From Clostridia bacterium (GTDB lineage: Bacteria > Bacillota > Clostridia > Christensenellales > Borkfalkiaceae): a DNA stretch of 64,000 nt. Shown piece after piece: positions 1 to 64,000 of the stretch (the stretch's first letter is position 1; the number at the start of each line of letters is the position of its first letter). Where the stretch lies: contig JAGASM010000014.1 in NCBI GenBank assembly GCA_017621735.1, positions 1-64,000 of the forward strand, read 5' to 3'. Made by a program: the position numbers and the translations under genes. The notes under the pieces were generated by a model. It did no database searches. It saw only the letters and a list, made by a program, of their open reading frames with translations, and was not told where the DNA came from.

Positions 1-3
1 GGG

Positions 4-9
4 TATAAT
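4..9 (+). promoter_or_regulatory. -10 box of the first surface-protein operon
   Basis: A perfect TATAAT stands at the very edge of the window, preceded by GGG, 50 bp upstream of the first start codon. Any -35 box lies outside the window. The second surface operon also has a G-run directly before its TATAAT. Confidence 0.5.
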
Positions 10-58
10 ATGCTTGTATAGTATTCGTTATTATACAATCCATTCAATGGAGGAGCAG

Positions 59-2398
59 ATGAGAAAGAGTGTGTATATTTTTGCCGCCGCACTGATGACG
101 GTTGCGTCGTGCCCGTTTGCTTTGTCGCTTACTGCGCAGGCCGCTCGCCATGAAATATGGTTAGGGGACTACGTTGCGCGAATTGAGGAAACGGACTGTG
201 TATGGCAATCGGCATTGCAGGTCGGGCAAGGATTCTCGCGCGTGCGCTATGGGTATGAAAGCGTAGACGGTCAAGAAAATAAATTTTTGCGTCTTGCAAA
301 TTTTGACGGCACGTACGACACGCAAGCGACGGGGGTTACCGTTCGGCTTGCCACGGCGTCTTCGCAGGCACAAACGGTTTCCTTTCGCTATCGTTTTTAC
401 GAAGGGGATTATATCTACACGGACGATATGACCGTGCTTACTCTTTCGTTGGACGGCGTCGAATATCAATTGACAACTGACGACGTAACGCCTTGCCCGC
501 AAGACGGTTACGGTTGGGCTACTTTTTCAAAAGAAATTACGTCAACCGCTTCGCACGACCGCATGACGCTCGTCTTTTCGTTTGAAAAGAGCGTGCGGTA
601 CAGCAATTCTCAAACGTATCTTGACGTGGACGATCTTTCCGTTACTTCGTCGGAAGGGGAACGCGTATCCGCAGGCGATTTTGAATATGCTTCCGCCGAC
701 AATTCGGGCGACAAAGCAACCGACTTTGACACGGAAGTCAATCATCTTGAATCCAAGCAACAATATATGCTTGATACGGACGGTATCGCGCAATATAGCG
801 TCAATACCGCCTATTCGCAAACGGAGTCGGCAAACTTTAACGGGGGAACGCGTACGGTTGCGCTTCCTCGCCGTGCAAGTACGGGAACGTCGCAAGGGAC
901 GGCGTCGGGTGAGAGCGATACGTATGCGGTATACGACGGTTCCAGCGACAACACCTATTTGCGACTTGGCAATTTTAACGGGACGACGACCACGCAAACG
1001 CGGTTTACCATGTATTTCCACGATCCCGTTACAGGCGAAATCAAAAAGAATATGCCCGCCGTCAATCAAATTTATATCAGTTTCCGCTACCGACTTTATT
1101 TGGACGATACGTCGCGTGCGCTCATCGATAGGAACGACGCTGTAATTACAATCAGCACGCGCTCGTCTTCAACGCTAAAATCGGGGAACGTTTATCTCGA
1201 CGAACTTACCGTCAATGAAGCGGGCGACGATACTTGGCATGAGTTTAATATGATCTTGGAAACAAGACTTGGCACAACGGCAAACGTGTCCGTCTACTTC
1301 TACGGTCAGTCGGAAGCGTCGTATACTACGGGAACGTACATCGACTTGGACGACTACGTGATGGCTACGCCTTCGGGTGATAATTATTCGCATTTACGCG
1401 GTACGTTTGAAGGACTTGTGCCCGAAAGCGTAACGGACGATCCGCTCAACGGGTGTGTCTATTTTAATCCCACGCTCGGCGTTGCGGGGACGAAAACCGC
1501 GCGCAATTCGGTAGATTACGCGCTCGCGCTTGAGAAAGACGAAACGGTTTCAATCAAAACGGACTTTGCCCCTGCGACAAACGTATATCATATCACCTTT
1601 GAGGTGTTGGGCAACGGAAGCCTTGATTTGTATTTATCGGGACGTTCGGGCGATAAATTTACGCTTACGGTGGGAACGGACGTAACAACGAGTGCGATTC
1701 ATGCTAAATGGACCGAAACGGAAGGATCGTACGTTTGTTCGCTGTACGTCGCGCGCCTTGCGCAAACCGTTATGCGCAGCGTGGATTTTGTCAATCGAAG
1801 TTCCGCTCCGATTATGATAGATAACGTCTTTGTCGGGCAGGTGGAAAGCGTCGATTGCGCGAGTGGGGATTACGCTACATATCTCTCTTCTCTCGGTGCG
1901 TTGAAAGAAAGGGTGCAAACTACACTTTTGGATTATCTTCCCACGGCGCAAAGGCAAATCAGGCTTGCTTTGGCAAACGCAGAACAAATTACGGAGTACG
2001 CATCGCAACCGCGAATGGACGCCGCGCTTCACGCGCTTACAAGTTCTTTGGCGGAAGAAAACATGAAAACGGATTTGAGCGTGCTCAACGAAGTGCTTGA
2101 AAGGGCGGATCTCGTCTTTGCGGAGAGCAATCAACGGGATTACACGCGAGCAAGTTGGGTGGTTTTCACACAAAGTTTGCAAAACGCCCGCAAGATTACA
2201 GGCGAAAACACGCAAGAAGAAGTGCTTGCCGCGGCGGAAGCGCTGTCGGCCGCAATCGAAGGGCTTGAACCTGCGCAATTAGAAGAAGATTTCTGGTTGG
2301 CAATCGGAATCGGAGGATTGAGCGGCGTCGGCGGCGTCGTAGCGATCGGGGCGATTGTATTTACGAAAAAAAAGAGAAGGGGGAATGACAATGCGTAG
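59..2398 (+). CDS. Exported beta-rich surface protein with FIVAR-like domain and C-terminal membrane anchor
   Basis: 779 residues, of unknown function. The start ATG at 59 is chosen because GGAGGA lies at 49-54; an earlier in-frame codon at 14 has no ribosome site. A signal peptide (about 1-30, ending near AQA) is followed by three long beta-rich, jelly-roll-like segments (about 35-200, 285-450, 455-620). The first two share a pattern: FRYR near the start and YLDVDDL or YIDLDDY near the end. They are probably carbohydrate-binding folds, an inference from shape. Around 675-735 the pattern of Tyr-Thr, Ser-Trp, Ala and a Leu-rich end matches a FIVAR domain. The C terminus is a glycine-rich transmembrane helix followed by KKKRR, with no LPxTG, so it is a plain membrane anchor. 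The stop codon overlaps the start of the next gene. Confidence 0.8.
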   Translation: MRKSVYIFAAALMTVASCPFALSLTAQAARHEIWLGDYVARIEETDCVWQSALQVGQGFSRVRYGYESVDGQENKFLRLANFDGTYDTQATGVTVRLATASSQAQTVSFRYRFYEGDYIYTDDMTVLTLSLDGVEYQLTTDDVTPCPQDGYGWATFSKEITSTASHDRMTLVFSFEKSVRYSNSQTYLDVDDLSVTSSEGERVSAGDFEYASADNSGDKATDFDTEVNHLESKQQYMLDTDGIAQYSVNTAYSQTESANFNGGTRTVALPRRASTGTSQGTASGESDTYAVYDGSSDNTYLRLGNFNGTTTTQTRFTMYFHDPVTGEIKKNMPAVNQIYISFRYRLYLDDTSRALIDRNDAVITISTRSSSTLKSGNVYLDELTVNEAGDDTWHEFNMILETRLGTTANVSVYFYGQSEASYTTGTYIDLDDYVMATPSGDNYSHLRGTFEGLVPESVTDDPLNGCVYFNPTLGVAGTKTARNSVDYALALEKDETVSIKTDFAPATNVYHITFEVLGNGSLDLYLSGRSGDKFTLTVGTDVTTSAIHAKWTETEGSYVCSLYVARLAQTVMRSVDFVNRSSAPIMIDNVFVGQVESVDCASGDYATYLSSLGALKERVQTTLLDYLPTAQRQIRLALANAEQITEYASQPRMDAALHALTSSLAEENMKTDLSVLNEVLERADLVFAESNQRDYTRASWVVFTQSLQNARKITGENTQEEVLAAAEALSAAIEGLEPAQLEEDFWLAIGIGGLSGVGGVVAIGAIVFTKKKRRGNDNA

Positions 2399-4271
2399 TT
2401 TTAACCGTGCTATCAAACGTGCCGCGCTTGCGCTTGCGTTTTTTATCGTTACAACGTGCACCGCAGTCGCTATGCCTTCTCTTTCCGCACAAGCGGCGAC
2501 CTACGGCGTTGATTTCAGAAACGGGGTAATCAAATACATTTTGGACGATCCGCTTGCGAAGATTCCAAACACCTTCGAGGCGTCCATTTGGATTGAAGAA
2601 GGGGCGCAAGGAAACGAGAAACATATCGGCTACATATTCGGAAATGAAATGTCGGCTGCGACTTCTATCCTCAGTTACGGCGTCGACCGCGATGGCCATT
2701 TGTTCGTAAACTGGAACGGTTACGAACGGTACGTCGTATTTGATTCCGTCGACGTGCGCATGAGCGAATGGATCCACGTGGCGGTTGTGCGCAACGAGCA
2801 AGCAAACTGCTTTGAGTTTTATTTGAACGGGGTTTTAACGCAGACGTCAACCACGGGCGTAGGGACGGCGATCAAACCGTTTGCTACTACGCACATCATC
2901 GGCGGCGATCGCTTTATTCAAAACACTCCCTCGAAATATTTTGAAGGGAAAATCCGTCAGGTTACGCTTTACGAACAGGCGCTCACGCAGGGCGAAATTA
3001 ACCGCGACCGCATCAACGGCGATAATATCAGCGGTGCAACGCGCAGCGGTCTCATCTTTAACACACAGTTAAGCGCAGACGACGTTGTCGCACGCGATAC
3101 TTCGTATTACGAAAACGACGCTTACGTTGCAAGTACGAATCACTCTTTTGAAGGGAAGTTTTTTGAAACGCAGGACTATTCGCTTTCCGTAATTCCCGAC
3201 TGGCAAATGGTAACAAATCACTACAATACCATTTTGCATACGCTTCCCGATTTCTTGTTGACGAATTACAGCGCGCAAAAAATTAAAGCGTTGATCACGG
3301 TGGGCGACCTTGCCGACGGGGGGAATAATGAGGCGGACTGGTACCGCATGTTTAATCCTCTTAAAGCGCAACTTAAACGCTTGTACGGGCATATCCCGTT
3401 TGTACCTACTCCGGGCAACCACGACTACGACGACGAGTGCGCTTCTACCCGCGGTTTGAAATACTTTAACGAAGCGTTCCCCGCGGACGAGATGATGGAA
3501 CGCGGCGGAATGGCGGGAACGTATGACGGCGGAACGGAAAATGCCTATTACCTTGTTGATACGGAGTTTGTAAACTATATTATCATCAGTCTTGAATTTG
3601 GCTATCGCGACGAAGTGCTTGCTTGGGCGGGCGAATTGTGTGAACAATATTCCGACCGCCGCGTCATCATAACCACGCACTCCATTTTGACTGCGGGCGG
3701 ATTGTATGATCCTGCCGGCGCAACGTCGTACGGTTGGACGAGCAAGGGCGTCGAAGCGAATTCAGGCGAAGATTTGTGGGATAAATTCCTTAGAAAGTAT
3801 CCGAATATCTTTATGGCGTTTTGCGGACACGTTTCGTCCGACGACGTTTTATATGCCGAACGCGTAGGCGATCACGGAAACGTGGTAACGGCTTTCGTTA
3901 TCAACGCACAGGCAATTATCATGAACGACGGTCTTGAAAATTTGGTAAGCATTCTTACGTTTGATGAAGAACGTCAAATCATGTATTTCAACTACTACAG
4001 CACGATCACGGAAAAATTTTATAACTATCAAAATCAGTTTGCCTACAGTTTTAACGGAAATACGCCGATTTGTGCGCCGAACTATGATGCGCAAGCGGCG
4101 TCGGAAGAGGTTGACCGCGCGCAAATTTTGAGGAAAGTGGTGTACGGCGACGCTCAATCCGCCGATGCAAATACGAACGACGGCACGGGAGCGGTCATCG
4201 CGATTTCCGCGATGCTCGTTGCGCTCGTCGGCTTGGTTTTCTTGTTGCGCAAAAAGGGGGTACGTCGATGA
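2391..4271 (+). CDS. Surface-anchored LamG-metallophosphoesterase
   Basis: 626 residues. ATG 2391 is preferred to ATG 2385 because the G-rich ribosome site at 2378-2383 is 7 nt from the former and 1 nt from the latter. Order: signal peptide (1-35), a concanavalin/LamG-like domain (about 40-215), then a calcineurin-like metallophosphoesterase (about 260-500). The metal-site motifs are visible: DWQ near 270, GDLAD near 305, GNHD near 343, TTHS near 432 and GHV near 475. The C terminus is one transmembrane helix plus a basic tail, so the enzyme faces outward. Known family members hydrolyse phosphomono- or diesters; the substrate here is unknown. It overlaps the gene before by 8 bp and the gene after by 4 bp, implying translational coupling. 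Confidence 0.85.
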   Translation: MRSFNRAIKRAALALAFFIVTTCTAVAMPSLSAQAATYGVDFRNGVIKYILDDPLAKIPNTFEASIWIEEGAQGNEKHIGYIFGNEMSAATSILSYGVDRDGHLFVNWNGYERYVVFDSVDVRMSEWIHVAVVRNEQANCFEFYLNGVLTQTSTTGVGTAIKPFATTHIIGGDRFIQNTPSKYFEGKIRQVTLYEQALTQGEINRDRINGDNISGATRSGLIFNTQLSADDVVARDTSYYENDAYVASTNHSFEGKFFETQDYSLSVIPDWQMVTNHYNTILHTLPDFLLTNYSAQKIKALITVGDLADGGNNEADWYRMFNPLKAQLKRLYGHIPFVPTPGNHDYDDECASTRGLKYFNEAFPADEMMERGGMAGTYDGGTENAYYLVDTEFVNYIIISLEFGYRDEVLAWAGELCEQYSDRRVIITTHSILTAGGLYDPAGATSYGWTSKGVEANSGEDLWDKFLRKYPNIFMAFCGHVSSDDVLYAERVGDHGNVVTAFVINAQAIIMNDGLENLVSILTFDEERQIMYFNYYSTITEKFYNYQNQFAYSFNGNTPICAPNYDAQAASEEVDRAQILRKVVYGDAQSADANTNDGTGAVIAISAMLVALVGLVFLLRKKGVRR

Positions 4272-6403
4272 GAGTGAACAAACGATTCTTAACCGTCGGT
4301 TTGTGTTGTATGCTCGTATTCGGCGTAACGGCTTGCAACGAAAATCTTGGGGAATATGAAATTCGCGTAACCGATAGCGAATACGGTACGGTGGATACCG
4401 TTCGCCGTGCGGACGAAGGGGAACTTGTTACGGTTGACGTCCGCGAAAAGGACGGCTACGGCATACACACGCTTCTCGTGAACGGAGTCCCCGTTTCCGG
4501 TAATTCTTTCGTGATGCCCGATGCGGACGTCGTTGTTTCCGTTTCGTATGCGCGTTTGGACGGTGCATATACCGTAACGACGGAAGAGAGTATGCACGGT
4601 GCGACGGTTGCCGATCTTTTCACGGCGAACGCAGGCGATACCGTAACGCTTACGACCTATTGCGCGTATGCAAGCCAAGTGAGCCGTTATCTTGTGAACG
4701 GATCGCCGATCGCGGGCAGTTCGTTTACCATGCCCGATTCCGACGTTACCGTTACAACCGAATACGATATGTTAATTCCGCAAACGCCCGTCGTAATCAA
4801 GGCGATTGCAAGTTATCAGCAGGCGACGAGTTACTGGTACGCTTCGTACGGCGAAACGGGAATTACCATAAAAGCAGTTGTAGACGATAACATCGTGTTT
4901 ACCGCTTACAATGCGGGGATCGACATCGGTTTTTTGGACAACGTAGAGTTTATCGTTGGCTACGGAACGGACAAAGACCTTTCTTCCACTCATTTTAACG
5001 TTCTTGTATCTGGGGACGGCAGATGTCGGTTCCGTCAGTATATCGGCGGTTGGACGGGCGCCAACGCAAGCGGCGTGTCATTTTCTTGTGAACCGTGCGA
5101 CGTGTTCGAACACGGCTTTAACGGCTATATCGCCACGGTTACCATTCCGTACAGTCGTTTTGGGGTGAATCGCGAGCAAGCGCTCGGCAACATGACGCTC
5201 GGCGTTTCCATGCGCAATTCTTTGAACGCCCTTAAAACGTCGTGGGCAAGTTTTAGCGGACTTGACTGCGAGTGGGGGAACGGAAAAAAACATTGTATCA
5301 TCAACGAAGACGGAAGTTTTTCGCCAAACGTTTCGCAGTCCGATTATCTTGTAGTTGGCGACGGCTTGCTGAACGGAGTCAGCGCGCAACTTTCCTCGCT
5401 CGGTTCGGTGGGATCGAGTATCTATGCCGACCGTACGATTGCAAAATGGACGCAAGAAATCGACGTAATTGCGGCGTATCATCCCCAACACGTCGTCTTC
5501 TCGGCAGGGGCGAAAGAACTTACAACCAAATCCGTACTTTTGACGTTTGACGACATGCGGCGCTTTATCGAAGAGTTCCGCGTAAAAATGCCGGAGGCAA
5601 GACTTACCGTCGTCAGTGCAATCCCTACGCTTGGAACGAATATTCTTCCCGATAAAACGGTCGCGTTTAACAGCATGGTTCAATCGTACGTCGACACCAT
5701 GCCGAACGTCGATTACATCGACGTTTGCTCGTCCGTTTATTCGAACGGCGTTGTAAACGAAAGTTTGTACGTTTCGGAAAGGACGTTTTACGACTACGGC
5801 ACCAACTTGCTTTGCAATGCGTTACTCCAACATTTCGGACAAAGCACGCCTAGCGGCGACGGTGCGGTCTGGGGGTCAAAGGGAGTATATCTCGCAACGC
5901 AAGGCTGGCAAGAAAGCGACAACGCCTTAAATTTGTCAGCGGGCGGATCACAGTTTACCTTCTTGAAAAATTATAACGGCGGCGACTTTGATTTTACAGT
6001 AAAAATGAGTTTGAACGGGACGATCTATAACGGAGATGCGTATCCGAAGTTTGGTATCGTCTTAAACGGCGTCAAGGCTTCTCGGTATTATTTTGTATAT
6101 GCCGACATGCTTACGTCTAACCGTGTCGGTGTGGTTACGCGTCCTTACAACGGATATCAATGGACGGGTGCAAGCGACGTTGCAATCGAAGGGTTGGAAT
6201 ACGTCAAACCGTCGTACGTTACGTTGCGGCTTGTACGCATTGGCTCGCAAGTTACGTTTACGGTAAACGGGCAAGAGATTTATAGCGGAAACGAGAGTAT
6301 GTTGGGCGACGGCGAACCCGTTTTGGGACTATTCTCGTTTAACTTGCCGTTAACTGTTACCGAATGGGAAATGACCGTGCCGTCAGGGCAGGAGGTGTCT
6401 TAA
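4268..6403 (+). CDS. Lipoprotein with InlB-like repeats and a degenerate SGNH-hydrolase domain
   Basis: 711 residues. The start ATG shares ATGA with the preceding stop. A lipobox (VTAC, Cys near residue 23) predicts lipid anchoring. Two short repeats follow (about 30-160), each ending in a pattern like LVNG...SFTMPDSDV. A beta-rich segment spans 170-360. Residues about 365-530 have the layout of an SGNH/GDSL hydrolase, with GDG where GDS is expected, SAGAKEL where GxND is expected and SAIPTL as in the family, but the nucleophile serine and the Asn-Asp pair are missing. The C-terminal 170 residues form another LamG-like segment. I infer a binding protein derived from an esterase. It is followed after 1 nt by the next gene. 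Confidence 0.7.
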   Translation: MRVNKRFLTVGLCCMLVFGVTACNENLGEYEIRVTDSEYGTVDTVRRADEGELVTVDVREKDGYGIHTLLVNGVPVSGNSFVMPDADVVVSVSYARLDGAYTVTTEESMHGATVADLFTANAGDTVTLTTYCAYASQVSRYLVNGSPIAGSSFTMPDSDVTVTTEYDMLIPQTPVVIKAIASYQQATSYWYASYGETGITIKAVVDDNIVFTAYNAGIDIGFLDNVEFIVGYGTDKDLSSTHFNVLVSGDGRCRFRQYIGGWTGANASGVSFSCEPCDVFEHGFNGYIATVTIPYSRFGVNREQALGNMTLGVSMRNSLNALKTSWASFSGLDCEWGNGKKHCIINEDGSFSPNVSQSDYLVVGDGLLNGVSAQLSSLGSVGSSIYADRTIAKWTQEIDVIAAYHPQHVVFSAGAKELTTKSVLLTFDDMRRFIEEFRVKMPEARLTVVSAIPTLGTNILPDKTVAFNSMVQSYVDTMPNVDYIDVCSSVYSNGVVNESLYVSERTFYDYGTNLLCNALLQHFGQSTPSGDGAVWGSKGVYLATQGWQESDNALNLSAGGSQFTFLKNYNGGDFDFTVKMSLNGTIYNGDAYPKFGIVLNGVKASRYYFVYADMLTSNRVGVVTRPYNGYQWTGASDVAIEGLEYVKPSYVTLRLVRIGSQVTFTVNGQEIYSGNESMLGDGEPVLGLFSFNLPLTVTEWEMTVPSGQEVS

Positions 6404-6404
6404 G

Positions 6405-9400
6405 ATGAAAGGACGAATGAAAAGGATTCGACTTTGGCTCTTCCTTCTTGTAATGGTAGCGGCTTGCGGTACGCTCGTCGCTTGTAAGGAGGGCGAGCCG
6501 TCGCCTTCCGCAATCAGCGTAAACTTCATGAACGAAGACGGAAATATTTTATATGCAACCGCAGTTGAACCGAATACCGCTCCCGTTTATGCGGGCGAAA
6601 CGCCTAAAAAGGAACAAAACGCAGCGGAAACGTTTGAATTTGTCGGTTGGACGAGCGGCGACACGTTGTATACCGAATTGCCGACGGTTTCGTCTAATAC
6701 GGTGTTTACGGCAACCTTTACCGCAACGCCCCGTCTTTACGACGTAACGTTTGTCGTGGAAGGGCAATCGCACGTTCAGCAAGTTGTTTACGGCGCTGTT
6801 CCGACGTATGCGGGCGAAGCGCCCGAAAAGGAACAAAGCGTAGCGGAAACGTTTGAATTTGTAGGTTGGACGAGCGGCGGCACGCTGTATACCGCACTGC
6901 CGACGGTTACGTCGAATGCAACGTTTACGGCAACCTTTACCGCAATGCCCCGTCTTTACGACGTAACGTTTGTCGTGGAAGGACAATCGCACGTTCAACA
7001 AGTTGCGTACGGCACAGTTCCGACGTATGCGGGCGAAATGCCCGAAAAGGGGCAAAGCGTAGCGGAAACGTTTGAATTTGTAGGTTGGACGAGCGGCGGA
7101 GCGCTGTATACCGACCTGCCGACGGTTGCGTCGAACGCAACGTTTACAGCAACCTTTTCCGCAACGCCCCGTCTTTACGACGTAACGTTTGTCGTGGACG
7201 GTGCCCAACACGTGCAACGCATTTCTTACGGCTCGATTCCCGCTTACGCGGGCAACCTTACGTTTATGAAAGACGGCGCGGTGTACGAGATTAAGGGTTG
7301 GGATAATCCCTTGATCGCAGTTACGGGTGAAGTAACGTACGTCGCCGTTGTCGAACTCGCTTCGAGCGAACGGGCTTATTACAGTGTAAACTTCGTAGAC
7401 GAGAGGGGGAACATTTTATATTCTACCGTTGTCGATGAAGAAAATGCGCCCGTTTACGTAGGGGACGTGCCCGAAAAGAAACAAAGCGTATCGGAAACGT
7501 TTGAGTTTGTAGGTTGGACGAGCAACGGCACGTTGTACACGCAACTTCCAAACGTTACGGAACACACCGTGTTCACAGCGACCTTTACGGAAACGCCCCG
7601 TCTTTACGACGTAACGTTTATCGTAGACGGTCAATCGCACGTTCAACAGTTTGCTTACGGCACCGTGCCGTCATATGCAGGCGAACATATCTTTAACAAA
7701 AACGGCGTAATGTACGAAATTACGGGTTGGGATTGCAGTTTCACCGCGGTTACGGGGACAAAAACCTATACCGCAATAACGGAACGCGCTTCAAGCGTGA
7801 TGGTCAACTACGTGGTGGCGGGAGAAATGATTTCGATTCCCGCACAAATCGGGGCAATTCCTTGCTTTTACGGTACGCCTTATCGCGACGCCGACGTCGG
7901 TTGCAATTACGTATTTACCGGATGGAAAAGCGGATCGGAATTTTATCCTGTCGGAACGCAACTTCCCGCCGTTAGCGGTACGGTAACTTATACGGCGGTA
8001 TTCGAGGCGCAATATAAGCAAGTAACCGTTACCTATCGGAGCGACGGACAGGTAATTGACGTCAAAAAGGTGAACTACGGTTCTCGTCCTTCCGCCGTTG
8101 CGGACGGCGTCGTAGGGCGTTCGCCGACCGCTCAATATATGTATGAATTTGCCGGTTGGAAAATTTACGGTCAAATGTACGGGCGCGATCTTCCCGCCGT
8201 TACCGACGACGTAACGCTCGACGCGGTATACGTGCAAGTTCCGCGTACCTATACGCTTACCGTAATCTATCGCGATGAAAACGGCGAGTTTTCGCGTTAT
8301 TCGCAACCGTATTCTTACGGGGACAGTTATCGCGTAGAGTCGCCCGCGCGGAGCGGCATGCAAGCGACCGTTCCGTACGTTAGCGGTATTATTGCAAGCA
8401 ATAAGAGCGTTACTGTAAATTATACGAACGCAACGACGTGGGACGGCTCGGCTGTCGAATGGACGAGCGGCGCAGGAACGCAAAGCGAACCTTATCTCAT
8501 TGAAAGTGCGGCGCATCTTGCATATCTTGCCGTTCAGGTCGACGGGGGGAACGCGTATGAAAACACCTACTTCCGCCTTGCGGCAGATCTCGACCTTGCA
8601 GGGTTAGCGTGGACGACGATCGGCAACAATGCACAGCCGTTCTCGGGCACGTTTGACGGAAACGGGCATACGGTTTTTGGACTTTACGTCAACGATACCC
8701 GCACAAATACGGTGGCAAATAGCGGTCATGCGCTCTTCTCTACCGTTAAAAACGGAACGGTTAAAAATCTTTCGGTGAGCGGTTCGGTGCGCTCGGTTGC
8801 GCGTTATACGGCAATCGTCGTCGGATACCTTCAATCGGGCGGCTCGATTGAAAACTGCGTCGCGTACGGCGAGGTGTTCGGGTACATGAGCACGGGCGGA
8901 ATCGTCGGGATCGCCGAAGGCAACGTTACAAACTGTAACAACTATGCTACGGTGCGCGATAACGGAAAGAGCGGCGGATACCGTTTCGGCGGAATTGCAG
9001 GCGCTCTCGCACAAGGCTCGATTTCTAACTGTTATAACTACGGAATTATCATAAACGATCACGGCGATGGCGCGGCGGGAATTGTTTCGAGAGTGGAAAC
9101 AACCGCAACGATCACCGATTGCGCCAACTATGGCTACGTCCGTACGGCTGGGAACACCGCGGGCGGCATTGTCGGGAACGACGTCAGCACGAGCACGCAT
9201 TCCCGTCTTGTCAATCACGCTCCTATCAATGCAATCGACGGAATGGTCGGCGGTATCGTCGGCGGATATAACAGTACTGCAAATTATACCGACTGCACCA
9301 ACTACGGCTATATTTCGGGCAGTTCGCGCGTCGGCGGTATCGTTGGCCGCGTAGGCGTTTCGGGAACGGAAGGAATCGCGCTTTTGAAAAACGCCGTCAA

Positions 9401-9992
9401 CTACGGCAACGTCTATGCAACGGGTTCCAACTGCGCGGGCATTGCGGGCGCAAGCCTTGGCACCATAGAAGACTGTATCAACTACGGCACCGTGCGTTCG
9501 CTCAGTACGAGCGTCGCCGGCATTGTGGGAACGCAACAAATTAACACGACCGCCGTTGTAGATCCTTCCGTTGCCCGCTGTGTCAACTACGGCGACGTCA
9601 TTACGGAAACCAAGTCGACGAATGCCGTTTTAGGCGGAATTGCCGGACGTACCGATGCAAAAACGGTCGACGGAGTTGCCTATCATGCACAATTCGTTGA
9701 TTGTATCAATCACGGCGACGTAATTGCACGCAACGGCGGAAGTTATTCCGGCGGTATTATCGGAGCATGTAACGGCGGTTACGTAACCGATTGTGAAAAC
9801 AACGGAACGGTACTCGCGGCAAACGGTTCTTACGTGGGCGGAATTGCAGGGAGCAACTATGGCTACGGCAAAGTAACCGCGTGTACCAACACCGGTGCGG
9901 TAAAGGGCGGCGCGACGGTAGGTCAAATTTGCGGTCAACGCACAAGCACCTCCAAAGCGACCGAAAATATTGAAAACGGTAGGATTATTTAA
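6405..9992 (+). CDS. Large lipoprotein: InlB-type repeats followed by a GLUG beta-helix
   Basis: 1195 residues, probably an adhesin or ligand-binding protein. GGAGG at 6391-6395 sets the start. A lipobox (LVAC, Cys near 27) follows a short signal. Residues about 40-610 hold roughly eight copies of a 65-75 residue repeat of the Listeria-Bacteroides/InlB B type, with a conserved YAGE...FEFVGWTS...TFTATF pattern. A MucBP-like linker covers about 615-675. A header module (YLIESAAHLAYLA, then DLDLAG and DGNGHTV) then leads into many GLUG repeats (GGIVG, NCxNYG) to the C terminus, the composition of a right-handed beta-helix. No catalytic motif or LPxTG is seen. Three of the repeats are nearly identical at DNA level. 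Confidence 0.8.
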   Translation: MKGRMKRIRLWLFLLVMVAACGTLVACKEGEPSPSAISVNFMNEDGNILYATAVEPNTAPVYAGETPKKEQNAAETFEFVGWTSGDTLYTELPTVSSNTVFTATFTATPRLYDVTFVVEGQSHVQQVVYGAVPTYAGEAPEKEQSVAETFEFVGWTSGGTLYTALPTVTSNATFTATFTAMPRLYDVTFVVEGQSHVQQVAYGTVPTYAGEMPEKGQSVAETFEFVGWTSGGALYTDLPTVASNATFTATFSATPRLYDVTFVVDGAQHVQRISYGSIPAYAGNLTFMKDGAVYEIKGWDNPLIAVTGEVTYVAVVELASSERAYYSVNFVDERGNILYSTVVDEENAPVYVGDVPEKKQSVSETFEFVGWTSNGTLYTQLPNVTEHTVFTATFTETPRLYDVTFIVDGQSHVQQFAYGTVPSYAGEHIFNKNGVMYEITGWDCSFTAVTGTKTYTAITERASSVMVNYVVAGEMISIPAQIGAIPCFYGTPYRDADVGCNYVFTGWKSGSEFYPVGTQLPAVSGTVTYTAVFEAQYKQVTVTYRSDGQVIDVKKVNYGSRPSAVADGVVGRSPTAQYMYEFAGWKIYGQMYGRDLPAVTDDVTLDAVYVQVPRTYTLTVIYRDENGEFSRYSQPYSYGDSYRVESPARSGMQATVPYVSGIIASNKSVTVNYTNATTWDGSAVEWTSGAGTQSEPYLIESAAHLAYLAVQVDGGNAYENTYFRLAADLDLAGLAWTTIGNNAQPFSGTFDGNGHTVFGLYVNDTRTNTVANSGHALFSTVKNGTVKNLSVSGSVRSVARYTAIVVGYLQSGGSIENCVAYGEVFGYMSTGGIVGIAEGNVTNCNNYATVRDNGKSGGYRFGGIAGALAQGSISNCYNYGIIINDHGDGAAGIVSRVETTATITDCANYGYVRTAGNTAGGIVGNDVSTSTHSRLVNHAPINAIDGMVGGIVGGYNSTANYTDCTNYGYISGSSRVGGIVGRVGVSGTEGIALLKNAVNYGNVYATGSNCAGIAGASLGTIEDCINYGTVRSLSTSVAGIVGTQQINTTAVVDPSVARCVNYGDVITETKSTNAVLGGIAGRTDAKTVDGVAYHAQFVDCINHGDVIARNGGSYSGGIIGACNGGYVTDCENNGTVLAANGSYVGGIAGSNYGYGKVTACTNTGAVKGGATVGQICGQRTSTSKATENIENGRII
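6586..7199 (+). repeat. Near-identical 219-bp in-frame tandem repeats
   Basis: The string CCCCGTCTTTACGACGTAAC begins at 6729, 6948 and 7167, giving a period of exactly 219 bp (73 codons). The sequence between is nearly identical between the first two intervals, and a more diverged unit occurs with the same string near 7596. Because the period is a multiple of three, gain or loss of units keeps the reading frame. Confidence 0.85.
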
Positions 9993-10065
9993 CGACCGTT
10001 GCGCTTTGCAACCGTCGGGAATTTCCGCCGAATGAAAATAAAAACAAATAAGGAGGAAATAGGAC

Positions 10066-13000
10066 ATGAAAAAGAGGAAACTGGGCTTTGCAGTGGTTAT
10101 GATCATTGCAATGCTCACAGCGGTACTGCTTTCTGCGTGCGGCAAAGAGTCTTATCAAATTAAGTTTGTCACTTACGACGGCTCGCCTTTGACGACGGTT
10201 GTCTATACGCAAGACGAAGCGGTAAAGTGGGAGGCGGGCGAGCCCACCCGTTCATCGGACGCGGAATATACGTATACCTTCGCGGGCTGGGCGGATGAGG
10301 ACGGCACCGTTTGGCCGAGCGACCAACTTCCCAACGCAACCGCAAATGCAACGTATACCGCTACTTATAGCACGACAGTGAACAAGTACGATATTGTATT
10401 TATGAACGGCGAAGATACGTTATCCACCGTAAATCTTGCCTACGGTGCGGCAGTCGTTTACGACGGCGAACAGCCGACCAAGGCGGCGACGGCGGAAAAC
10501 GAGTACGCGTTCATCGGTTGGGCAACGGAAGAAAACGCAGACGAAGCGCTTTCGACGATTCCCGCAGTTACGGGGGCGGCAACCTATTATGCTGTATTTT
10601 CCGCAACAGCGAGAGAATATACGGTTACGTGGAACGTCGGTGGGGTGCTCGATACCGATGACGTTGCGTACGGAAGCGTACCCGCATATAGCGGAACGGC
10701 GCCCACCAAAGCGGCGACGGCGCAGTATACTTACACGTTTGAAGGTTGGGCAACGGAAGAAAACGCGGACGAAGCGCTTTCGACGCTCCCTGCAGTTACG
10801 GGCGCGGTAACCTATTATGCCGTGTTCTCCGCGACGGTAAACACGTATACCGTCAACTTTGTAGGCGAAAACGGCAGCGTTTTGCAAAACACCGCGTTTG
10901 CATACGGCGCGACGCCCGTATATAGCGGCACGACGCCCACCAAGACGGCGACGGCGCAATATACCTATGCGTTTGCAGGTTGGGCGGCGGTAGAAAATGC
11001 CGAAGATCCGCTTACGACCATTCCGAGCGTTACGGGCGAGGCAACCTATTATGCCGTATTCACTTCTACGGAGAATACCTTTGTCATTCAATTTAAGGAC
11101 GAAGACGGCGAAGTTTTACAAAATACCGCGTTTGCATACGGCGCGAAACCCGTTTATAGCGGAACGGCGCCCAGAAAGGAGGCAACGGCACAATATACCT
11201 ATGCGTTCGCGGGTTGGGAAGACAATGCCGGCACCGTTTGGCCGAGCGACCAAATTCCAAACGTTAGCGCTGCTGCAACGTATACTGCAAAATACAACAG
11301 AACGGTAAACGAGTACGTAGTTGCGTTCGTCAACGGAAGCCAAACGTTGCAGAGCGAGAGCCTTGCATACGGCGCGGAAGTTTCTTACAAGGGAGAACAA
11401 CCGACCAAGGCTTCTACGGCGGAAAACGAATACGACTTTATCGGTTGGGCAACGACGGCGGAAGCAACGGAAGCGCTTTCGGCACTTCCTACGGTTACGG
11501 GCGCGGCTACCTATTATGCAATTTTTGAAGCGACGTTGCAAAAGTATGTAATCACATGGAACGTCGACGGACAAATCTCTACCGAACGGGTTGAGTACGG
11601 CGAGGTTCCTCAATATAGCGGAGAAACTCCGACCAAACAAAACACCCTTCAATATACCTATTCCTTTGCGGGTTGGGCAACGACGGCGAATGCGGAAGAG
11701 GCACTCGACTCGCTCCCCACAGTTACGGGTGTGGCGACCTATTATGCCGTATTTACCGCAACGCCCAACACCTTCAAAATTGAGTTCGTAGACGGAGATG
11801 GCGAAGTTTTGCAAGATACTGCGTTTGCATATGGCACGACGCCTGTATACAGCGGCACGACGCCCACCAAGACGGCGACGGCGCAATATACCTACACCTT
11901 TAACGGTTGGCTTGTAGACGGCGTTGTTTACGGCGTGGGCGACAGTTTGCCCGAAGTCATCGGCGCAACGCGTTACGTTGCAAGTTTTAGCAACACGGTA
12001 AACAAATACGTGGTTACGTGGAATATCGACGGCGAAACGAGTCAGGTGAGTTTCGACTTCGGCGCAACGCCCGTATATAGCGGAACGCCCGAACGCGCAC
12101 CTACGGCAGAGTACGAATATACCTTTATCGGTTGGGCAACGACGGAAGGCGCGACGGAGGCGCTCGATACGCTTCCTACGGTTTCCGGCACGGCGACCTA
12201 CTATGCGGTATTCCGTCAATCGGCGCGTACCTATCTTGTTGAATTCTACGTAAACGGCGAAGTCGTAGAAAGCGATAACGTTGTCGGTGGCGGCGCGCCT
12301 ACGTTTGGCGGTGTAACGCCTACCAAAGAAGCGACGGAACAATATACTTATGTATTTGAAGGCTGGGCGCGTACCGAAGGGGGAGATCCCGTAGTCCTTG
12401 CAGAAGAAGAAATTACGGGCGACACCAAGTACTATGCGGTATTTAGCGCAACGGCAAACACCTACCGTATCGTGTTCCTGTCCGAAAACGGCGAACTGTT
12501 GCAAGACAGTCAAGTTGCATACGGTACCGTACCGCAATACAGCGGCGAAGCGCAAACGAAGGAAAACACCGATCATTACACCTATGCGTTCGCGGGTTGG
12601 ACGGATAGCGTTACCACGCACGCTACGCTTCCTACCGTAACGGGCGCGGCGGTATACCGTGCGGTATTCTCTTCCACTTCCGCAAATTATACGGTTACGA
12701 TCAACTACGTCGTAGAAGGCGGCGAGGTAGAGGCTCCCGAGTCCAAGACCATCACGGGTAAATACGGAACGGAATACGGCAAAGAACAAACGCTCACGCC
12801 CGAAATCGAGGGTTATTTGCCCAACTACTTCTGGCTTGGCGGCGTTATCACTGCGGACACCACGCTTACCGTTACTTACACCAAGGCGGACGTGTGGGAC
12901 GGCACCTATCCCACGGTGGACGGCTACACGCTTGAAGGCGAAGGCACGGAGGCAAGCCCTTATCTTATTCAATCGGCGCAAGACCTTGCGTACCTTTCGG

Positions 13001-14550
13001 CGGTGTCCTACAAAGCAAACTACGGGACGGGACTCTTCTATCAAATGACGACGAGCATCGACCTCAATGATCTCGCGTTCAAACCGATCTGCTACTCGGA
13101 CGTCGAGACTTCGGCGAATGTCAAGTATGCATTCGGCGGAACGTTCCTCGGCGACGGTTATACCATTGCGGGACTTAACTGTCTGTATACGAATAAGTGT
13201 GGCGTAGGTCTTTTCGGGAAGATAACGTCAGGGGCGGTCAGCAATCTCACGATTGAAGGGAACATTGCTGCTCGCCACCGCGCTGGCGGATTGACCTTCT
13301 GGGCTTACGAAAGCACGTTAACGAATATCATCAGCTTCGTAAATGCGGAACTCGTCGGCACCCAGGTAAACAACCATATTTACATCGGCGGAATTGTCGG
13401 CACGATGGGCAATGACAGCGTCATGACAAACTGCGCCAACTACGGCGACGTACGCTCGAAAGCGGCGATAGTCGGCGGGATTTCGGGTTTCTTCGGAAAG
13501 GTTACGGTAACAGGATGCGCCAACTACGGCTCGGTATTTTCGGAGTATTCGGCGATCGGCGGTATTACGGGGCAATGCAGCACGACTACGTTTATAAACT
13601 GTACGAACTACGGTCCCGTTGAAGGTAGATCCGGTGTTGCCGGTATTGCCGGTGAATTTGATAAGGACGGTGTTGCCACTACATTTGAAGGTTGTATCAA
13701 CTACGGCGCGATTACATCAAATTACCGTACCGCGGGAATTTTGGGACACTATAATAACTCCGCGGAAACAACTACAATCAACAATTGCGTCAACTACGGC
13801 GCGATTACGGCAACGGGTACGACGTATGCATCCACGGCAACGGTAACGGACGGTTATACGGTCGTTGCTCCTTATAGTTCGTCCGCTTACAGTGTCGGCG
13901 GAATCGCGGGTTGGTTTGGAAGAGGGACGATTACGAACTGTGCAAACTACGGCGACGTTACAGGGAACGTCCGTGCAATCGGCGGTATTATGGGTTACGC
14001 GGCAAAATACGTTACGATCAGCGGTGCAAAAAACTACGGTACGGTTACGGCGATCGACTATGCGGATATGACGGGCGGTATTGCAGGAATTTGCGCAGGC
14101 GCGATTACGGATAGCAATAACTATGGCGACGTAATCGGTCGCGTTCTCGTCGGCGGTATTGCAGGAAACGTCAATTCGGCAAGCGCAGAAGAGCCTGCTA
14201 ACGTTTCGGGTTGCAACAACTTCGGTAAGGTCGTCGGAAGCGCAACCTTCCACCTGAAAAACGATACCGTATACGACGCATATCAAATGATCGGCGGTAT
14301 TGCAGGAAGAGTAACGGGCGTCGGTGCGGTTTTTGCAAATTCCAAAAACTTCGGCAGCGTTACGGCAACCAACGAAGACGCGTTGTACGCAGGCGGCGCG
14401 GTCGGTTGGAGCGATCAAGCGATGAGCGGCGTTGAAAACTACGGTACCGTTCAAGGCTATGAATCCGTCGGCGGGCTTGTCGGTTTCGGTGAAGAACTCG
14501 CTACCGAAAGCACGAACGTAGGAATTGTCATCGTAAAAACTTCGGTATAA
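10066..14550 (+). CDS. Very large lipoprotein: 11 InlB-type repeats, MucBP-like linker, GLUG beta-helix
   Basis: 1494 residues. AGGAGG at 10051-10056 precedes the ATG. The lipobox is LSAC (Cys near 25). Residues about 28-875 carry eleven repeats of about 75 residues with the pattern YGxxPVYSGTxPTK...YTYxFAGWA...LPxVTGxATYYAVF. A MucBP-like unit (about 876-945) and the YLIQSAQDLAYLS header (about 965-1060) follow, then GLUG repeats (GGIVG, NCxNYG, GGIAG) to the end. The layout copies the preceding gene, so the two are paralogues. There are no enzymatic motifs. A 73-nt gap separates it from the previous gene, with no terminator in between; the strong terminator at 14613 ends the operon. Role inferred: extended stalk presenting a beta-helical binding head. 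Confidence 0.8.
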   Translation: MKKRKLGFAVVMIIAMLTAVLLSACGKESYQIKFVTYDGSPLTTVVYTQDEAVKWEAGEPTRSSDAEYTYTFAGWADEDGTVWPSDQLPNATANATYTATYSTTVNKYDIVFMNGEDTLSTVNLAYGAAVVYDGEQPTKAATAENEYAFIGWATEENADEALSTIPAVTGAATYYAVFSATAREYTVTWNVGGVLDTDDVAYGSVPAYSGTAPTKAATAQYTYTFEGWATEENADEALSTLPAVTGAVTYYAVFSATVNTYTVNFVGENGSVLQNTAFAYGATPVYSGTTPTKTATAQYTYAFAGWAAVENAEDPLTTIPSVTGEATYYAVFTSTENTFVIQFKDEDGEVLQNTAFAYGAKPVYSGTAPRKEATAQYTYAFAGWEDNAGTVWPSDQIPNVSAAATYTAKYNRTVNEYVVAFVNGSQTLQSESLAYGAEVSYKGEQPTKASTAENEYDFIGWATTAEATEALSALPTVTGAATYYAIFEATLQKYVITWNVDGQISTERVEYGEVPQYSGETPTKQNTLQYTYSFAGWATTANAEEALDSLPTVTGVATYYAVFTATPNTFKIEFVDGDGEVLQDTAFAYGTTPVYSGTTPTKTATAQYTYTFNGWLVDGVVYGVGDSLPEVIGATRYVASFSNTVNKYVVTWNIDGETSQVSFDFGATPVYSGTPERAPTAEYEYTFIGWATTEGATEALDTLPTVSGTATYYAVFRQSARTYLVEFYVNGEVVESDNVVGGGAPTFGGVTPTKEATEQYTYVFEGWARTEGGDPVVLAEEEITGDTKYYAVFSATANTYRIVFLSENGELLQDSQVAYGTVPQYSGEAQTKENTDHYTYAFAGWTDSVTTHATLPTVTGAAVYRAVFSSTSANYTVTINYVVEGGEVEAPESKTITGKYGTEYGKEQTLTPEIEGYLPNYFWLGGVITADTTLTVTYTKADVWDGTYPTVDGYTLEGEGTEASPYLIQSAQDLAYLSAVSYKANYGTGLFYQMTTSIDLNDLAFKPICYSDVETSANVKYAFGGTFLGDGYTIAGLNCLYTNKCGVGLFGKITSGAVSNLTIEGNIAARHRAGGLTFWAYESTLTNIISFVNAELVGTQVNNHIYIGGIVGTMGNDSVMTNCANYGDVRSKAAIVGGISGFFGKVTVTGCANYGSVFSEYSAIGGITGQCSTTTFINCTNYGPVEGRSGVAGIAGEFDKDGVATTFEGCINYGAITSNYRTAGILGHYNNSAETTTINNCVNYGAITATGTTYASTATVTDGYTVVAPYSSSAYSVGGIAGWFGRGTITNCANYGDVTGNVRAIGGIMGYAAKYVTISGAKNYGTVTAIDYADMTGGIAGICAGAITDSNNYGDVIGRVLVGGIAGNVNSASAEEPANVSGCNNFGKVVGSATFHLKNDTVYDAYQMIGGIAGRVTGVGAVFANSKNFGSVTATNEDALYAGGAVGWSDQAMSGVENYGTVQGYESVGGLVGFGEELATESTNVGIVIVKTSV

Positions 14551-14612
14551 CCGAAAAACGTCAAACGGGCGCTTTGCCCGTGAGATAGAGTACTTTTCCA
14601 AATAAAGAAGAT

Positions 14613-14644
14613 GCCCGCGAACATTGTTCGCGGGCGTTTTTTTT
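14613..14644 (+). terminator. Rho-independent terminator of first surface operon
   Basis: A 10-bp perfect stem (GCCCGCGAAC / GTTCGCGGGC) with a 3-nt loop is followed by GTTTTTTTT, 63 nt after the stop codon. Confidence 0.9.
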
Positions 14645-14710
14645 GTTTGGTTTTCCGCAAACGCAGTATCTAGATATTTGCTCAAAATTCTATTTCAAAA
14701 CGACTGTGTT

Positions 14711-14736
14711 ACGCACCCGATTTCGGGTGCGTTTTT
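14711..14736 (+). terminator. Second terminator-like hairpin before the next operon
   Basis: ACGCACCCGA and TCGGGTGCGT form a 10-bp stem with a 2-nt loop (effectively 4 nt), followed by TTTT. It stands 33 bp upstream of the next promoter and would insulate the two operons. Confidence 0.7.
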
Positions 14737-14768
14737 CAATATTTTTATGCGAATATTCGTTTATTCGC

Positions 14769-14798
14769 TTGACATTTTTTCATGGGGGGGGGTATAAT
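14769..14798 (+). promoter_or_regulatory. Sigma-A promoter of second surface operon
   Basis: TTGACA at 14769-14774 and TATAAT at 14793-14798 are 18 nt apart; both boxes match consensus. The spacer ends in a run of nine Gs, a likely slippage tract that could vary promoter spacing. Confidence 0.85.
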
Positions 14799-14829
14799 TA
14801 TTCTGTATCAATATATTTAGGAGATGTTC

Positions 14830-16563
14830 ATGAACAGACTGTTTAAGCGCAAGTGGATGGTCGCGCTTTTTGTCGCCCTTATCACGTCGCTTGCCTTGGC
14901 GACGTTTACGGCGTGCAAAATTTTTGATACGCCAAAATTTCACGTAACACCGGAAACGACGGAGATTCCCTATGGCGAAGGGGTAAAGTTTACGTATCAT
15001 GCGACAAAACTTTCGGACGACGGGGTTGGCGGTTACTCCGAAGAGGATGCGGAAGAGGCTTATAAAGCGATCAAATGCGTACAAGGATATCAAATTACGT
15101 ATACCGAGGGGGAAGAGGCGTTCACCGTGCAGCTGTCTACGGAAGGTGAGGTGGAACTCTCCTTTACGTGGAACGGTATGACGAGCAACACGGTCGTCAT
15201 CAACGTAAAAAGAGAAGTAAAATATATTACAACGGCGGACGAATTGCTGCAAGCGAGCAATCCCGCATGCCGTTACGTTTTACAAAACGATATCGACCTT
15301 TCTTCCCACACGTCGCACGCGCCGATTGAGTTTCAGGGTGCGTTGGACGGAAACGGATATTCCATTCAAAACTTTACATATATGCCGCAAAATCTTGCAA
15401 CCGACAAGGCAATGGGTTTTTTCTCGGTCAATCACGGAACCATCGAAAACGTAACCTTTGCAAACGCATTCGTCGGAATTTATTCGCAAGCGGCGTCGGC
15501 GGGAATCGTCGTCGGTTTGAACAACGGCACGGTGCGCAACGTAACCGTAAGCGGAGAACTTGAAGCGGAACAAACGAACAAAGTAGGTGCGGTCGTCGGC
15601 AATAATGCAGGGACGATTGAAGACTGTATCAACCGAGCGACGGTTTTAGGTAAAGACTTGACGGGCGGGATCGCGGGAGAATCGGTTTCCGCAGTCAGCG
15701 GCAGCAAAAACGAAGGAAACGTGGAAGGCCAGTCTAAAGTAGGCGGAATCGTCGGCGCGGTTACAAAATCTTCTACCGTCTACGGGAGCGAAAATAGCGG
15801 ATCCGTCGAAGGCACGACAAACGTCGGCGGAATCGTCGGGTTTACCGATCCAAGTGTAGCGGTTAACGTCAATAGCAGTGCAAACGTCGGCGACGTCAAC
15901 GGAAAGAGCAACGTCGGCGGAATCATCGGCGCAGGGGATAGCGTCGACCTCTTCGCGTGCGAAAACGGCGGGCTTGTACACGGAAACAGTCAGTACGTCG
16001 GCGGGATCGGCGGGTTTATCCGTTCGGCAAGAAGATGCCAAAACAACGGCGCGGTTAGCGCGGAAGGAAATGATATTGCGGCGACAGACGGCTATTATAA
16101 CGTTTACGTCGGGGGGATTGCAGGGCATTCCAAGCGGGTAGAAGAATGTAAAAACGTTCAGAGAATTGAACTGTTTGCGGAAAGCGGTGCTTACGTCGGC
16201 GGAATCACAGGATATTTGGAGGGGGATAATACGACGGACGCCATGAACGGCAACGTCAACGAGGGAAATATTTTAGCGCCGTCTACGAGTGCTTACGTCG
16301 GCGGAATTGCAGGTAATATGAAAAACTCAACCCTCCGCGGAGCGCAAAACAGCGGGAACGTCGCGGGCGGTTTATATACTGCGGGAATTTGCGGATATGC
16401 GCAAAGCGGTGCGATCTATTTTAGTGGAAATACAGGGGTGATCAGCGGGACGCAAACGGCGCAAATTGCAATCATTGCGCAAAACGGCAACGGCGACGAC
16501 CTCGCCGCCACCTTTGGGAACGAGAAAAACGGAAGTGTATCGGCAAGGGGGGATTTGGAATGA
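14830..16563 (+). CDS. GLUG-repeat lipoprotein
   Basis: 577 residues. ATG 14830 is preferred to ATG 14824, because AGGAG at 14819-14823 touches the latter but is 6 nt from the former. The lipobox is FTAC. Residues about 35-130 form a beta-rich domain (VTPETTEIPYGEGVKFTY), followed by the header (YVLQNDIDLSS, then GALDGNGYSI) that also precedes the GLUG repeats of the first operon. The rest is GLUG repeats (YVGGIAG, NVGGIVG). There are no InlB-type repeats here, which sets it apart from the two large proteins upstream. Its stop overlaps the next start by 4 bp. Function unknown; probably a surface ligand-binding beta-helix. Confidence 0.8.
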   Translation: MNRLFKRKWMVALFVALITSLALATFTACKIFDTPKFHVTPETTEIPYGEGVKFTYHATKLSDDGVGGYSEEDAEEAYKAIKCVQGYQITYTEGEEAFTVQLSTEGEVELSFTWNGMTSNTVVINVKREVKYITTADELLQASNPACRYVLQNDIDLSSHTSHAPIEFQGALDGNGYSIQNFTYMPQNLATDKAMGFFSVNHGTIENVTFANAFVGIYSQAASAGIVVGLNNGTVRNVTVSGELEAEQTNKVGAVVGNNAGTIEDCINRATVLGKDLTGGIAGESVSAVSGSKNEGNVEGQSKVGGIVGAVTKSSTVYGSENSGSVEGTTNVGGIVGFTDPSVAVNVNSSANVGDVNGKSNVGGIIGAGDSVDLFACENGGLVHGNSQYVGGIGGFIRSARRCQNNGAVSAEGNDIAATDGYYNVYVGGIAGHSKRVEECKNVQRIELFAESGAYVGGITGYLEGDNTTDAMNGNVNEGNILAPSTSAYVGGIAGNMKNSTLRGAQNSGNVAGGLYTAGICGYAQSGAIYFSGNTGVISGTQTAQIAIIAQNGNGDDLAATFGNEKNGSVSARGDLE

Positions 16564-19286
16564 AAATGAAAACGAAACGCAATTTATTGCGCGCCCTTCT
16601 TGTAGGGACGGTGGCAAGCGTGTTCGGCGGAATGTTCGTTCTTGCCGGTTGCGGTGAAAATTACGGTGATTTCGGGAAACAAATTACGTTGGATGCAGAC
16701 GATGCAAAACAAACGTATGCGTACTATTCCCTCGTCAACGAAACGGTGGTCGTCGACTATAAAGATTTTATTTCCGAAGAGGACAAAAAACACGTTACCG
16801 ACGACATGGAACAGTGGTTCAAGAAGTCAAGCGTCGTCTATAACAGTTGCGCGGCGGAACTTTCTATCGACGGCAATAAGGTGTCCGTTACGGCGAAAAA
16901 GCCCGGGAGCGTCAAGTATGCTCTTCAGTTGATCCACACCACGGAAAACAACGTAAATACGTTCTATGATACAAGCGCTACGTTTACGTTTGGTGTGGAA
17001 CAGGCGGTGTCGACGGTGGAAGAATTTCAATCGATGCGCGATCCTTACGTGTGCTACGTCTTGCAAAACGATATCGATTTGAGCGGGGTGGAATGGTCGC
17101 CGTACACGCTTCGCGGACATTTGGACGGCAACGGCTTTACCGTAAAAAATTTGGATTACGCGGCAAAGGCGGGGGATAACTGCGTTGGGTTGTTTTCGGA
17201 AATTGACGGTTGCGTCGAAAACGTTACCTTGCAAAACTGCAATGTTTCGGTGAGAGGAAACAGCGAATACGTTGGTCTTCTCGCGGGGAAATGCAAGGGA
17301 CTTTTGAAAGACGTTTCCCTTTCGGGGGAAGTGAACGCGGGGGATTCAGACTTTGTCGGCGGAGTCGTGGGCTGTCAATACGGCATTGCGCGCGGGGTGC
17401 AGGCGGACGTTGCGGTAGAAGGATGCCGTGGCGTCGGCGGAATTTTCGGCGACGTTGTTACGGATCAGTTCGTACGGCAATACGATATTAAAAACCTCGG
17501 CTCGGTAAAAGGTTACGAATGGGTCGGTGGAATTTCGGGTGGCATGACGGACGTTTACCGCACGGAGGCAACGCGAGCAACCCTTTCTTCCGTCGTCAAT
17601 CAGGGCGCGGTGGAAGGAAGTTATTACGTCGGCGGAATTGTCGGCTATGCCGTTCCCGTTCAAATTTATCACTCGAATACGGCGGGGAAGGGAAGTGATA
17701 ACTCTTATACCGCAAAAATGGACGTAAGCATTGAAGATGCGACCAACGAGGGCGCGGTAAAAGGCATCGATTACGTCGGCGGAATTGCGGGTAAAATCGG
17801 CGATTCGGGCGTAAGCGTCAAGGGCGTATCGGGCGTGATGAAAAATCTCGGAAACGTAGAGGGCACTTATTACGTCGGAGGATACTTCGGATATGCGACG
17901 GGGTTTACGGTTTCTCGCTTAGAAAATAGTGTGTCGGTAATCGGGAAAGGGTACGTCGGCGGAATCGGTGGATTTACCGATATCCTCGAAAACTGCAGCA
18001 ACGAAGGTACGATTTCCGCGCAAGGAACGTATTACGACGGAAATTCCTACCTCGGCGGCATTGCGGGGAATGCAAACAAAATCACTTCTTGCTCAAATAG
18101 CGGTGTCATTGCTACGGAGAATGACGGCGGTCTTGTCGGCGGAATCGTTGGATATATGCAAGACGGTACGCTTACTTCCTGTAAAAATACGGGAAGCATT
18201 GACTGCGTAAACGCAAGTAAAGTCGGCGGAATTGCGGGAAAGACGAAAAACGTAACCGCAAACGCGAACGAAAACACCGGAGAAATTTTTGGAAACAACC
18301 AAGTAGGCGGTGTATACGGCGTATCGAGCGGTACGTACACAAACGATAAGAACAATGCAAACATCAACGGGAAAGGGAATAACGTTGGCGGGGTGATCGG
18401 TTGGGTTGTCGGCGGAACGTACACGGGCGCAGTCAACGAAGGGGGAACCGTAGAAGGAAACGACTCCGTCGGCGGACTGATCGGATTTGTCGAGGCGTCC
18501 GGCTCGTCGCACAAATACGAATCGCTCAGTTCCAAGGCGACGGTTGTCGGAAATTATCGCGTTGGCGGGGTGTTCGGCTCTTCCGGAATTAGTGCTACAA
18601 TCGACGGGTTGCAATGCTCGGCACCTTCCGTTACGGGCGAGCAATGCGTCGGCGGAGTGCTGGGGAGCGGAGGCAACATCACTCTCTCCAACTCACTTAT
18701 CATTAACACCGTCGTTACGGGCGAAAAATACGTTGGCGGAATTGCGGGTGTTGCGTTCGCTGTCAAATCGGGGACCTTCCGCGGGCAGTTGCAAATCGTT
18801 GCGCCCGAATCCAAGCAAAGCGTTTACGTCGGCGGGATCGCGGGGCAACTTGTCTATGCGGAAAACTGTATTAACTACGCGGACGTTGCCGTACAACGCG
18901 GCGATTGCGTCGGTGGGATCGTCGGATATTTAACGACGACGGTTAGCGGGACGGACTATATGACGTTCTCTTGTACGAATAAAGGGAACGTTACGGCGGC
19001 AAGCCACGTCGGCGGTGTCGCGGGTTGTGCGGATAAAGCATTCTTCAAAAATTGTACCAACGAAGGGGATATTGCAGGTGCGGGCAACTGTGCGGGCATT
19101 GCGGGGTACGTCGATTTGTTCCGCAGCACGGAAAGTTGCAAAAACGAAGGGAACGTTACCGCGCAAATGTATGCGGCAGGGATTTTCGGTTGTTCGATTT
19201 CGGGCACGCTTTCCGACTGTTCCAACTCCGGCGCAATCAACTGTCAATCCGAAATCGGCTCCCTTTACGTGGGCGACGGGAATTGA
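16560..19286 (+). CDS. Large GLUG-repeat lipoprotein
   Basis: 908 residues, with the start overlapping the preceding stop (ATGA). The lipobox is LAGC (Cys near 31). An N-terminal domain (about 35-145) is followed by the header CYVLQNDIDLSG and GHLDGNGFTV, then some 25 GLUG-type turns (YVGGIAG, NKGNVTAASHVGG) to the C terminus. It is a lengthened paralogue of the previous protein with the same domain order, and the pair probably arose by gene duplication. No enzymatic motifs and no C-terminal anchor. The next gene starts 8 nt later. Confidence 0.8.
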   Translation: MKMKTKRNLLRALLVGTVASVFGGMFVLAGCGENYGDFGKQITLDADDAKQTYAYYSLVNETVVVDYKDFISEEDKKHVTDDMEQWFKKSSVVYNSCAAELSIDGNKVSVTAKKPGSVKYALQLIHTTENNVNTFYDTSATFTFGVEQAVSTVEEFQSMRDPYVCYVLQNDIDLSGVEWSPYTLRGHLDGNGFTVKNLDYAAKAGDNCVGLFSEIDGCVENVTLQNCNVSVRGNSEYVGLLAGKCKGLLKDVSLSGEVNAGDSDFVGGVVGCQYGIARGVQADVAVEGCRGVGGIFGDVVTDQFVRQYDIKNLGSVKGYEWVGGISGGMTDVYRTEATRATLSSVVNQGAVEGSYYVGGIVGYAVPVQIYHSNTAGKGSDNSYTAKMDVSIEDATNEGAVKGIDYVGGIAGKIGDSGVSVKGVSGVMKNLGNVEGTYYVGGYFGYATGFTVSRLENSVSVIGKGYVGGIGGFTDILENCSNEGTISAQGTYYDGNSYLGGIAGNANKITSCSNSGVIATENDGGLVGGIVGYMQDGTLTSCKNTGSIDCVNASKVGGIAGKTKNVTANANENTGEIFGNNQVGGVYGVSSGTYTNDKNNANINGKGNNVGGVIGWVVGGTYTGAVNEGGTVEGNDSVGGLIGFVEASGSSHKYESLSSKATVVGNYRVGGVFGSSGISATIDGLQCSAPSVTGEQCVGGVLGSGGNITLSNSLIINTVVTGEKYVGGIAGVAFAVKSGTFRGQLQIVAPESKQSVYVGGIAGQLVYAENCINYADVAVQRGDCVGGIVGYLTTTVSGTDYMTFSCTNKGNVTAASHVGGVAGCADKAFFKNCTNEGDIAGAGNCAGIAGYVDLFRSTESCKNEGNVTAQMYAAGIFGCSISGTLSDCSNSGAINCQSEIGSLYVGDGN

Positions 19287-19294
19287 GGTAACGC

Positions 19295-19981
19295 GTGTTT
19301 GACGAACGGTATGCAACCTTTCAAGCGTACGGAATTTCGCACGTTGTAGCGCTCATTGTCGGTGTCGGTGCGGTTACGCTCATGCTTTGCTTGCGGAAAA
19401 AGATCCAAAGAAGCCGTTTTTACGAAATTTTGTGCGGGTGCGTTATGCTTCTTTTAGAAGGGGTATTCTTAACGTGGACAATCCGCAATCATGGACTGCG
19501 TCCTGAACAACTTCCTTTGCAGTTGTGCACGATTTCACTATACGTAAACGTTTTTATGTTACTTTCCGGAAGATTAGAGCCTTTCCGCTACACCTGCTTT
19601 TGGACACTTACAGGTCCGATTCTTGCATTCTTTATTCCGATGCAAGGGTACGATTTTCCACATTTCCGCTATTTACATTATTATTTGAATCATCTTCTCA
19701 TTTTGCTCTCCACGGTTTATTTCTTTCTCGTCAGCGAAAAGCACGTTACCTTGAAAGACGCGTTGTGGAGCGAGGGTGGAATGACGGCGCTTGTCTTGTT
19801 CGTCATTCATCCGATCAATTATTGTTTGAATACCGATTTTATGTTTTTAACGCATAACGAGGGGTATTTTTCCACGATATTTGCGTGGCAAAACGTCGTG
19901 ATATGGTTTGCGGCGGCAGCCGTTCATCAAGCGTTGTTTTGGCTGTATCATCGGTTTTTATCTCCAAGGAGTAAGGTATGA
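19295..19981 (+). CDS. YwaF-type integral membrane protein (TIGR02206 family)
   Basis: 228 residues. GTG start with GAGGT at 19285-19289. Six hydrophobic helices are seen (about 15-32, 42-60, 70-88, 98-115, 125-142, 190-212). The pattern of QLPLQLCTISLYVN in helix 3 and FFIPMQGYDFPHFRYLHYYLNH between helices matches the YwaF/TP0381 family, which is widespread in Bacillota and of unknown function. Polar and aromatic residues (Gln, His, Tyr) conserved inside the helices suggest a binding pocket or enzyme. It is the only multi-spanning protein in the surface cluster, and its stop overlaps the next start by 4 bp, so it belongs to the operon. Confidence 0.8.
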   Translation: MFDERYATFQAYGISHVVALIVGVGAVTLMLCLRKKIQRSRFYEILCGCVMLLLEGVFLTWTIRNHGLRPEQLPLQLCTISLYVNVFMLLSGRLEPFRYTCFWTLTGPILAFFIPMQGYDFPHFRYLHYYLNHLLILLSTVYFFLVSEKHVTLKDALWSEGGMTALVLFVIHPINYCLNTDFMFLTHNEGYFSTIFAWQNVVIWFAAAAVHQALFWLYHRFLSPRSKV

Positions 19982-22074
19982 AATTGATTAAACTTTTTAC
20001 ATCGGTTGCAGTCGCTTCGGTGGTTGCGTTTTCGTCCGTGTTTTTTGCGGGGTGCGGAACGAAAATCACTTTGATCGACGGCGAAGACCGATTGACGGAG
20101 TCCGTTTCAGGAACGTTTACTCTTCCCGTTCCGGAGCGCGTCGGGTATCGCTTTCTCGGGTGGTTTGACTCCGCCGACAGCGGCATTGCGTATACGGACG
20201 GAGAAGGGGCGGGGCTTTCCGCTTGGACGGACGGCAATCCTACGACGTTATATGCGCAATGGGAATTGAAGGAATACACCTTCCTCTTCGACGCGACGCT
20301 CGGCGAACTTGACGTGGACGGGGAAACGGTGCTTTCCTATCTTTCCAACGTGGATACGTTTCCCGTTCCCACGCGGAGTGGGTATGTGTTCGGCGGATGG
20401 CTTAACGGCGACGGCGAGCCCGTTTGCGACGGGTTTGGCAATCCGCTTTCCGACTGTCGGCAGTTTACGGCGGAATCCTATCCCGTAAACGACGAAAACG
20501 GCACGGTATCCCTTACCGCACAATGGTTGGAAAAGCGCGTTACGTACACCTTCCAAGTGAACGGCGGAACGGCGGTTACGGAGGTTTCAGGCGGTTTGGG
20601 GGAAGTGATCGACCTTCCCGCAACGGCAAAAGACGGCTATTCGTTTGTAGGGTGGAGTCGGAGCAGCGGAGCGCAAGATTTGGTTTCTTCGCCTTATACC
20701 GTCCCTTCGACCGATCAAGATAATACCACCTTTTACGCTTTTTTCCAACCTGCAACCGTTGCGGGAGTAACGTTTACCGCAATCAATAACGATACGGAAT
20801 ACTCGGTGGCGTACAACGGGACGGAAGAAAACGTCTATATCCCCGAAATTTACAACGGAAAATTCGTTACAAAGGTAACGAAAATCAGTACTTCCGTTAA
20901 AACGCTTTACCTTCCGCATACAGCGGTGAGCATCTCGGAAGGCGCGATGCAAAACTGTACCAAGTTGGAAACACTTCGCCTTCCTTATTCGCTTACGTCT
21001 ATTCCAAATAATTTGTTAAAGGGTTGTTCCGCGCTCTCGGAAGTCATGATTCCGCAAACGGTAACGTCGATCGGGGACAGCGCATTTGAAGGGACGAAAA
21101 TTAAGACGTTTGCCATTCCTGCAACCGTTCGCAGTATCGGTGATAGTGCGTTGCGTTCGACGGAAGTGGAGGGGATTTCGGTAGCCGCCGAAAACAACAA
21201 CTATGTGTCGGTGGACGGCGTATTATACGAAAAGCAAGGAACTGTTTACAACCTCGTTCAGTATCCTGCGCTCAAAGAAGGGGATTCTTACACGCCCGAC
21301 GCGCGAACGGTTTCGATTTTGGAGAAAGCGTTTTACGGGGTAGGACGAAAAAACGGTCAAACGGTAGACGGCGGGTTGAAAGAATTACATCTCGGCGGAA
21401 AGATTTCGACGGTCGGCGACGACGCATTTGCATCAAGCAGCCTTGTTCGCGTTGAAATCGACTATGCGGGGGCGAGCGTTTCTCCTCGATTTGGTAACCG
21501 CGTATTCCAAGACTGTTTAGACCTTCGAATGGTACGCATTACGCTCAATCAACCGCCCCAACTTGGGAATAACGCATTTTACGGTACGTCTACGTACGTC
21601 TACGTGCCGACGGCGGCATATAATTCTTATCGCTCGGCGAGCGGTTGGAGTGCGTATTCAAGTAAAATCCGACAGTCGCAAAACATTATGAACGACTTCG
21701 CGTACGAATCATACGGTACGGGCGTTCGCCTCATTCAGTATCTCGGTTATGCGGAAGAGGTGGAAATTCCAGAATATATCAACGGGTTGCTCGTTCTTTC
21801 GATCGGTGAAATGGCATTCTACGGCAGTACGACGCTCAAGAGCGTTTCTTTACCGAGCGGGGTGCAAAATATCGGAAATTCCGCGTTTGCCTCGTGTACG
21901 TTCTTGCAGTCGCTTACGTGCAAAGCGGAAACACCGCCGACGCTCGGAACAAATTGCTTTAGCGGGGTAACGGCAATGAATATTTACGTGCCCGCGGGCG
22001 AATCGACCGTCGACGCGTATCGTAATGCGACGGGTTGGAGTTATTATTCGTCGAATATCTTTACAATTTCGTGA
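19978..22074 (+). CDS. Lipoprotein with InlB-type and BspA-like leucine-rich repeats
   Basis: 698 residues. The lipobox is FAGC (Cys near 25). Three Flg_new/InlB-type repeats (about 30-265), each with a GYxFxGW core and a terminal YAQW, TAQW or YAFF, precede a BspA-like (LRR_5) region (about 270-690). There the repeat is TSIGDSAFEGTKIKTFAIP-like, and two pseudo-repeats end in YVPxxxxxxYRxAxGWSxYSS. BspA-type repeats in other bacteria bind host or bacterial surface proteins; the ligand here is unknown. It is co-transcribed with the YwaF-type gene (4-bp overlap) and followed after 10 nt by the FN3-like gene. Confidence 0.85.
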   Translation: MKLIKLFTSVAVASVVAFSSVFFAGCGTKITLIDGEDRLTESVSGTFTLPVPERVGYRFLGWFDSADSGIAYTDGEGAGLSAWTDGNPTTLYAQWELKEYTFLFDATLGELDVDGETVLSYLSNVDTFPVPTRSGYVFGGWLNGDGEPVCDGFGNPLSDCRQFTAESYPVNDENGTVSLTAQWLEKRVTYTFQVNGGTAVTEVSGGLGEVIDLPATAKDGYSFVGWSRSSGAQDLVSSPYTVPSTDQDNTTFYAFFQPATVAGVTFTAINNDTEYSVAYNGTEENVYIPEIYNGKFVTKVTKISTSVKTLYLPHTAVSISEGAMQNCTKLETLRLPYSLTSIPNNLLKGCSALSEVMIPQTVTSIGDSAFEGTKIKTFAIPATVRSIGDSALRSTEVEGISVAAENNNYVSVDGVLYEKQGTVYNLVQYPALKEGDSYTPDARTVSILEKAFYGVGRKNGQTVDGGLKELHLGGKISTVGDDAFASSSLVRVEIDYAGASVSPRFGNRVFQDCLDLRMVRITLNQPPQLGNNAFYGTSTYVYVPTAAYNSYRSASGWSAYSSKIRQSQNIMNDFAYESYGTGVRLIQYLGYAEEVEIPEYINGLLVLSIGEMAFYGSTTLKSVSLPSGVQNIGNSAFASCTFLQSLTCKAETPPTLGTNCFSGVTAMNIYVPAGESTVDAYRNATGWSYYSSNIFTIS

Positions 22075-22084
22075 GGAGGAATCT

Positions 22085-24928
22085 ATGAAAAAAATATTAA
22101 AAAGGTTGTTGATTGTCGCAACGATGACAATGATGGCGCTTGCATGCGTTGTGCTTGTCGGATGTAAAGAGGAGTTGGGTGCCAAGACGATTACCAACCT
22201 CCGCTATGACGGGGAAAATATTCGTTGGACGCGCGTCATTAAGGCAAAACATTATCTTCTTTCCGTGAACGGGCAAGAAAACGTTACCGTCAATCAGGTA
22301 GAAGGGGAAACGGTTGCTTATGCGATTCGTACGATGGACGATTTCTCTTTGACGCTTGAGGCGGTAGTCAAAGAAGGGGACGAGGATAATCCGAAAATCA
22401 CCCTCGATTTTGTCAATATCGGCACGGTTGAAGGGGTAAAAGTAGAGGACGCTAAACTGCAATGGGATGCGCTTGACGGTGCGGACGGCTACGAACTCAT
22501 GAAGAATGGGATTCTTGTCAATCAGACGGTTGGCGTCAACGAATACGCGTTGGAGTCGGGTGCGTTTTCTTACAAAGTACGTGCAGTAAAAGGGACGACT
22601 TCCGCCGTCGACGGGAACAACGGGTATTATTCCGTTTGGAGCGAGGCAGTAACGGGTACTGTTTTGGAAGCACCGAAAAACTTAAAGTATGACTCGGAAA
22701 CGTTCACTTGGGATCGTGTCAATCATGCAGTTTCGTATACGATTGCAATCGGAAACGACGAGTTTACGACGACGCAAACGGAGTATGAGTATACGGGTTC
22801 GGACGATTTCTCCGTTTGTATTCGCGCGAACGGCGATGCGGAAGAAGATTATTACGCTTCTCCGTTTACCGCAAAAAAGGAATGCGTATATCTCGATCCC
22901 GTTACGACGTTGACCGTCAAAGACGGCAACCTCGATTGGGAAAATACCGAAAATGCAACGGGGTATAAAATCCGCATTGACGGAATGTTGCAAGAACAGA
23001 TCTTGCGCGACAGTATCTACGAAAATTTACAAAGCGGAAGATCGTATCAAATTAGCGTTCTTCCCGTAGGAAACGGCGATTTTACCTTCTCACAGTGGTC
23101 GAATACCGTTACCATTAACGTTCTTGCGCAGCCCGTTGTAATGTATAACGGTTCGGCAATCGGTTGGACGGCGGTTACAAATGCGGGCGGGTATACGATC
23201 CTGATCACAAAGAATGGCGAAGAAGTACATAAACAAACGGTGGGAAGTGGGATTCACGTCTACGGAGAATACGGTTTCACGGATGCGGGTGTATATCAAG
23301 TAAGCGTAAAGGCAAACGGGGATACGGAAAGCGGACATTACGATTCCCGCTACAGCAATCCTTACGCGGTGCGTAGGCTTTCCGCGCCCGAATCGATTAC
23401 CGTTGCCAATCGCTTGGAAGAAACGGCACAAGTGGCACTTTCCTATTCTCCCGTCGCCAACTCGGCAAGTTATACGGTGAAAATCAACGGAACGGATACG
23501 TTTGTTAACGTCAATGATACGACGGTTGAGGTAAATATCGCAAATCTCACCTCAACGTTGACGCAGTCGGAGGTTACCTTCTCTGTCGTCGCAAACGGTA
23601 CGGTTACGACGGAAGGGGCGACCCTCGGCAGCGCGGAAACGTCAAAGACGGTTACAAAACTTGCCGCACCGCAAAACGTACAAATTAATGACGGCGAAAT
23701 CAGTTGGAATGCGGTAACCGCAGCGGAAAGCTACGTCGTTACCATCGACGCAAATCGCTTTATGACGACGGGCACTTCGTTTACTCCCGATTGGACGGCT
23801 GGGGCGCATACCGTAAGAGTACAGGCGGGCGGAAACGGTACGGACGTCATCAGTTCTTCGTTTACGGAAGAAAAGAGCGTAACCAAACTCAACGCACCGA
23901 CCAACCTTTCCATCAATGCGGAAGGTCGTCTTACTTGGAACCGCGGAAATACGGTAGGGGTTTCGGCGTTCGTCGTTCAATTTGATAAGGGGAATCCGAT
24001 ATCCGTCAATGAGGACAGTTTCGATATTCAAAGTTACGTCAACAACGTCAATGCAGGCGTTTGGACGGAACTTACCGTATATGCAGCGGGCGACGGAAGT
24101 AACTACATCAGTTCCGACTATTCGGAAACGGGTGGGATCTATAAATACGTCGCGCCGACAAACCTTGCGACGAATGGCAATACGCTCATTTGGAGCGAAC
24201 CGACGTATAACGGTACGACGCCTTCAAAATATGAACTCGTTATTATGAAAGGCGGGGAAGTATTTAAGACGACGACGGTTACTTCCAACTCTTACGTGAT
24301 CGGTACGGAATTTGATGCTGGGGCGTATTCGTTTACCGTCAAAGCGCTTGGGGATAAGTTTGCCTCGGGAACTGCGGTTTCCACGTGGGATTCCGCATCA
24401 TCCGCTTCCGTATCCTTCCAAAAACTTGAACAAGTCAACGTTACAAAGTCGGGCAACACGTACACGTGGCAGCCTGTAATCGGTGCGACGGCGTATACCG
24501 TTCAAATCGGAAATAATCCCGCAACGACGGTAACCACGACGTCGTATGAGTTGAACGTCGCTACGGCGGGCGAGTTTAACGTCTTGATTACGGCAAAGGG
24601 GAATGCGAGTGTAAACATTCTTAATTCGGATACGGTTACGATCTCTCAACGGGTAAGAGCGCTCACAACGCCTGTCGTAGTATCGGCAACGGGCGGGGTG
24701 CTCACAATGGAAAAACCGTTCGATTTTAGCGGAATTACCGGTTTTAACGTGATTATCGGCGGTGTGAGCAACTTTGTATCGATTGCAAATTGTACGGTAA
24801 CGGAAACGCAAATACTCATCAATTATACCGCTTCGTCAAGCGCGACGGTGCAAGTATCCGCTGTGGGCGGAATTTTCGGGGCGGACGGAGTCTTCTACGT
24901 CAACTCACAACTTTCTCAAGAGGTATAA
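22085..24928 (+). CDS. Lipoprotein of tandem fibronectin-III-like domains
   Basis: 947 residues. ATG 22085 has GAGGAGG just upstream (about 22073-22079). The lipobox is LVGC (Cys near 28). The whole mature protein is about ten repeats of 80-95 residues with an FN3-like rhythm: Ala-Pro-x-Asn-Leu at the start, a central Trp (LxWDxVxxAxxYxIxI), then YxVxVxAxGD and YSxWS. No other domain is visible. It looks like a spacer or scaffold displayed on the membrane. It is the last gene of the second surface operon, ended by the terminator at 24935. Confidence 0.8.
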   Translation: MKKILKRLLIVATMTMMALACVVLVGCKEELGAKTITNLRYDGENIRWTRVIKAKHYLLSVNGQENVTVNQVEGETVAYAIRTMDDFSLTLEAVVKEGDEDNPKITLDFVNIGTVEGVKVEDAKLQWDALDGADGYELMKNGILVNQTVGVNEYALESGAFSYKVRAVKGTTSAVDGNNGYYSVWSEAVTGTVLEAPKNLKYDSETFTWDRVNHAVSYTIAIGNDEFTTTQTEYEYTGSDDFSVCIRANGDAEEDYYASPFTAKKECVYLDPVTTLTVKDGNLDWENTENATGYKIRIDGMLQEQILRDSIYENLQSGRSYQISVLPVGNGDFTFSQWSNTVTINVLAQPVVMYNGSAIGWTAVTNAGGYTILITKNGEEVHKQTVGSGIHVYGEYGFTDAGVYQVSVKANGDTESGHYDSRYSNPYAVRRLSAPESITVANRLEETAQVALSYSPVANSASYTVKINGTDTFVNVNDTTVEVNIANLTSTLTQSEVTFSVVANGTVTTEGATLGSAETSKTVTKLAAPQNVQINDGEISWNAVTAAESYVVTIDANRFMTTGTSFTPDWTAGAHTVRVQAGGNGTDVISSSFTEEKSVTKLNAPTNLSINAEGRLTWNRGNTVGVSAFVVQFDKGNPISVNEDSFDIQSYVNNVNAGVWTELTVYAAGDGSNYISSDYSETGGIYKYVAPTNLATNGNTLIWSEPTYNGTTPSKYELVIMKGGEVFKTTTVTSNSYVIGTEFDAGAYSFTVKALGDKFASGTAVSTWDSASSASVSFQKLEQVNVTKSGNTYTWQPVIGATAYTVQIGNNPATTVTTTSYELNVATAGEFNVLITAKGNASVNILNSDTVTISQRVRALTTPVVVSATGGVLTMEKPFDFSGITGFNVIIGGVSNFVSIANCTVTETQILINYTASSSATVQVSAVGGIFGADGVFYVNSQLSQEV

Positions 24929-24934
24929 AATTAA

Positions 24935-24969
24935 CCCTCCCGCGAACGGCGTTCGCGGGAGGGCGTTTT
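24935..24969 (+). terminator. Terminator of second surface operon
   Basis: A 13-bp perfect stem (CCCTCCCGCGAAC / GTTCGCGGGAGGG) with loop GGC is followed by CGTTTTA. Its core CCCGCGAAC/GTTCGCGGG is the same as in the terminator of the first surface operon. Confidence 0.9.
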
Positions 24970-25019
24970 ATTGTACTTATGGATTTATGAGGATTTTTAG
25001 AAAAGGCATGTAAAATTAC

Positions 25020-25048
25020 TTGCCTTTTTTTTGAAAGACAGTTATAAT
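25020..25048 (+). promoter_or_regulatory. Promoter of tRNA-Ser
   Basis: TTGCCT and TATAAT are 17 nt apart; the -10 box ends 10 nt before the tRNA 5' end. Confidence 0.7.
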
Positions 25049-25058
25049 AATAAGGCTT

Positions 25059-25148
25059 GCAGAGATGGCGGAGTGGTCGAACGCGCACGATTCGAAATCG
25101 TGTGATGCAGGAATGTATCCAAGGGTTCAAATCCCTTTCTCTGCGCCA
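25059..25148 (+). tRNA. tRNA-Ser(CGA)
   Basis: The acceptor strands GCAGAGA and TCTCTGC pair fully, with discriminator G and an encoded CCA (25146-25148). The anticodon stem CACGA/TCGTG encloses loop TTCGAAA, giving anticodon CGA (reads UCG). A long variable arm and total length of 90 nt fit a class II serine tRNA. Confidence 0.95.
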
Positions 25149-25208
25149 TCGTCGAAACACGACGAACCTTGCACAATCCGACAGGCAACTGTCGGATTGT
25201 TGCTTTTA
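25128..25208 (+). repeat. 81-bp direct repeat, left copy (tRNA-Ser 3' end and terminator)
   Basis: The copy starts inside the T loop of tRNA-Ser and covers the last 21 nt of the tRNA plus 60 bp beyond, including the terminator hairpin. It is identical at all 81 positions to 25422-25502, with an offset of 294 bp. The arrangement is that of attL, where the tRNA remains intact. Confidence 0.9.
25173..25208 (+). terminator. tRNA-Ser terminator hairpin
   Basis: ACAATCCGACAG and CTGTCGGATTGT form a 12-bp perfect stem with loop GCAA, followed by TGCTTTTA. It is repeated exactly at 25467-25502. Confidence 0.75.
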
Positions 25209-25421
25209 AGTCGGTTTCTCCTCCTCCCTAAAAAATACTTCGTCTTTTTAGGGATTGTTTTGATATAGGAGGGCAGCCACCCCGTTTCTTTTTGAAAGGG
25301 ATTTGAGGGAGGAGCCGTTTGCGGGAGCAAACGCTTTTCCTCGAAATAGTGGAAAAACAGTTAAGTCGGAAAGAAAAGTTGACAATTAAAAATTGTCAAG
25401 CGGAGCGCACTTCTATAAGCG
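25209..25421. other. 213-bp non-coding segment between the two direct repeats
   Basis: No credible gene. It holds three hairpins: CCCTAAAAA/TTTTTAGGG (25226-25234 with 25245-25253), GTTTGC/GCAAAC (about 25318-25332), and TTGACAATT/AATTGTCAA (25379-25387 with 25391-25399, loop AAA). The dense structure resembles a small structured repeat or the remnant of an excised element. Confidence 0.5.
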
Positions 25422-25502
25422 CAAATCCCTTTCTCTGCGCCATCGTCGAAACACGACGAACCTTGCACAATCCGACAGGCAACTGTCGGATTGTTGCTTT
25501 TA
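25422..25502 (+). repeat. 81-bp direct repeat, right copy
   Basis: Exact second copy of 25128-25208. It holds only the 3' part of tRNA-Ser from the T loop onward and the terminator hairpin, as expected of an attR-like end. It ends about 49 bp before the next gene. Confidence 0.9.
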
Positions 25503-25550
25503 GGACAATCTACGGTGTGAATCATTTATTTTGATAGTCAAGGAGAGAAT

Positions 25551-26192
25551 ATGAGTCTTGAATCGGTGAAAAATCAAATGCATTCGGGGGCAATCTACGA
25601 TCCCGCGTCGGCTGATCTTGCGGATTACCAACTTGCATGTATTCAACGCGTCAACGAATACAACGCCATTCCGGCATCGGCGGAAGGGGTAAAATTGCGC
25701 GCAAAAAAACTCAAAGAGATGTTTGAGGGGATCGGTGAGGGTTGTTATATCGAACCGCCTTTCCGTGCAAACCTTGGGGGAACGAACGTAACGTTCGGTA
25801 GTTATGTGTACGCAAATTTTAATTTGACGCTTGTCGACGATACGAAGATCACCGTCGGAGATAGGACGATGATCGGGCCAAACGTAACGATTGCGACGGC
25901 TTGCCATCCCATTAGTCCTGCATTGCGCGAGGCGGGGTTGCAATACAATTTGCCCGTAAAAATCGGGAGAAACGTATGGATCGGCACGGGTGCTATTATT
26001 TTGCCCGGGGTAACCGTGGGGGATAATTCCGTTATCGGTGCGGGATCAGTCGTAACGAAAGACGTTCCTTCTAACGTTGTTGCCGTCGGCAATCCATGCA
26101 GGGTTTTACGCCCGATTACAGAAGAGGACGACAAGGTTTACCGTCGTAACGTACCCATTCCGAAAAAGGTTTTTGATGATTTCTGCAAATAA
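25551..26192 (+). CDS. Sugar O-acetyltransferase (maltose/galactoside acetyltransferase family)
   Basis: 213 residues, close to the usual 185-205 of the Maa/LacA/NodL family plus a short extension. AAGGAGAG precedes the ATG. The N-terminal helical part (1-70) carries the Mac-type start, followed by a left-handed parallel beta-helix with hexapeptide repeats (about 75-185). The catalytic His sits in the CHPI motif near 122, and the family motifs VWIGTGAIILPGVTVGDN and VVAVGNPCRVLR are present. It transfers acetyl from acetyl-CoA to a sugar hydroxyl in the cytoplasm; the substrate cannot be told. It overlaps the next gene by 17 bp, so the two are co-translated. Confidence 0.9.
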   Translation: MSLESVKNQMHSGAIYDPASADLADYQLACIQRVNEYNAIPASAEGVKLRAKKLKEMFEGIGEGCYIEPPFRANLGGTNVTFGSYVYANFNLTLVDDTKITVGDRTMIGPNVTIATACHPISPALREAGLQYNLPVKIGRNVWIGTGAIILPGVTVGDNSVIGAGSVVTKDVPSNVVAVGNPCRVLRPITEEDDKVYRRNVPIPKKVFDDFCK

Positions 26193-26979
26193 GGAGTATA
26201 CATTAATTACGGGGGCGTGCGGGGGGCTTGGCGGTGCGTTTTGTCGAGAACTCTCCCTTCGCGGAGAATCCCTTTTTCTCACGGGACGAAGTGAAGAGCG
26301 CTTAAACGCGCTTAAATCGGAGTTGCCCGAGGATACGCTTTGCTATCCTTGCGACTTGTCCGACGGAGAAAGCCGCCGCCGCTTTTTTGAAGAGGTGGAT
26401 CGGGCGAAGATTTCCTTTCGCCGTCTTGTTTACGTGGCGGGCGTTGATATCCAAAAAGGATTTGAGCGTTATACGGAGGAAGGGATTGTTTTACAGGCTC
26501 GCGTCAATTTTGAGGGCGCAGTATCTTTTACAAGGGCGTTTTTGAGCCGTCTTGACACGAAGGTACGAGGGGAGATTCTCTACGTGGGCAGCGTTTCTGG
26601 GATTTATCCGATGCCTTATTTCGCCCTTTACAGCGCGACGAAAAAGGCGCTCGAACAGTTTTCTTCCGCGCTTCGTGTAGAACTCCGCCGCCGTGTGAAC
26701 GTAACTTGCGTATTGCCCGGGGCAATTCCGACAAGAGAGGATATAAAGGCGAATATATCGACGCAAGGGCTTTGGGGAAAACTTGCCGTAAAAAGCCCGC
26801 AAGCGGTTGCAAAAGCGTCGTTAAAGGCGGTTTCGCGCAATAAAAGAAAGGTTATCATCGGGTTTTGGAATAAACTTATGCGTGCGTTTACAGCCATGCT
26901 GCCTCTCTCATGGAAAATGAAATTCATTGCAAAAAAATGGTCGAAAACGGAGAAAGACGCGTTTCTTCAAGAAAAATAA
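26176..26979 (+). CDS. Short-chain dehydrogenase/reductase
   Basis: 267 residues from ATG 26176, preceded by AAAAAGG (26164-26169) inside the end of the acetyltransferase gene. The cofactor motif TGACGGLGG is at about 11-19. Asp in PCDLSD suggests the usual adenine-ring contact. The catalytic Ser lies in GSVSG near 138 and YSATK near 150. The C-terminal 40 residues are strongly basic and hydrophobic, which would suit membrane association, as in some lipid- or sterol-acting SDRs. The substrate is unknown. A bidirectional terminator follows immediately. Confidence 0.85.
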   Translation: MISANKEYTLITGACGGLGGAFCRELSLRGESLFLTGRSEERLNALKSELPEDTLCYPCDLSDGESRRRFFEEVDRAKISFRRLVYVAGVDIQKGFERYTEEGIVLQARVNFEGAVSFTRAFLSRLDTKVRGEILYVGSVSGIYPMPYFALYSATKKALEQFSSALRVELRRRVNVTCVLPGAIPTREDIKANISTQGLWGKLAVKSPQAVAKASLKAVSRNKRKVIIGFWNKLMRAFTAMLPLSWKMKFIAKKWSKTEKDAFLQEK

Positions 26980-26981
26980 AA

Positions 26982-27017
26982 AACGCCGCCGACACATAGT
27001 CGGTGGCGTTAATTTTT
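26982..27017. terminator. Bidirectional terminator between convergent genes
   Basis: AACGCCGCCGAC and GTCGGTGGCGTT form a 12-bp stem with one mismatch (G-T) around loop ACATA. A-rich sequence before and AATTTTTA after let it serve both the SDR gene and the minus-strand PH-domain gene. Confidence 0.85.
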
Positions 27018-27024
27018 AATAACG

Positions 27025-27492
27025 TTACTTCTTTTTCAGTTCATCTTCTTCTTCCGCGGTGGAAAACGAGAAGCCGATAGAGGGGTTTTTATCGGTGAGC
27101 GTTTTTACAAAATCGTCAAACCATGCGTCGTTTACGACGATCGCCATATAGCGGTTGTCGTCAAAGTAAACGGCAAGTTTTTTCGCGCCTTGGAAAAGGT
27201 GTACGGATGCAATCTTTTTTAACTCGTATTTGCTGCGAATAATGCCAAATTGCATGATCAAATATTGATCGTTGATTACGTATTGCGAGCGGATCAGCAT
27301 GGAGATGATGATGACGGCAAGAAAAACACTGACAAAAAAGAGGAGAACGTACGAAATCCAGCCGTAGGCGTCTTCCGCGCCGTAGGATAAAAGTCGCATC
27401 AAATTGAGCGCAAATCCGCCGACGCATAAAATAAGCCCGAGCACAAAAATAAAAATCATCAATTTTGAAAAACGGAAAGGATACTTTTTCAT
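27025..27492 (-). CDS. Membrane protein with bacterial PH-like domain (bPH_4/DUF1200 type)
   Basis: 155 residues. Two transmembrane helices (about 10-32 and 44-67) are followed by a beta-rich domain starting RSQYVINDQYLIMQFG and ending near 140, which resembles the small PH-like domains of YdbS/YvbH-type proteins. The very acidic and lysine-rich tail (EEEDELKKK) closes it. The function of this family is unknown. There is no Shine-Dalgarno sequence: the -10 box lies 6 nt before the ATG, so the mRNA is probably leaderless. Its promoter is back to back with that of the hydratase gene. Confidence 0.7.
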   Translation of the reverse strand: MKKYPFRFSKLMIFIFVLGLILCVGGFALNLMRLLSYGAEDAYGWISYVLLFFVSVFLAVIIISMLIRSQYVINDQYLIMQFGIIRSKYELKKIASVHLFQGAKKLAVYFDDNRYMAIVVNDAWFDDFVKTLTDKNPSIGFSFSTAEEEDELKKK

Positions 27493-27498
27493 AATTAC

Positions 27499-27527
27499 AG
27501 TATAAACGATTTATATGGAAAAATCAA
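27499..27527 (-). promoter_or_regulatory. Leaderless promoter of the PH-domain gene
   Basis: Read on the minus strand, TTGATT (27527-27522) and TATACT (27504-27499) are 17 nt apart. Only 6 nt (GTAATT) lie between the -10 box and the ATG at 27492. Confidence 0.75.
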
Positions 27528-27537
27528 ACCATTTTGC

Positions 27538-27566
27538 TTGAAAAAATTGTGAGAATGCACTATAAT
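27538..27566 (+). promoter_or_regulatory. Promoter of the hydratase gene
   Basis: TTGAAA at 27538-27543 and TATAAT at 27561-27566 are 17 nt apart, 28 nt before the ATG. The -35 box is 10 bp from the divergent -35 of the PH-domain gene. Confidence 0.85.
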
Positions 27567-27594
27567 AATGTCGAACAAACATTTTGGAGGAAAT

Positions 27595-29820
27595 ATGGTA
27601 AAACTTATTCGGCAAGGCGTTTACTATATGGAGGACAAACTCGTCAAAGAAAACCGCGCGTTTATGACTTCGGATAAAAAGGAAAAGGCGATTCGCGGGA
27701 CGATGAGTTATTCCATACTCAATGCGCACAATTCGGGCGATGGAGAAAAGTTAAAAATTTCTTTTGACGAAATTGCATCGCACGACATCACATACGTCGG
27801 CATCATTCAAACGGCGAAGGCGAGTGGGTTGGAACAGTTCCCCATTCCGTACACCCTTACCAACTGCCACAACTCTTTGTGTGCGGTCGGCGGAACGATC
27901 AACGAAGACGATCACGTGTTCGGGCTTTCCGCTGCCAAAAAATACGGTGCAAATTACGTTCCCGCGCATATTGCCGTCATTCATCAATACATGCGTGAAA
28001 TGAGTGCGCGCTGCGGTGCGATGATCTTGGGGTCGGACTCGCATACCCGTTACGGTGCGCTCGGCACGATGGCGATCGGCGAAGGCGGTCCCGAACTTGT
28101 CAAACAAATTCTCTCTCAAACGTACGACGTTGCGCGCCCGCAGATTATCGCCGTTTACTTGAAGGGTAAACTTAGAAAGGGGGTTGGCCCTCAAGACGTT
28201 GCGCTTGCGCTCGTCAAGGCGACGTTTGCAAGCGGATTTGTTAAGAATAAGATTCTCGAGTTTATCGGGCCCGGAATTGCGGGGCTTTCGATGGATTACA
28301 GAAACGGGATCGACGTCATGACAACGGAAACGACGTGTCTTTCTACCATTTGGGAAACGGACGAAAAGACGGAAGAATATTTTATCGCGCACGGAAGAGC
28401 GGACGCATACAAAAAACTTGCGCCCGCACAACCTGCCTATTACGACGGGGCGGTTACCGTCGATTTGAGCAAGGTAGAGCCGATGATCGCGCTTCCGTTC
28501 CATCCGTCCAACGCATATCCCATCCGCGAATTGCTTGAAAATCCCTATGAGATTTTGAAAAAGGCGGAAGATCAGGGGAGAAAACTCAAAGGCGACGACA
28601 GTTTTTGCTTGACGGACAAGATCAAAGACGGAAAAATTTACGTCGAACAAGGCGTGATTGCGGGCTGCGCGGGCGGAATGTACGAAAACATTGCGGAAGC
28701 GACGGAAATTTTGCGCGATAAGAGCATCGGTGCGGGAGAGTTTACGTTGAGCGTTTATCCTTCCTCGCAACCCGTCTATAAGTCGCTCGTTGAAAACGGC
28801 TATATCGGTACGCTGATGCAAACGGGTGCCGTCGTAAAAACTGCGTTTTGCGGACCTTGTTTCGGCGCGGGGGACGTTCCCGCAAACAACGGGCTTTCTA
28901 TTCGCCATACGACGCGAAACTTTGAAAACCGCGAAGGGAGCAAGCCCGGGAACGGTCAACTTGCGGCGGTTGCGTTGATGGATGCACGCTCGATTGCGGC
29001 AACGGCTGCAAACGGAGGTGTTTTAACGTCCGCGCTTGATTACGAATACAGTAAGCGCATTAAAAAATACAAGTTTGACGGGACGATTTACCGCAATCGC
29101 GTGTATTTTGGTGCGGGCAAGGCGCAAACGGACGAGGCGTTGAAATACGGTCCGAATATCGCCGATTGGCCCGAACAAATCCCGCTTGGAAAACACCTTT
29201 TGATGAAGGTCGTTTCCGTTTTGACCGATCCTGTAACCACGACGGACGAACTCATTCCTTCGGGTGAAACTTCGTCTTATCGGTCAAATCCCTTAAAACT
29301 TTCCGAATTTGCCCTTTCCCGCAAAGATCCTTCCTACGTTCCCCGTGCAAAAGCGGTGAAAGAAGAGGAAGTATCCCGCAGAAATACGGGAAATTTGCCC
29401 GAAAGTGTTTTGAAAGATTTGAAAGAATTCCGCCCCGATGAAGGGACGGTGTACGGGAGCGTCGTCGTTTCGGTAAAGCCGGGCGACGGATCGGCGCGCG
29501 AGCAAGCGGCATCCTGTCAGCGCGTGCTCGGCGGGGTTGCGAACATCGCAAAAGAATATGCGACCAAGCGTTACCGCTCCAACCTTATCAACTGGGGAAT
29601 GATTCCCTTCCTTTGCGAGAAGGCGGGCTTAAAGGTAGGCGATTACGTTTACGTTCCCAACGTCAAAGACGTGATTGCAAACGGGGAAGAACGTGTCGTT
29701 GCAACGGTTATTTCGGGCGGAAAAACGCGCGATATCGCGCTTTCCATCGGCGCGCTTACCGAGGATGAGAAAAAGATTATTCTCGCGGGATGCTTGATCA
29801 ATTACAACAAAAAGAAGTAA
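27595..29820 (+). CDS. Aconitase-superfamily hydratase (YbhJ-like)
   Basis: 741 residues. GGAGG at 27586-27590 sets ATG 27595. The iron-sulfur and active-site motifs are present: SDSHTRYGALGTMAIGEGG near 150, GCAGG near 357 and FCGPCFG near 418 supply the cysteines for a 4Fe-4S cluster. The C-terminal swivel domain (about 600-735) has GDGSAREQAA in place of the usual GSSREHAA. Length and composition fit the YbhJ-like branch rather than classical AcnA, so the substrate may not be citrate. It is cytoplasmic. There are no other citrate-cycle genes nearby; glycerol kinase follows after a hairpin. Confidence 0.8.
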   Translation: MVKLIRQGVYYMEDKLVKENRAFMTSDKKEKAIRGTMSYSILNAHNSGDGEKLKISFDEIASHDITYVGIIQTAKASGLEQFPIPYTLTNCHNSLCAVGGTINEDDHVFGLSAAKKYGANYVPAHIAVIHQYMREMSARCGAMILGSDSHTRYGALGTMAIGEGGPELVKQILSQTYDVARPQIIAVYLKGKLRKGVGPQDVALALVKATFASGFVKNKILEFIGPGIAGLSMDYRNGIDVMTTETTCLSTIWETDEKTEEYFIAHGRADAYKKLAPAQPAYYDGAVTVDLSKVEPMIALPFHPSNAYPIRELLENPYEILKKAEDQGRKLKGDDSFCLTDKIKDGKIYVEQGVIAGCAGGMYENIAEATEILRDKSIGAGEFTLSVYPSSQPVYKSLVENGYIGTLMQTGAVVKTAFCGPCFGAGDVPANNGLSIRHTTRNFENREGSKPGNGQLAAVALMDARSIAATAANGGVLTSALDYEYSKRIKKYKFDGTIYRNRVYFGAGKAQTDEALKYGPNIADWPEQIPLGKHLLMKVVSVLTDPVTTTDELIPSGETSSYRSNPLKLSEFALSRKDPSYVPRAKAVKEEEVSRRNTGNLPESVLKDLKEFRPDEGTVYGSVVVSVKPGDGSAREQAASCQRVLGGVANIAKEYATKRYRSNLINWGMIPFLCEKAGLKVGDYVYVPNVKDVIANGEERVVATVISGGKTRDIALSIGALTEDEKKIILAGCLINYNKKK

Positions 29821-29824
29821 GTAT

Positions 29825-29852
29825 ATGCCGCGGCAACCGTCGCGGCATATTT
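29825..29852 (+). terminator. Intercistronic hairpin after the hydratase gene
   Basis: ATGCCGCG and CGCGGCAT form an 8-bp stem with an 8-nt loop, followed by ATTTTC. The short U tract suggests partial termination, setting lower expression of glycerol kinase, or an mRNA 3' end stabiliser. Confidence 0.6.
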
Positions 29853-29866
29853 TCAAAGGAGTGCTT

Positions 29867-31330
29867 ATGAAATACATCATCGCGCTTGACGCGGGGACGA
29901 CGAGCGTAAGGGCAATGCTTTATTCCGTTTCGGAAAAAAAGTTTTATTCCGTCGCACAACAAGAAATTGCACAAAGTTATCCAAATCCCGGCTGGGTAGA
30001 ACAGGATGCGGGCGAAATTTATTATAAGTGCGCGTACGTGCTCAATAAGTGCATTCGTGCGGCGGATGAGGGTGAAATCGTCGGAATCGGCATTACCAAC
30101 CAACGGGAGAGCGTCGTGTTTTGGGATCGAAAGACGGGAGAACCCGTTTGTCCCGCAATTATTTGGCAATGCCGTCGGACGAGTGAGTTTTGTAGGCAAA
30201 TCCCCCCGCAAATGCAAGAGATCATTCGCGAAAAGACGGGGCTTCAAACGGATGCCTATTTTTCCGCAAGCAAAATCAAATGGGCGATTGAACATATACC
30301 GTCCGTTTCCGCGCTCCTTGAAAGCGGAAATTTATGCGTCGGAACGATCGACAGTTATCTCATTTATAAGTTGACGGGCGGAAAAACGTTTGCGACAGAC
30401 TATACAAACGCGTGCCGAACGATGCTTTTCAATATACATACCCTTGAATGGGACGAAGACTTGCTTTCTTACTTTGGCGTTCCTCGCGCCGTGTTGCCCG
30501 AGGTAAAATCAAGTACGGATATTATGGGTGAGTACGTTTCGGGCGATCAACGCATTCTGATTGCAGGCGTTGCAGGGGATCAGCAAGCGGCGCTCTTCGG
30601 GCAGGCGTGCCACGAAAAGGGGGACGGTAAAATCACCTACGGCACGGGACTGTTTATGCTCTTTCATACGGGGGAAGAAAGTGTTCGTTCCAAGAGCGGG
30701 CTTTTGACGACGATCGGATATTCGATCGGAAAAAAGATTATTTACGCGTTGGAAGGAAGCGTCTTTAACGCGGGAAGTTGCGTTCAGTGGTTGCGCGACG
30801 AAATGCGGCTCATCGATACGAGCGCGGAGAGTGAAGATTTGGCGACTTCCGTCCCCGATACGGGCGGAGTTCGGTTTGTCCCCGCATTTACGGGATTAGG
30901 CGCTCCCTATTGGGCGGGGGAGGCAAGGGGAATGCTTTGCGGGATTACGCGCGGAACAGGGCGCGCGCACGTCGTGCGAGCCGTTTTGGAGAGTATCGCG
31001 TTCAGTGCAAAAGACCTCGCCGAATGTATGCAAAAAGATAGTCATATCCACTTAAAAGAAATCCGTTGCGACGGCGGTGCGTCGTCGAACAACTTCTTAA
31101 TGCAATTTCAAGCGGACGTGCTTGGCGTTTCCATCGATCGGCCTGTCGAGAGGGAGAGCACGGCGCTTGGCGCGGCGCTTTTGTGTGCGATTGCGCTTGG
31201 ATACGAAGATGAAAACTCCGTCAAGGAATGTAGAAAATCTGAAAAGATTTTTTATCCTTCTCCTGAAAAAGAACGGTTTGACGGCTTGTATTTGGAGTAT
31301 AAACGTGCGGTTGAACGCGCGCTGCGTTAA
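29867..31330 (+). CDS. glpK: Glycerol kinase
   Basis: 487 residues, close to the usual 495-500. AAAGGAG (29855-29861) sets ATG 29867. It belongs to the FGGY kinase family: ALDAGTTSVRA (ATP-phosphate loop) at the N terminus, ITNQRES near 82 and PAIIWQCRR near 103 for glycerol binding, GDQQAALFGQ near 240 with the catalytic Asp, and GAPYWAGEARGMLCGITRGT near 345. It phosphorylates glycerol to sn-glycerol-3-phosphate in the cytoplasm. No glycerol facilitator is adjacent. It may be transcribed from the hydratase promoter through the intercistronic hairpin. Confidence 0.92.
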   Translation: MKYIIALDAGTTSVRAMLYSVSEKKFYSVAQQEIAQSYPNPGWVEQDAGEIYYKCAYVLNKCIRAADEGEIVGIGITNQRESVVFWDRKTGEPVCPAIIWQCRRTSEFCRQIPPQMQEIIREKTGLQTDAYFSASKIKWAIEHIPSVSALLESGNLCVGTIDSYLIYKLTGGKTFATDYTNACRTMLFNIHTLEWDEDLLSYFGVPRAVLPEVKSSTDIMGEYVSGDQRILIAGVAGDQQAALFGQACHEKGDGKITYGTGLFMLFHTGEESVRSKSGLLTTIGYSIGKKIIYALEGSVFNAGSCVQWLRDEMRLIDTSAESEDLATSVPDTGGVRFVPAFTGLGAPYWAGEARGMLCGITRGTGRAHVVRAVLESIAFSAKDLAECMQKDSHIHLKEIRCDGGASSNNFLMQFQADVLGVSIDRPVERESTALGAALLCAIALGYEDENSVKECRKSEKIFYPSPEKERFDGLYLEYKRAVERALR

Positions 31331-31346
31331 AAAACGATCTTTTCAA

Positions 31347-31366
31347 AGTATTATGTCAGGCATAAT
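31347..31366 (+). repeat. 20-bp intergenic motif, copy 1
   Basis: AGTATTATGTCAGGCATAAT lies 16 nt after the glpK stop and 12 nt before its terminator. It contains a 6-bp inverted repeat ATTATG/CATAAT. Consensus of three copies: AGTAYTATGTYARRCATAAT, 16 of 20 positions invariant. Confidence 0.75.
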
Positions 31367-31378
31367 TATATGATTTTA

Positions 31379-31408
31379 CGCTTTCAGTTCTACTGAAAGC
31401 GTTTTTTT
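31379..31408 (+). terminator. Terminator of glpK
   Basis: CGCTTTCAGT and ACTGAAAGCG form a 10-bp perfect stem with loop TCT, followed by TTTTTTT. Confidence 0.9.
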
Positions 31409-31422
31409 CATTGTATAAAGGT

Positions 31423-32430
31423 ATGGATATTTTCATCATCAAAAAAAGTGCGTTTGCGTTTCGCGGCGTCAATTCGTACGACTTGGAAATTTTAGGAAAA
31501 TCAATTCTTGAACGAATGGAAGAAACGCTTTGCGCAACCGTGCTAAATGAGGGAGAACTTCCCAAGGGGGGTGGCGAACGGCTTTATTTGTATCCCGCAT
31601 TTCCGTTTGTAACGCTTTCACAAGCGCGCGCATTTTGTAAGGACCGCGCGCAATCGTTTGCGTTTGAGGGCGGTTTTTACACAAGGGACGGGAGTGGGCT
31701 TGGAGAGTTGGACGTATTGTCTTCCTTTGGCGCGCTTGGGATTTCCGTATTTAATTTGAACGATTTTATCTGCGCGCAAGAGCATGCCGCGCGGTTGCGC
31801 AACGAAATGCTTCGCCAAAACGGCGTGTTTGTAGAGGAGGGCGCGCAAATTGACGAGGGTGCAACCGTCGGCAAAGGGACCTATCTTTCTAAAAATACGG
31901 TTGTCCGCGGAAGTGTTTCCATCGGCGAAAACTGTACGGTTTTGGGGGAATGTCAACTGATCGAGTGTACGGTCGGGAGCGGAACGGAAATCAACTGCGC
32001 GCAACTGATCGAGTGTTCGGTCGGCAAAAATTGCAAAATAGGACCGTATGCGTATCTCCGTCCTTTTTCCGAGGTGGGAAACGGGTGCAGGATCGGCGAT
32101 TACGTCGAACTGAAAAACGCGACGGTTGGCGACGGAACAAAAATTGCGCATCACGCCTACGTCGGGGATGCGACGGTCGGAAAGGGGGTTAACGTCGGGT
32201 GCGGGGTTGTCTTTGCGAATTATAACGGGCGGCAAAAGTCCCGTTCTATCGTCGGCGACCGCGCGTTTATCGGGTGTAACTGTAATTTGATTGCCCCCGT
32301 TCAAGTTGGTGCAGGGGCGTACGTTGCGGCGGGAACGACGGTTGCCGATCATTTGAAAGATGGAGATTTCTGTATCGGTCGGTGCCGAGGATACGTTAAG
32401 GAGGGCGGGGCGCAAAAATATATGAAGTGA
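31423..32430 (+). CDS. GlmU-like glucosamine-1-phosphate acetyltransferase with vestigial uridyltransferase domain
   Basis: 335 residues. Residues about 118-330 are a left-handed beta-helix like the C-terminal half of GlmU. The GlmU active-site pattern is kept: LRPFSEVG (Arg), YVELKNA (Lys), AHHAYVGDA (His and Tyr), FANYNGR (Asn and Tyr) and VAAGTTV. The segment FNLNDFICAQEHAARLRN corresponds to the GlmU linker. The first 105 residues replace the 230-residue uridyltransferase domain and have no LAAGxGTRM loop or metal-binding Asp, so this protein should only acetylate glucosamine-1-phosphate. It precedes glmM and glmS, which supports the pathway. The start is uncertain: ATG 31423 has only AAAGG one nucleotide away. 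Confidence 0.75.
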   Translation: MDIFIIKKSAFAFRGVNSYDLEILGKSILERMEETLCATVLNEGELPKGGGERLYLYPAFPFVTLSQARAFCKDRAQSFAFEGGFYTRDGSGLGELDVLSSFGALGISVFNLNDFICAQEHAARLRNEMLRQNGVFVEEGAQIDEGATVGKGTYLSKNTVVRGSVSIGENCTVLGECQLIECTVGSGTEINCAQLIECSVGKNCKIGPYAYLRPFSEVGNGCRIGDYVELKNATVGDGTKIAHHAYVGDATVGKGVNVGCGVVFANYNGRQKSRSIVGDRAFIGCNCNLIAPVQVGAGAYVAAGTTVADHLKDGDFCIGRCRGYVKEGGAQKYMK

Positions 32431-32442
32431 GAAACGAAAATA

Positions 32443-32473
32443 CCCCTCTTTGCATACGATAACGTAGGAGGGG
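32443..32473 (+). promoter_or_regulatory. Possible ribosome-site-masking hairpin before glmM
   Basis: CCCCTC (32443-32448) is complementary to GAGGGG (32468-32473), which is part of the glmM Shine-Dalgarno sequence. The loop is 19 nt, so the hairpin would be weak by itself. Confidence 0.35.
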
Positions 32474-32476
32474 AAC

Positions 32477-33811
32477 GTGGGAGCATATTTCGGAACGGAC
32501 GGTTTTCGAGGGCGCGCGAACGTTACGATTACGGCACGTCATGCGTTTTGTATCGGGCAGTATCTCGGAAAATATTACGTACAAAAAAAGGGAGAAGCGC
32601 GTATTTTGATCGGAAAGGATACGCGCGTTTCTTCGTATATGTTAGAATCGGCAATGACGGCGGGGATTACCTCTTCGGGTGCAGATGCGTACCTTTTGCA
32701 CGTAACGACGACGCCTTCCGTGTCCTATTTGGTGCGGACGGACGGGTTTGACTGCGGCGTTATGATTTCCGCAAGTCATAATCCCTATTACGACAACGGC
32801 ATCAAATTGTTTAATGGCGAAGGGGAAAAGGCGGATGACGCGCTTATTTTTGGCGTAGAAGAAAACCTTTTGCGCTCGGACTTTTCGGGATTTGGGAGCG
32901 AAGTTGGAAAAATTGTCGACTGGATTGCAGGACGCAATCGGTACATTGCCTATTTGCTTGCGATTTCTTCCCGTTCTTTCCGCGGTTATAAAGTGGGACT
33001 TGATTGCTCAAACGGAAGCGCATGGATGATTGCAAAGTGCGTATTCGATGCGCTCGGTGCGCAAACGGAATGCATCGGAGTTTCTCCAAACGGAAAAAAT
33101 ATCAACGAAACGTGCGGCGCGACGGACGTGAGAAGATTGTGTAAACTCGTTCAAGATCGCGGGCTGGACGTTGGGTTTGCCTTTGACGGGGACGCCGATC
33201 GCTGTATTTGCGTGGATGAAAAGGGGAACGTCGTCGACGGGGACGGAATTTTATTCGCATGCGCTCTCGCGCTCAAAGAGAGGGGAGAATTAGGAGAAAA
33301 TGCCGTCGTTGCAACGCAAATGAGCAATTACGGGCTTACGTTATCGCTGCAACGTAAGGGAATCGCTTGCGTTTCTTCCCAAGTCGGCGATCGGTACGTA
33401 TATGAAGAAATGCTGTCAAGAGGACTGCTCCTCGGCGGAGAGCAGTCGGGGCACGTTATTTTCCGTAAGTATGCTCGGACGGGGGACGGACTGGTTACTG
33501 CAATAAAAATGATGGAAATTTTAACGGAGAAAAAATGCCCCGCCTCCCTATTGACGGAGGGGCTTTGTCGCCTTCCACAGGTACAAAAATCCGTATACGT
33601 ATCAAATAAAATGCGCATTTTGCAAGATGAGCGTTTTTTAAGCGCGCAATTTTGCGCGGAAAAAGAAATAGGGAGCGGGCGCGTGTTTATCCGTCCGTCC
33701 GGCACGGAAGAAAAGATTCGGATTCTCGTAGAAGGGGAAGATGAATTTACTTGTCGTGCCATTGCCGATCGCATAGAGAACGTCGTTTTGAAAATTGAGG
33801 AGGGCAATTAA
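32477..33811 (+). CDS. glmM: Phosphoglucosamine mutase
   Basis: 444 residues, the normal length. GTG start with AGGAGG five nt upstream; the N terminus MGAYFGTDGFRGRAN aligns with GlmM starts. The phosphoserine loop ISASHNPYYDNGIK is at about 96-109 and the metal site DGDADRC is near 236-242. The sugar-binding GGEQSGH is near 318 and the phosphate-binding RPSGTEEKIR near 405. It converts glucosamine-6-phosphate to glucosamine-1-phosphate in the cytoplasm, between GlmS and the GlmU-like acetyltransferase that flank it. The next gene starts one nucleotide after its stop. Confidence 0.95.
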   Translation: MGAYFGTDGFRGRANVTITARHAFCIGQYLGKYYVQKKGEARILIGKDTRVSSYMLESAMTAGITSSGADAYLLHVTTTPSVSYLVRTDGFDCGVMISASHNPYYDNGIKLFNGEGEKADDALIFGVEENLLRSDFSGFGSEVGKIVDWIAGRNRYIAYLLAISSRSFRGYKVGLDCSNGSAWMIAKCVFDALGAQTECIGVSPNGKNINETCGATDVRRLCKLVQDRGLDVGFAFDGDADRCICVDEKGNVVDGDGILFACALALKERGELGENAVVATQMSNYGLTLSLQRKGIACVSSQVGDRYVYEEMLSRGLLLGGEQSGHVIFRKYARTGDGLVTAIKMMEILTEKKCPASLLTEGLCRLPQVQKSVYVSNKMRILQDERFLSAQFCAEKEIGSGRVFIRPSGTEEKIRILVEGEDEFTCRAIADRIENVVLKIEEGN

Positions 33812-33812
33812 C

Positions 33813-35564
33813 ATGTGCGGAATCGTCGGTTATACGGGACGGGGAAGCGCCGCGCGCGCCGTATTTCGCGGATTAAAGGCGCTTGAGTACCGAGGGTACG
33901 ATTCGGTCGGGATTGCGCTTATGCACGGGGGACGCTTCGCGTTGCATAAGCGGGTTGGCAGAGTGGATTGCATTCAAGACGTTCAAGAACAAAACGGTGA
34001 GATCGGAATCGGGCACACGCGTTGGGCAACGCACGGCGGGGTAACGGAGGAAAATGCGCACCCGCACGTCTATCAGCGGTTTGCGGTGGTGCATAACGGC
34101 ATTATAGAAAATTACCGCATTTTGAAAGAAGAATGTCTTTTGCGCGGGGAACGGTTTTCTTCGGAAACGGATAGTGAGGTCATCGCACATCTATTCGAGT
34201 GGGAATATCGCGGAGATTTGCTTTCCGCCGCCCAAAGAGTTTGTAGGCGGTTACGCGGTTCGTATGCAATCGCCGTACTGTGTTTGGATTTTCCGAGCGT
34301 CATATTATGTGCCAAAAAGGACAGTCCGCTTCTTGTCGGCGCTTCGGTTGAGGGGCAATTTGCCGCGAGCGACCTTTCGGCGGTTGCGCGGAAAGGGGTA
34401 ACGTGTTATCGCATGGAAAACGGAGAATTTTCCATACTCGACAAGGAGAGCGTTTCCTTTTTTGGGGCGGATGGAACTGCGATTGAAAAGACGCCCGTTT
34501 CTTATTCCCTACAAGAACAGGACACGGAACTTGGCGGGTATGGACATTATATGATAAAAGAGATCGACGAAATTCCCCAAGCGGTAGAAAGGACGATTCG
34601 TGCGTTTAAGCGGGAAATCGAAGCGGTGCAAGGTCTGAAAGACGTTTTCCGCATTCACATCGTCGGGTGCGGAACGGCGTATCACAGCGGGATTGCGGCA
34701 AAACTGTTTGCGCAAAAACGGGGGTGCGTTTCCACCGAGGGATATCTTGCAAGCGAGTACCGCTACGGCGATCAGACGGTTGATGCAAATACGCTCGTGA
34801 TCGCAGTCAGTCAAAGCGGTGAAACGGCGGATACGGTTGCCGCCGCCGTCATGGCAAAAAAACGAGGCGCAAAACTCTTGGCAATCACCAACGTTGCACA
34901 TTCGACGCTGACCTCGTATGCCGACTGTGTTTTACATACAAAAGCGGGGTGTGAAGTTGCGGTAGCGGCGACAAAAAGTTACAACGCACAACTTGCCGTA
35001 TTATATTCCTTTTTCGACGCGTTTTCCGCTTGTCGAGAAAGGATTTGGAAAGGGCTTCCCGATCTATGTAAAAAAACGATTGAAGCGTCCCGCCGCGTAA
35101 AAGAGTGGGCAAATCAAATGAAGAGCGCAAAGTGCGCGTATTTTATCGGGCGAAGGTTTGATTATGCCGTAGCAATGGAAGGAAGTTTGAAGTGGAAGGA
35201 AATTACTTATCTTCCGGGCGACGGGCTTGCGGCGGGCGAACTGAAACACGGAACGCTTGCGCTCGTCGATGAAAGTACGCCCGTCGTCGCTTTGATCACC
35301 GATCAAGCGGTTGCGGATAAGACGTTTAATGCGGTGCACGAAGTAATAGCCCGCGGCGCACCCGTTTACGTTGTTACTTCCATTCCGTCGTACGCAAATT
35401 GCGAAGGGGCGGTGGATACCGTACTCATTCCGCAAACAAAGGAAGAGTATATGCCGATGCTGTCCGTTATCCCTTTGCAACTGCTCGCGTATTATGCGGC
35501 GGTCGCCTTGGGGAACGATCCCGATAAACCGCGCAATCTTGCAAAGAGCGTAACGGTAGAATAG
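33813..35564 (+). CDS. glmS: Glutamine-fructose-6-phosphate aminotransferase (isomerizing)
   Basis: 583 residues, slightly shorter than the common 600-610. ATG 33813 is chosen because GlmS needs Cys as the first residue after Met (MCGIVGYTG), and GAGGAGGG lies upstream. Domains: N-terminal glutaminase (1-210, with HTRWATHG near 70) and two SIS sugar-isomerase domains (about 270-410 and 435-570; VSQSGETADT, CEVAVAATKSY, ELKHGTLAL). It ends in NLAKSVTVE as in the family. It makes glucosamine-6-phosphate from fructose-6-phosphate and glutamine, the first step of UDP-GlcNAc synthesis. No glmS ribozyme is present in its leader, since it follows glmM directly. Confidence 0.96.
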   Translation: MCGIVGYTGRGSAARAVFRGLKALEYRGYDSVGIALMHGGRFALHKRVGRVDCIQDVQEQNGEIGIGHTRWATHGGVTEENAHPHVYQRFAVVHNGIIENYRILKEECLLRGERFSSETDSEVIAHLFEWEYRGDLLSAAQRVCRRLRGSYAIAVLCLDFPSVILCAKKDSPLLVGASVEGQFAASDLSAVARKGVTCYRMENGEFSILDKESVSFFGADGTAIEKTPVSYSLQEQDTELGGYGHYMIKEIDEIPQAVERTIRAFKREIEAVQGLKDVFRIHIVGCGTAYHSGIAAKLFAQKRGCVSTEGYLASEYRYGDQTVDANTLVIAVSQSGETADTVAAAVMAKKRGAKLLAITNVAHSTLTSYADCVLHTKAGCEVAVAATKSYNAQLAVLYSFFDAFSACRERIWKGLPDLCKKTIEASRRVKEWANQMKSAKCAYFIGRRFDYAVAMEGSLKWKEITYLPGDGLAAGELKHGTLALVDESTPVVALITDQAVADKTFNAVHEVIARGAPVYVVTSIPSYANCEGAVDTVLIPQTKEEYMPMLSVIPLQLLAYYAAVALGNDPDKPRNLAKSVTVE

Positions 35565-35638
35565 TTTTTCCACTTGTCGCCGTTTCGCGACGAATCGAGT
35601 AAAATAATTTTTTTTACAAACAATTTTTTCGACAAATA

Positions 35639-35667
35639 TTGACAACGTTTTCGCCTTTTGGTACAAT
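35639..35667 (+). promoter_or_regulatory. Promoter of the membrane protein/LemA pair
   Basis: TTGACA at 35639-35644 and TACAAT at 35662-35667 are 17 nt apart, 27 nt before the ATG. Confidence 0.8.
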
Positions 35668-35694
35668 ATCAAAGAAAAAAACGGGAGAACGGGC

Positions 35695-37500
35695 ATGCGT
35701 AATCAAATTTTGGAACCGTTAAAATTTTATGATACGACGGCGAAAATAGAAAACGAACGGATTGCGCAGGAATATTTTGACCGACTATTAAGAGAGTCGA
35801 AGGTAGACGTTGCGGCAAATCAAAAGACGTCGAACGAATACCGAAAGCAGCAAGCGATTGCCGACGGGGTATATCAAAAATTAAAAAAGTTAAAAGGGGT
35901 ACGCAACTTTTTAATCTTTTTGACCGTTGCGGGAATTCTTATGCTTTTGCTTGCGCTCAATCTTGCAAGCGGGGTAACGAAGATCGTACTTCCTTGCGTC
36001 GGCGGAGGAATGGCGCTCGTCAGTTTGCTCGTTATTTTTTTGAAACTGCGAAAACCGATCAAAGAATCGCAGGAAAAGTTTAACGTAGAGCAAGGGAAAG
36101 CGGATGAGTTGTTGGCGATCGCGCAGGGGCAAACGGCTCCTTTGAATGCGCTTTTTACCGAACGGGACGTCTTTCAAGTGATGGAACAAACACTCCCCGG
36201 AATGATCCGTTTCGAGGCGGACCTCACGACGGATCTTTTGAAAGATCTTTGCGAAAATTACGATTTTTCCGCAAGCAATCTCATCGACCGTTCGTTTATC
36301 GATACCGTTTCGGGCAGGTTGTTTGAAAATCCGTTTTGTTTTTTCCGCTACGTCGATCATTTTATGGGAACGAAAGTTTACCAAGGTTCTTTGGTGATTA
36401 CGTATACCGTAACGGTGCGCGATAGCAACGGAAGATCGCATTTGCAAACGAGAACGCAAACGCTCGTAGCCACTCTTTCCAAACCGTACCCTTATTATAA
36501 TTGCGAAACGTCCCTTGTCTACGGGCATCAATGTGCGCCCGATTTGCACTTTTCCCGCTCGGCGACGGACGTGGAAGAACTTACCGACCGTCAGGTTGAG
36601 CGCAGGGTGCGCAGAGGGGAAAGGAAACTGCGTAAAAAGGCGGAGCGCGCGTTAGAAGAGGGCGGACAGTTTACGGAAATGACGAATAGCGCGTTCGACG
36701 TGCTCTTTCATGCGATCGACCGCGACCACGAAGTGCAATTCCGCGTCATGTTTTCTCCGCTCGCGCAAAACAATATGCTCGATTTGCTCCGTTCGCCCAT
36801 CGGCTATGGGGACGATTTTCACTTTTTCAAAAAAGGTCGGTACAACGTTATCGTCAGCGAACACGCACAACGGTGGTCGATGTTTCCCTCGCCCAAATAC
36901 TACGCCTCATACGACGTGGAACTTGTCAAGAAGAATTTTGTTGATTTCAATCGGGAATACTTTAAGTCGGTGTACTTTGATTTGGCGCCGTTGCTTTCCA
37001 TTCCGGAATATCACCAAGAGCCGAGTGAAACGTTCAAACCGTACAAGAAAAGCGGGGCAAATTACACCTATTACGAACATGAAGTCGTGGCGAATGCCAT
37101 CGGTACGAATGTATTTGCGCCTGCGGGCACGGCGACGGAAGTTATCTTAAAAACGCAATTTATCCGTGCGGAAGGGGATTCGGACTGCGTTGCGGTTACG
37201 GCACATTCGTTTCGGGCGGAAGAGCGGCTCGACTTCGTTTCGATGTTCGGTGCGGACGGGAGAATGCACGCCGTCCCCGTTCCTTGGATCGAATACATAC
37301 CGATTCAAAAAACGACGGTGATCGCCGTCAAAAAAATCGGATGCGTCAACAATTTATTCCACGAGCGGGTTGCGCGCGAGGGGCTTGCGTCGCGTTTGAA
37401 CAGTTCACCAAACGCATACGTACACGGTTTGTTTGCAAAAGTCGTCTTTGAAAACGAGTTTTCCGCTCTTTCAAAGGCGCTGGATAAAATTAAAACTTGA
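35695..37500 (+). CDS. Membrane protein of unknown function, MAG1210-like, paired with LemA
   Basis: 601 residues. A charged, probably coiled-coil N terminus (1-75) is followed by two transmembrane helices (about 75-96 and 100-122), a second charged helix (to 155) and a large soluble domain (about 165-600). I see no catalytic motif. The arrangement and pairing with LemA resemble the MAG1210-family proteins of mycoplasmas; this is recalled from memory and should be checked by search. The lemA gene follows after 27 nt under the same promoter, so the two products probably form one membrane assembly. A GC-poor leader with a strong promoter precedes it. Confidence 0.65.
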   Translation: MRNQILEPLKFYDTTAKIENERIAQEYFDRLLRESKVDVAANQKTSNEYRKQQAIADGVYQKLKKLKGVRNFLIFLTVAGILMLLLALNLASGVTKIVLPCVGGGMALVSLLVIFLKLRKPIKESQEKFNVEQGKADELLAIAQGQTAPLNALFTERDVFQVMEQTLPGMIRFEADLTTDLLKDLCENYDFSASNLIDRSFIDTVSGRLFENPFCFFRYVDHFMGTKVYQGSLVITYTVTVRDSNGRSHLQTRTQTLVATLSKPYPYYNCETSLVYGHQCAPDLHFSRSATDVEELTDRQVERRVRRGERKLRKKAERALEEGGQFTEMTNSAFDVLFHAIDRDHEVQFRVMFSPLAQNNMLDLLRSPIGYGDDFHFFKKGRYNVIVSEHAQRWSMFPSPKYYASYDVELVKKNFVDFNREYFKSVYFDLAPLLSIPEYHQEPSETFKPYKKSGANYTYYEHEVVANAIGTNVFAPAGTATEVILKTQFIRAEGDSDCVAVTAHSFRAEERLDFVSMFGADGRMHAVPVPWIEYIPIQKTTVIAVKKIGCVNNLFHERVAREGLASRLNSSPNAYVHGLFAKVVFENEFSALSKALDKIKT

Positions 37501-37527
37501 TGAAAAAAATTTGAAAGGAGATATATT

Positions 37528-38190
37528 ATGTCTGTACAACTTGATGAAAGCAACGTAAGCGAAAAGGGCAACGACGTCAACGTCATTCAACAAAAAGTTC
37601 CCGCAAAAGTCGGGTTCGGCTCGAAAATTTTCGAGTTCTTTTTGTGGTTTCCTTTGATTATCCCCGGATTGATCTTTATTTTTAAGAAGATCAAAGCGGA
37701 TAACTATTTCCAACAGTTGCAACAAAAAATCCAAAAGAACGCTTCGCAAATCGATAACTACATGGAACAACGCGTCATGATTTTGCAAAACTGCGCGAAA
37801 CTCCTCGATAAAGCGATTGATTTGGACAAGACCACCTTTGAAAACATCGCAAAATACAGAAGCGGCAGTTTTGATCAAAAGGAATTAGAACGCAGCGGAA
37901 TGGCGAGCCAAATCGAAGATATGTCGCGAAACATCAACGTTGCGCTTGAAAATTATCCCGACTTAAAGGCGCACAGCACGATTGCCGACGCAATGCGCCA
38001 AAACTATCAGTTGCAACTTGAAATCACGGCGGCGCGCGAATTGTACAACGATACCGTTTCCGAGTGGAACAGATCGCTCTTCATGTGGCCGACCAAGCAA
38101 ATCGTTGCGGCAAAGAACGGATTTACGACGCGCATCCCGTTCTCCATTTCTTCGGAAATGAAAGAAAAAGCGCGCTCGGTATTCTTTTAA
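37528..38190 (+). CDS. lemA: LemA family protein
   Basis: 220 residues. AAAGGAG precedes the ATG. A cytoplasmic N terminus (1-30), one transmembrane helix (about 33-53) and a helical bundle (60-200) agree with LemA. The family signature ENYPDLKAHSTI near 148 and ARELYNDTVSEWN near 175 is clear. LemA proteins are widespread; their role is not well defined, but they often act beside membrane proteases or phosphatases. Here the partner is the MAG1210-like protein just upstream rather than HtpX or a TPM-domain protein. A bidirectional terminator follows. Confidence 0.9.
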   Translation: MSVQLDESNVSEKGNDVNVIQQKVPAKVGFGSKIFEFFLWFPLIIPGLIFIFKKIKADNYFQQLQQKIQKNASQIDNYMEQRVMILQNCAKLLDKAIDLDKTTFENIAKYRSGSFDQKELERSGMASQIEDMSRNINVALENYPDLKAHSTIADAMRQNYQLQLEITAARELYNDTVSEWNRSLFMWPTKQIVAAKNGFTTRIPFSISSEMKEKARSVFF

Positions 38191-38202
38191 TTGAGTTAAT
38201 AA

Positions 38203-38231
38203 AAAACGCACTCTTTTAAGAGTGCGTTTTT
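38203..38231. terminator. Bidirectional terminator between lemA and the aldo/keto reductase gene
   Basis: AAAACGCACTCTT and AAGAGTGCGTTTT form a 13-bp perfect stem with loop TT. A run on one side and T run on the other let it serve both convergent genes. Confidence 0.9.
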
Positions 38232-38233
38232 CT

Positions 38234-39208
38234 TTATCCGATTCGTCTTACAAACGGGTGGTAGTCTAAAATTTTATCAATTTTATCCACGACGTCGGCG
38301 CCGAGTTTCACGTCAGATGCGCGGACGTTCGATCGAAGTTGCTCCGGTTTGCTTGCGCCCGTGATGACGGAGGAAATTTCTTTCTTGCGTAAAATCCACG
38401 AAAGCGCTAAAACGGAAAGCGGAACGTCAAGTTCGTTTGCAATTTGCAACAGTTGTTCGACTTTATCGAGGTTTTCTTCCGTGAGAAGGCGGTTGATTTG
38501 CTTGTCCGCTTGCCAAGTGGCGCGCGAGCCGTCGGGAATCGGACAGCCTTTGCGGTACTTTCCCGTCAAAAGTCCCTGTGCAAGAGGGGAGAAAGGGGTG
38601 ATTCCGATTCCGTTTTCGCTGCAAATTTGCATAATCTCGTCTTCAATGTAGCGGTCGAGCATATGATACTGCGGCTGGATGACGCTCATCGGGCGAAGAT
38701 GCAGGCGCTCGATTGCGGAAAGCGCCTTTGTAATTTGCACGGGCGACCATTCGGAAACGCCGTAATAGAGGATTTTTCCTTGTTGAACGAGGTCGGAAAG
38801 CACTTGCATCGTTTCTTCCACGGGCGTCGTCGGATCGAAACGGTGGCAAAAATATAAGTCGACGTAGTCGAGTTTCAAATTTTTCAACGAGCGGTCGAGT
38901 TGTTCGATGATGTGTTTACGGGAAAGCCCCCAATCGTTTGCGCCCCGTCCCATCGGGAAAAATACTTTCGTCGATACGACGTATTCGTTGCGCGAGTGTT
39001 CGCCGAGCGCGCGTCCCAAAAAGCGTTCCGCCTCACCGCCCGAATAGGCGTCCGCGCAGTCGAAAAAGTTTACGCCACAGTCAAACGCTGCGTCTACCGT
39101 TTGTTTTGCGAGCGCTTGCGCGTCCGTACCCGCAAGGTTGGTTACCCAACTGCCGAGCGCTACTTCGCTTACTTTTAATCCCCATTTTCCAAGATTTCGA
39201 TAGTTCAT
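38234..39208 (-). CDS. Aldo/keto reductase (YghZ/Kv-beta-like)
   Basis: 324 residues from the second of two adjacent ATGs; AAAGGAGG is 7 nt upstream of it and 4 nt from the first. The catalytic tetrad of the superfamily is visible: Asp in FFDCADAYSGGE near 52 with Tyr at 57, Lys in VSTKVF near 85, and His in FCHRFD near 125. NADPH-site sequences SEWSP and TGASKPEQLRSN match the potassium-channel beta-subunit-like branch. It reduces aldehydes or ketones in the cytoplasm; the physiological substrate is unknown. It stands alone between two terminators, downstream of the antiporter gene. Confidence 0.9.
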   Translation of the reverse strand: MNYRNLGKWGLKVSEVALGSWVTNLAGTDAQALAKQTVDAAFDCGVNFFDCADAYSGGEAERFLGRALGEHSRNEYVVSTKVFFPMGRGANDWGLSRKHIIEQLDRSLKNLKLDYVDLYFCHRFDPTTPVEETMQVLSDLVQQGKILYYGVSEWSPVQITKALSAIERLHLRPMSVIQPQYHMLDRYIEDEIMQICSENGIGITPFSPLAQGLLTGKYRKGCPIPDGSRATWQADKQINRLLTEENLDKVEQLLQIANELDVPLSVLALSWILRKKEISSVITGASKPEQLRSNVRASDVKLGADVVDKIDKILDYHPFVRRIG

Positions 39209-39251
39209 CATACATCCTCCTTTCATCTATTCTACTATATCATATTCGCAT

Positions 39252-39290
39252 AAAAAAAGCAAACGGAAATAAAAATCTCCGTTTGCTTTT
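39252..39290 (-). terminator. Terminator of the antiporter gene
   Basis: AAAAGCAAACGGA and TCCGTTTGCTTTT (39255-39267 and 39278-39290) form a 13-bp stem. On the minus strand it is followed by further Ts. It lies upstream of the aldo/keto reductase start, so that gene needs its own promoter in the short gap; none is obvious. Confidence 0.8.
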
Positions 39291-39303
39291 GAAATATTTG
39301 AAA

Positions 39304-40710
39304 TTATTCCTTTTCGACAGGATCGTCGTTCTCGGGTTCCGCGATTGCAATTTCACTTTCAAGAACTGCATTCTCATCCGCAACTGCTCCTTCTGCAAGG
39401 GCGGGAGCGGGTTCCGTCTTCTCCTTTGCGTAGAGCAATTTAAGGAAGATGGGGGTAAGGATAGAGGAAACCAAAATGAGGAGAACGGTCATGATCATGA
39501 TTTCTTCGGGAAGTCCTGCGCTCATAGCGGTTGCCGTAACGATAAGGGCAACTTCTCCGCGCGCCATCATGCCGACGCCTGCGATTCCGCTTTGACGTAA
39601 GTCGTACTTAAACGCCTTTGCAACTACGCCGCAACCGACTACCTTTCCGATCAAGCCCATCAATACTGCGAGAATTGCAAAGACAAAGAGCATGCCCGAA
39701 AGTCCCGTAAATTTGATCGAACTGATCCCGATGTTTGCAAAGAACACGGGAGCGAACATCGTATACGTGTTGACTTCGAGTTTCTTATCCGTATATACGC
39801 TCGCACGGTGTGCCGTGGAGAGAATGATACCCGCAAGGAATGCGCCCGTAATGTCCGCAACGCCGAAAATTTCTTCCGCCGCCCAAGAGTATACAAAGCA
39901 TACGACGAGGGAGAAGATAGGAAGACGGTGCGTTTCAGGCCATTTCTTTTCCAACCATTGGAAGAGTTTGGATACGCCGAACCCAAGTCCGATTGCAACG
40001 ATGAAGAACGCGACGATCATAATAATCGTGCCGTAAGGGGTTGCTTTGAATGCCGCAAATCCCGTGAGCGTTTCGCTTGCCGTGCCCGCTTTTGCAATTC
40101 CCGTAACGACGGAAAGGACGACGATGCCGATGATATCGTCGATGATAGCCGCCGAAACGATGGTCGTGCCGAGTTTGGTGCTGATTTTACCGAGTTCCTT
40201 CAAGACGGAAACGGTGATCGCGACGGAAGTAGCCGTCAAAATCGCGCCGACGAAAATGCAGTTGTAGATGTTGTCTAATCCGGGAACAACGCCGCGGAAG
40301 GGAAGGCAGATTAAAATGCCGAGTCCCATCGGGACCGCTACGCCCGCGCAAGCGATTAAGGTTGCCGCGAGCCCCGTATTTTTAAGTTCTTTTAAGTCCG
40401 TTTCAAGACCGGTAGAGAACATCAAAAGGAGTACGCCGATCTTGGAGAAGATCGCAAGCCCGTCCGTTCCGTGGGAGAATCCTTCGCCTTCCAAAACAAA
40501 GAGCGGGGTATAGGCGTCGCTTTCAAAGCCGAGAAGGGAGAAGCCGAGGAAATCGCCAAAGATGGCGGGACCGACTAAAATTCCGGCGATGATGTAGCCG
40601 AGTACTTGAGGGAGTCCGAGTCGACGGAACAAAAGACCGAGGACTTTGGTGGATAACAAGATGATTGCGAGAACTACGGCAAAACCGAGTCCGCTGTGTA
40701 CTTCAAACAC
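39304..40710 (-). CDS. Cation:proton antiporter, CPA2 family (KefB/NapA-type)
   Basis: 468 residues. GTG start, with CGGAGG 7 nt upstream on the minus strand. About twelve to thirteen transmembrane helices are seen. The family motifs include LPQVLGYIIAGILVGP near 32, LLLMFSTGLETDLKEL near 95, TATSVAITVSVLKELG near 158 and an IDDIIGIVVLS segment near 190, where the two adjacent aspartates are typical of electrogenic exchangers. The soluble C terminus is only a short acidic tail, without the RCK/TrkA-N domain of KefB. It probably exchanges sodium or potassium for protons across the membrane. Confidence 0.9.
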   Translation of the reverse strand: MFEVHSGLGFAVVLAIILLSTKVLGLLFRRLGLPQVLGYIIAGILVGPAIFGDFLGFSLLGFESDAYTPLFVLEGEGFSHGTDGLAIFSKIGVLLLMFSTGLETDLKELKNTGLAATLIACAGVAVPMGLGILICLPFRGVVPGLDNIYNCIFVGAILTATSVAITVSVLKELGKISTKLGTTIVSAAIIDDIIGIVVLSVVTGIAKAGTASETLTGFAAFKATPYGTIIMIVAFFIVAIGLGFGVSKLFQWLEKKWPETHRLPIFSLVVCFVYSWAAEEIFGVADITGAFLAGIILSTAHRASVYTDKKLEVNTYTMFAPVFFANIGISSIKFTGLSGMLFVFAILAVLMGLIGKVVGCGVVAKAFKYDLRQSGIAGVGMMARGEVALIVTATAMSAGLPEEIMIMTVLLILVSSILTPIFLKLLYAKEKTEPAPALAEGAVADENAVLESEIAIAEPENDDPVEKE

Positions 40711-40763
40711 AATAAGCCTCCGTAAAAATAAAGTTATTGTTTGGTCATTTAGACGCTTTAACT

Positions 40764-40792
40764 ATTATATACTTAACAAAAAATAAAAGCAA
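40764..40792 (-). promoter_or_regulatory. Promoter of the antiporter gene
   Basis: On the minus strand TTGCTT (40792-40787) and TATAAT (40769-40764) are 17 nt apart, 53 nt before the GTG. Confidence 0.75.
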
Positions 40793-40866
40793 GTAAATAA
40801 CGCCGAAAAGAGAGGATTTAACACAAAGAAAATTGCTTGAAATCACGGCGGTTTTTAGTCAAACGC

Positions 40867-40895
40867 TTGTATTTTCATAGAAATCGTGTTATAAT
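40867..40895 (+). promoter_or_regulatory. Leaderless promoter of the mrnC operon
   Basis: TTGTAT (40867-40872) and TATAAT (40890-40895) are 17 nt apart. The ATG of mrnC begins 7 nt after the -10 box, at the expected transcription start. Confidence 0.8.
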
Positions 40896-40902
40896 TAAAC
40901 TG

Positions 40903-41307
40903 ATGGTTTCTATATTCGAACCGATTGACTGTAATCGGGCAAAACAAATGAATCCCGTCGTTCTTGCGTTTGTCGGGGACGCGTGCTACACCCTTTACGT
41001 AAGGCAGAAACTTGCGCTTTCTTCGGGGTGTAAAACGGGGGAATTAAACGCGCAGGCGTCGGCCGTCGTTTCCGCGCACGGACAAAGCGAGGTGCTTGAA
41101 CGGATTCTTCCTCTTTTGACGGAGGAAGAGGAGGAAATTTACCGCCGCGGACGCAATGCGAAAAAACCGACGAAAAGCAAAAATGCGTCGTGTGCGGAAT
41201 ATTCCCGTTCCACGGGGTTTGAGGCGGTTGTCGGTTATTTATATTTGACGGGGCAGTTTGCGCGCATCGAGCAACTGTTTTTCCCGCAAGAAGGAGAAAG
41301 GGAATGA
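40903..41307 (+). CDS. mrnC: Mini-ribonuclease III
   Basis: 134 residues. An RNase III-like domain without a double-stranded-RNA-binding domain. NPVVLAFVGDACYTLYVR near 16-33 carries the catalytic Asp, and FEAVVGYLYLTG near 110 the second acidic site. It matures the ends of 23S rRNA in Bacillota. No Shine-Dalgarno sequence lies before ATG 40903, while the -10 box is 7 nt away, so the operon mRNA is probably leaderless. The downstream Met before NPVV has no ribosome site either. It overlaps rlmB by 4 bp, the order seen in Bacillus. Confidence 0.92.
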   Translation: MVSIFEPIDCNRAKQMNPVVLAFVGDACYTLYVRQKLALSSGCKTGELNAQASAVVSAHGQSEVLERILPLLTEEEEEIYRRGRNAKKPTKSKNASCAEYSRSTGFEAVVGYLYLTGQFARIEQLFFPQEGERE

Positions 41308-42011
41308 AAGCGGAAGGGCGCAATGCCGTTTTAGAATTATTAAAAACGGACAAAACGATTGATAAAATTTTACTGCAAAAGGACGCGCAAGGCGTACTTG
41401 GCAAAATTTTTGCGGAAGCGCGCAAAAAGAACGTCCGCGTGCAGTTTGTCGATAAAATGGTTTTGGATAAAGAAAGTCCGACCAAGCGCCATCAAGGCGT
41501 CATTGCCTTTACGACTGATTTCCGTTATTCCGACTTATACGAAATGACGGGGAAGGAAGAAAGTTTGATCGTTCTTTGCGACGGGATCGAGGACGTGCAC
41601 AATTTAGGCAGTATTTTGCGCGTTAGCGAATGCGCGGGGGCGGACGGGGTTGTAATTCCAAATGCAAAAGGCGCGTCCGTAACGGAAGCCGTCATTCGTA
41701 TCTCCGCGGGTGCAGCGGAGCATATCAAAGTCGCAAAGGTCCCGTCCATCAATCACGCCATAGAAGAATTGCAAAAACTCGGTTACTGGGTTTATGCGTT
41801 GGAAGCGGGCGGAGAAAGTATTTATCAAAACCGCTTGACGGGAAAGGTTGCGCTTGTCGTCGGCGGGGAAGATAGCGGAGTCAAACGGCTCACGCGGGAA
41901 AAGTGCGACAAGGTTTTATCCCTTCCGTTATTTGGAAAGGTCAATTCGCTCAATGCGTCCGTAGCGCTCGGCATTGCCGTTTACGAGGTGGTTCGTGCAA
42001 GAACAGTTTGA
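41304..42011 (+). CDS. rlmB: 23S rRNA 2'-O-ribose methyltransferase, TrmH/SpoU family (RlmB)
   Basis: 235 residues, full length. The start overlaps the mrnC stop (ATGA), with AAGGAG upstream. An N-terminal substrate-binding domain (1-75, with EGRNAVLELL at the start) is followed by the SPOUT knot domain. Its motifs are DGIEDVHNLGSILRVSE near 95 (motif 1, with the catalytic Arg), VVGGEDSG near 185 (motif 2) and LFGKVNSLNASVALGIAVYE near 208 (motif 3). It methylates a guanosine of 23S rRNA (G2251 in E. coli). It is co-transcribed with mrnC and overlaps sigH by 17 bp. The yacP gene that stands between rlmB and sigH in Bacillus is absent. Confidence 0.93.
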   Translation: MKAEGRNAVLELLKTDKTIDKILLQKDAQGVLGKIFAEARKKNVRVQFVDKMVLDKESPTKRHQGVIAFTTDFRYSDLYEMTGKEESLIVLCDGIEDVHNLGSILRVSECAGADGVVIPNAKGASVTEAVIRISAGAAEHIKVAKVPSINHAIEELQKLGYWVYALEAGGESIYQNRLTGKVALVVGGEDSGVKRLTREKCDKVLSLPLFGKVNSLNASVALGIAVYEVVRARTV

Positions 42012-42585
42012 ACGGGACGAGGCGCTCGTCCTTCGCGCAAAATCGGGGGACGCGTTGGCAACGGAAACGCTCCTTAACCGATATAAAAATTTCGTGCGGG
42101 CGCGTGCACGCGGATTTTTCCTTGTGGACGGAGAGCCTGACGATTTGTTGCAAGAGGGAATGATCGGCGTTTATTCCGCTATTTTAGACTACCGCGCGGA
42201 TGCGGGAATGAGTTTTAAGAGTTTTGTTTACCTTTGCGTATCGCGCAAAATTTTCGACGCGGTCAAGCGGTCGTGCAAAAAGGGCGACTTGTATGACGGC
42301 GGAGTGTTTGTCGATCCAGATTTTGCCTTTGCGTCCGAAGAACTTTCTCCCGAAGAATGGCTTATCTCAACGGAGTCGCAAACGGAATTTTGGGGAAAGA
42401 TGGCAAAGGTCCTGTCCGATTTTGAATTCCGCATCGTTTCGATGTACTTAAAGGGGATGAGTTATGCGGAAATCAGCGAAGGGACGGGAAAACCGATCAA
42501 GAGCATTGATAATGCAATTCAACGGAGCAAACGCAAATTAAAAGAGTCGTTTGTTCGCAATTATACCGATAAAAGGAGGGAATAA
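41995..42585 (+). CDS. sigH: RNA polymerase sigma factor SigH (sigma-70 family, transition-state type)
   Basis: 196 residues from GTG 41995, with GAGGTGG about 4 nt upstream, both inside the end of rlmB. Region 2 (about 25-95) has DLLQEGMIGVYSAI and SFKSFVYLCVSRKI; region 4 (about 135-190) has MSYAEISEGTGKPIKSIDNAIQRSKRK. Both match sigma-H of Bacillus and Clostridia, which drives competence or early sporulation genes. The neighbouring order mrnC-rlmB-sigH supports orthology. One sigma-H gene does not prove that this organism sporulates. The stop overlaps the dnaX start by one base (TAATG). Confidence 0.9.
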   Translation: MQEQFERDEALVLRAKSGDALATETLLNRYKNFVRARARGFFLVDGEPDDLLQEGMIGVYSAILDYRADAGMSFKSFVYLCVSRKIFDAVKRSCKKGDLYDGGVFVDPDFAFASEELSPEEWLISTESQTEFWGKMAKVLSDFEFRIVSMYLKGMSYAEISEGTGKPIKSIDNAIQRSKRKLKESFVRNYTDKRRE

Positions 42586-44252
42586 TGGCACATTTATCCC
42601 TTTATCGCGCATTCCGTCCCGCGACGTTCGATGAAATCGTCCGTCAAGAGCACGTTGTGCGCATCTTAAAAAATCAAATTTCTCAAGATGCCGTCGGGCA
42701 CGCATATTTATTTTGCGGACCGCGCGGAACGGGCAAGACGAGCGTCGCCCGTATTTTTGCGCGTGCGATCAACTGTAAAAACCCGAAAAACGGTTCTCCC
42801 TGCGGCGTATGCGAAACGTGTAAGGCGCTTGACGGCGGAAGTTTAGACGTAACGGAAATCGACGCGGCGTCTAATAACGGCGTCAACGAAATGCGCGATT
42901 TGCGCGAAAAAGTGCAATATCCGCCCGTTACGGGAGCGTATAAAGTGTATATCATCGACGAGGTGCACATGCTCACCGACAGCGCGTTCAACGCCCTTTT
43001 GAAGACGTTGGAAGAGCCGCCTCGCCATGCAATTTTTATTCTCGCAACGACGGAACCGCAAAAAATCCCCGCGACCATTCTTTCCCGCTGTATGCGTCTT
43101 GATTTCAAACTCATTCCGCAAACGGATTTGGAAGGGCATTTGAAGGGGATCTTAAAAGAGATCGGCAAACAATACGAAGATTCCGCCGTATCCGCAATCG
43201 CGCGGGCGGGGGCGGGGAGCGACCGCGATATGCTCTCCATTGCCGAAATGTGCCTTGCTTACTCGGATACGCTGACGTACGAAGGGGTAACCGCCGTGCT
43301 TGGCGGTGCGGATTTTATGCAAATGAGCGAACTTTGCGAGCGCATCCTCACGGGACGTCAGTCCGAGGCGCTCTCTTGCGTCGAAAAAATTCTTTCGGAA
43401 GGAAAATCGGTCGGCGTCCTCATGCGGGATACGTTGCAATTCCTCAATCATATTTCCATTGCAAAGACGTGTCGTAACGCGGAAGAACTTCTTTGCTTAC
43501 CCAAAGAGATGTTTGAACGGGTATCCGCCATTGCGCAAACGGTCGATCCCCGCGCCATTCTTCGCGCGTCCGACGTATTTACCAAGACGGAAATGGATTT
43601 ACGGTTTGTTTCTTCGCCGAGAATTTGCTTTGAAACGGCGGTCGTAAAGGCGTCGATGCCCGCCGCCGACTATGATATCGAGGCGTTGATGCAACGCATT
43701 TCCGCGCTGGAAAAGCGGCTTGAAAATGCAGGCGGAATGATTCCTTCCGCGCAAACCGTACCTACGGTCGATTTGGAAGTTTTACCTAAAAAAACGCAAA
43801 CGGTAGAGGAAAATTACGACTTTCCGACGGAAGAGCCTATATTTGACGAACCGTATCTTCCCGTTCCTACCAAGGTAGAAGAGCCGATTGCGCCGCCGCC
43901 CGTCGTTCAGCAAACGACGGTGCCTTCGACCGTTTCGTCAGACGCGCAGGAAACGTTCGGGCGGTTTATGCGCACCCTCCGAAAGACGCACCGAAACGGA
44001 GTATTGTTTACCATGTGCGCCGATTTGGAAGCGGCGTTCGAGAGCGGCGCGCTTGTATTGACGACGGAGAGTGAAACGGTTTACCGCGCACTTAACAGAG
44101 AAGACAATCAAGCGATTATGCGCGACGTTTTCGCCTCAATCGGCGTTTTAGACTATCGCGTCTGCATCAAAGGGAGAAAGGTGCAAAACGACCGTTCGGC
44201 GATTGAAGCGTTAAAGCGGGATTTTTCCGATTATCCGATTGAATTAAAATAA
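42585..44252 (+). CDS. dnaX: DNA polymerase III subunits gamma/tau
   Basis: 555 residues. AAAGGAGG precedes the ATG, which overlaps the sigH stop. AAA+ clamp-loader ATPase: Walker A GPRGTGKTS near 43, zinc-binding Cys cluster PCGVCETC near 66-72, Walker B IIDEVHML near 122, sensor 1 LATTEPQKIP near 153 and the SRC finger near 170. A helical domain (about 240-370) and a Pro/Val-rich linker (380-450) lead to a C-terminal domain (about 455-555). It loads the sliding clamp at the fork. Direct coupling to sigH is unusual; the ybaB-recR genes downstream are the normal partners. Confidence 0.95.
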   Translation: MAHLSLYRAFRPATFDEIVRQEHVVRILKNQISQDAVGHAYLFCGPRGTGKTSVARIFARAINCKNPKNGSPCGVCETCKALDGGSLDVTEIDAASNNGVNEMRDLREKVQYPPVTGAYKVYIIDEVHMLTDSAFNALLKTLEEPPRHAIFILATTEPQKIPATILSRCMRLDFKLIPQTDLEGHLKGILKEIGKQYEDSAVSAIARAGAGSDRDMLSIAEMCLAYSDTLTYEGVTAVLGGADFMQMSELCERILTGRQSEALSCVEKILSEGKSVGVLMRDTLQFLNHISIAKTCRNAEELLCLPKEMFERVSAIAQTVDPRAILRASDVFTKTEMDLRFVSSPRICFETAVVKASMPAADYDIEALMQRISALEKRLENAGGMIPSAQTVPTVDLEVLPKKTQTVEENYDFPTEEPIFDEPYLPVPTKVEEPIAPPPVVQQTTVPSTVSSDAQETFGRFMRTLRKTHRNGVLFTMCADLEAAFESGALVLTTESETVYRALNREDNQAIMRDVFASIGVLDYRVCIKGRKVQNDRSAIEALKRDFSDYPIELK

Positions 44253-44262
44253 GGAGTAAGTT

Positions 44263-44604
44263 ATGGCAGGATATAATAAAGGCGGTATGGGTGGCGCAGG
44301 AATGCAAAACCTCATGAAACAAGCGCAAAAGATGCAAGAAGAAATGCAAGAAAAAGAGCGTCTTTTGGACGAATGGGAAATCGTCGGTACGGCGGGCGGT
44401 GAAGCGGTCGTCGTTTATATGAATGCAAAAAAGGTCATCGACGGAATTGAAATCGACAAGTCGGTCATCGATCCCGACGATGAAGAAATGCTTGAAGACT
44501 TGATTATGGCGGCAATTTTGGACGGCTATAAAAAGGCGGACGCGGTGTACGAAGAGCACATGGGTAAATTCGGCATGGCGGGCGGCATGGGAGGACTTTT
44601 GTAA
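44263..44604 (+). CDS. ybaB: YbaB/EbfC family nucleoid-associated protein
   Basis: 113 residues, the usual length. AAGGAG precedes the ATG. A Gly/Met-rich start (GGMGGAGMQNLMKQAQKMQEEMQE) leads into the long helix of the YbaB dimer. The central strand region VGTAGGEAVVVYMNAKKVIDGIEID and DLIMAAILDGYKKAD match the family. YbaB dimers bind DNA as a nucleoid protein. The position between dnaX and recR is conserved across Bacteria. The unusual Gly/Met-rich termini at both ends (GMAGGMGGLL) may be disordered. Confidence 0.92.
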   Translation: MAGYNKGGMGGAGMQNLMKQAQKMQEEMQEKERLLDEWEIVGTAGGEAVVVYMNAKKVIDGIEIDKSVIDPDDEEMLEDLIMAAILDGYKKADAVYEEHMGKFGMAGGMGGLL

Positions 44605-45198
44605 GTGGACGTTTTTATCGAGCCGATCGGAAGATTGATGAACGAGTTCAGCAAACTTCCCGGCGTTGGCAAAAAGACGGCGCAGCGGTATGCGTATCGC
44701 GTCATCAATATGTCGGAAGCGGAAGCGCGCGCGTTTGCCGAGGCGATCGTAGACGTCAAAAAGAAGGTGCGCTACTGTTCCGTTTGCGGAAATTTCACCG
44801 AAAAGGAAGTGTGCGGGATTTGCGCGACGAGGAGCAAAAACGTTATTTGCGTTGTAAAAGAGCCGAAAGACGTCATTGCGCTTGAAAAATTGCGCGAATT
44901 TAAGGGCGTTTATCACGTATTGCACGGGGTAATCGATCCGATGAACGGTGTGTTTCCAAACGATATTCGCATCAAAGAACTTCTTTCCCGCATTGCGGAA
45001 GGGGGTGTTGAAGAGGTTATAATGGCGACGAATCCCGACGTGGAAGGAGAGGCGACGGCGATGTACGTTGCAAAACTGTTAAAACCGCTTGGTGTGAAGG
45101 TAACGCGCATTGCGCACGGCGTTCCGATCGGTTCGGAACTTGAATATACCGACGAGGTAACGCTATCGCGCGCGTTGCTCGATCGAAAACAAATGTAA
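44605..45198 (+). CDS. recR: Recombination protein RecR
   Basis: 197 residues. The GTG start follows the ybaB stop without a gap; GGGAGG lies 11 nt upstream, within the end of ybaB. An N-terminal helix-hairpin-helix ([17 protein letters not shown] near 15-32) is followed by a Cys4 zinc finger (CSVC and CGIC near 56-72), a Toprim domain (about 78-175; VVKEPKD and [12 protein letters not shown]) and the C-terminal Walker-like [20 protein letters not shown]. It acts with RecF and RecO in loading RecA at gaps. Its operon partners are dnaX and ybaB. Confidence 0.95.
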
Positions 45199-45209
45199 AG
45201 GAGCAAACT

Positions 45210-46181
45210 ATGAAAATTTCCGTTCTCGGTTGCGGACGATGGGGCTCGTTTATTGCGTGGTACTTGTGTAGCCGTGGAAACGAAGTCTATTCTTGGGGGC
45301 CGGAAGAGGACTATTCCTATCGCGTTTTGAAGGAAACGGGGCGCAACGAATACGTAGAACTTGACAAAAGAATTACCCTTACGTGCGACTTACAAGAAGC
45401 AGTCTGTCGCGCGGAGATTATCGTCATTTCCATCAGTTCGCAAGGACTTCGCGGATTTATGCAAAAGATCATGCAATACGACGTCAAAGATAAGACGTTT
45501 GTCCTTTGCATGAAGGGCGTTGAGGTGGAAACGGGCAAACGCCTTTCCGAGGTCTTGGTGGAAAGCGGGGTGTCAAAGCAAAAAATTGCCGTTTGGGTTG
45601 GGCCTGGGCACATTCAAAGTTTTGTGGAAGGGATTCCTAACTGTATGGTGATCGATTCGGAAAACGAGGGGTTAAAAATGCACCTCGTCGATTCGTTTAA
45701 GAGCGAACTCATTCGCTTTTATTACGGCAACGATTTGATCGGTACGGAACTTGGCGCGGCGGCAAAAAACGTTATGGGAATTGCAGCGGGCATCTTGGAC
45801 GTCGTGTGTGTTCCGTTAAAAGGGCCGTTGATGGCGCGCGGGGCAAGAGAGGTTGCCCGTCTTATCAAAGCGGCGGGCGGAAACGAACTTTCCGCATACG
45901 GACTTGCGCATCTCGGCGATTATGAAACGACGCTTTTTTCTCCCTATTCGCACAACCGTCAATACGGCGAATCGTTGGCGAAAGGGGAACGGTTCGAAAA
46001 GTTGGCGGAAGGGGTAGCAACCTCGAAAGCGATGAAATTACTCGGCGAAAGGTACGGCGTTGAACTTCCTATCACCAACGCAGTATATAACGTTTGTTAC
46101 GGAAGCGGGAATGATAAAGAGCGTTGCAAGGAAGAAATCGGCGCACTTTTCACACGGAGTACTAAATTTGAACTCGAATAA
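45210..46181 (+). CDS. gpsA: Glycerol-3-phosphate dehydrogenase [NAD(P)+]
   Basis: 323 residues. AAAGGAG precedes the ATG. The Rossmann motif GCGRWGSFIAWYL is at about 7-19. VGPGHIQSFVEGIP near 131 stands for the family motif SGPSFA, with a His-Ile instead of Ser-Phe, so it is a divergent GpsA. The C-terminal domain has the catalytic Lys in ELGAAAKNVMGIAAG near 185 and LAHLGDYETTLFSPYSHNRQYGESL near 232. It reduces dihydroxyacetone phosphate to sn-glycerol-3-phosphate for lipids. It is the last gene of the mrnC operon, followed by the 20-bp motif and a terminator. Confidence 0.88.
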   Translation: MKISVLGCGRWGSFIAWYLCSRGNEVYSWGPEEDYSYRVLKETGRNEYVELDKRITLTCDLQEAVCRAEIIVISISSQGLRGFMQKIMQYDVKDKTFVLCMKGVEVETGKRLSEVLVESGVSKQKIAVWVGPGHIQSFVEGIPNCMVIDSENEGLKMHLVDSFKSELIRFYYGNDLIGTELGAAAKNVMGIAAGILDVVCVPLKGPLMARGAREVARLIKAAGGNELSAYGLAHLGDYETTLFSPYSHNRQYGESLAKGERFEKLAEGVATSKAMKLLGERYGVELPITNAVYNVCYGSGNDKERCKEEIGALFTRSTKFELE

Positions 46182-46182
46182 T

Positions 46183-46202
46183 AGTACTATGTTAGACATA
46201 AT
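46183..46202 (+). repeat. 20-bp intergenic motif, copy 2
   Basis: AGTACTATGTTAGACATAAT begins 1 nt after the gpsA stop and ends 8 nt before the terminator stem. It contains TATGT-TAG-ACATA. Same orientation relative to transcription as the other two copies. Confidence 0.75.
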
Positions 46203-46210
46203 GAAAGAAA

Positions 46211-46246
46211 AAACGCCTTAATCTCCCCGATTAAAGCGTTTTTTTA
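46211..46246 (+). terminator. Terminator of the mrnC-gpsA operon
   Basis: AAACGCCTTAATC and GATTAAAGCGTTT form a 13-bp stem with one mismatch around loop TCCCC, followed by TTTT. Confidence 0.85.
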
Positions 46247-46275
46247 TAAAAAACCTCACCCTGAAAAGGATGAGG
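46247..46275 (-). terminator. Terminator of the tRNA-Val genes
   Basis: On the minus strand CCTCATCC and GGGTGAGG pair (one G-T) around loop TTTTCA, followed by TTTTTTAT. Confidence 0.75.
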
Positions 46276-46279
46276 TAAG

Positions 46280-46356
<77 letters not shown>

Positions 46357-46370
46357 GATTTAGATATGAG

Positions 46371-46393
46371 AAAAGAGGGCAAAGCCCTCTTTT
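46371..46393. terminator. Hairpin between the two tRNA-Val genes
   Basis: AAAAGAGGGC and GCCCTCTTTT form a 10-bp perfect stem with loop AAA. It may be a partial terminator or a processing signal, since no separate promoter is seen for tRNA-Val(CAC). Confidence 0.6.
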
Positions 46394-46396
46394 GAA

Positions 46397-46473
<77 letters not shown>

Positions 46474-46486
46474 GCAAAGCCTATTT

Positions 46487-46515
46487 ATCATAACCGAAAT
46501 AAAAGAGAATGTCAA
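46487..46515 (-). promoter_or_regulatory. Promoter of the tRNA-Val genes
   Basis: On the minus strand TTGACA (46515-46510) and TATGAT (46492-46487) are 17 nt apart, 13 nt before the tRNA 5' end. Confidence 0.85.
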
Positions 46516-46608
46516 GCGATAAAAGGGAATATTTTCATATTTTTTATAAAAATTCTTTCCTAATCAAATGTGTTTGAAAAAGGCGGCAGATTGCCTTATG
46601 AGGGAGTC

Positions 46609-47217
46609 ATGGCAGAACGGTTGAAAATTTCATTGTTGAATGGCGAACGGGAATTTACGGTGCGGTTTGTCATTGAAAAGGACGGCAAGCATGCGACGTG
46701 TGCGCTTCCGACTTCGTATGACGAGGTGGATGCGTTTTTGATATCGGTGCGTCGCTTTCTCGCTGGGGCGTACGACGACGAGGCGACGATTTTGTTTGCG
46801 GGTGTAGAAGTCGTTTTGATACCTGATAACAAAACCGTTTGTTTTCGTTTTGACAACGCCACCGTCAAAATGGACGGGCGGGAAGCGGGGGAACTGTCCC
46901 TTGCGCTTCGTAGCCAACTTGAAAGTTGCGGCGTCCGCGACGAAAGTGGGGAAGAAAAATATCGGTTTGTCGGCGTTTCTCCGCGCGGTAACCGCGGTTG
47001 TTATTACTGGTATCTTGATCCGACCTTTTCCGTTTGCGAGGGGGATTACGTTTGGGTTAAGATGGGACGGCACAATACCGAGCAAGTCGTCTACGTCGAC
47101 GGGATTCGTCGGTGTGGCGAGGAAAACGTTCCTTATCCCGTTCAACGTGCGAAACACGTTTTGCGCAAGGCAACGGAAAGGGAAATTTGCGACTATCAGT
47201 CGAAATATGAATCATGA
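46609..47217 (+). CDS. Unknown protein with beta-rich C-terminal domain
   Basis: 202 residues from ATG 46609, with GAGGGA about 5 nt upstream. I do not recognise a family with confidence. The first 115 residues are mixed and charged. From about 118 to 190 the pattern FVGVSPRGNRGCYYWYLDPTFSVCEGDYVWVKMG, then VVYVDGIRRC and VLRKATE, resembles the short KOW/PriA-N-like beta domains in which a GDxVxV motif follows a YxYxD motif (DUF5839-like). This suggests a nucleic-acid or protein binding module, which is inference only. It has no operon partners: tRNA genes lie upstream on the other strand and groEL downstream on the other strand. Confidence 0.7.
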   Translation: MAERLKISLLNGEREFTVRFVIEKDGKHATCALPTSYDEVDAFLISVRRFLAGAYDDEATILFAGVEVVLIPDNKTVCFRFDNATVKMDGREAGELSLALRSQLESCGVRDESGEEKYRFVGVSPRGNRGCYYWYLDPTFSVCEGDYVWVKMGRHNTEQVVYVDGIRRCGEENVPYPVQRAKHVLRKATEREICDYQSKYES

Positions 47218-47300
47218 CGAAACCTCCTGTGTTTTTTATTTGTGATCGGCAAACGCACTTGATTGTAACGCAGTAGAATTACTTTCGATAAAAGCAACAA

Positions 47301-47338
47301 AAAAACCGTCAAAGCGTGGTGCTTTGACGGTTTTTTTG
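47301..47338. terminator. Bidirectional terminator of groESL
   Basis: AAAAACCGTCAAAGC and GCTTTGACGGTTTTT form a 15-bp perfect stem with loop GTGGT, flanked by A and T runs. It serves groEL and the convergent unknown gene. Confidence 0.9.
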
Positions 47339-47344
47339 GAAAGA

Positions 47345-49274
<1,930 letters not shown>

Positions 49275-49286
49275 AACCTCCTAAAT

Positions 49287-49313
49287 TTAGCACTGTTTTT
49301 CCGTGTTTGCTAA
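49287..49313 (-). promoter_or_regulatory. CIRCE operator (HrcA site) of groESL
   Basis: TTAGCACTG, a 9-nt spacer and GTTTGCTAA compare with the CIRCE consensus TTAGCACTC-N9-GAGTGCTAA: 8/9 and 7/9 matches and the exact spacer. It lies between the promoter and the groES ribosome site, where CIRCE works as operator and in the mRNA leader. Confidence 0.85.
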
Positions 49314-49323
49314 TTTCTACTTT

Positions 49324-49351
49324 ATTATAAACACATTCTCATAAAAGTCAA
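49324..49351 (-). promoter_or_regulatory. groESL promoter
   Basis: On the minus strand TTGACT (49351-49346) and TATAAT (49329-49324) are 16 nt apart, ending 11 bp before CIRCE. Confidence 0.8.
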
Positions 49352-49415
49352 ACAATATCAGCGAAAAAAATTTCCTCTTTTTTCCAAAAAGCAAAAAGAG
49401 AATAAATCATGAAGA

Positions 49416-49444
49416 TTGACAAACGCGCGGGCATGTGGTATAAT
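49416..49444 (+). promoter_or_regulatory. Promoter of the dCMP deaminase gene
   Basis: TTGACA (49416-49421) and TATAAT (49439-49444) are 17 nt apart, with an extended -10 TG. An in-frame ATG at 49450 lies 5 nt after the -10 box; the more likely start is at 49465. Confidence 0.85.
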
Positions 49445-49464
49445 TTCAAATGAGGTATTATAAT

Positions 49465-49908
49465 ATGGATAAGTGGGATCAAAGATTTATGCACCTCACC
49501 GAAGAGGTGGGTGGTTGGGCGAGTTGTATTCGCCGTAAAGTAGGAGCGATCATCGTACGCGACAAGCGCGTTATGACGACGGGGTACAACGGTGCGCCCG
49601 CGGGGATTTCTTCTTGTATCGACAGGGGGGAATGTCTTCGCGAGATCAATCACATTCCGAGCGGAACGCACGCCGAACTTTGCTATGCGGCGCATGCAGA
49701 ACAAAACGCGATCATTCAAGCGGCGAAGTACGGCGTAAACATCAACGGGGCGACGTTATATTGTACCCACCAGCCGTGCGTGATATGTGCAAAAATGATC
49801 ATCAATTCGGGGATTTCCCGCGTCGTCTATAAAGAGGGGTATCCCGACGAATTTTCCATGCGTTTGTTTGCGGAAGCGGGGACGCAGGTAGAAAAATACG
49901 AGGAGTAA
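49465..49908 (+). CDS. Deoxycytidylate deaminase (ComEB-like)
   Basis: 147 residues from ATG 49465, which has GAGG (49452-49455) 9 nt upstream. An alternative ATG at 49450 would sit at the transcription start and add five residues. The zinc cytidine deaminase site is complete: HAEQNAIIQ (His and catalytic Glu) near 74 and PCVICAKM near 101. CIRRKVGAIIV near 20 and TGYNGAPAG near 42 match dCMP deaminases. It converts dCMP to dUMP for thymidylate synthesis. It is followed after 3 nt by the cyclophilin gene. Confidence 0.92.
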   Translation: MDKWDQRFMHLTEEVGGWASCIRRKVGAIIVRDKRVMTTGYNGAPAGISSCIDRGECLREINHIPSGTHAELCYAAHAEQNAIIQAAKYGVNINGATLYCTHQPCVICAKMIINSGISRVVYKEGYPDEFSMRLFAEAGTQVEKYEE

Positions 49909-49911
49909 ATT

Positions 49912-50430
49912 ATGAGCAATCCAATCGTTACCTTTGAAATGGCAAACGGGGGCGTTTTCCGCGCCGAACTGTATCCCGAAGTTGCGCCGAACACCGTAAA
50001 TAACTTTATTTACCTTGTCAAAAAAGGATTTTACAACGGAATTATTTTCCACAGAGTTATCGAAGGCTTTATGATCCAAGGGGGAGATCCCAAGGGCATC
50101 GGAACGGGCGGCCCCGGGTATAGCATTAAGGGGGAATTTACGCAAAACGGCGTCAAAAATCCGTTAAAACATACGCGCGGCGTGCTTTCTATGGCGCGCG
50201 CTATGCACCCCGATTCGGCGGGTTCGCAGTTTTTCGTCATGCACGAGGACGCGCCTTATTTGGACGGACAGTACGCATCATTCGGCAAGGTGATCGAGGG
50301 AATGGACGTCGTCGATCAAATTGCAACGACCAAGACGGATTTCCGCGATAAACCGATGGAAGAGCAAAAAATGGCAAACGTTACCGTCGATACGTTTGGG
50401 GTGGAATATCCCGCGCCCAAAATGGTATAA
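49912..50430 (+). CDS. Peptidyl-prolyl cis-trans isomerase, cyclophilin type
   Basis: 172 residues. A short GAGG site is followed by the ATG. The cyclophilin core is present: NTVNNFIYLVKKGFYNG, FHRVIEGFMIQGGDP near 46 with the catalytic Arg, AGSQFFVMHEDAPYLDGQYASFGKV near 103 and the closing GMDVVDQIA. There is no signal peptide, so it is cytoplasmic. It catalyses proline isomerisation in folding. It stands between dCMP deaminase and purB in one transcription unit. Confidence 0.95.
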   Translation: MSNPIVTFEMANGGVFRAELYPEVAPNTVNNFIYLVKKGFYNGIIFHRVIEGFMIQGGDPKGIGTGGPGYSIKGEFTQNGVKNPLKHTRGVLSMARAMHPDSAGSQFFVMHEDAPYLDGQYASFGKVIEGMDVVDQIATTKTDFRDKPMEEQKMANVTVDTFGVEYPAPKMV

Positions 50431-50439
50431 GGAGAACAA

Positions 50440-51876
50440 ATGACCGACCATAGCATTTATGAAAATCCCTTAAATACCCGTTACGCAAGCAGGGAAATGC
50501 AAGAAAATTTCGGCGACGAAAAGCGTTTTCGTCTTTGGAGAAAACTTTGGCTTGCGCTTGCGGAATCGGAAAAGGAGTTGGGGCTTCCCATTTCGGATGA
50601 ACAAATCGCCGAAATGAAGGCGCACCTTGACGATATCGATTTTGAAAAGGCCGCCGCCTACGAAAAAGAAGTGCGGCACGACGTTATGGCGCACGTGCAT
50701 ACGTTTGGGGACGCGGCGCCTTCCGCCCGCCCGATCATTCACTTGGGGGCGACGAGTTGCTACGTCGACTGCAACGCGGAACTCATCATCATCAAAGACG
50801 GGCTTGACATTATTTTGCGCAAACTCGTCAACGTGATGGAAAAATTAAAGAATTTTGCGTTGAAATATAAGGACGTTCCCACCCTCGGCTTTACGCATTT
50901 GCAACCTGCGCAGTTGACTACGGTAGGCAAGCGCGCAACCCTTTGGCTGCAAGACCTCATGATGGATTATGAGAATTTGCTTTCTCTCTTTGCGCATTTC
51001 CGCCTTCGCGGGGTTAAGGGCACGACGGGAACGCAGGCTTCCTTCATGGAATTGTTTGAAGGGGACGAGGCGAAGGTCAAAGCGCTTCAAGAGAAGGTGC
51101 TTGAAAAACTCGGCTACGACAGGGCGTATCCCGTAACGGGGCAAACTTATCCGAGAAAATTTGATTATAACGTTTTGTGCGTTCTTTCGCAAATCGCGCA
51201 AAGCGCGTACAAATTCAGCAACGATATCCGTATTCTGCAAAATATGAAAGAGGTGGAAGAGCCGTTTGGGAAAAAGCAGATCGGATCTTCCGCAATGGCG
51301 TATAAACGCAATCCGATGCGCTCCGAGCGCATGGGGGCGCTTTGCCGCTTTGTAATTTCCTTGCCGATGAACAGCGCGGTAACCGCGTCGACGCAATGGT
51401 TTGAGCGCACGCTCGACGACTCGGCAAACCGCCGTATCGTCAACGCGCAGGCGTTCCTCGCGGTGGACGCGATTTTGAACATTTACATGAACGTTTCCGA
51501 CAATCTCGTCGTATACGAAAAAGTAATTGCAAAGCACGTTGCGCAAGAACTTCCGTTTATGGCGACGGAAAACATTATCATGGACTGCGTCAAGGCGGGA
51601 GGGGATCGGCAAGATCTTCACGAGCGTATCCGCGTCCTTTCGATGGAAGCGGGCAAGCGCGTCAAGCAAGAAGGCGGGGAAAATAACCTCATCGATTTGA
51701 TCAAGGCGGACGCTTTGTTTGCGCCCGTACACGACCGACTTGACGAACTTCTCGACGGGAAGAACTTCGTCGGACGTGCGCCTTCGCAGACGGTTGAATT
51801 TATTCAATCGGAAATCATGCCGATTTTGGAACGCCATTCGTCCCTTTTGGGGGAATCGGGAGAATTGCGCGTATAA
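50440..51876 (+). CDS. purB: Adenylosuccinate lyase
   Basis: 478 residues. AAGGAG precedes the ATG. The fumarase/aspartase signature SSAMAYKRNPMRSERM is near 285-300 and holds the mobile catalytic Ser loop. HLGATSCYVDCNAEL near 102 and TLGFTHLQPAQLTTVGKR near 148 hold the catalytic His and substrate contacts. It acts twice in purine synthesis: SAICAR to AICAR, and adenylosuccinate to AMP. No other pur gene is nearby. It is co-directional with the cyclophilin gene (9-nt gap) and with galE (52-nt gap). Confidence 0.95.
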   Translation: MTDHSIYENPLNTRYASREMQENFGDEKRFRLWRKLWLALAESEKELGLPISDEQIAEMKAHLDDIDFEKAAAYEKEVRHDVMAHVHTFGDAAPSARPIIHLGATSCYVDCNAELIIIKDGLDIILRKLVNVMEKLKNFALKYKDVPTLGFTHLQPAQLTTVGKRATLWLQDLMMDYENLLSLFAHFRLRGVKGTTGTQASFMELFEGDEAKVKALQEKVLEKLGYDRAYPVTGQTYPRKFDYNVLCVLSQIAQSAYKFSNDIRILQNMKEVEEPFGKKQIGSSAMAYKRNPMRSERMGALCRFVISLPMNSAVTASTQWFERTLDDSANRRIVNAQAFLAVDAILNIYMNVSDNLVVYEKVIAKHVAQELPFMATENIIMDCVKAGGDRQDLHERIRVLSMEAGKRVKQEGGENNLIDLIKADALFAPVHDRLDELLDGKNFVGRAPSQTVEFIQSEIMPILERHSSLLGESGELRV

Positions 51877-51928
51877 ATGTTCAAATTAGGGATTGAAAGA
51901 GGGAAATATCGTTTAAGGAGTGTAAATT

Positions 51929-52939
51929 ATGAAGGTACTTGTTACGGGCGGAGCGGGATATATCGGATCTCACACCGTCGTAGAACTGTTGAACGAGGGG
52001 TTTGAGGTCGTCGTCGTCGACAATCTCGTCAACTCCAACGAAGAATCGCTTCGTCGCGTTGCGAAGATCACGGGGGTAGAAGTTCCCTTTTATCAAAAGG
52101 ACGTGCGCGACCGTTCGGCGCTCGAACAAATTTTTTCCGAACACAAGATTGATTGGGTAATTCACTTCGCGGGGTTAAAAGCGGTAGGCGAAAGCGTAAG
52201 AAAACCGCTTGAATACTACGATAACAACCTTGTTTCGACGTTTGTTCTCCTCGACGTGATGCGCAATCACGGCGTAAAGAATTTTGTATTTTCCTCTTCG
52301 GCAACCGTATACGGCTCGCCCGAGCGGCTTCCGCTCGACGAAGATTGCCGTCTTTCCACGACAAACCCGTATGGCGCGACCAAACTCATGCAAGAGGATA
52401 TTTTGAAAGACCTTTGGGTATCCGATCACGAATGGAATATCGCGCTTTTGCGCTATTTCAATCCCGTCGGCGCGCATGAAAGCGGGTTGATCGGGGAAGA
52501 TCCAAAGGGGATTCCTAACAACCTCATGCCGTACGTCGCGCAGGTGGCAAGCGGGAAACTTGCACAGATTGGCGTATTCGGAAACGATTATCCCACGCCC
52601 GACGGAACGGGGGTGCGCGATTACATTCACGTCGTCGACCTTGCAAAGGGGCACGTCGCTGCGATCAAAGGCTTAAAAGAGTGCGGAGTTCATATTTACA
52701 ATCTCGGCACGGGCATCGGGTATAGCGTGCTCGATATGATTCATGCGTTTGAAAAAGCGTGCGGAAAACAACTTCCTTACGTCATCAAAGACCGCCGTCC
52801 CGGCGACGTCGCCGCATGCTACGCCACGAGTGCGAAAGCGGAAAAGGAACTTGGTTGGAAGGCGCAATTCGACTTGGAAAGAATGTGCCGCGATCAATGG
52901 AATTGGCAAAAAAACAATCCGAACGGCTATGATCAATAA
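51929..52939 (+). CDS. galE: UDP-glucose 4-epimerase
   Basis: 336 residues, the normal length. AAGGAGTG precedes the ATG. The NAD-binding motif [12 protein letters not shown] is at 6-17, the catalytic Ser in SSSATVYG near 121-128 and the Tyr-Lys pair in [10 protein letters not shown] near 145-154. [18 protein letters not shown] and [11 protein letters not shown] complete the UDP-sugar site. It interconverts UDP-galactose and UDP-glucose; galT and galK lie 3 kb downstream. The 20-bp motif and a terminator follow. Confidence 0.96.
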
Positions 52940-52947
52940 TTTTTCAT

Positions 52948-52967
52948 AGTACTATGTCAAACATAAT
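52948..52967 (+). repeat. 20-bp intergenic motif, copy 3
   Basis: AGTACTATGTCAAACATAAT lies 8 nt after the galE stop and 4 nt before its terminator stem, with the inner repeat TATGT-CAA-ACATA. Confidence 0.75.
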
Positions 52968-52971
52968 AAGC

Positions 52972-53001
52972 AAAAAACACGGCATTTTTGCCGTGTTTTT
53001 T
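52972..53001 (+). terminator. Terminator of galE
   Basis: AAAAAACACGGCA and TGCCGTGTTTTTT form a 13-bp perfect stem with loop TTTT. Confidence 0.9.
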
Positions 53002-53035
53002 GTCATATAGGGCACGTTTTTATAAAATTATTTGA

Positions 53036-53085
53036 TATAATACAACTGTTCCCGCGGGGCGAATCCCGGAGCGTTCTTGCGGGAA
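53036..53085 (+). promoter_or_regulatory. -10 box and GC-rich leader hairpin of the tail-like gene
   Basis: TATAAT at 53036-53041 lacks a clear -35 box. The leader then folds: TTCCCGC (53049-53055) pairs with GCGGGAA (53079-53085), followed by TTTT, so it may act as an attenuator. Confidence 0.45.
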
Positions 53086-53111
53086 TTTTCCCGGAAATTT
53101 ACGGAGGTTAT

Positions 53112-54455
53112 ATGTCAAATACAATTCATATTGCCGTTCAAGGCAAAATTGCCTCGACGGATTTTTCCGACGTCGTTACCCGCAATACGGGGTATACCCT
53201 TTGCTTTGCGTTCGACGAGGAATGGGAGGCGTTTCCCGAACGTGTTGCGGTTGCCGCGTGGGAAGGCGGTGCGTCGGAAGTCTTTTTTCGTGGGAACGAA
53301 TGTCAAATGCCGTCGATTGATTGCGACGGCGGAACCGTCCTTGTCGGCGTTTACGCAATCAGTCAAAACGAGCGGATTGCCTCGTCGTACGTGCGGCTTG
53401 CTACGCTTACGGGGGCGCAGTCGATCCCGAGCGTTGGAAAAAGAGAACTGTTGCACGAACAAATATTGAACTTTTTGTCTGAGCGCGACTGGTCGGTTTT
53501 CGACAATAAAGTGCAGGCGGGAACGTATTCGTCTTTGACCGTAAACGAAAAGGGGCTTGTTGTGCGCGGGGAAAACGCCGTTGAGGTGGGCGAAACGCCG
53601 TCGGAAAAATTAGCGGACGGCGGGTTGTTCGTTTGTAATGCGAGTGAAACGAGTAAACTCTACCGCAAAAAGGACGGAGAACTCATTCCGATTGCGCTTG
53701 AAACTTCGCGCCTTCCGAGTGCATTAAAGGTAGGAGAAAAGTCGTTTGACGGGAGCGAAGAGATGCAACTGACAAAGTCCGATTTGGGGCTAGCGTCCGC
53801 CTACGTTCCCAAGGGGAGTTGCTCCTTTTCCGCCCTGCCTACGCCCGTTTCTTCGATGATCGGATTCGTTTACAACGTAACGGACGCCTTTGAAACGGAC
53901 GCGCGGTTTTTAGAAGGCGTGGGGAAGAGTTATCCGAGTGGGACGAACGTCGTCGTGGCGGAACGTCAAGGTAGTTATTATTACGACGTTTTGGGCGGAT
54001 TTGTGGACCTTTCGTCCTATGCGTTGAAATCGGAGGCGTCCCCGCTTTCGGCATATCCCGTCGGAAGCATCTATCTTTCCGTCAACAGCACGTCGCCTTC
54101 GCAACTGTTCGGCGGGGTGTGGGAACGGCTTACCAACCGTTTCTTGATCGGCGCAGGCGGTTCGTATTCAGCGGGAACGGTGGGAGGAAATACATCTGTT
54201 TCACACTCGCACGAGGCGGGTTCGTTGGTTTCGCTTATGGAGGCAGCGGGAAGTGCAAACGGGGGCGGGATTTCTTACCTTGAAAAGAAAGCGCCCGCCG
54301 TTTGGAGCGCAAATTATCAAGTAAAAGGGGCGGATTATTCGGCTTTAAGCAAAGATTACGCCAACGGAGTCGTGGTTGCCGGAAGCACCGAGAAGACGTC
54401 GGTATCGGTTATGCCGCCTTATTTAGCGGTGTATATGTGGAAACGAACGGCATAA
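53112..54455 (+). CDS. Phage tail/baseplate-like receptor-binding protein
   Basis: 447 residues. ACGGAGG precedes the ATG. An N-terminal beta-rich domain (about 1-100; VVTRNTGYTLCFAFDEEWEAF) resembles the N-terminal attachment modules of phage baseplate proteins, at low certainty. Residues about 315-447 match the tail-collar/T4 gp10 C-terminal type: YPVGSIYLSV, PSQLFGGVWERL, FLIGAGGSYSAGT, SHSHEAG and the closing VMPPYLAVYMWKRTA. No capsid, terminase, integrase or other phage gene is present, so it is an orphan: a domesticated gene, a decayed prophage remnant or part of a dispersed tailocin. It has its own promoter region and terminator. Confidence 0.75.
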   Translation: MSNTIHIAVQGKIASTDFSDVVTRNTGYTLCFAFDEEWEAFPERVAVAAWEGGASEVFFRGNECQMPSIDCDGGTVLVGVYAISQNERIASSYVRLATLTGAQSIPSVGKRELLHEQILNFLSERDWSVFDNKVQAGTYSSLTVNEKGLVVRGENAVEVGETPSEKLADGGLFVCNASETSKLYRKKDGELIPIALETSRLPSALKVGEKSFDGSEEMQLTKSDLGLASAYVPKGSCSFSALPTPVSSMIGFVYNVTDAFETDARFLEGVGKSYPSGTNVVVAERQGSYYYDVLGGFVDLSSYALKSEASPLSAYPVGSIYLSVNSTSPSQLFGGVWERLTNRFLIGAGGSYSAGTVGGNTSVSHSHEAGSLVSLMEAAGSANGGGISYLEKKAPAVWSANYQVKGADYSALSKDYANGVVVAGSTEKTSVSVMPPYLAVYMWKRTA

Positions 54456-54459
54456 AAAA

Positions 54460-54494
54460 AGCGATGCGGAATTCCGCATCGCTTCTATTTTTTT
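54460..54494 (+). terminator. Terminator of the tail-like gene
   Basis: A 24-bp perfect palindrome (54460-54483; arms AGCGATGCGGAA and TTCCGCATCGCT) is followed by CTATTTTTTT. Confidence 0.85.
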
Positions 54495-54509
54495 ACGCAA
54501 ACTGACGGT

Positions 54510-54785
54510 ATGAAATACGAAAAAAGATGTGTGGAAGTCATAGCGCGATTTTTTGAAGAGGGGGGAATGCGCCCGTTGAGTATTCGGATGCAAGACGGCA
54601 TGACGTACGCCGTCGAGCGCGTTCGCTTTTGCGAGCGTTCTCCGAGTGAAGTCGGGGCGATTTTGCCCGTTCGGTACACCGTCGTCGTCGAAGGAAGGGA
54701 GTTGCAACTCTTCTACGAGCCGTCCAAAGAGCAATGGTTTTATCAAGTTCCTTGTTTTACGGGAGGAGGGGTAGGAGATTCGTAA
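54510..54785 (+). CDS. Small conserved protein of unknown function
   Basis: 91 residues. The composition and order RPLSIRMQDGMTYAVERVRF, then GAILPVRYTVVVEGRELQLFYE and WFYQV, match a small protein family I remember from Clostridia (a compact beta domain with the pattern DGxxYxIDRV, RYTCxIxGxExxLFYE, RWFVE), function unknown. No ribosome site is seen before ATG 54510 and no good promoter, as a terminator ends only 15 bp upstream, so the start is uncertain. Its 3' end overlaps the convergent AraC gene by 43 bp. Confidence 0.55.
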   Translation: MKYEKRCVEVIARFFEEGGMRPLSIRMQDGMTYAVERVRFCERSPSEVGAILPVRYTVVVEGRELQLFYEPSKEQWFYQVPCFTGGGVGDS

Positions 54786-55639
54786 AGGTCGCAGTCGCCG
54801 AGCGTAGGATGAAAGGCGGAATCGCTTGCATGGATAAATTCCTGTTTTAATAAAAAATCTTGGGGAATTTGGCTGGGGGGGAATCCCGTCAATTCCTTAA
54901 AAATACGGTTGAAATTGCGAATGGTACCAAACCCGCATTGATCGGAAATTTCCGTAACGGGAACGGAACGGTTTGCCTGTATCATTTCTACCGCACGCTC
55001 GGTGCGCACGAAATTGAGGTATTGCGAAAAGGTTACGCCCGCCATCGAGCGGAAATAACGGGAAAAATAGGCGTCGCTCATTCCCATAAACGAAACGGCG
55101 TCGTCAAACGTGTAGTAGCGGTATTTTTCGCTGATTTCTTCCAAAAGCGACTTGAACGCCTGCGCGGTCGAATCGACGGACGAACGCTTGATCAAGCGCT
55201 CGTTGCGGAAGATCCAAATCATCATCTTGGTAACTTCGCACGATGCCTCCGTCGTGTAAAACGTCTTTTTATCCGATAAAATATGTTTGAGCGTCATATA
55301 AAGTTCGTCGACGGGGTAATTTCCGTATAATTTCGGGGAAGAAAGGCGAATTTTTTCCGCAAAGGGGCGGAGGAGTACGTCGTCGAATACAATGGTATAA
55401 AGAAGGGTGTCCGTCGTGTGCGCGTGCATATAATGTACTTGACCGCTGTCAATGAACAAAGATTGTCCTTTTGTGAGGGTGTATTTCCGTCGGTCGCAGT
55501 AGACGTCGATCGCGCCTTCTTTGACTTGAACGAGTTCGCAATCGTAGTGCCAATGGAGCATATTTTGCGAATTTTTATAAATTCCCGCCCAAACTTGTCC
55601 ATTATCAAGATAATTCCATATTTCCTTTCTTGCAATCAT
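54743..55639 (-). CDS. AraC-family transcriptional regulator
   Basis: 298 residues. GGAGGT precedes the ATG on the minus strand. An N-terminal cupin-type sensor domain (about 15-110; HWHYDCELVQVKEGAIDVYCD and GQSLFIDSGQVHYMHA) is followed by a helical linker and two helix-turn-helix motifs (about 180-280; FSRYFRSMAGVTFSQYLNFVRTERA and VTEISDQCGFGTIRNFNRIFKELTG). The cupin suggests sugar sensing. It is transcribed divergently from galT-galK, and the intergenic region carries a long inverted repeat over the galT promoter and short GTCAA repeats by its own promoter. I infer control of galactose use. Confidence 0.9.
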   Translation of the reverse strand: MIARKEIWNYLDNGQVWAGIYKNSQNMLHWHYDCELVQVKEGAIDVYCDRRKYTLTKGQSLFIDSGQVHYMHAHTTDTLLYTIVFDDVLLRPFAEKIRLSSPKLYGNYPVDELYMTLKHILSDKKTFYTTEASCEVTKMMIWIFRNERLIKRSSVDSTAQAFKSLLEEISEKYRYYTFDDAVSFMGMSDAYFSRYFRSMAGVTFSQYLNFVRTERAVEMIQANRSVPVTEISDQCGFGTIRNFNRIFKELTGFPPSQIPQDFLLKQEFIHASDSAFHPTLGDCDLYESPTPPPVKQGT

Positions 55640-55659
55640 AAGCGACCTCCATTTATTTC

Positions 55660-55688
55660 ATTATAATCTAAAATAATTCAAATGTCAA
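55660..55688 (-). promoter_or_regulatory. Promoter of the AraC-type regulator
   Basis: On the minus strand TTGACA (55688-55683) and TATAAT (55665-55660) are 17 nt apart. GTCAA recurs at 55684, 55698 and 55716, direct repeats that could be autoregulatory sites. Confidence 0.8.
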
Positions 55689-55846
55689 CTGTAAATAGTC
55701 AATAAATGTCCATATTTCGTCAATATGTTACTTGTTTTAATCTTGTAAAATTATTATAATAATATATGACAAAAGGAAATCGGCATCGGGTTTCCGAGGG
55801 TCGAAGAAATTTTGTCGTTAACCCTTCTTCATCCCCCCTAATATCA

Positions 55847-55894
55847 TTTTGGCAAGAAGGCGGTAATTTTTATCGCCTTTTTGTCTTGCCAAAA
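55847..55894. promoter_or_regulatory. Large inverted repeat over the galT promoter
   Basis: TTTTGGCAAGA (55847-55857) and TCTTGCCAAAA (55884-55894) are perfect 11-bp arms. Inside them AGGCG (55858-55862) and CGCCT (55874-55878) form a second stem. The right arm contains the -35 box of galT. Either an operator or a transcriptional hairpin. Confidence 0.75.
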
Positions 55895-55914
55895 TAAAAA
55901 AAAGGTGATAAAAT
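55887..55914 (+). promoter_or_regulatory. Candidate galT-galK promoter
   Basis: TTGCCA (55887-55892) and TAAAAT (55909-55914) are 16 nt apart, and the -35 is part of the inverted repeat. The GTG start is 39 nt downstream. Confidence 0.6.
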
Positions 55915-55952
55915 AGAAGGGAAACACGTTCATATGTTTTGGGAGGGAGTTC

Positions 55953-57428
55953 GTGCAAGAAGATATGATGAAAAACGTATGTTATTACACCGATCTTTTG
56001 ATCGGATATGCAAAGGAAAAACTTGACCTTGACGGACGCGACGAATTGTACGTTCGCAATACCGTTCTCGACCTCGTCGGTGCGGAAAGTTACGAAAAAA
56101 CGGACGCCGTTTACGAAGGGCAAACGTGCACCGTTCTTGTAAAAGGGTTGATTGAAAGCGCTATTTCTGCGGGAATTATGGACGAGGACGATTCCGCCCG
56201 TGTGGCGGACGGCGTAATGGGCGCCGTTTCCCTTTCTCCGAAAGAGGTGGAAGAGCGTTTTTCGGCGCTTTATAAAAAGGACGCGAAAGAGGCGACGGAA
56301 TGGCTTTATACGTACTCCGTTTTGTCCGATTACGTTAAAAAGGAAAAACTTGACGCGAATCCCCGTTTTGAAAAACGCGGGTTGATTATCACGATCAACC
56401 TTGCAAAACCCGAATTTCGCGACGCAAAAAAGGCGGCGAGCGGAAACAGTACGAAGGGCGGATACCCCAAATGTACCATTTGCCGTGATAACGAAGGGTT
56501 TTTCGGGAGAAATAAGCGAACGCTTCGCACCGTTTCGTTAAAACTCGGCGGGCAAGACTGGTTTTGGCAATTCTCTCCTTACGGATATTTTTATCAACAC
56601 GGAATTGCGGTCAACTGTGAGCATACGCCGATGCACGTCGACGAGGCGACGTTTACCCGTTTGATGGATTTCGTCGATATGTTCCCGCACTGGTTTATCG
56701 GGTGTAATGCTGCGCTTCCCCGTATCGGAGGCAGCGTTCTTGCGCACGACCACTATCAAGGCGGCGGGGAAGTTCTTCCCTTACATAAGGCAAAAGGGGC
56801 GATCTCGTTCCGTCATAAAAATTATCCGAATGCGGAAATTTGCGTGCTCGACTGGCCGGGGACTGCAATCCGCGTTACGTCGAAGGACCGTGCCGATATC
56901 ACGGGCGTTTGCGAACTTATTCGCGCGGCTTGGTGTTCTTACGAAAATAAAGCGCTCGGGATTATTGCGGAGGACGAAGACGGTGTTCACAGCGCGATCA
57001 GTCCTACCGTTGTAAAGCGGGACGGCAAGTACGAAATGACGCTCATCTTGCGCAACAACGTTACGACGGAAGAGTATCCCGACGGCGTATTCCACGCGCA
57101 TCCCGAATTCCACGTGATCAAAAAGGAATCGATCGGGCTCATCGAGGCGCAGGGGTTGTTTATTCTCCCCGGGCGGCTCGTCGAACAACTCGGTGCTCTT
57201 CAAGAAGTTTTGGTGAAAGGGGAAAATCTTCCCGACAGTTTAAGCGATTTTGCGCTTTTGTACAATGAGATGACGGCAAACGTCAAGTCGTTCACCAAAG
57301 AAAGTGCGGAAGAAGCGGTTAAAGAAGAACTTTGCAGTATCTGCGAACGCATTCTTCAAAACACGGCAGTCTTTAAGTCGTTTGAGCAAACGGCGGAATT
57401 TTTACAAGGGATGGGATTTGAAAGATGA
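55953..57428 (+). CDS. galT: UDP-glucose-hexose-1-phosphate uridylyltransferase, class 2
   Basis: 491 residues, the length of the Gram-positive GalT class (about 490-500), longer than the E. coli type. GTG 55953 follows GGGAGGGAG (55941-55949); the ATGs at 55965 and 55968 are too far from it. GGYPKCTICRDNEGFFGR near 170, GGQDWFWQFSPYGYFYQHGIAVN near 198 and IGSVLAHDHYQGGGE-like sequence near 265 (catalytic His-x-His) fit the family. It transfers UMP from UDP-glucose to galactose-1-phosphate. The stop overlaps the galK start, and the AraC regulator is divergent. Confidence 0.92.
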   Translation: MQEDMMKNVCYYTDLLIGYAKEKLDLDGRDELYVRNTVLDLVGAESYEKTDAVYEGQTCTVLVKGLIESAISAGIMDEDDSARVADGVMGAVSLSPKEVEERFSALYKKDAKEATEWLYTYSVLSDYVKKEKLDANPRFEKRGLIITINLAKPEFRDAKKAASGNSTKGGYPKCTICRDNEGFFGRNKRTLRTVSLKLGGQDWFWQFSPYGYFYQHGIAVNCEHTPMHVDEATFTRLMDFVDMFPHWFIGCNAALPRIGGSVLAHDHYQGGGEVLPLHKAKGAISFRHKNYPNAEICVLDWPGTAIRVTSKDRADITGVCELIRAAWCSYENKALGIIAEDEDGVHSAISPTVVKRDGKYEMTLILRNNVTTEEYPDGVFHAHPEFHVIKKESIGLIEAQGLFILPGRLVEQLGALQEVLVKGENLPDSLSDFALLYNEMTANVKSFTKESAEEAVKEELCSICERILQNTAVFKSFEQTAEFLQGMGFER

Positions 57429-58549
57429 TGGAAAAAGATTACACCTACAAAGTTACTGCGGCGGGACGCGTAAACTTGATCGGCGAGCACGTCGACTACT
57501 GCGGGGGAAAGGTTATGCCTGCGGCGCTTACCCTTTGCAATACCATTTACGTTCGTCCGAACGGAACGAATTTTATCAATCTTGCGTGGACGGATCTTCC
57601 CGTTAAGATTTCGATTGATATCGATAAACTTGATTCGTATCAAAATGAAAAATATGCAAATTACCCCGCGGGGAGCGCGCTCATGTGGAAGAACGCGGGG
57701 CATAAGGTAATCGGTTGCGATATGTTGCACGACTGTTCCGTTCCGTTCGGAAGCGGGCTTTCTTCGTCGGCGGCAATCGAGGTTTCGACGATCGCGGCGC
57801 TCGCAACGGTTGCGGGAGAGGCGTTTGATCCCGTTGAGGTCGCCATTCTCGCCCGCAAGGCGGAACATGAATATTGCGGCGTTAACTGTGGAATTATGGA
57901 CCAGTACGCGTCGGCAAACGGAAAGAAAAATCATGCCATTTTGCTCGATTGCAAGACGTTGGAACGGGAGTTCGTTCCCATCAAACTCGGCGACTATTCG
58001 CTCGTCATTGCAAACTGTAAAAAACCGCATAATCTCGTTGAGAGTAAGTACAACGAACGCCGTGCGGAAACGGAAGAAGCGCTCAAAAAATTGCAAACGG
58101 TTACGGAAATTTCGTGCCTTGCAGACTTAACGCCCGACGCGTTTGCGGAAGTTGCGCACGTTTTGAGCGGTAAGGTATACGACCGAGCAAAGCACGTTGT
58201 AGAAGAGTGTGAGCGCGTCCGTCAGGCGGCGGCGGCGATGAAGCGCGGGGATATGCGCGTTTTGGGAATGCTCTTAAACGCGTCGCACGCGTCCTTGCGC
58301 GATTTGTACGAGGTAACGGGCGTCGAGTTGGATACGCTTGCCGAAGCGGCGCAATCGCATCCTGCCTGCCTTGGATCGAGAATGACGGGTGCCGGATTCG
58401 GCGGATGTACCGTTTCGCTTGTCAAGAGTTCGGAAGTAGAATCGTTCAAACTTTACGTTTTAGACCGTTATCGCAAGAAGATCGGCTACAATGCGGAATT
58501 CTACGATACGGCAATCGGCGACGGAATTACCGTTACCAAACTCAACTAA
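57425..58549 (+). CDS. galK: Galactokinase
   Basis: 374 residues. The start overlaps the galT stop (ATGATGG, with Met 57425 or 57428 possible). GHMP kinase motifs: GRVNLIGEHVDYCGG near 14-28 (galactose site), PFGSGLSSSAAIE near 104-116 (ATP loop), GIMDQYAS near 157 with the catalytic Asp, and RMTGAGFGGCTVSLV near 318. It phosphorylates galactose to galactose-1-phosphate for GalT. It forms a two-gene operon with galT, ended by a strong terminator, while galE is in a separate unit. Confidence 0.95.
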   Translation: MMEKDYTYKVTAAGRVNLIGEHVDYCGGKVMPAALTLCNTIYVRPNGTNFINLAWTDLPVKISIDIDKLDSYQNEKYANYPAGSALMWKNAGHKVIGCDMLHDCSVPFGSGLSSSAAIEVSTIAALATVAGEAFDPVEVAILARKAEHEYCGVNCGIMDQYASANGKKNHAILLDCKTLEREFVPIKLGDYSLVIANCKKPHNLVESKYNERRAETEEALKKLQTVTEISCLADLTPDAFAEVAHVLSGKVYDRAKHVVEECERVRQAAAAMKRGDMRVLGMLLNASHASLRDLYEVTGVELDTLAEAAQSHPACLGSRMTGAGFGGCTVSLVKSSEVESFKLYVLDRYRKKIGYNAEFYDTAIGDGITVTKLN

Positions 58550-58555
58550 ATATAA

Positions 58556-58581
58556 GGGCGGAGAAATTCTCCGCCCTTTTT
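58556..58581 (+). terminator. Terminator of galT-galK
   Basis: GGGCGGAGAA and TTCTCCGCCC form a 10-bp perfect stem followed by TTTTT, 6 nt after the galK stop. Confidence 0.9.
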
Positions 58582-58588
58582 CATTTGC

Positions 58589-58617
58589 TTGACACGAACG
58601 AATGTTTGTGGTATAAT
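58589..58617 (+). promoter_or_regulatory. Leaderless promoter of dinB
   Basis: TTGACA (58589-58594) and TATAAT (58612-58617) are 17 nt apart with an extended -10 TG. The ATG is 6 nt after the -10 box. GAACGAATGTTTG overlaps the spacer and resembles a degenerate LexA-type site (GAAC-N4-GTTT). Confidence 0.8.
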
Positions 58618-58623
58618 TTGCGT

Positions 58624-59865
58624 ATGAACGAAATTCGGAAACAACGAACGGTTTTGCATAGCGACGCAAACGCCTTTTACGCCTCGGTTGAAACGGCGCT
58701 TGATCCGCGGTTAAAGGGGAAGGCGGTTGCGGTGTGCGGATCGGTGGAAAAACGGCACGGTATCGTGCTTGCAAAGTCGGAAAAGGCAAAGGCTTGCGGA
58801 ATTAAAACGGGAATGGCAAATTGGGAGGCAAAACGCCTTTGTCCCGATTTGATCATCGTTCCGCCTCGCCACGAAGTTTACGCCGCCTTTTCGCTTGCGC
58901 TTCACGAGATCTACGAGCGGTATACCGACCTTGTCGAGCCGTTTGGGCTGGACGAATGTTGGTTGGACGTTACGAACAACTTAAAAAACCCGCATGAGAT
59001 TGCCGACGAAATACGCGAAACGGTAAAACGGGAACTCGGCATCACCGTCAGCGTAGGGATTTCCTTCAATAAAGTTTTTGCGAAACTCGGTTCCGACTTA
59101 AAAAAGCCGGACGCGGTAACGGAGATCACGCAAGAGAATTTTCGCGACCTCGTTTGGAAACTTCCCTGTTCCGATCTTTTATACTGTGGGCGGGCGACGA
59201 CGGCGCGCCTCAAGGAGTTTGGAATCCGTACCATCGGCGATTTGGCGCGTTTTCCGTGCGATTACTTAAAAAAGACGCTCGGAAAAAACGGGGAAACGCT
59301 CTGGCGGTATGCAAACGGGTTGGACGAAAGCGAAGTCGCCCGTTTTGACGCGCACGAAAAAGCAAAGTCGGTGGGGCACGGGATCACGTGCGTTGCCGAT
59401 TTGCAAAACGAAGAGGAGGTGCGCGCGGTGATCGTCGCGCTTTCGCAAGACGTCGGCCGTCGGTTGCGGAAAGCGAAATTGCGCGCCAACGGCGTACAAG
59501 TAACGGTGCGCGATAACGGCTTGGAATTTCATTCTTGGCAAAAACAACTCTCTGCCCCCACGCAAGAGTCGGCGACGGTGGCGGAGGCGTGCAGTCAACT
59601 GTTCAAAGATCGGTACGGGTGGCAAAAGCCCGTGCGTGCCGTATCGGTTACGGCAATTTCTTTGGAAGATGAGAACGCGCCCTATCAGCCGTCGTTGTTG
59701 TTGGAAAATAAAATCGGCGAAAAACGGAAAAAAGTAGAACGCGCGCTCGACGGGATTTGCGAAAAATTCGGAAAGAAGGCAATTACTCCTGCCGTGCTAT
59801 TATGCGACAATAAACTTCCAGAAGATATGAAAGAGGGGGTAGTACTCCCCGGGAAACACGTTTGA
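58624..59865 (+). CDS. dinB: DNA polymerase IV (Y family)
   Basis: 413 residues. ATG 58624 lies at the expected transcription start and has no ribosome site, so the mRNA is probably leaderless. The palm carries HSDANAFYASVE near 12-23 (first metal Asp) and FGLDECWLDVT near 107 (catalytic Asp-Glu; SxDE is more common). ISVGISFNKVFAKLGSDLKKPD-like sequence near 143 and the little-finger domain (about 240-350) follow. It copies past DNA damage. A GAAC-N4-GTTT sequence over the promoter would suit LexA control. The last 23 codons are duplicated after the stop codon. Confidence 0.93.
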   Translation: MNEIRKQRTVLHSDANAFYASVETALDPRLKGKAVAVCGSVEKRHGIVLAKSEKAKACGIKTGMANWEAKRLCPDLIIVPPRHEVYAAFSLALHEIYERYTDLVEPFGLDECWLDVTNNLKNPHEIADEIRETVKRELGITVSVGISFNKVFAKLGSDLKKPDAVTEITQENFRDLVWKLPCSDLLYCGRATTARLKEFGIRTIGDLARFPCDYLKKTLGKNGETLWRYANGLDESEVARFDAHEKAKSVGHGITCVADLQNEEEVRAVIVALSQDVGRRLRKAKLRANGVQVTVRDNGLEFHSWQKQLSAPTQESATVAEACSQLFKDRYGWQKPVRAVSVTAISLEDENAPYQPSLLLENKIGEKRKKVERALDGICEKFGKKAITPAVLLCDNKLPEDMKEGVVLPGKHV

Positions 59866-59974
59866 CGAAACGTAAGTCGCAATTTTATTGCAGTTGTTAT
59901 TGTCGCCGTGCTATTATGCGACAATAAACTTCCAGAAGATATAAAAGAGGGAGTAGTGCCCCAAGAAATACGTC
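59791..59974 (+). repeat. Duplicated 3' end of dinB
   Basis: The end of dinB from 59791 (about 70 bp) recurs from 59905, 114 bp further on, with the first 37 bp identical and the rest diverging. 114 is a multiple of three, so the second copy is still in the dinB frame after the TGA, encoding VLLCDNKLPEDIKEGVV. In the second copy TTATTGTCGC (59897-59906) and GCGACAATAA (59918-59927) form an inverted repeat. Confidence 0.85.
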
Positions 59975-59976
59975 TA

Positions 59977-60005
59977 AAACAACCGCTCGGAGCGGTTGTT
60001 TTTTA
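59977..60005 (+). terminator. Terminator of dinB
   Basis: AAACAACCGCT and AGCGGTTGTTT form an 11-bp perfect stem with loop CGG, followed by TTTT. Confidence 0.9.
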
Positions 60006-60060
60006 TGAATGATTGAAATTGATAAAGAATGCGACGAATCATACAAAAAAAGATTCGATT

Positions 60061-60090
60061 TTGCTATTTATTTTCGCAAAAAGATATGAT
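60061..60090 (+). promoter_or_regulatory. Candidate promoter of the GH31 gene
   Basis: TTGCTA (60061-60066) and TATGAT (60085-60090) are 18 nt apart, 36 nt before the ATG. TTTTGC/GCAAAA-like arms (60058-60063 and 60076-60081) flank the spacer and may form an operator. Confidence 0.5.
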
Positions 60091-60126
60091 AGAATAATAT
60101 AAAGTTAATTTTGCGAGGTTATAATC

Positions 60127-62523
60127 ATGCTTGAAAAACACTTGATTGCCACGTGCTGTCCCAAAGCGACGGAAGAAAACGTTGTATTTTGGAAAGATTA
60201 CCGCGTTACCGTATTGAGCGACAGACTGTTCCGCGTAGAACGCGGAACGTTTACCGACGAGGCGTCGCAAGCGGTGTGGTTTCGCGATATGCCGAAAAAT
60301 TCTTTCACCGTTCAACGCGGTGAAAAAACGCTTATGATTGCAACGCCTGCCGTCGCGCTGATTGTCAAAGAAAAGTGGGAAGATTGTCGCGTCGTCATCG
60401 ACGGCAAACGCAAGCATTTGGATAACCGTGGAAATCTCCTCGGTACGTTCCGCACGCTTGACTGTTGCAACGGCAAAACGTTCGTCAAGCAAGTATACAC
60501 GCCGAACGAAGAAACGCATCCCGTTCCGCTTGGCATAGGCGTATGTTCCAAATCGGGCGTCGCCGTATTAGACGACAGCGATACCCTCCTGTTAAAAGAG
60601 GACGGAGAACTCGTTTCACGCGAAGAGGGGGCGTTCGACAAATACGTATTCGCGTTTGGAAAAGACTATCGCGATGCCGTTAAGGCGCTGTATTTGATCG
60701 GCGGAAACGTTCCGATGATTCCCCGTTTCGCACTTGGAAATTGGTGGAGTCGATACCACGTCTATACCGACCGCAGTTACTTAAAACTTTTGAACCGCTT
60801 TGAAGAACGGGGCGTTCCGCTTTCCGTTGCGACCATCGACATGGATTGGCATTATTCCGATTTCGTCGATGAAGAAAAGGGGATTACCGCTTCGGGAAAA
60901 AATACGCCTTATTACGGGGGGAACAACGGTTGGACGGGGTACAGTTGGAACAAGAAACTTTTCCCCGACTACCAAGGTTTTTTACAACAAATCAAGCAAA
61001 AAGATTTGAAAATCACCTTAAATTTGCACCCTGCGGACGGCGTTCGTTGGTGGGAAGACTGTTACGAAGCGTTTGCGCTCGCCATGGGAAAAGATCCTTC
61101 CACGCAAGAGAAAATTCCCTTTGATATCGGCAATCCCGAATTTGTCAACAATTATTTTGCAATCTTACATAAACCGTACGAAAAGGACGGCGTGGATTTT
61201 TGGTGGATCGATTGGCAACAGGGAACGGACAGCGGAAAGGTGGGATTAGATCCCCTTTGGGCGCTCAATCACTATCATACGCTCGACAATGCAAAAGGGC
61301 ATGAAACGCCGCTTATTTTGTCCCGTTACTGCGGGGCGGGCGCGCACCGTTATCCCCTCGGATTTACGGGGGATACCTATATCTCGTGGGAAACGCTCGA
61401 TTACCTTCCGTATTTTACGGCGACTGCTTCCAACGTCGGATATACTTGGTGGAGCCACGACATCGGCGGTCATATGCAAGGGACGCGCGACGAGGAACTG
61501 TACGTTCGCTTCTTGCAGTTTGCGGTATTCAATCCCATCAACCGCTTGCACTCCTGCAACCACGTTACCATTACGAAAGAGCCGTGGTACTATCAAAACG
61601 GATGCGGAGAAATTGCAAAAAAACAACTGATTTTCCGTCATCAACTTGTGCCGTATCTGTATTCGTCGGCATACCGCACCCACAAAGACGGGCTTGCCCT
61701 CGTCGAACCGCTTTACTATGAATATCCCGATCAAAAAGAGGCGTATTCGTTTAAAAACGAATATTTCTTCGGAAGTCAACTGCTCGTTGCGCCGATTACC
61801 AAACGGGGCGGAAAGGACGGCTATGCGTCCGTCGACGCGTGGATTCCAAACGGAGAATGGACGGATATTTTCACGGGCGAAACGTATTGCGGCGGCGGGG
61901 TGAAAAAGTTGAGAAGAACGCTCGACAGTATTCCCGTTTTGGCAAAGGAAGGCGCCGTTCTTCCCCTTGCAAGCGCAAGCGAGAAAAACGGTTGTCCGCT
62001 TCCTCAAACGCTTATCGTCAACGTCTATCGCGGGACGGGCGCGTTTACCCTCTACGAAAACGAAGGGGAAGAACAACTGTTTACCCACTTTGAAAACACG
62101 GGCGACGAGGGGAAACAAACGCTTTCCGTTACTTTTGAAGGCAATCCCGATATTTTGAAAGAGGGAAGAACGCTGAAAATCGTCTTTGCAAATCTTCCCG
62201 AAGGGAAGATCTCCGTTTCCGCAAACGGAGAAGAGGTTTGCGGAAAAGAGCCGATCGTCGATCTTCCGACTTGCATCGTCGAAAACGTAGACATGAAGAA
62301 GACGTATCAAATTACCCTTACCTACGAGCCGAAAGACGCGCTTACAAGGTGGAAAGAACAGGCGCGCCATGTCTTGAATTTGACGAACGGCGACGTGGAA
62401 CAAAAGCACGGCTGCTACAAAAAAATGGAGGCGTGCTTGACGGAAGCGGAATTTGTTGCAGAGGTGGAGCAAAGCGGACTCCCTAAAATCGTCATAGATA
62501 AAATTTTAGAAACCGTCCGATGA
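60127..62523 (+). CDS. Glycoside hydrolase family 31 (alpha-glucosidase/alpha-xylosidase type)
   Basis: 798 residues. GAGG lies 9 nt before the ATG. An N-terminal beta-sandwich (1-190) precedes the (beta/alpha)8 barrel (about 195-530). The substrate region PRFALGNWWSRYHVYTD is near 198, the nucleophile Asp in FWWIDWQQGTD near 361 and the acid/base Asp in GFTGDTYISWETL near 418, followed by GYTWWSHDIGGH. C-terminal beta domains follow, and the last 70 residues are an extra charged helical tail. No signal peptide, so it acts in the cytoplasm on imported alpha-linked oligosaccharides. Its closeness to gal genes suggests alpha-galactoside or glucoside use, but specificity is open. Confidence 0.9.
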   Translation: MLEKHLIATCCPKATEENVVFWKDYRVTVLSDRLFRVERGTFTDEASQAVWFRDMPKNSFTVQRGEKTLMIATPAVALIVKEKWEDCRVVIDGKRKHLDNRGNLLGTFRTLDCCNGKTFVKQVYTPNEETHPVPLGIGVCSKSGVAVLDDSDTLLLKEDGELVSREEGAFDKYVFAFGKDYRDAVKALYLIGGNVPMIPRFALGNWWSRYHVYTDRSYLKLLNRFEERGVPLSVATIDMDWHYSDFVDEEKGITASGKNTPYYGGNNGWTGYSWNKKLFPDYQGFLQQIKQKDLKITLNLHPADGVRWWEDCYEAFALAMGKDPSTQEKIPFDIGNPEFVNNYFAILHKPYEKDGVDFWWIDWQQGTDSGKVGLDPLWALNHYHTLDNAKGHETPLILSRYCGAGAHRYPLGFTGDTYISWETLDYLPYFTATASNVGYTWWSHDIGGHMQGTRDEELYVRFLQFAVFNPINRLHSCNHVTITKEPWYYQNGCGEIAKKQLIFRHQLVPYLYSSAYRTHKDGLALVEPLYYEYPDQKEAYSFKNEYFFGSQLLVAPITKRGGKDGYASVDAWIPNGEWTDIFTGETYCGGGVKKLRRTLDSIPVLAKEGAVLPLASASEKNGCPLPQTLIVNVYRGTGAFTLYENEGEEQLFTHFENTGDEGKQTLSVTFEGNPDILKEGRTLKIVFANLPEGKISVSANGEEVCGKEPIVDLPTCIVENVDMKKTYQITLTYEPKDALTRWKEQARHVLNLTNGDVEQKHGCYKKMEACLTEAEFVAEVEQSGLPKIVIDKILETVR

Positions 62524-62536
62524 CGGAAAAAAGCAG

Positions 62537-62566
62537 AAAAGCCGACGAAGTTTTGTCGGCTTTTTT
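62537..62566 (+). terminator. Terminator of the GH31 gene
   Basis: AAAAGCCGAC and GTCGGCTTTT form a 10-bp perfect stem with an 8-nt loop, followed by TT. Confidence 0.85.
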
Positions 62567-62650
62567 CTTTGAAAAAAGCAAAATGTAATAAGAAAATATG
62601 ACAGAAAATGGCGAATATCAACTCATTTGAAGGTAATTTTTATGAAACAC

Positions 62651-62679
62651 TTGCAATTTATATTGCGGTATGTTAAAAT
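62651..62679 (+). promoter_or_regulatory. Promoter of the surface-polysaccharide locus
   Basis: TTGCAA (62651-62656) and TAAAAT (62674-62679) are 17 nt apart. The 88-nt leader is GC-rich near 62697-62722 (GTGC...GCAC) and may fold. Confidence 0.65.
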
Positions 62680-62773
62680 AAGGTTGTATTAGGGTCGTGC
62701 AGCCGCGGCGGCGGAGAGGCACATAGGAAAAGACGAAGTTTGCCGAGATTTTCGACAAGAAGAGAGGGTACGA

Positions 62774-63568
62774 ATGAGTTATAATACGCCTGTCCTGGAA
62801 CGGGAACGGGAAGAAGTAATAGATAACTCCGCATTCGCGGAACAAGATAAGAATGAGGTTGCCTCCACCGTAGCGGAAGAGATTCCGACGGTTGTAGGCG
62901 CGGAAGAGTGCGAACAAGTGGAAGAATGGAAACCGAGAAGAGGATTCCGTTACTTTTGCTATCGCTTTACAAAGCGTACGTTCGATATTGTATCTTCCGG
63001 ATTGTTCCTCATTCTTTTTTCATGGCTTTATTTGATTTTAGCCATTGCCGTAAAGTGTAGCGACGGCGGAAAAGTCTTCTACAAGCACAAGCGCGTGGGG
63101 AAAAACGGTAAGACGATTTATCTTCCCAAATTCCGCAGCATGAAGAAAAATGCGGATCAACTTGAAAAAATGCTCACGCCCGAACAACTTGAGCAGTATA
63201 AGCGGGAATACAAAATTGACAACGATCCGCGGATTACAAAGATCGGATCTTTTCTTCGTAAAACGAGTTTAGACGAACTTCCTAATATTGCGGCAATTTT
63301 TCTCGGTAGGATCTCCGTTATCGGACCGCGCCCGCTCATGAAAGAGGAAGTGGAAGAAAAGTTTGGCAAAGATGCAAAAAAACTTCTTTCCGTCAAGCCG
63401 GGTATGATCGGTTGGTGGGCGGCAAACGGACGGAATAATTGTACGTACGAAAGCGGAGAACGCCAAAAACTCGAACTGTACTACGTCGATCACTGTTCCA
63501 TTTGGTTGGATATCAAAATTATATTCAAGACGGTCGTCCGCGTAATTAAGCGGGACGGTGCAAAATAA
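62774..63568 (+). CDS. Polyprenyl-phosphate sugar phosphotransferase (PglC/WbaP-type)
   Basis: 264 residues. AGAGAGGG lies 5 nt before the ATG. An acidic N-terminal extension (1-60) is followed by one membrane-embedded helix (about 75-98), then the catalytic core of bacterial sugar transferases: [23 protein letters not shown] near 103-125, [20 protein letters not shown] near 154-174 (catalytic Asp-Glu) and [11 protein letters not shown] near 182. It lacks the four extra helices of full WbaP. It attaches a sugar-1-phosphate to undecaprenyl phosphate at the inner membrane face, starting a surface glycan. The rfbA gene follows after 13 nt. Confidence 0.92.
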
Positions 63569-63581
63569 GGAGAGGATGAAT

Positions 63582-64000
63582 ATGAAAGGGATTATTCTTG
63601 CAGGGGGGAGCGGAACGAGATTGTATCCGCTTACCCGCGTAACGAGTAAACAACTGTTGCCAATTTACGACAAACCGATGATCTATTATCCGCTTTCCGT
63701 TTTGATGAACGCGGGAATTCGCGATATTTTGATCATCTCGACGCCCGACGATACGCCTCGCTTTGAAAAACTTTTCCACGACGGGAAAGAACTTGGCATC
63801 AATCTTTCTTATGCCGTTCAAGAAAAGCCAAACGGGCTTGCGCAAGCGTTCGTCATCGGGGAAAAGTTTATCGGAAACGACAACGTTGCCATGGTCTTGG
63901 GGGATAACATCTTTTCGGGGCACGGCTTGAAAAAGCGGTTAAAAAAGGCGGTAGAAAACGCCGCGGCGGGCAACGGCGCAACGGTATTCGGCTATTACGT
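63582..64000 (+). CDS. rfbA: Glucose-1-phosphate thymidylyltransferase, N-terminal part (runs off the window)
   Basis: 139 codons seen, of about 290. ATG 63582 is chosen over ATG 63576 because AAGGAGAGG (63567-63575) is 6 nt from it and touches the other. The nucleotide-binding loop [16 protein letters not shown] is at 3-18, followed by [17 protein letters not shown] near 21-37 and [12 protein letters not shown] near 105. It forms dTDP-glucose from dTTP and glucose-1-phosphate, the first step towards dTDP-rhamnose. Downstream rfb genes are expected past the window edge. Confidence 0.93.

Follow-up and report, generated by a model that had tools for sequence, protein, structure and literature searches.

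Layout of the ten genes

The window analysed here covers the first 64 kb of contig C5 (77 kb) from the genome of a gut-type Clostridia bacterium (G000), whose assembly spans 1.78 Mb in 43 contigs and is 95.6% complete. Between positions 59 and 24928, ten open reading frames (g1-g10) all lie on the forward strand (Table 1). They encode two proteins with a C-terminal membrane anchor (g1 and g2), seven lipobox lipoproteins (g3-g7, g9 and g10) and one six-helix membrane protein (g8), which is the inventory that a first-pass annotation of this DNA had listed. The annotation had also described the gene ends as overlapping or nearly touching; the true start of g10, marked by an upstream AGGAGG ribosome-binding site, lies at 22085, so g10 does not overlap g9. 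The start of g2 was likewise placed by its ribosome-binding site. The contig starts 58 bp before g1, and thus the region upstream of g1 and any further genes there have been lost.

A consensus scan revealed a 20-pair stem, scored as an intrinsic terminator, between g5 and g6, together with a promoter identical to the consensus at 12 of 12 positions; a second terminator was found 3' of g10. These features are consensus matches, and their positions agree with two transcription units. Because the terminator and the promoter separate g5 from g6, the genes fall into operon A (g1-g5) and operon B (g6-g10), the two adjacent operons that had been proposed. Beyond operon B there is a tRNA-Ser gene (25059-25148), after which two identical 28-base terminator-like hairpins (ACAATCCGACAGGCAACTGTCGGATTGT) occur about 290 bases apart, at 25173-25200 and 25467-25494.

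Both g1 and g2 carry an N-terminal signal and a hydrophobic C-terminal segment followed by a basic tail. Anchoring by a sortase was considered and rejected, as the LPxTG motif is absent from g1 and g2 and no sortase (PF04203) was found in the genome. The annotation had noted both absences, as well as that of a transporter, and no sugar transporter is encoded in either operon.

Table 1. Positions of the genes and transcription signals in the window, and of the paralogous regulators elsewhere in the genome
Feature	Position	Strand	Basis
g1: signal peptide, jelly-roll (CBM-like) domains, FIVAR-like helical region, C-terminal TM anchor	59..2398	+	AF2 model, orthologues
g2: LamG (PF13385) and calcineurin-like metallophosphoesterase (PF00149), C-terminal TM anchor	2385..4271	+	Pfam
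g3: lipoprotein; two InlB-type repeats, putative CBM9-like region, dead SGNH domain (~337-525)	4268..6403	+	Pfam, structure, alignment
g4: lipoprotein, InlB-type and GLUG-type repeats	6405..9992	+	Pfam sub-gathering, repeat pattern, orthologues
g5: lipoprotein, InlB-type repeats (Flg_new, 6 stretches) and GLUG-type repeats	10066..14550	+	Pfam, repeat pattern
Intrinsic terminator, operon A end	14603..14645	+	consensus scan
Sigma-70-like promoter, operon B, TTGACA-18-TATAAT, 12/12	14769..14798	+	consensus scan
g6: GLUG-type repeat lipoprotein	14824..16563	+	repeat pattern only, no Pfam family
g7: GLUG-type repeat lipoprotein, 18 G-G-[IVL] motifs	16560..19286	+	Pfam sub-gathering, pattern
g8: TMEM164/ATGY-superfamily integral membrane protein (TIGR02206, PF14808)	19295..19981	+	Pfam, TIGR
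g9: lipoprotein, InlB repeats and BspA-type leucine-rich repeats	19978..22074	+	Pfam
g10: lipoprotein, repeated FN3/Ig-like domains	22085..24928	+	weak matches
Intrinsic terminator, operon B end, 5' of tRNA-Ser	24934..24964	+	consensus scan
Seven ArsR-HTH regulators, G000	C27:67014-67943, C27:82609-83511, C27:58376-59281, C23:53552-54448, C1:15055-15924, C39:55027-55884, C33:15004-15858		

Proteins encoded by operon A

The module list of the annotation was largely recovered: LamG, metallophosphoesterase, InlB-type and BspA modules were identified with Pfam and the SGNH domain by structure, but GLUG appeared only as sub-gathering Pfam matches (g4 and g7) or as a repeat pattern (g5 and g6), and the FN3-like domains of g10 gave weak matches only. 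The InlB-type repeats of g4 were also recognized by sequence pattern only. Searching the PDB by sequence with g1, g2 and g3 returned nothing useful. AF2 models of g1 and g3 were built from only two sequences each and are of low confidence overall (pLDDT 46.8 for g1; confidence 47.0 for g3), with residues 480-740 of g1 and 337-525 of g3 being interpretable and the remainder too uncertain. There was no clear Pfam match in g1, FIVAR being sub-threshold at 0.017, and its orthologues are 35-39% identical. In its low-confidence model, residues ~480-596 form a jelly roll similar to CBM35/CBM6, with middling Z scores of 8-10, and helices in the better part of the model resemble FIVAR-type domains.

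The g2 protein matches LamG at 1.1e-16 and PF00149 at 3.3e-10 (41.2 bits against a curated cut-off of 21.5), whereas an NPxTG match is sub-threshold (17.8 bits against 23.5). It thus resembles the calcineurin-like metallophosphoesterases that carry LamG, and D272, Q274, D308, N345, H346, H432 and H482 are invariant across 10 aligned sequences with identities down to 28%. However, it differs from them in its C-terminal membrane anchor and in its metal site, where the full dinuclear ligand set (DxH, GDxxD, GNHE/D, H, GHxH) is incomplete: DxQ stands in place of DxH and GHxx, without the second histidine, in place of GHxH in 11 of 11 sequences (g2 and ten relatives), while the other ligands are kept. 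A DxQ motif is also present in ADPRibase-Mn-like phosphoesterases. Because two of the usual histidine ligands are missing from g2 and all of its relatives, its activity is not assured; the natural reading of the residue pattern is that its metal chemistry would be reduced but retained. In a scan of viral contigs, four IMG/VR contigs (L118, L119, L120 and L121) encoded distant relatives of the phosphoesterase domain (26-27% identity), and no relative of g3 was found.

The g3 lipoprotein contains an InlB-type match (Flg_new_2) and ends in a LamG/3-keto-disaccharide-hydrolase-like region. Between them, a CBM9-like region, which Pfam did not find, is predicted from sequence pattern to precede the SGNH domain. 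Residues ~337-525 are modelled as an SGNH alpha/beta/alpha fold, for which the nearest structure is a sialate O-acetylesterase (6xpm; Z 17.5, rmsd 2.6 over 168 residues), and Foldseek matched the same region to 7pzh at 7.3e-06. Although the fold is thus shared with SGNH/GDSL esterases (sialate O-acetylesterase, CE2, CE3), an alignment with a CBM9-GDSL lipoprotein of the same genome indicated that the catalytic serine, the block-III asparagine and the block-V Asp/His have been replaced in all five g3 orthologues. The OSK domain of Oskar (Z 13.8 against 5a4a), which is non-catalytic, offers a comparison. Profile comparison links g3 only modestly to the CBM9-GDSL lipoprotein (hhalign E 0.00093, probability 22%), so the evidence for the SGNH assignment is structural, together with the block alignment. 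Since the catalytic residues are replaced in all five orthologues, g3 is most likely a binding subunit. The aligned lipoprotein itself (L135:4335-7925, 1196 aa, CBM9 and SGNH/GDSL domains) lies in a sugar ABC locus, has intact catalytic residues and seems to be an active equivalent of g3.

Operon A in related genomes and its proposed function

Relatives were searched in 151 genomes of the same family. Strong relatives of g2 and g3 were adjacent at four further loci. The order g1-g2-g3-g4-g5 is kept at three of these: a second copy in the same genome (G000:C27), G013:C4 (SVHG01000009, Clostridiales bacterium isolate SIG378) and G118:C9. The fourth (G086:C47) is cut by a contig end and contains g1, a g2-g3 fusion and one g4/g5-type gene; in the fusion, the LamG-phosphoesterase and the SGNH-like protein are joined in one 1269-aa frame (L054:1553-5362). 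The distribution is patchy, covering 4 of the 151 family genomes and four genera; of the genomes sampled from its genus, this is the only one with operon A. No full-length g1 relative was found in 297 genomes sampled from the order, and 391 genomes sampled from the class yielded, outside this genome, no match to g3 that reached E 1e-40, both samples being without the three other family members. Over g1-g3, the copies are 36-41% identical pairwise and about equally distant from one another, which illustrates that the gene order has outlasted a long divergence. On the evidence of these alignments and gene orders, operon A is a conserved, co-inherited unit. A recent duplication within the genome was rejected, as its two copies are 38.9% identical and no closer than those of other genera. 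The possibility of a mobile element was also considered, and no integrase was seen beside the counterparts. A tRNA-Thr gene lies 4.8 kb upstream of the copy on C27.

At all three counterpart loci where sequence before g1 is available, a divergent ArsR-type gene precedes g1. The three regulators are 49-57% identical to each other and consist of a winged helix and a beta-rich C-terminal domain of ~230 residues. Seven paralogues of this type exist in the genome of the window (Table 1), and their common C-terminal domain has the motifs SLEICSE, PxWWPxxxTQYG and GGFNLFGKxxGxxxQDI. Those on contigs C23, C1 and C33 adjoin sugar ABC permeases, solute-binding proteins, GH2 and GH43; also nearby are a weak pectate-lyase-like match and a lipoprotein that combines CBM9 with a GDSL domain of active type. 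From these surroundings, the seven-member family probably senses carbohydrate. In addition, distant g2 paralogues on C39 have LacI regulators, SASA/DUF4886, GH43, GDSL and GH2 as neighbours, and one on C30 lies alongside an AraC regulator.

Operon A resembles gram-positive polysaccharide utilization loci (gpPULs) in its surface lipoproteins, which are predicted to be co-transcribed and to bear domains of carbohydrate-binding type, and, at the counterpart loci, in a putative carbohydrate-responsive regulator whose paralogues are linked within this genome to GH and sugar ABC loci. However, neither operon A nor its four counterparts encode a glycoside hydrolase, a lyase or a transporter; the phosphoesterase is accompanied only by the CE-like esterase fold of g3, which lacks its catalytic residues. 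The repeat classes of g3, g4, g5, g6, g7 and g9 are those of BspA/InlB/GLUG surface proteins, but here they are lipid-anchored, and in operon A they belong to a conserved multi-gene order with a LamG-phosphoesterase.

We consider it somewhat better than an even chance (about 0.55) that operon A is a sugar-responsive module for glycan capture and processing at the cell surface and that operon B is a separate neighbouring lipoprotein operon. The divergent ArsR-type regulator, which for the window would lie beyond the contig end, would tie expression of operon A to a sugar or glycan signal. The products would be exported by Sec and retained at the membrane by lipid (g3, g4 and g5) or by a C-terminal helix (g1 and g2). 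The long InlB/GLUG proteins g4 and g5 would serve as stalks and adhesins, while the polymer would be held by the CBM-like domains of g1, by LamG in g2 and, in g3, by the lectin-like and catalytically dead SGNH domains. The g2 phosphoesterase, if active, would take off a phosphate or phosphodiester substituent, and the freed sugars would be imported by ABC systems encoded elsewhere. What we observe directly are the domains, the anchoring motifs, the limits of the operon, its kept gene order, the fusion, the lost SGNH catalytic residues and the glycan-related neighbours of the paralogues; the regulation, the ligand, the activity of g2 and the formation of a complex are the parts of this scheme that we infer.

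The strongest competitor, which we regard as possible but clearly less probable, is that operon A builds an adhesion or biofilm structure in which g4 and g5 are the working parts, g1-g3 are lectins and the phosphoesterase is vestigial or structural. Three of the five proteins carry InlB/GLUG repeats, g3 is catalytically dead, g2 and every relative lack two usual metal ligands, and the operon has no catabolic enzyme, all of which would fit such a structure. However, the invariance of the D, D, N, H, H and H ligands of g2 down to 28% identity argues for retained chemistry, and the surroundings of the regulators and paralogues are catabolic. The capture reading can also be extended to g1-g5 forming one surface complex in which g2 and g3 act jointly on a phosphorylated glycan, with g8 acylating the lipoproteins of its own operon; we hold this extended form to be unlikely. 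It is also unlikely that operon A is directed at phosphate polymers of other bacteria or yeasts, such as teichoic acid or phosphomannan, for competition or scavenging rather than sugar uptake. The phosphoesterase is the only plausible enzyme in operon A, and LamG and CBM-like domains would aim it at such a target, but there is no lytic enzyme and no immunity-like gene in the operon, and the context is indirect.

The first-pass annotation knew of no described system with this gene set. That is fair for the exact set, and our literature search found nothing joining a metallophosphoesterase with polysaccharide utilization, nor InlB with GLUG lipoproteins; however, the surroundings of the genes suggest glycan capture, and functions of that kind are known. 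To our knowledge, a phosphate-removing route of glycan use has not been described in Clostridia. Many large surface proteins of the InlB, GLUG and BspA types in uncultured gut Clostridia have no assigned role, and the conserved order, the g2-g3 fusion and the sugar-linked regulators give at least some of them a testable one, glycan capture with dephosphorylation. Two features of the locus stand out as most unusual: a dead SGNH subunit, which one relative carries in fusion with the phosphoesterase, and a TMEM164 gene amid genes for lipoproteins.

Operon B and its relatives

The TMEM164-type gene is g8, whose product matched PF14808 at 6.8e-30 (104.6 bits against a cut-off of 25) and TIGR02206 at 85.7 bits against 75. 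The genome encodes no other TMEM164-type protein, and relatives of g8 elsewhere are distant (19-29% identity). LhaT (YpjA), a lipoprotein N-acetyltransferase of Bacillus, is a DUF1405 protein of the same ATGY/TMEM164 superfamily (PMC12345273), and the operon of g8 encodes four lipoproteins. By analogy, g8 may acylate lipoproteins. However, g8 belongs to TIGR02206/PF14808 rather than to DUF1405, and DUF1405 (PF07187) matched neither g8 nor any other protein in the genome. A TMEM164-like gene within a lipoprotein operon thus offers a lead towards lipoprotein acylation in organisms other than Bacillus, but does not amount to a finding.

The g9 lipoprotein combines Flg_new (InlB-type) repeats with a strong LRR_5 (BspA) match (3.7e-39). 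Its relatives occur in L112 and L113, and full-length g10 relatives were found in seven other genomes. In two of these (G149 and G025), a g9 relative is followed by the g10 relative, and next come genes for an M50-like membrane protein and a GLUG lipoprotein; in G091, G054, G009, G137 and G041, g10 adjoins the M50-like protein. The order g6-g7-g8-g9-g10 was present in none of the other genomes whose loci were read, and only the g9-g10 pair is kept, usually beside the M50-like protein and not TMEM164. Operon B is therefore a separate, loosely conserved surface-lipoprotein operon, and the ten genes are best read as two systems rather than one machine.

Of the common surface machine of the annotation, the co-inherited unit g1-g5 is supported. 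The gene order for which it had suggested a search in relatives is kept for these five genes at three other intact loci and, with g2 and g3 fused, at one that is broken off by its contig end, while the ten-gene set occurred at none of the other loci read; the absence of the order from all relatives, which the annotation had named as part of a refutation, thus applies to the ten genes and not to g1-g5. One surface machine of ten genes, suggested by adjacent genes on one strand with similar repeat classes, is very improbable given the terminator and promoter between g5 and g6, the absence of g6-g10 behind any other operon A locus and the occurrence of g9-g10 relatives without operon A.

The g10 alignment has no stretch conserved enough for scanning viral contigs. 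Integrases adjoin the operon-B-like clusters of G149, G025 and G137, and none is near operon B of the window. Three such clusters (L112:6645-15313, L113:1-8560 and L116:2110-7757) lie directly beside a tyrosine integrase, which suggests mobility. They contain an InlB or LRR lipoprotein, an FN3-like lipoprotein and an M50-like HExxH membrane protein, and the cluster in L112 also encodes a GLUG lipoprotein that bears a C-type lectin domain.
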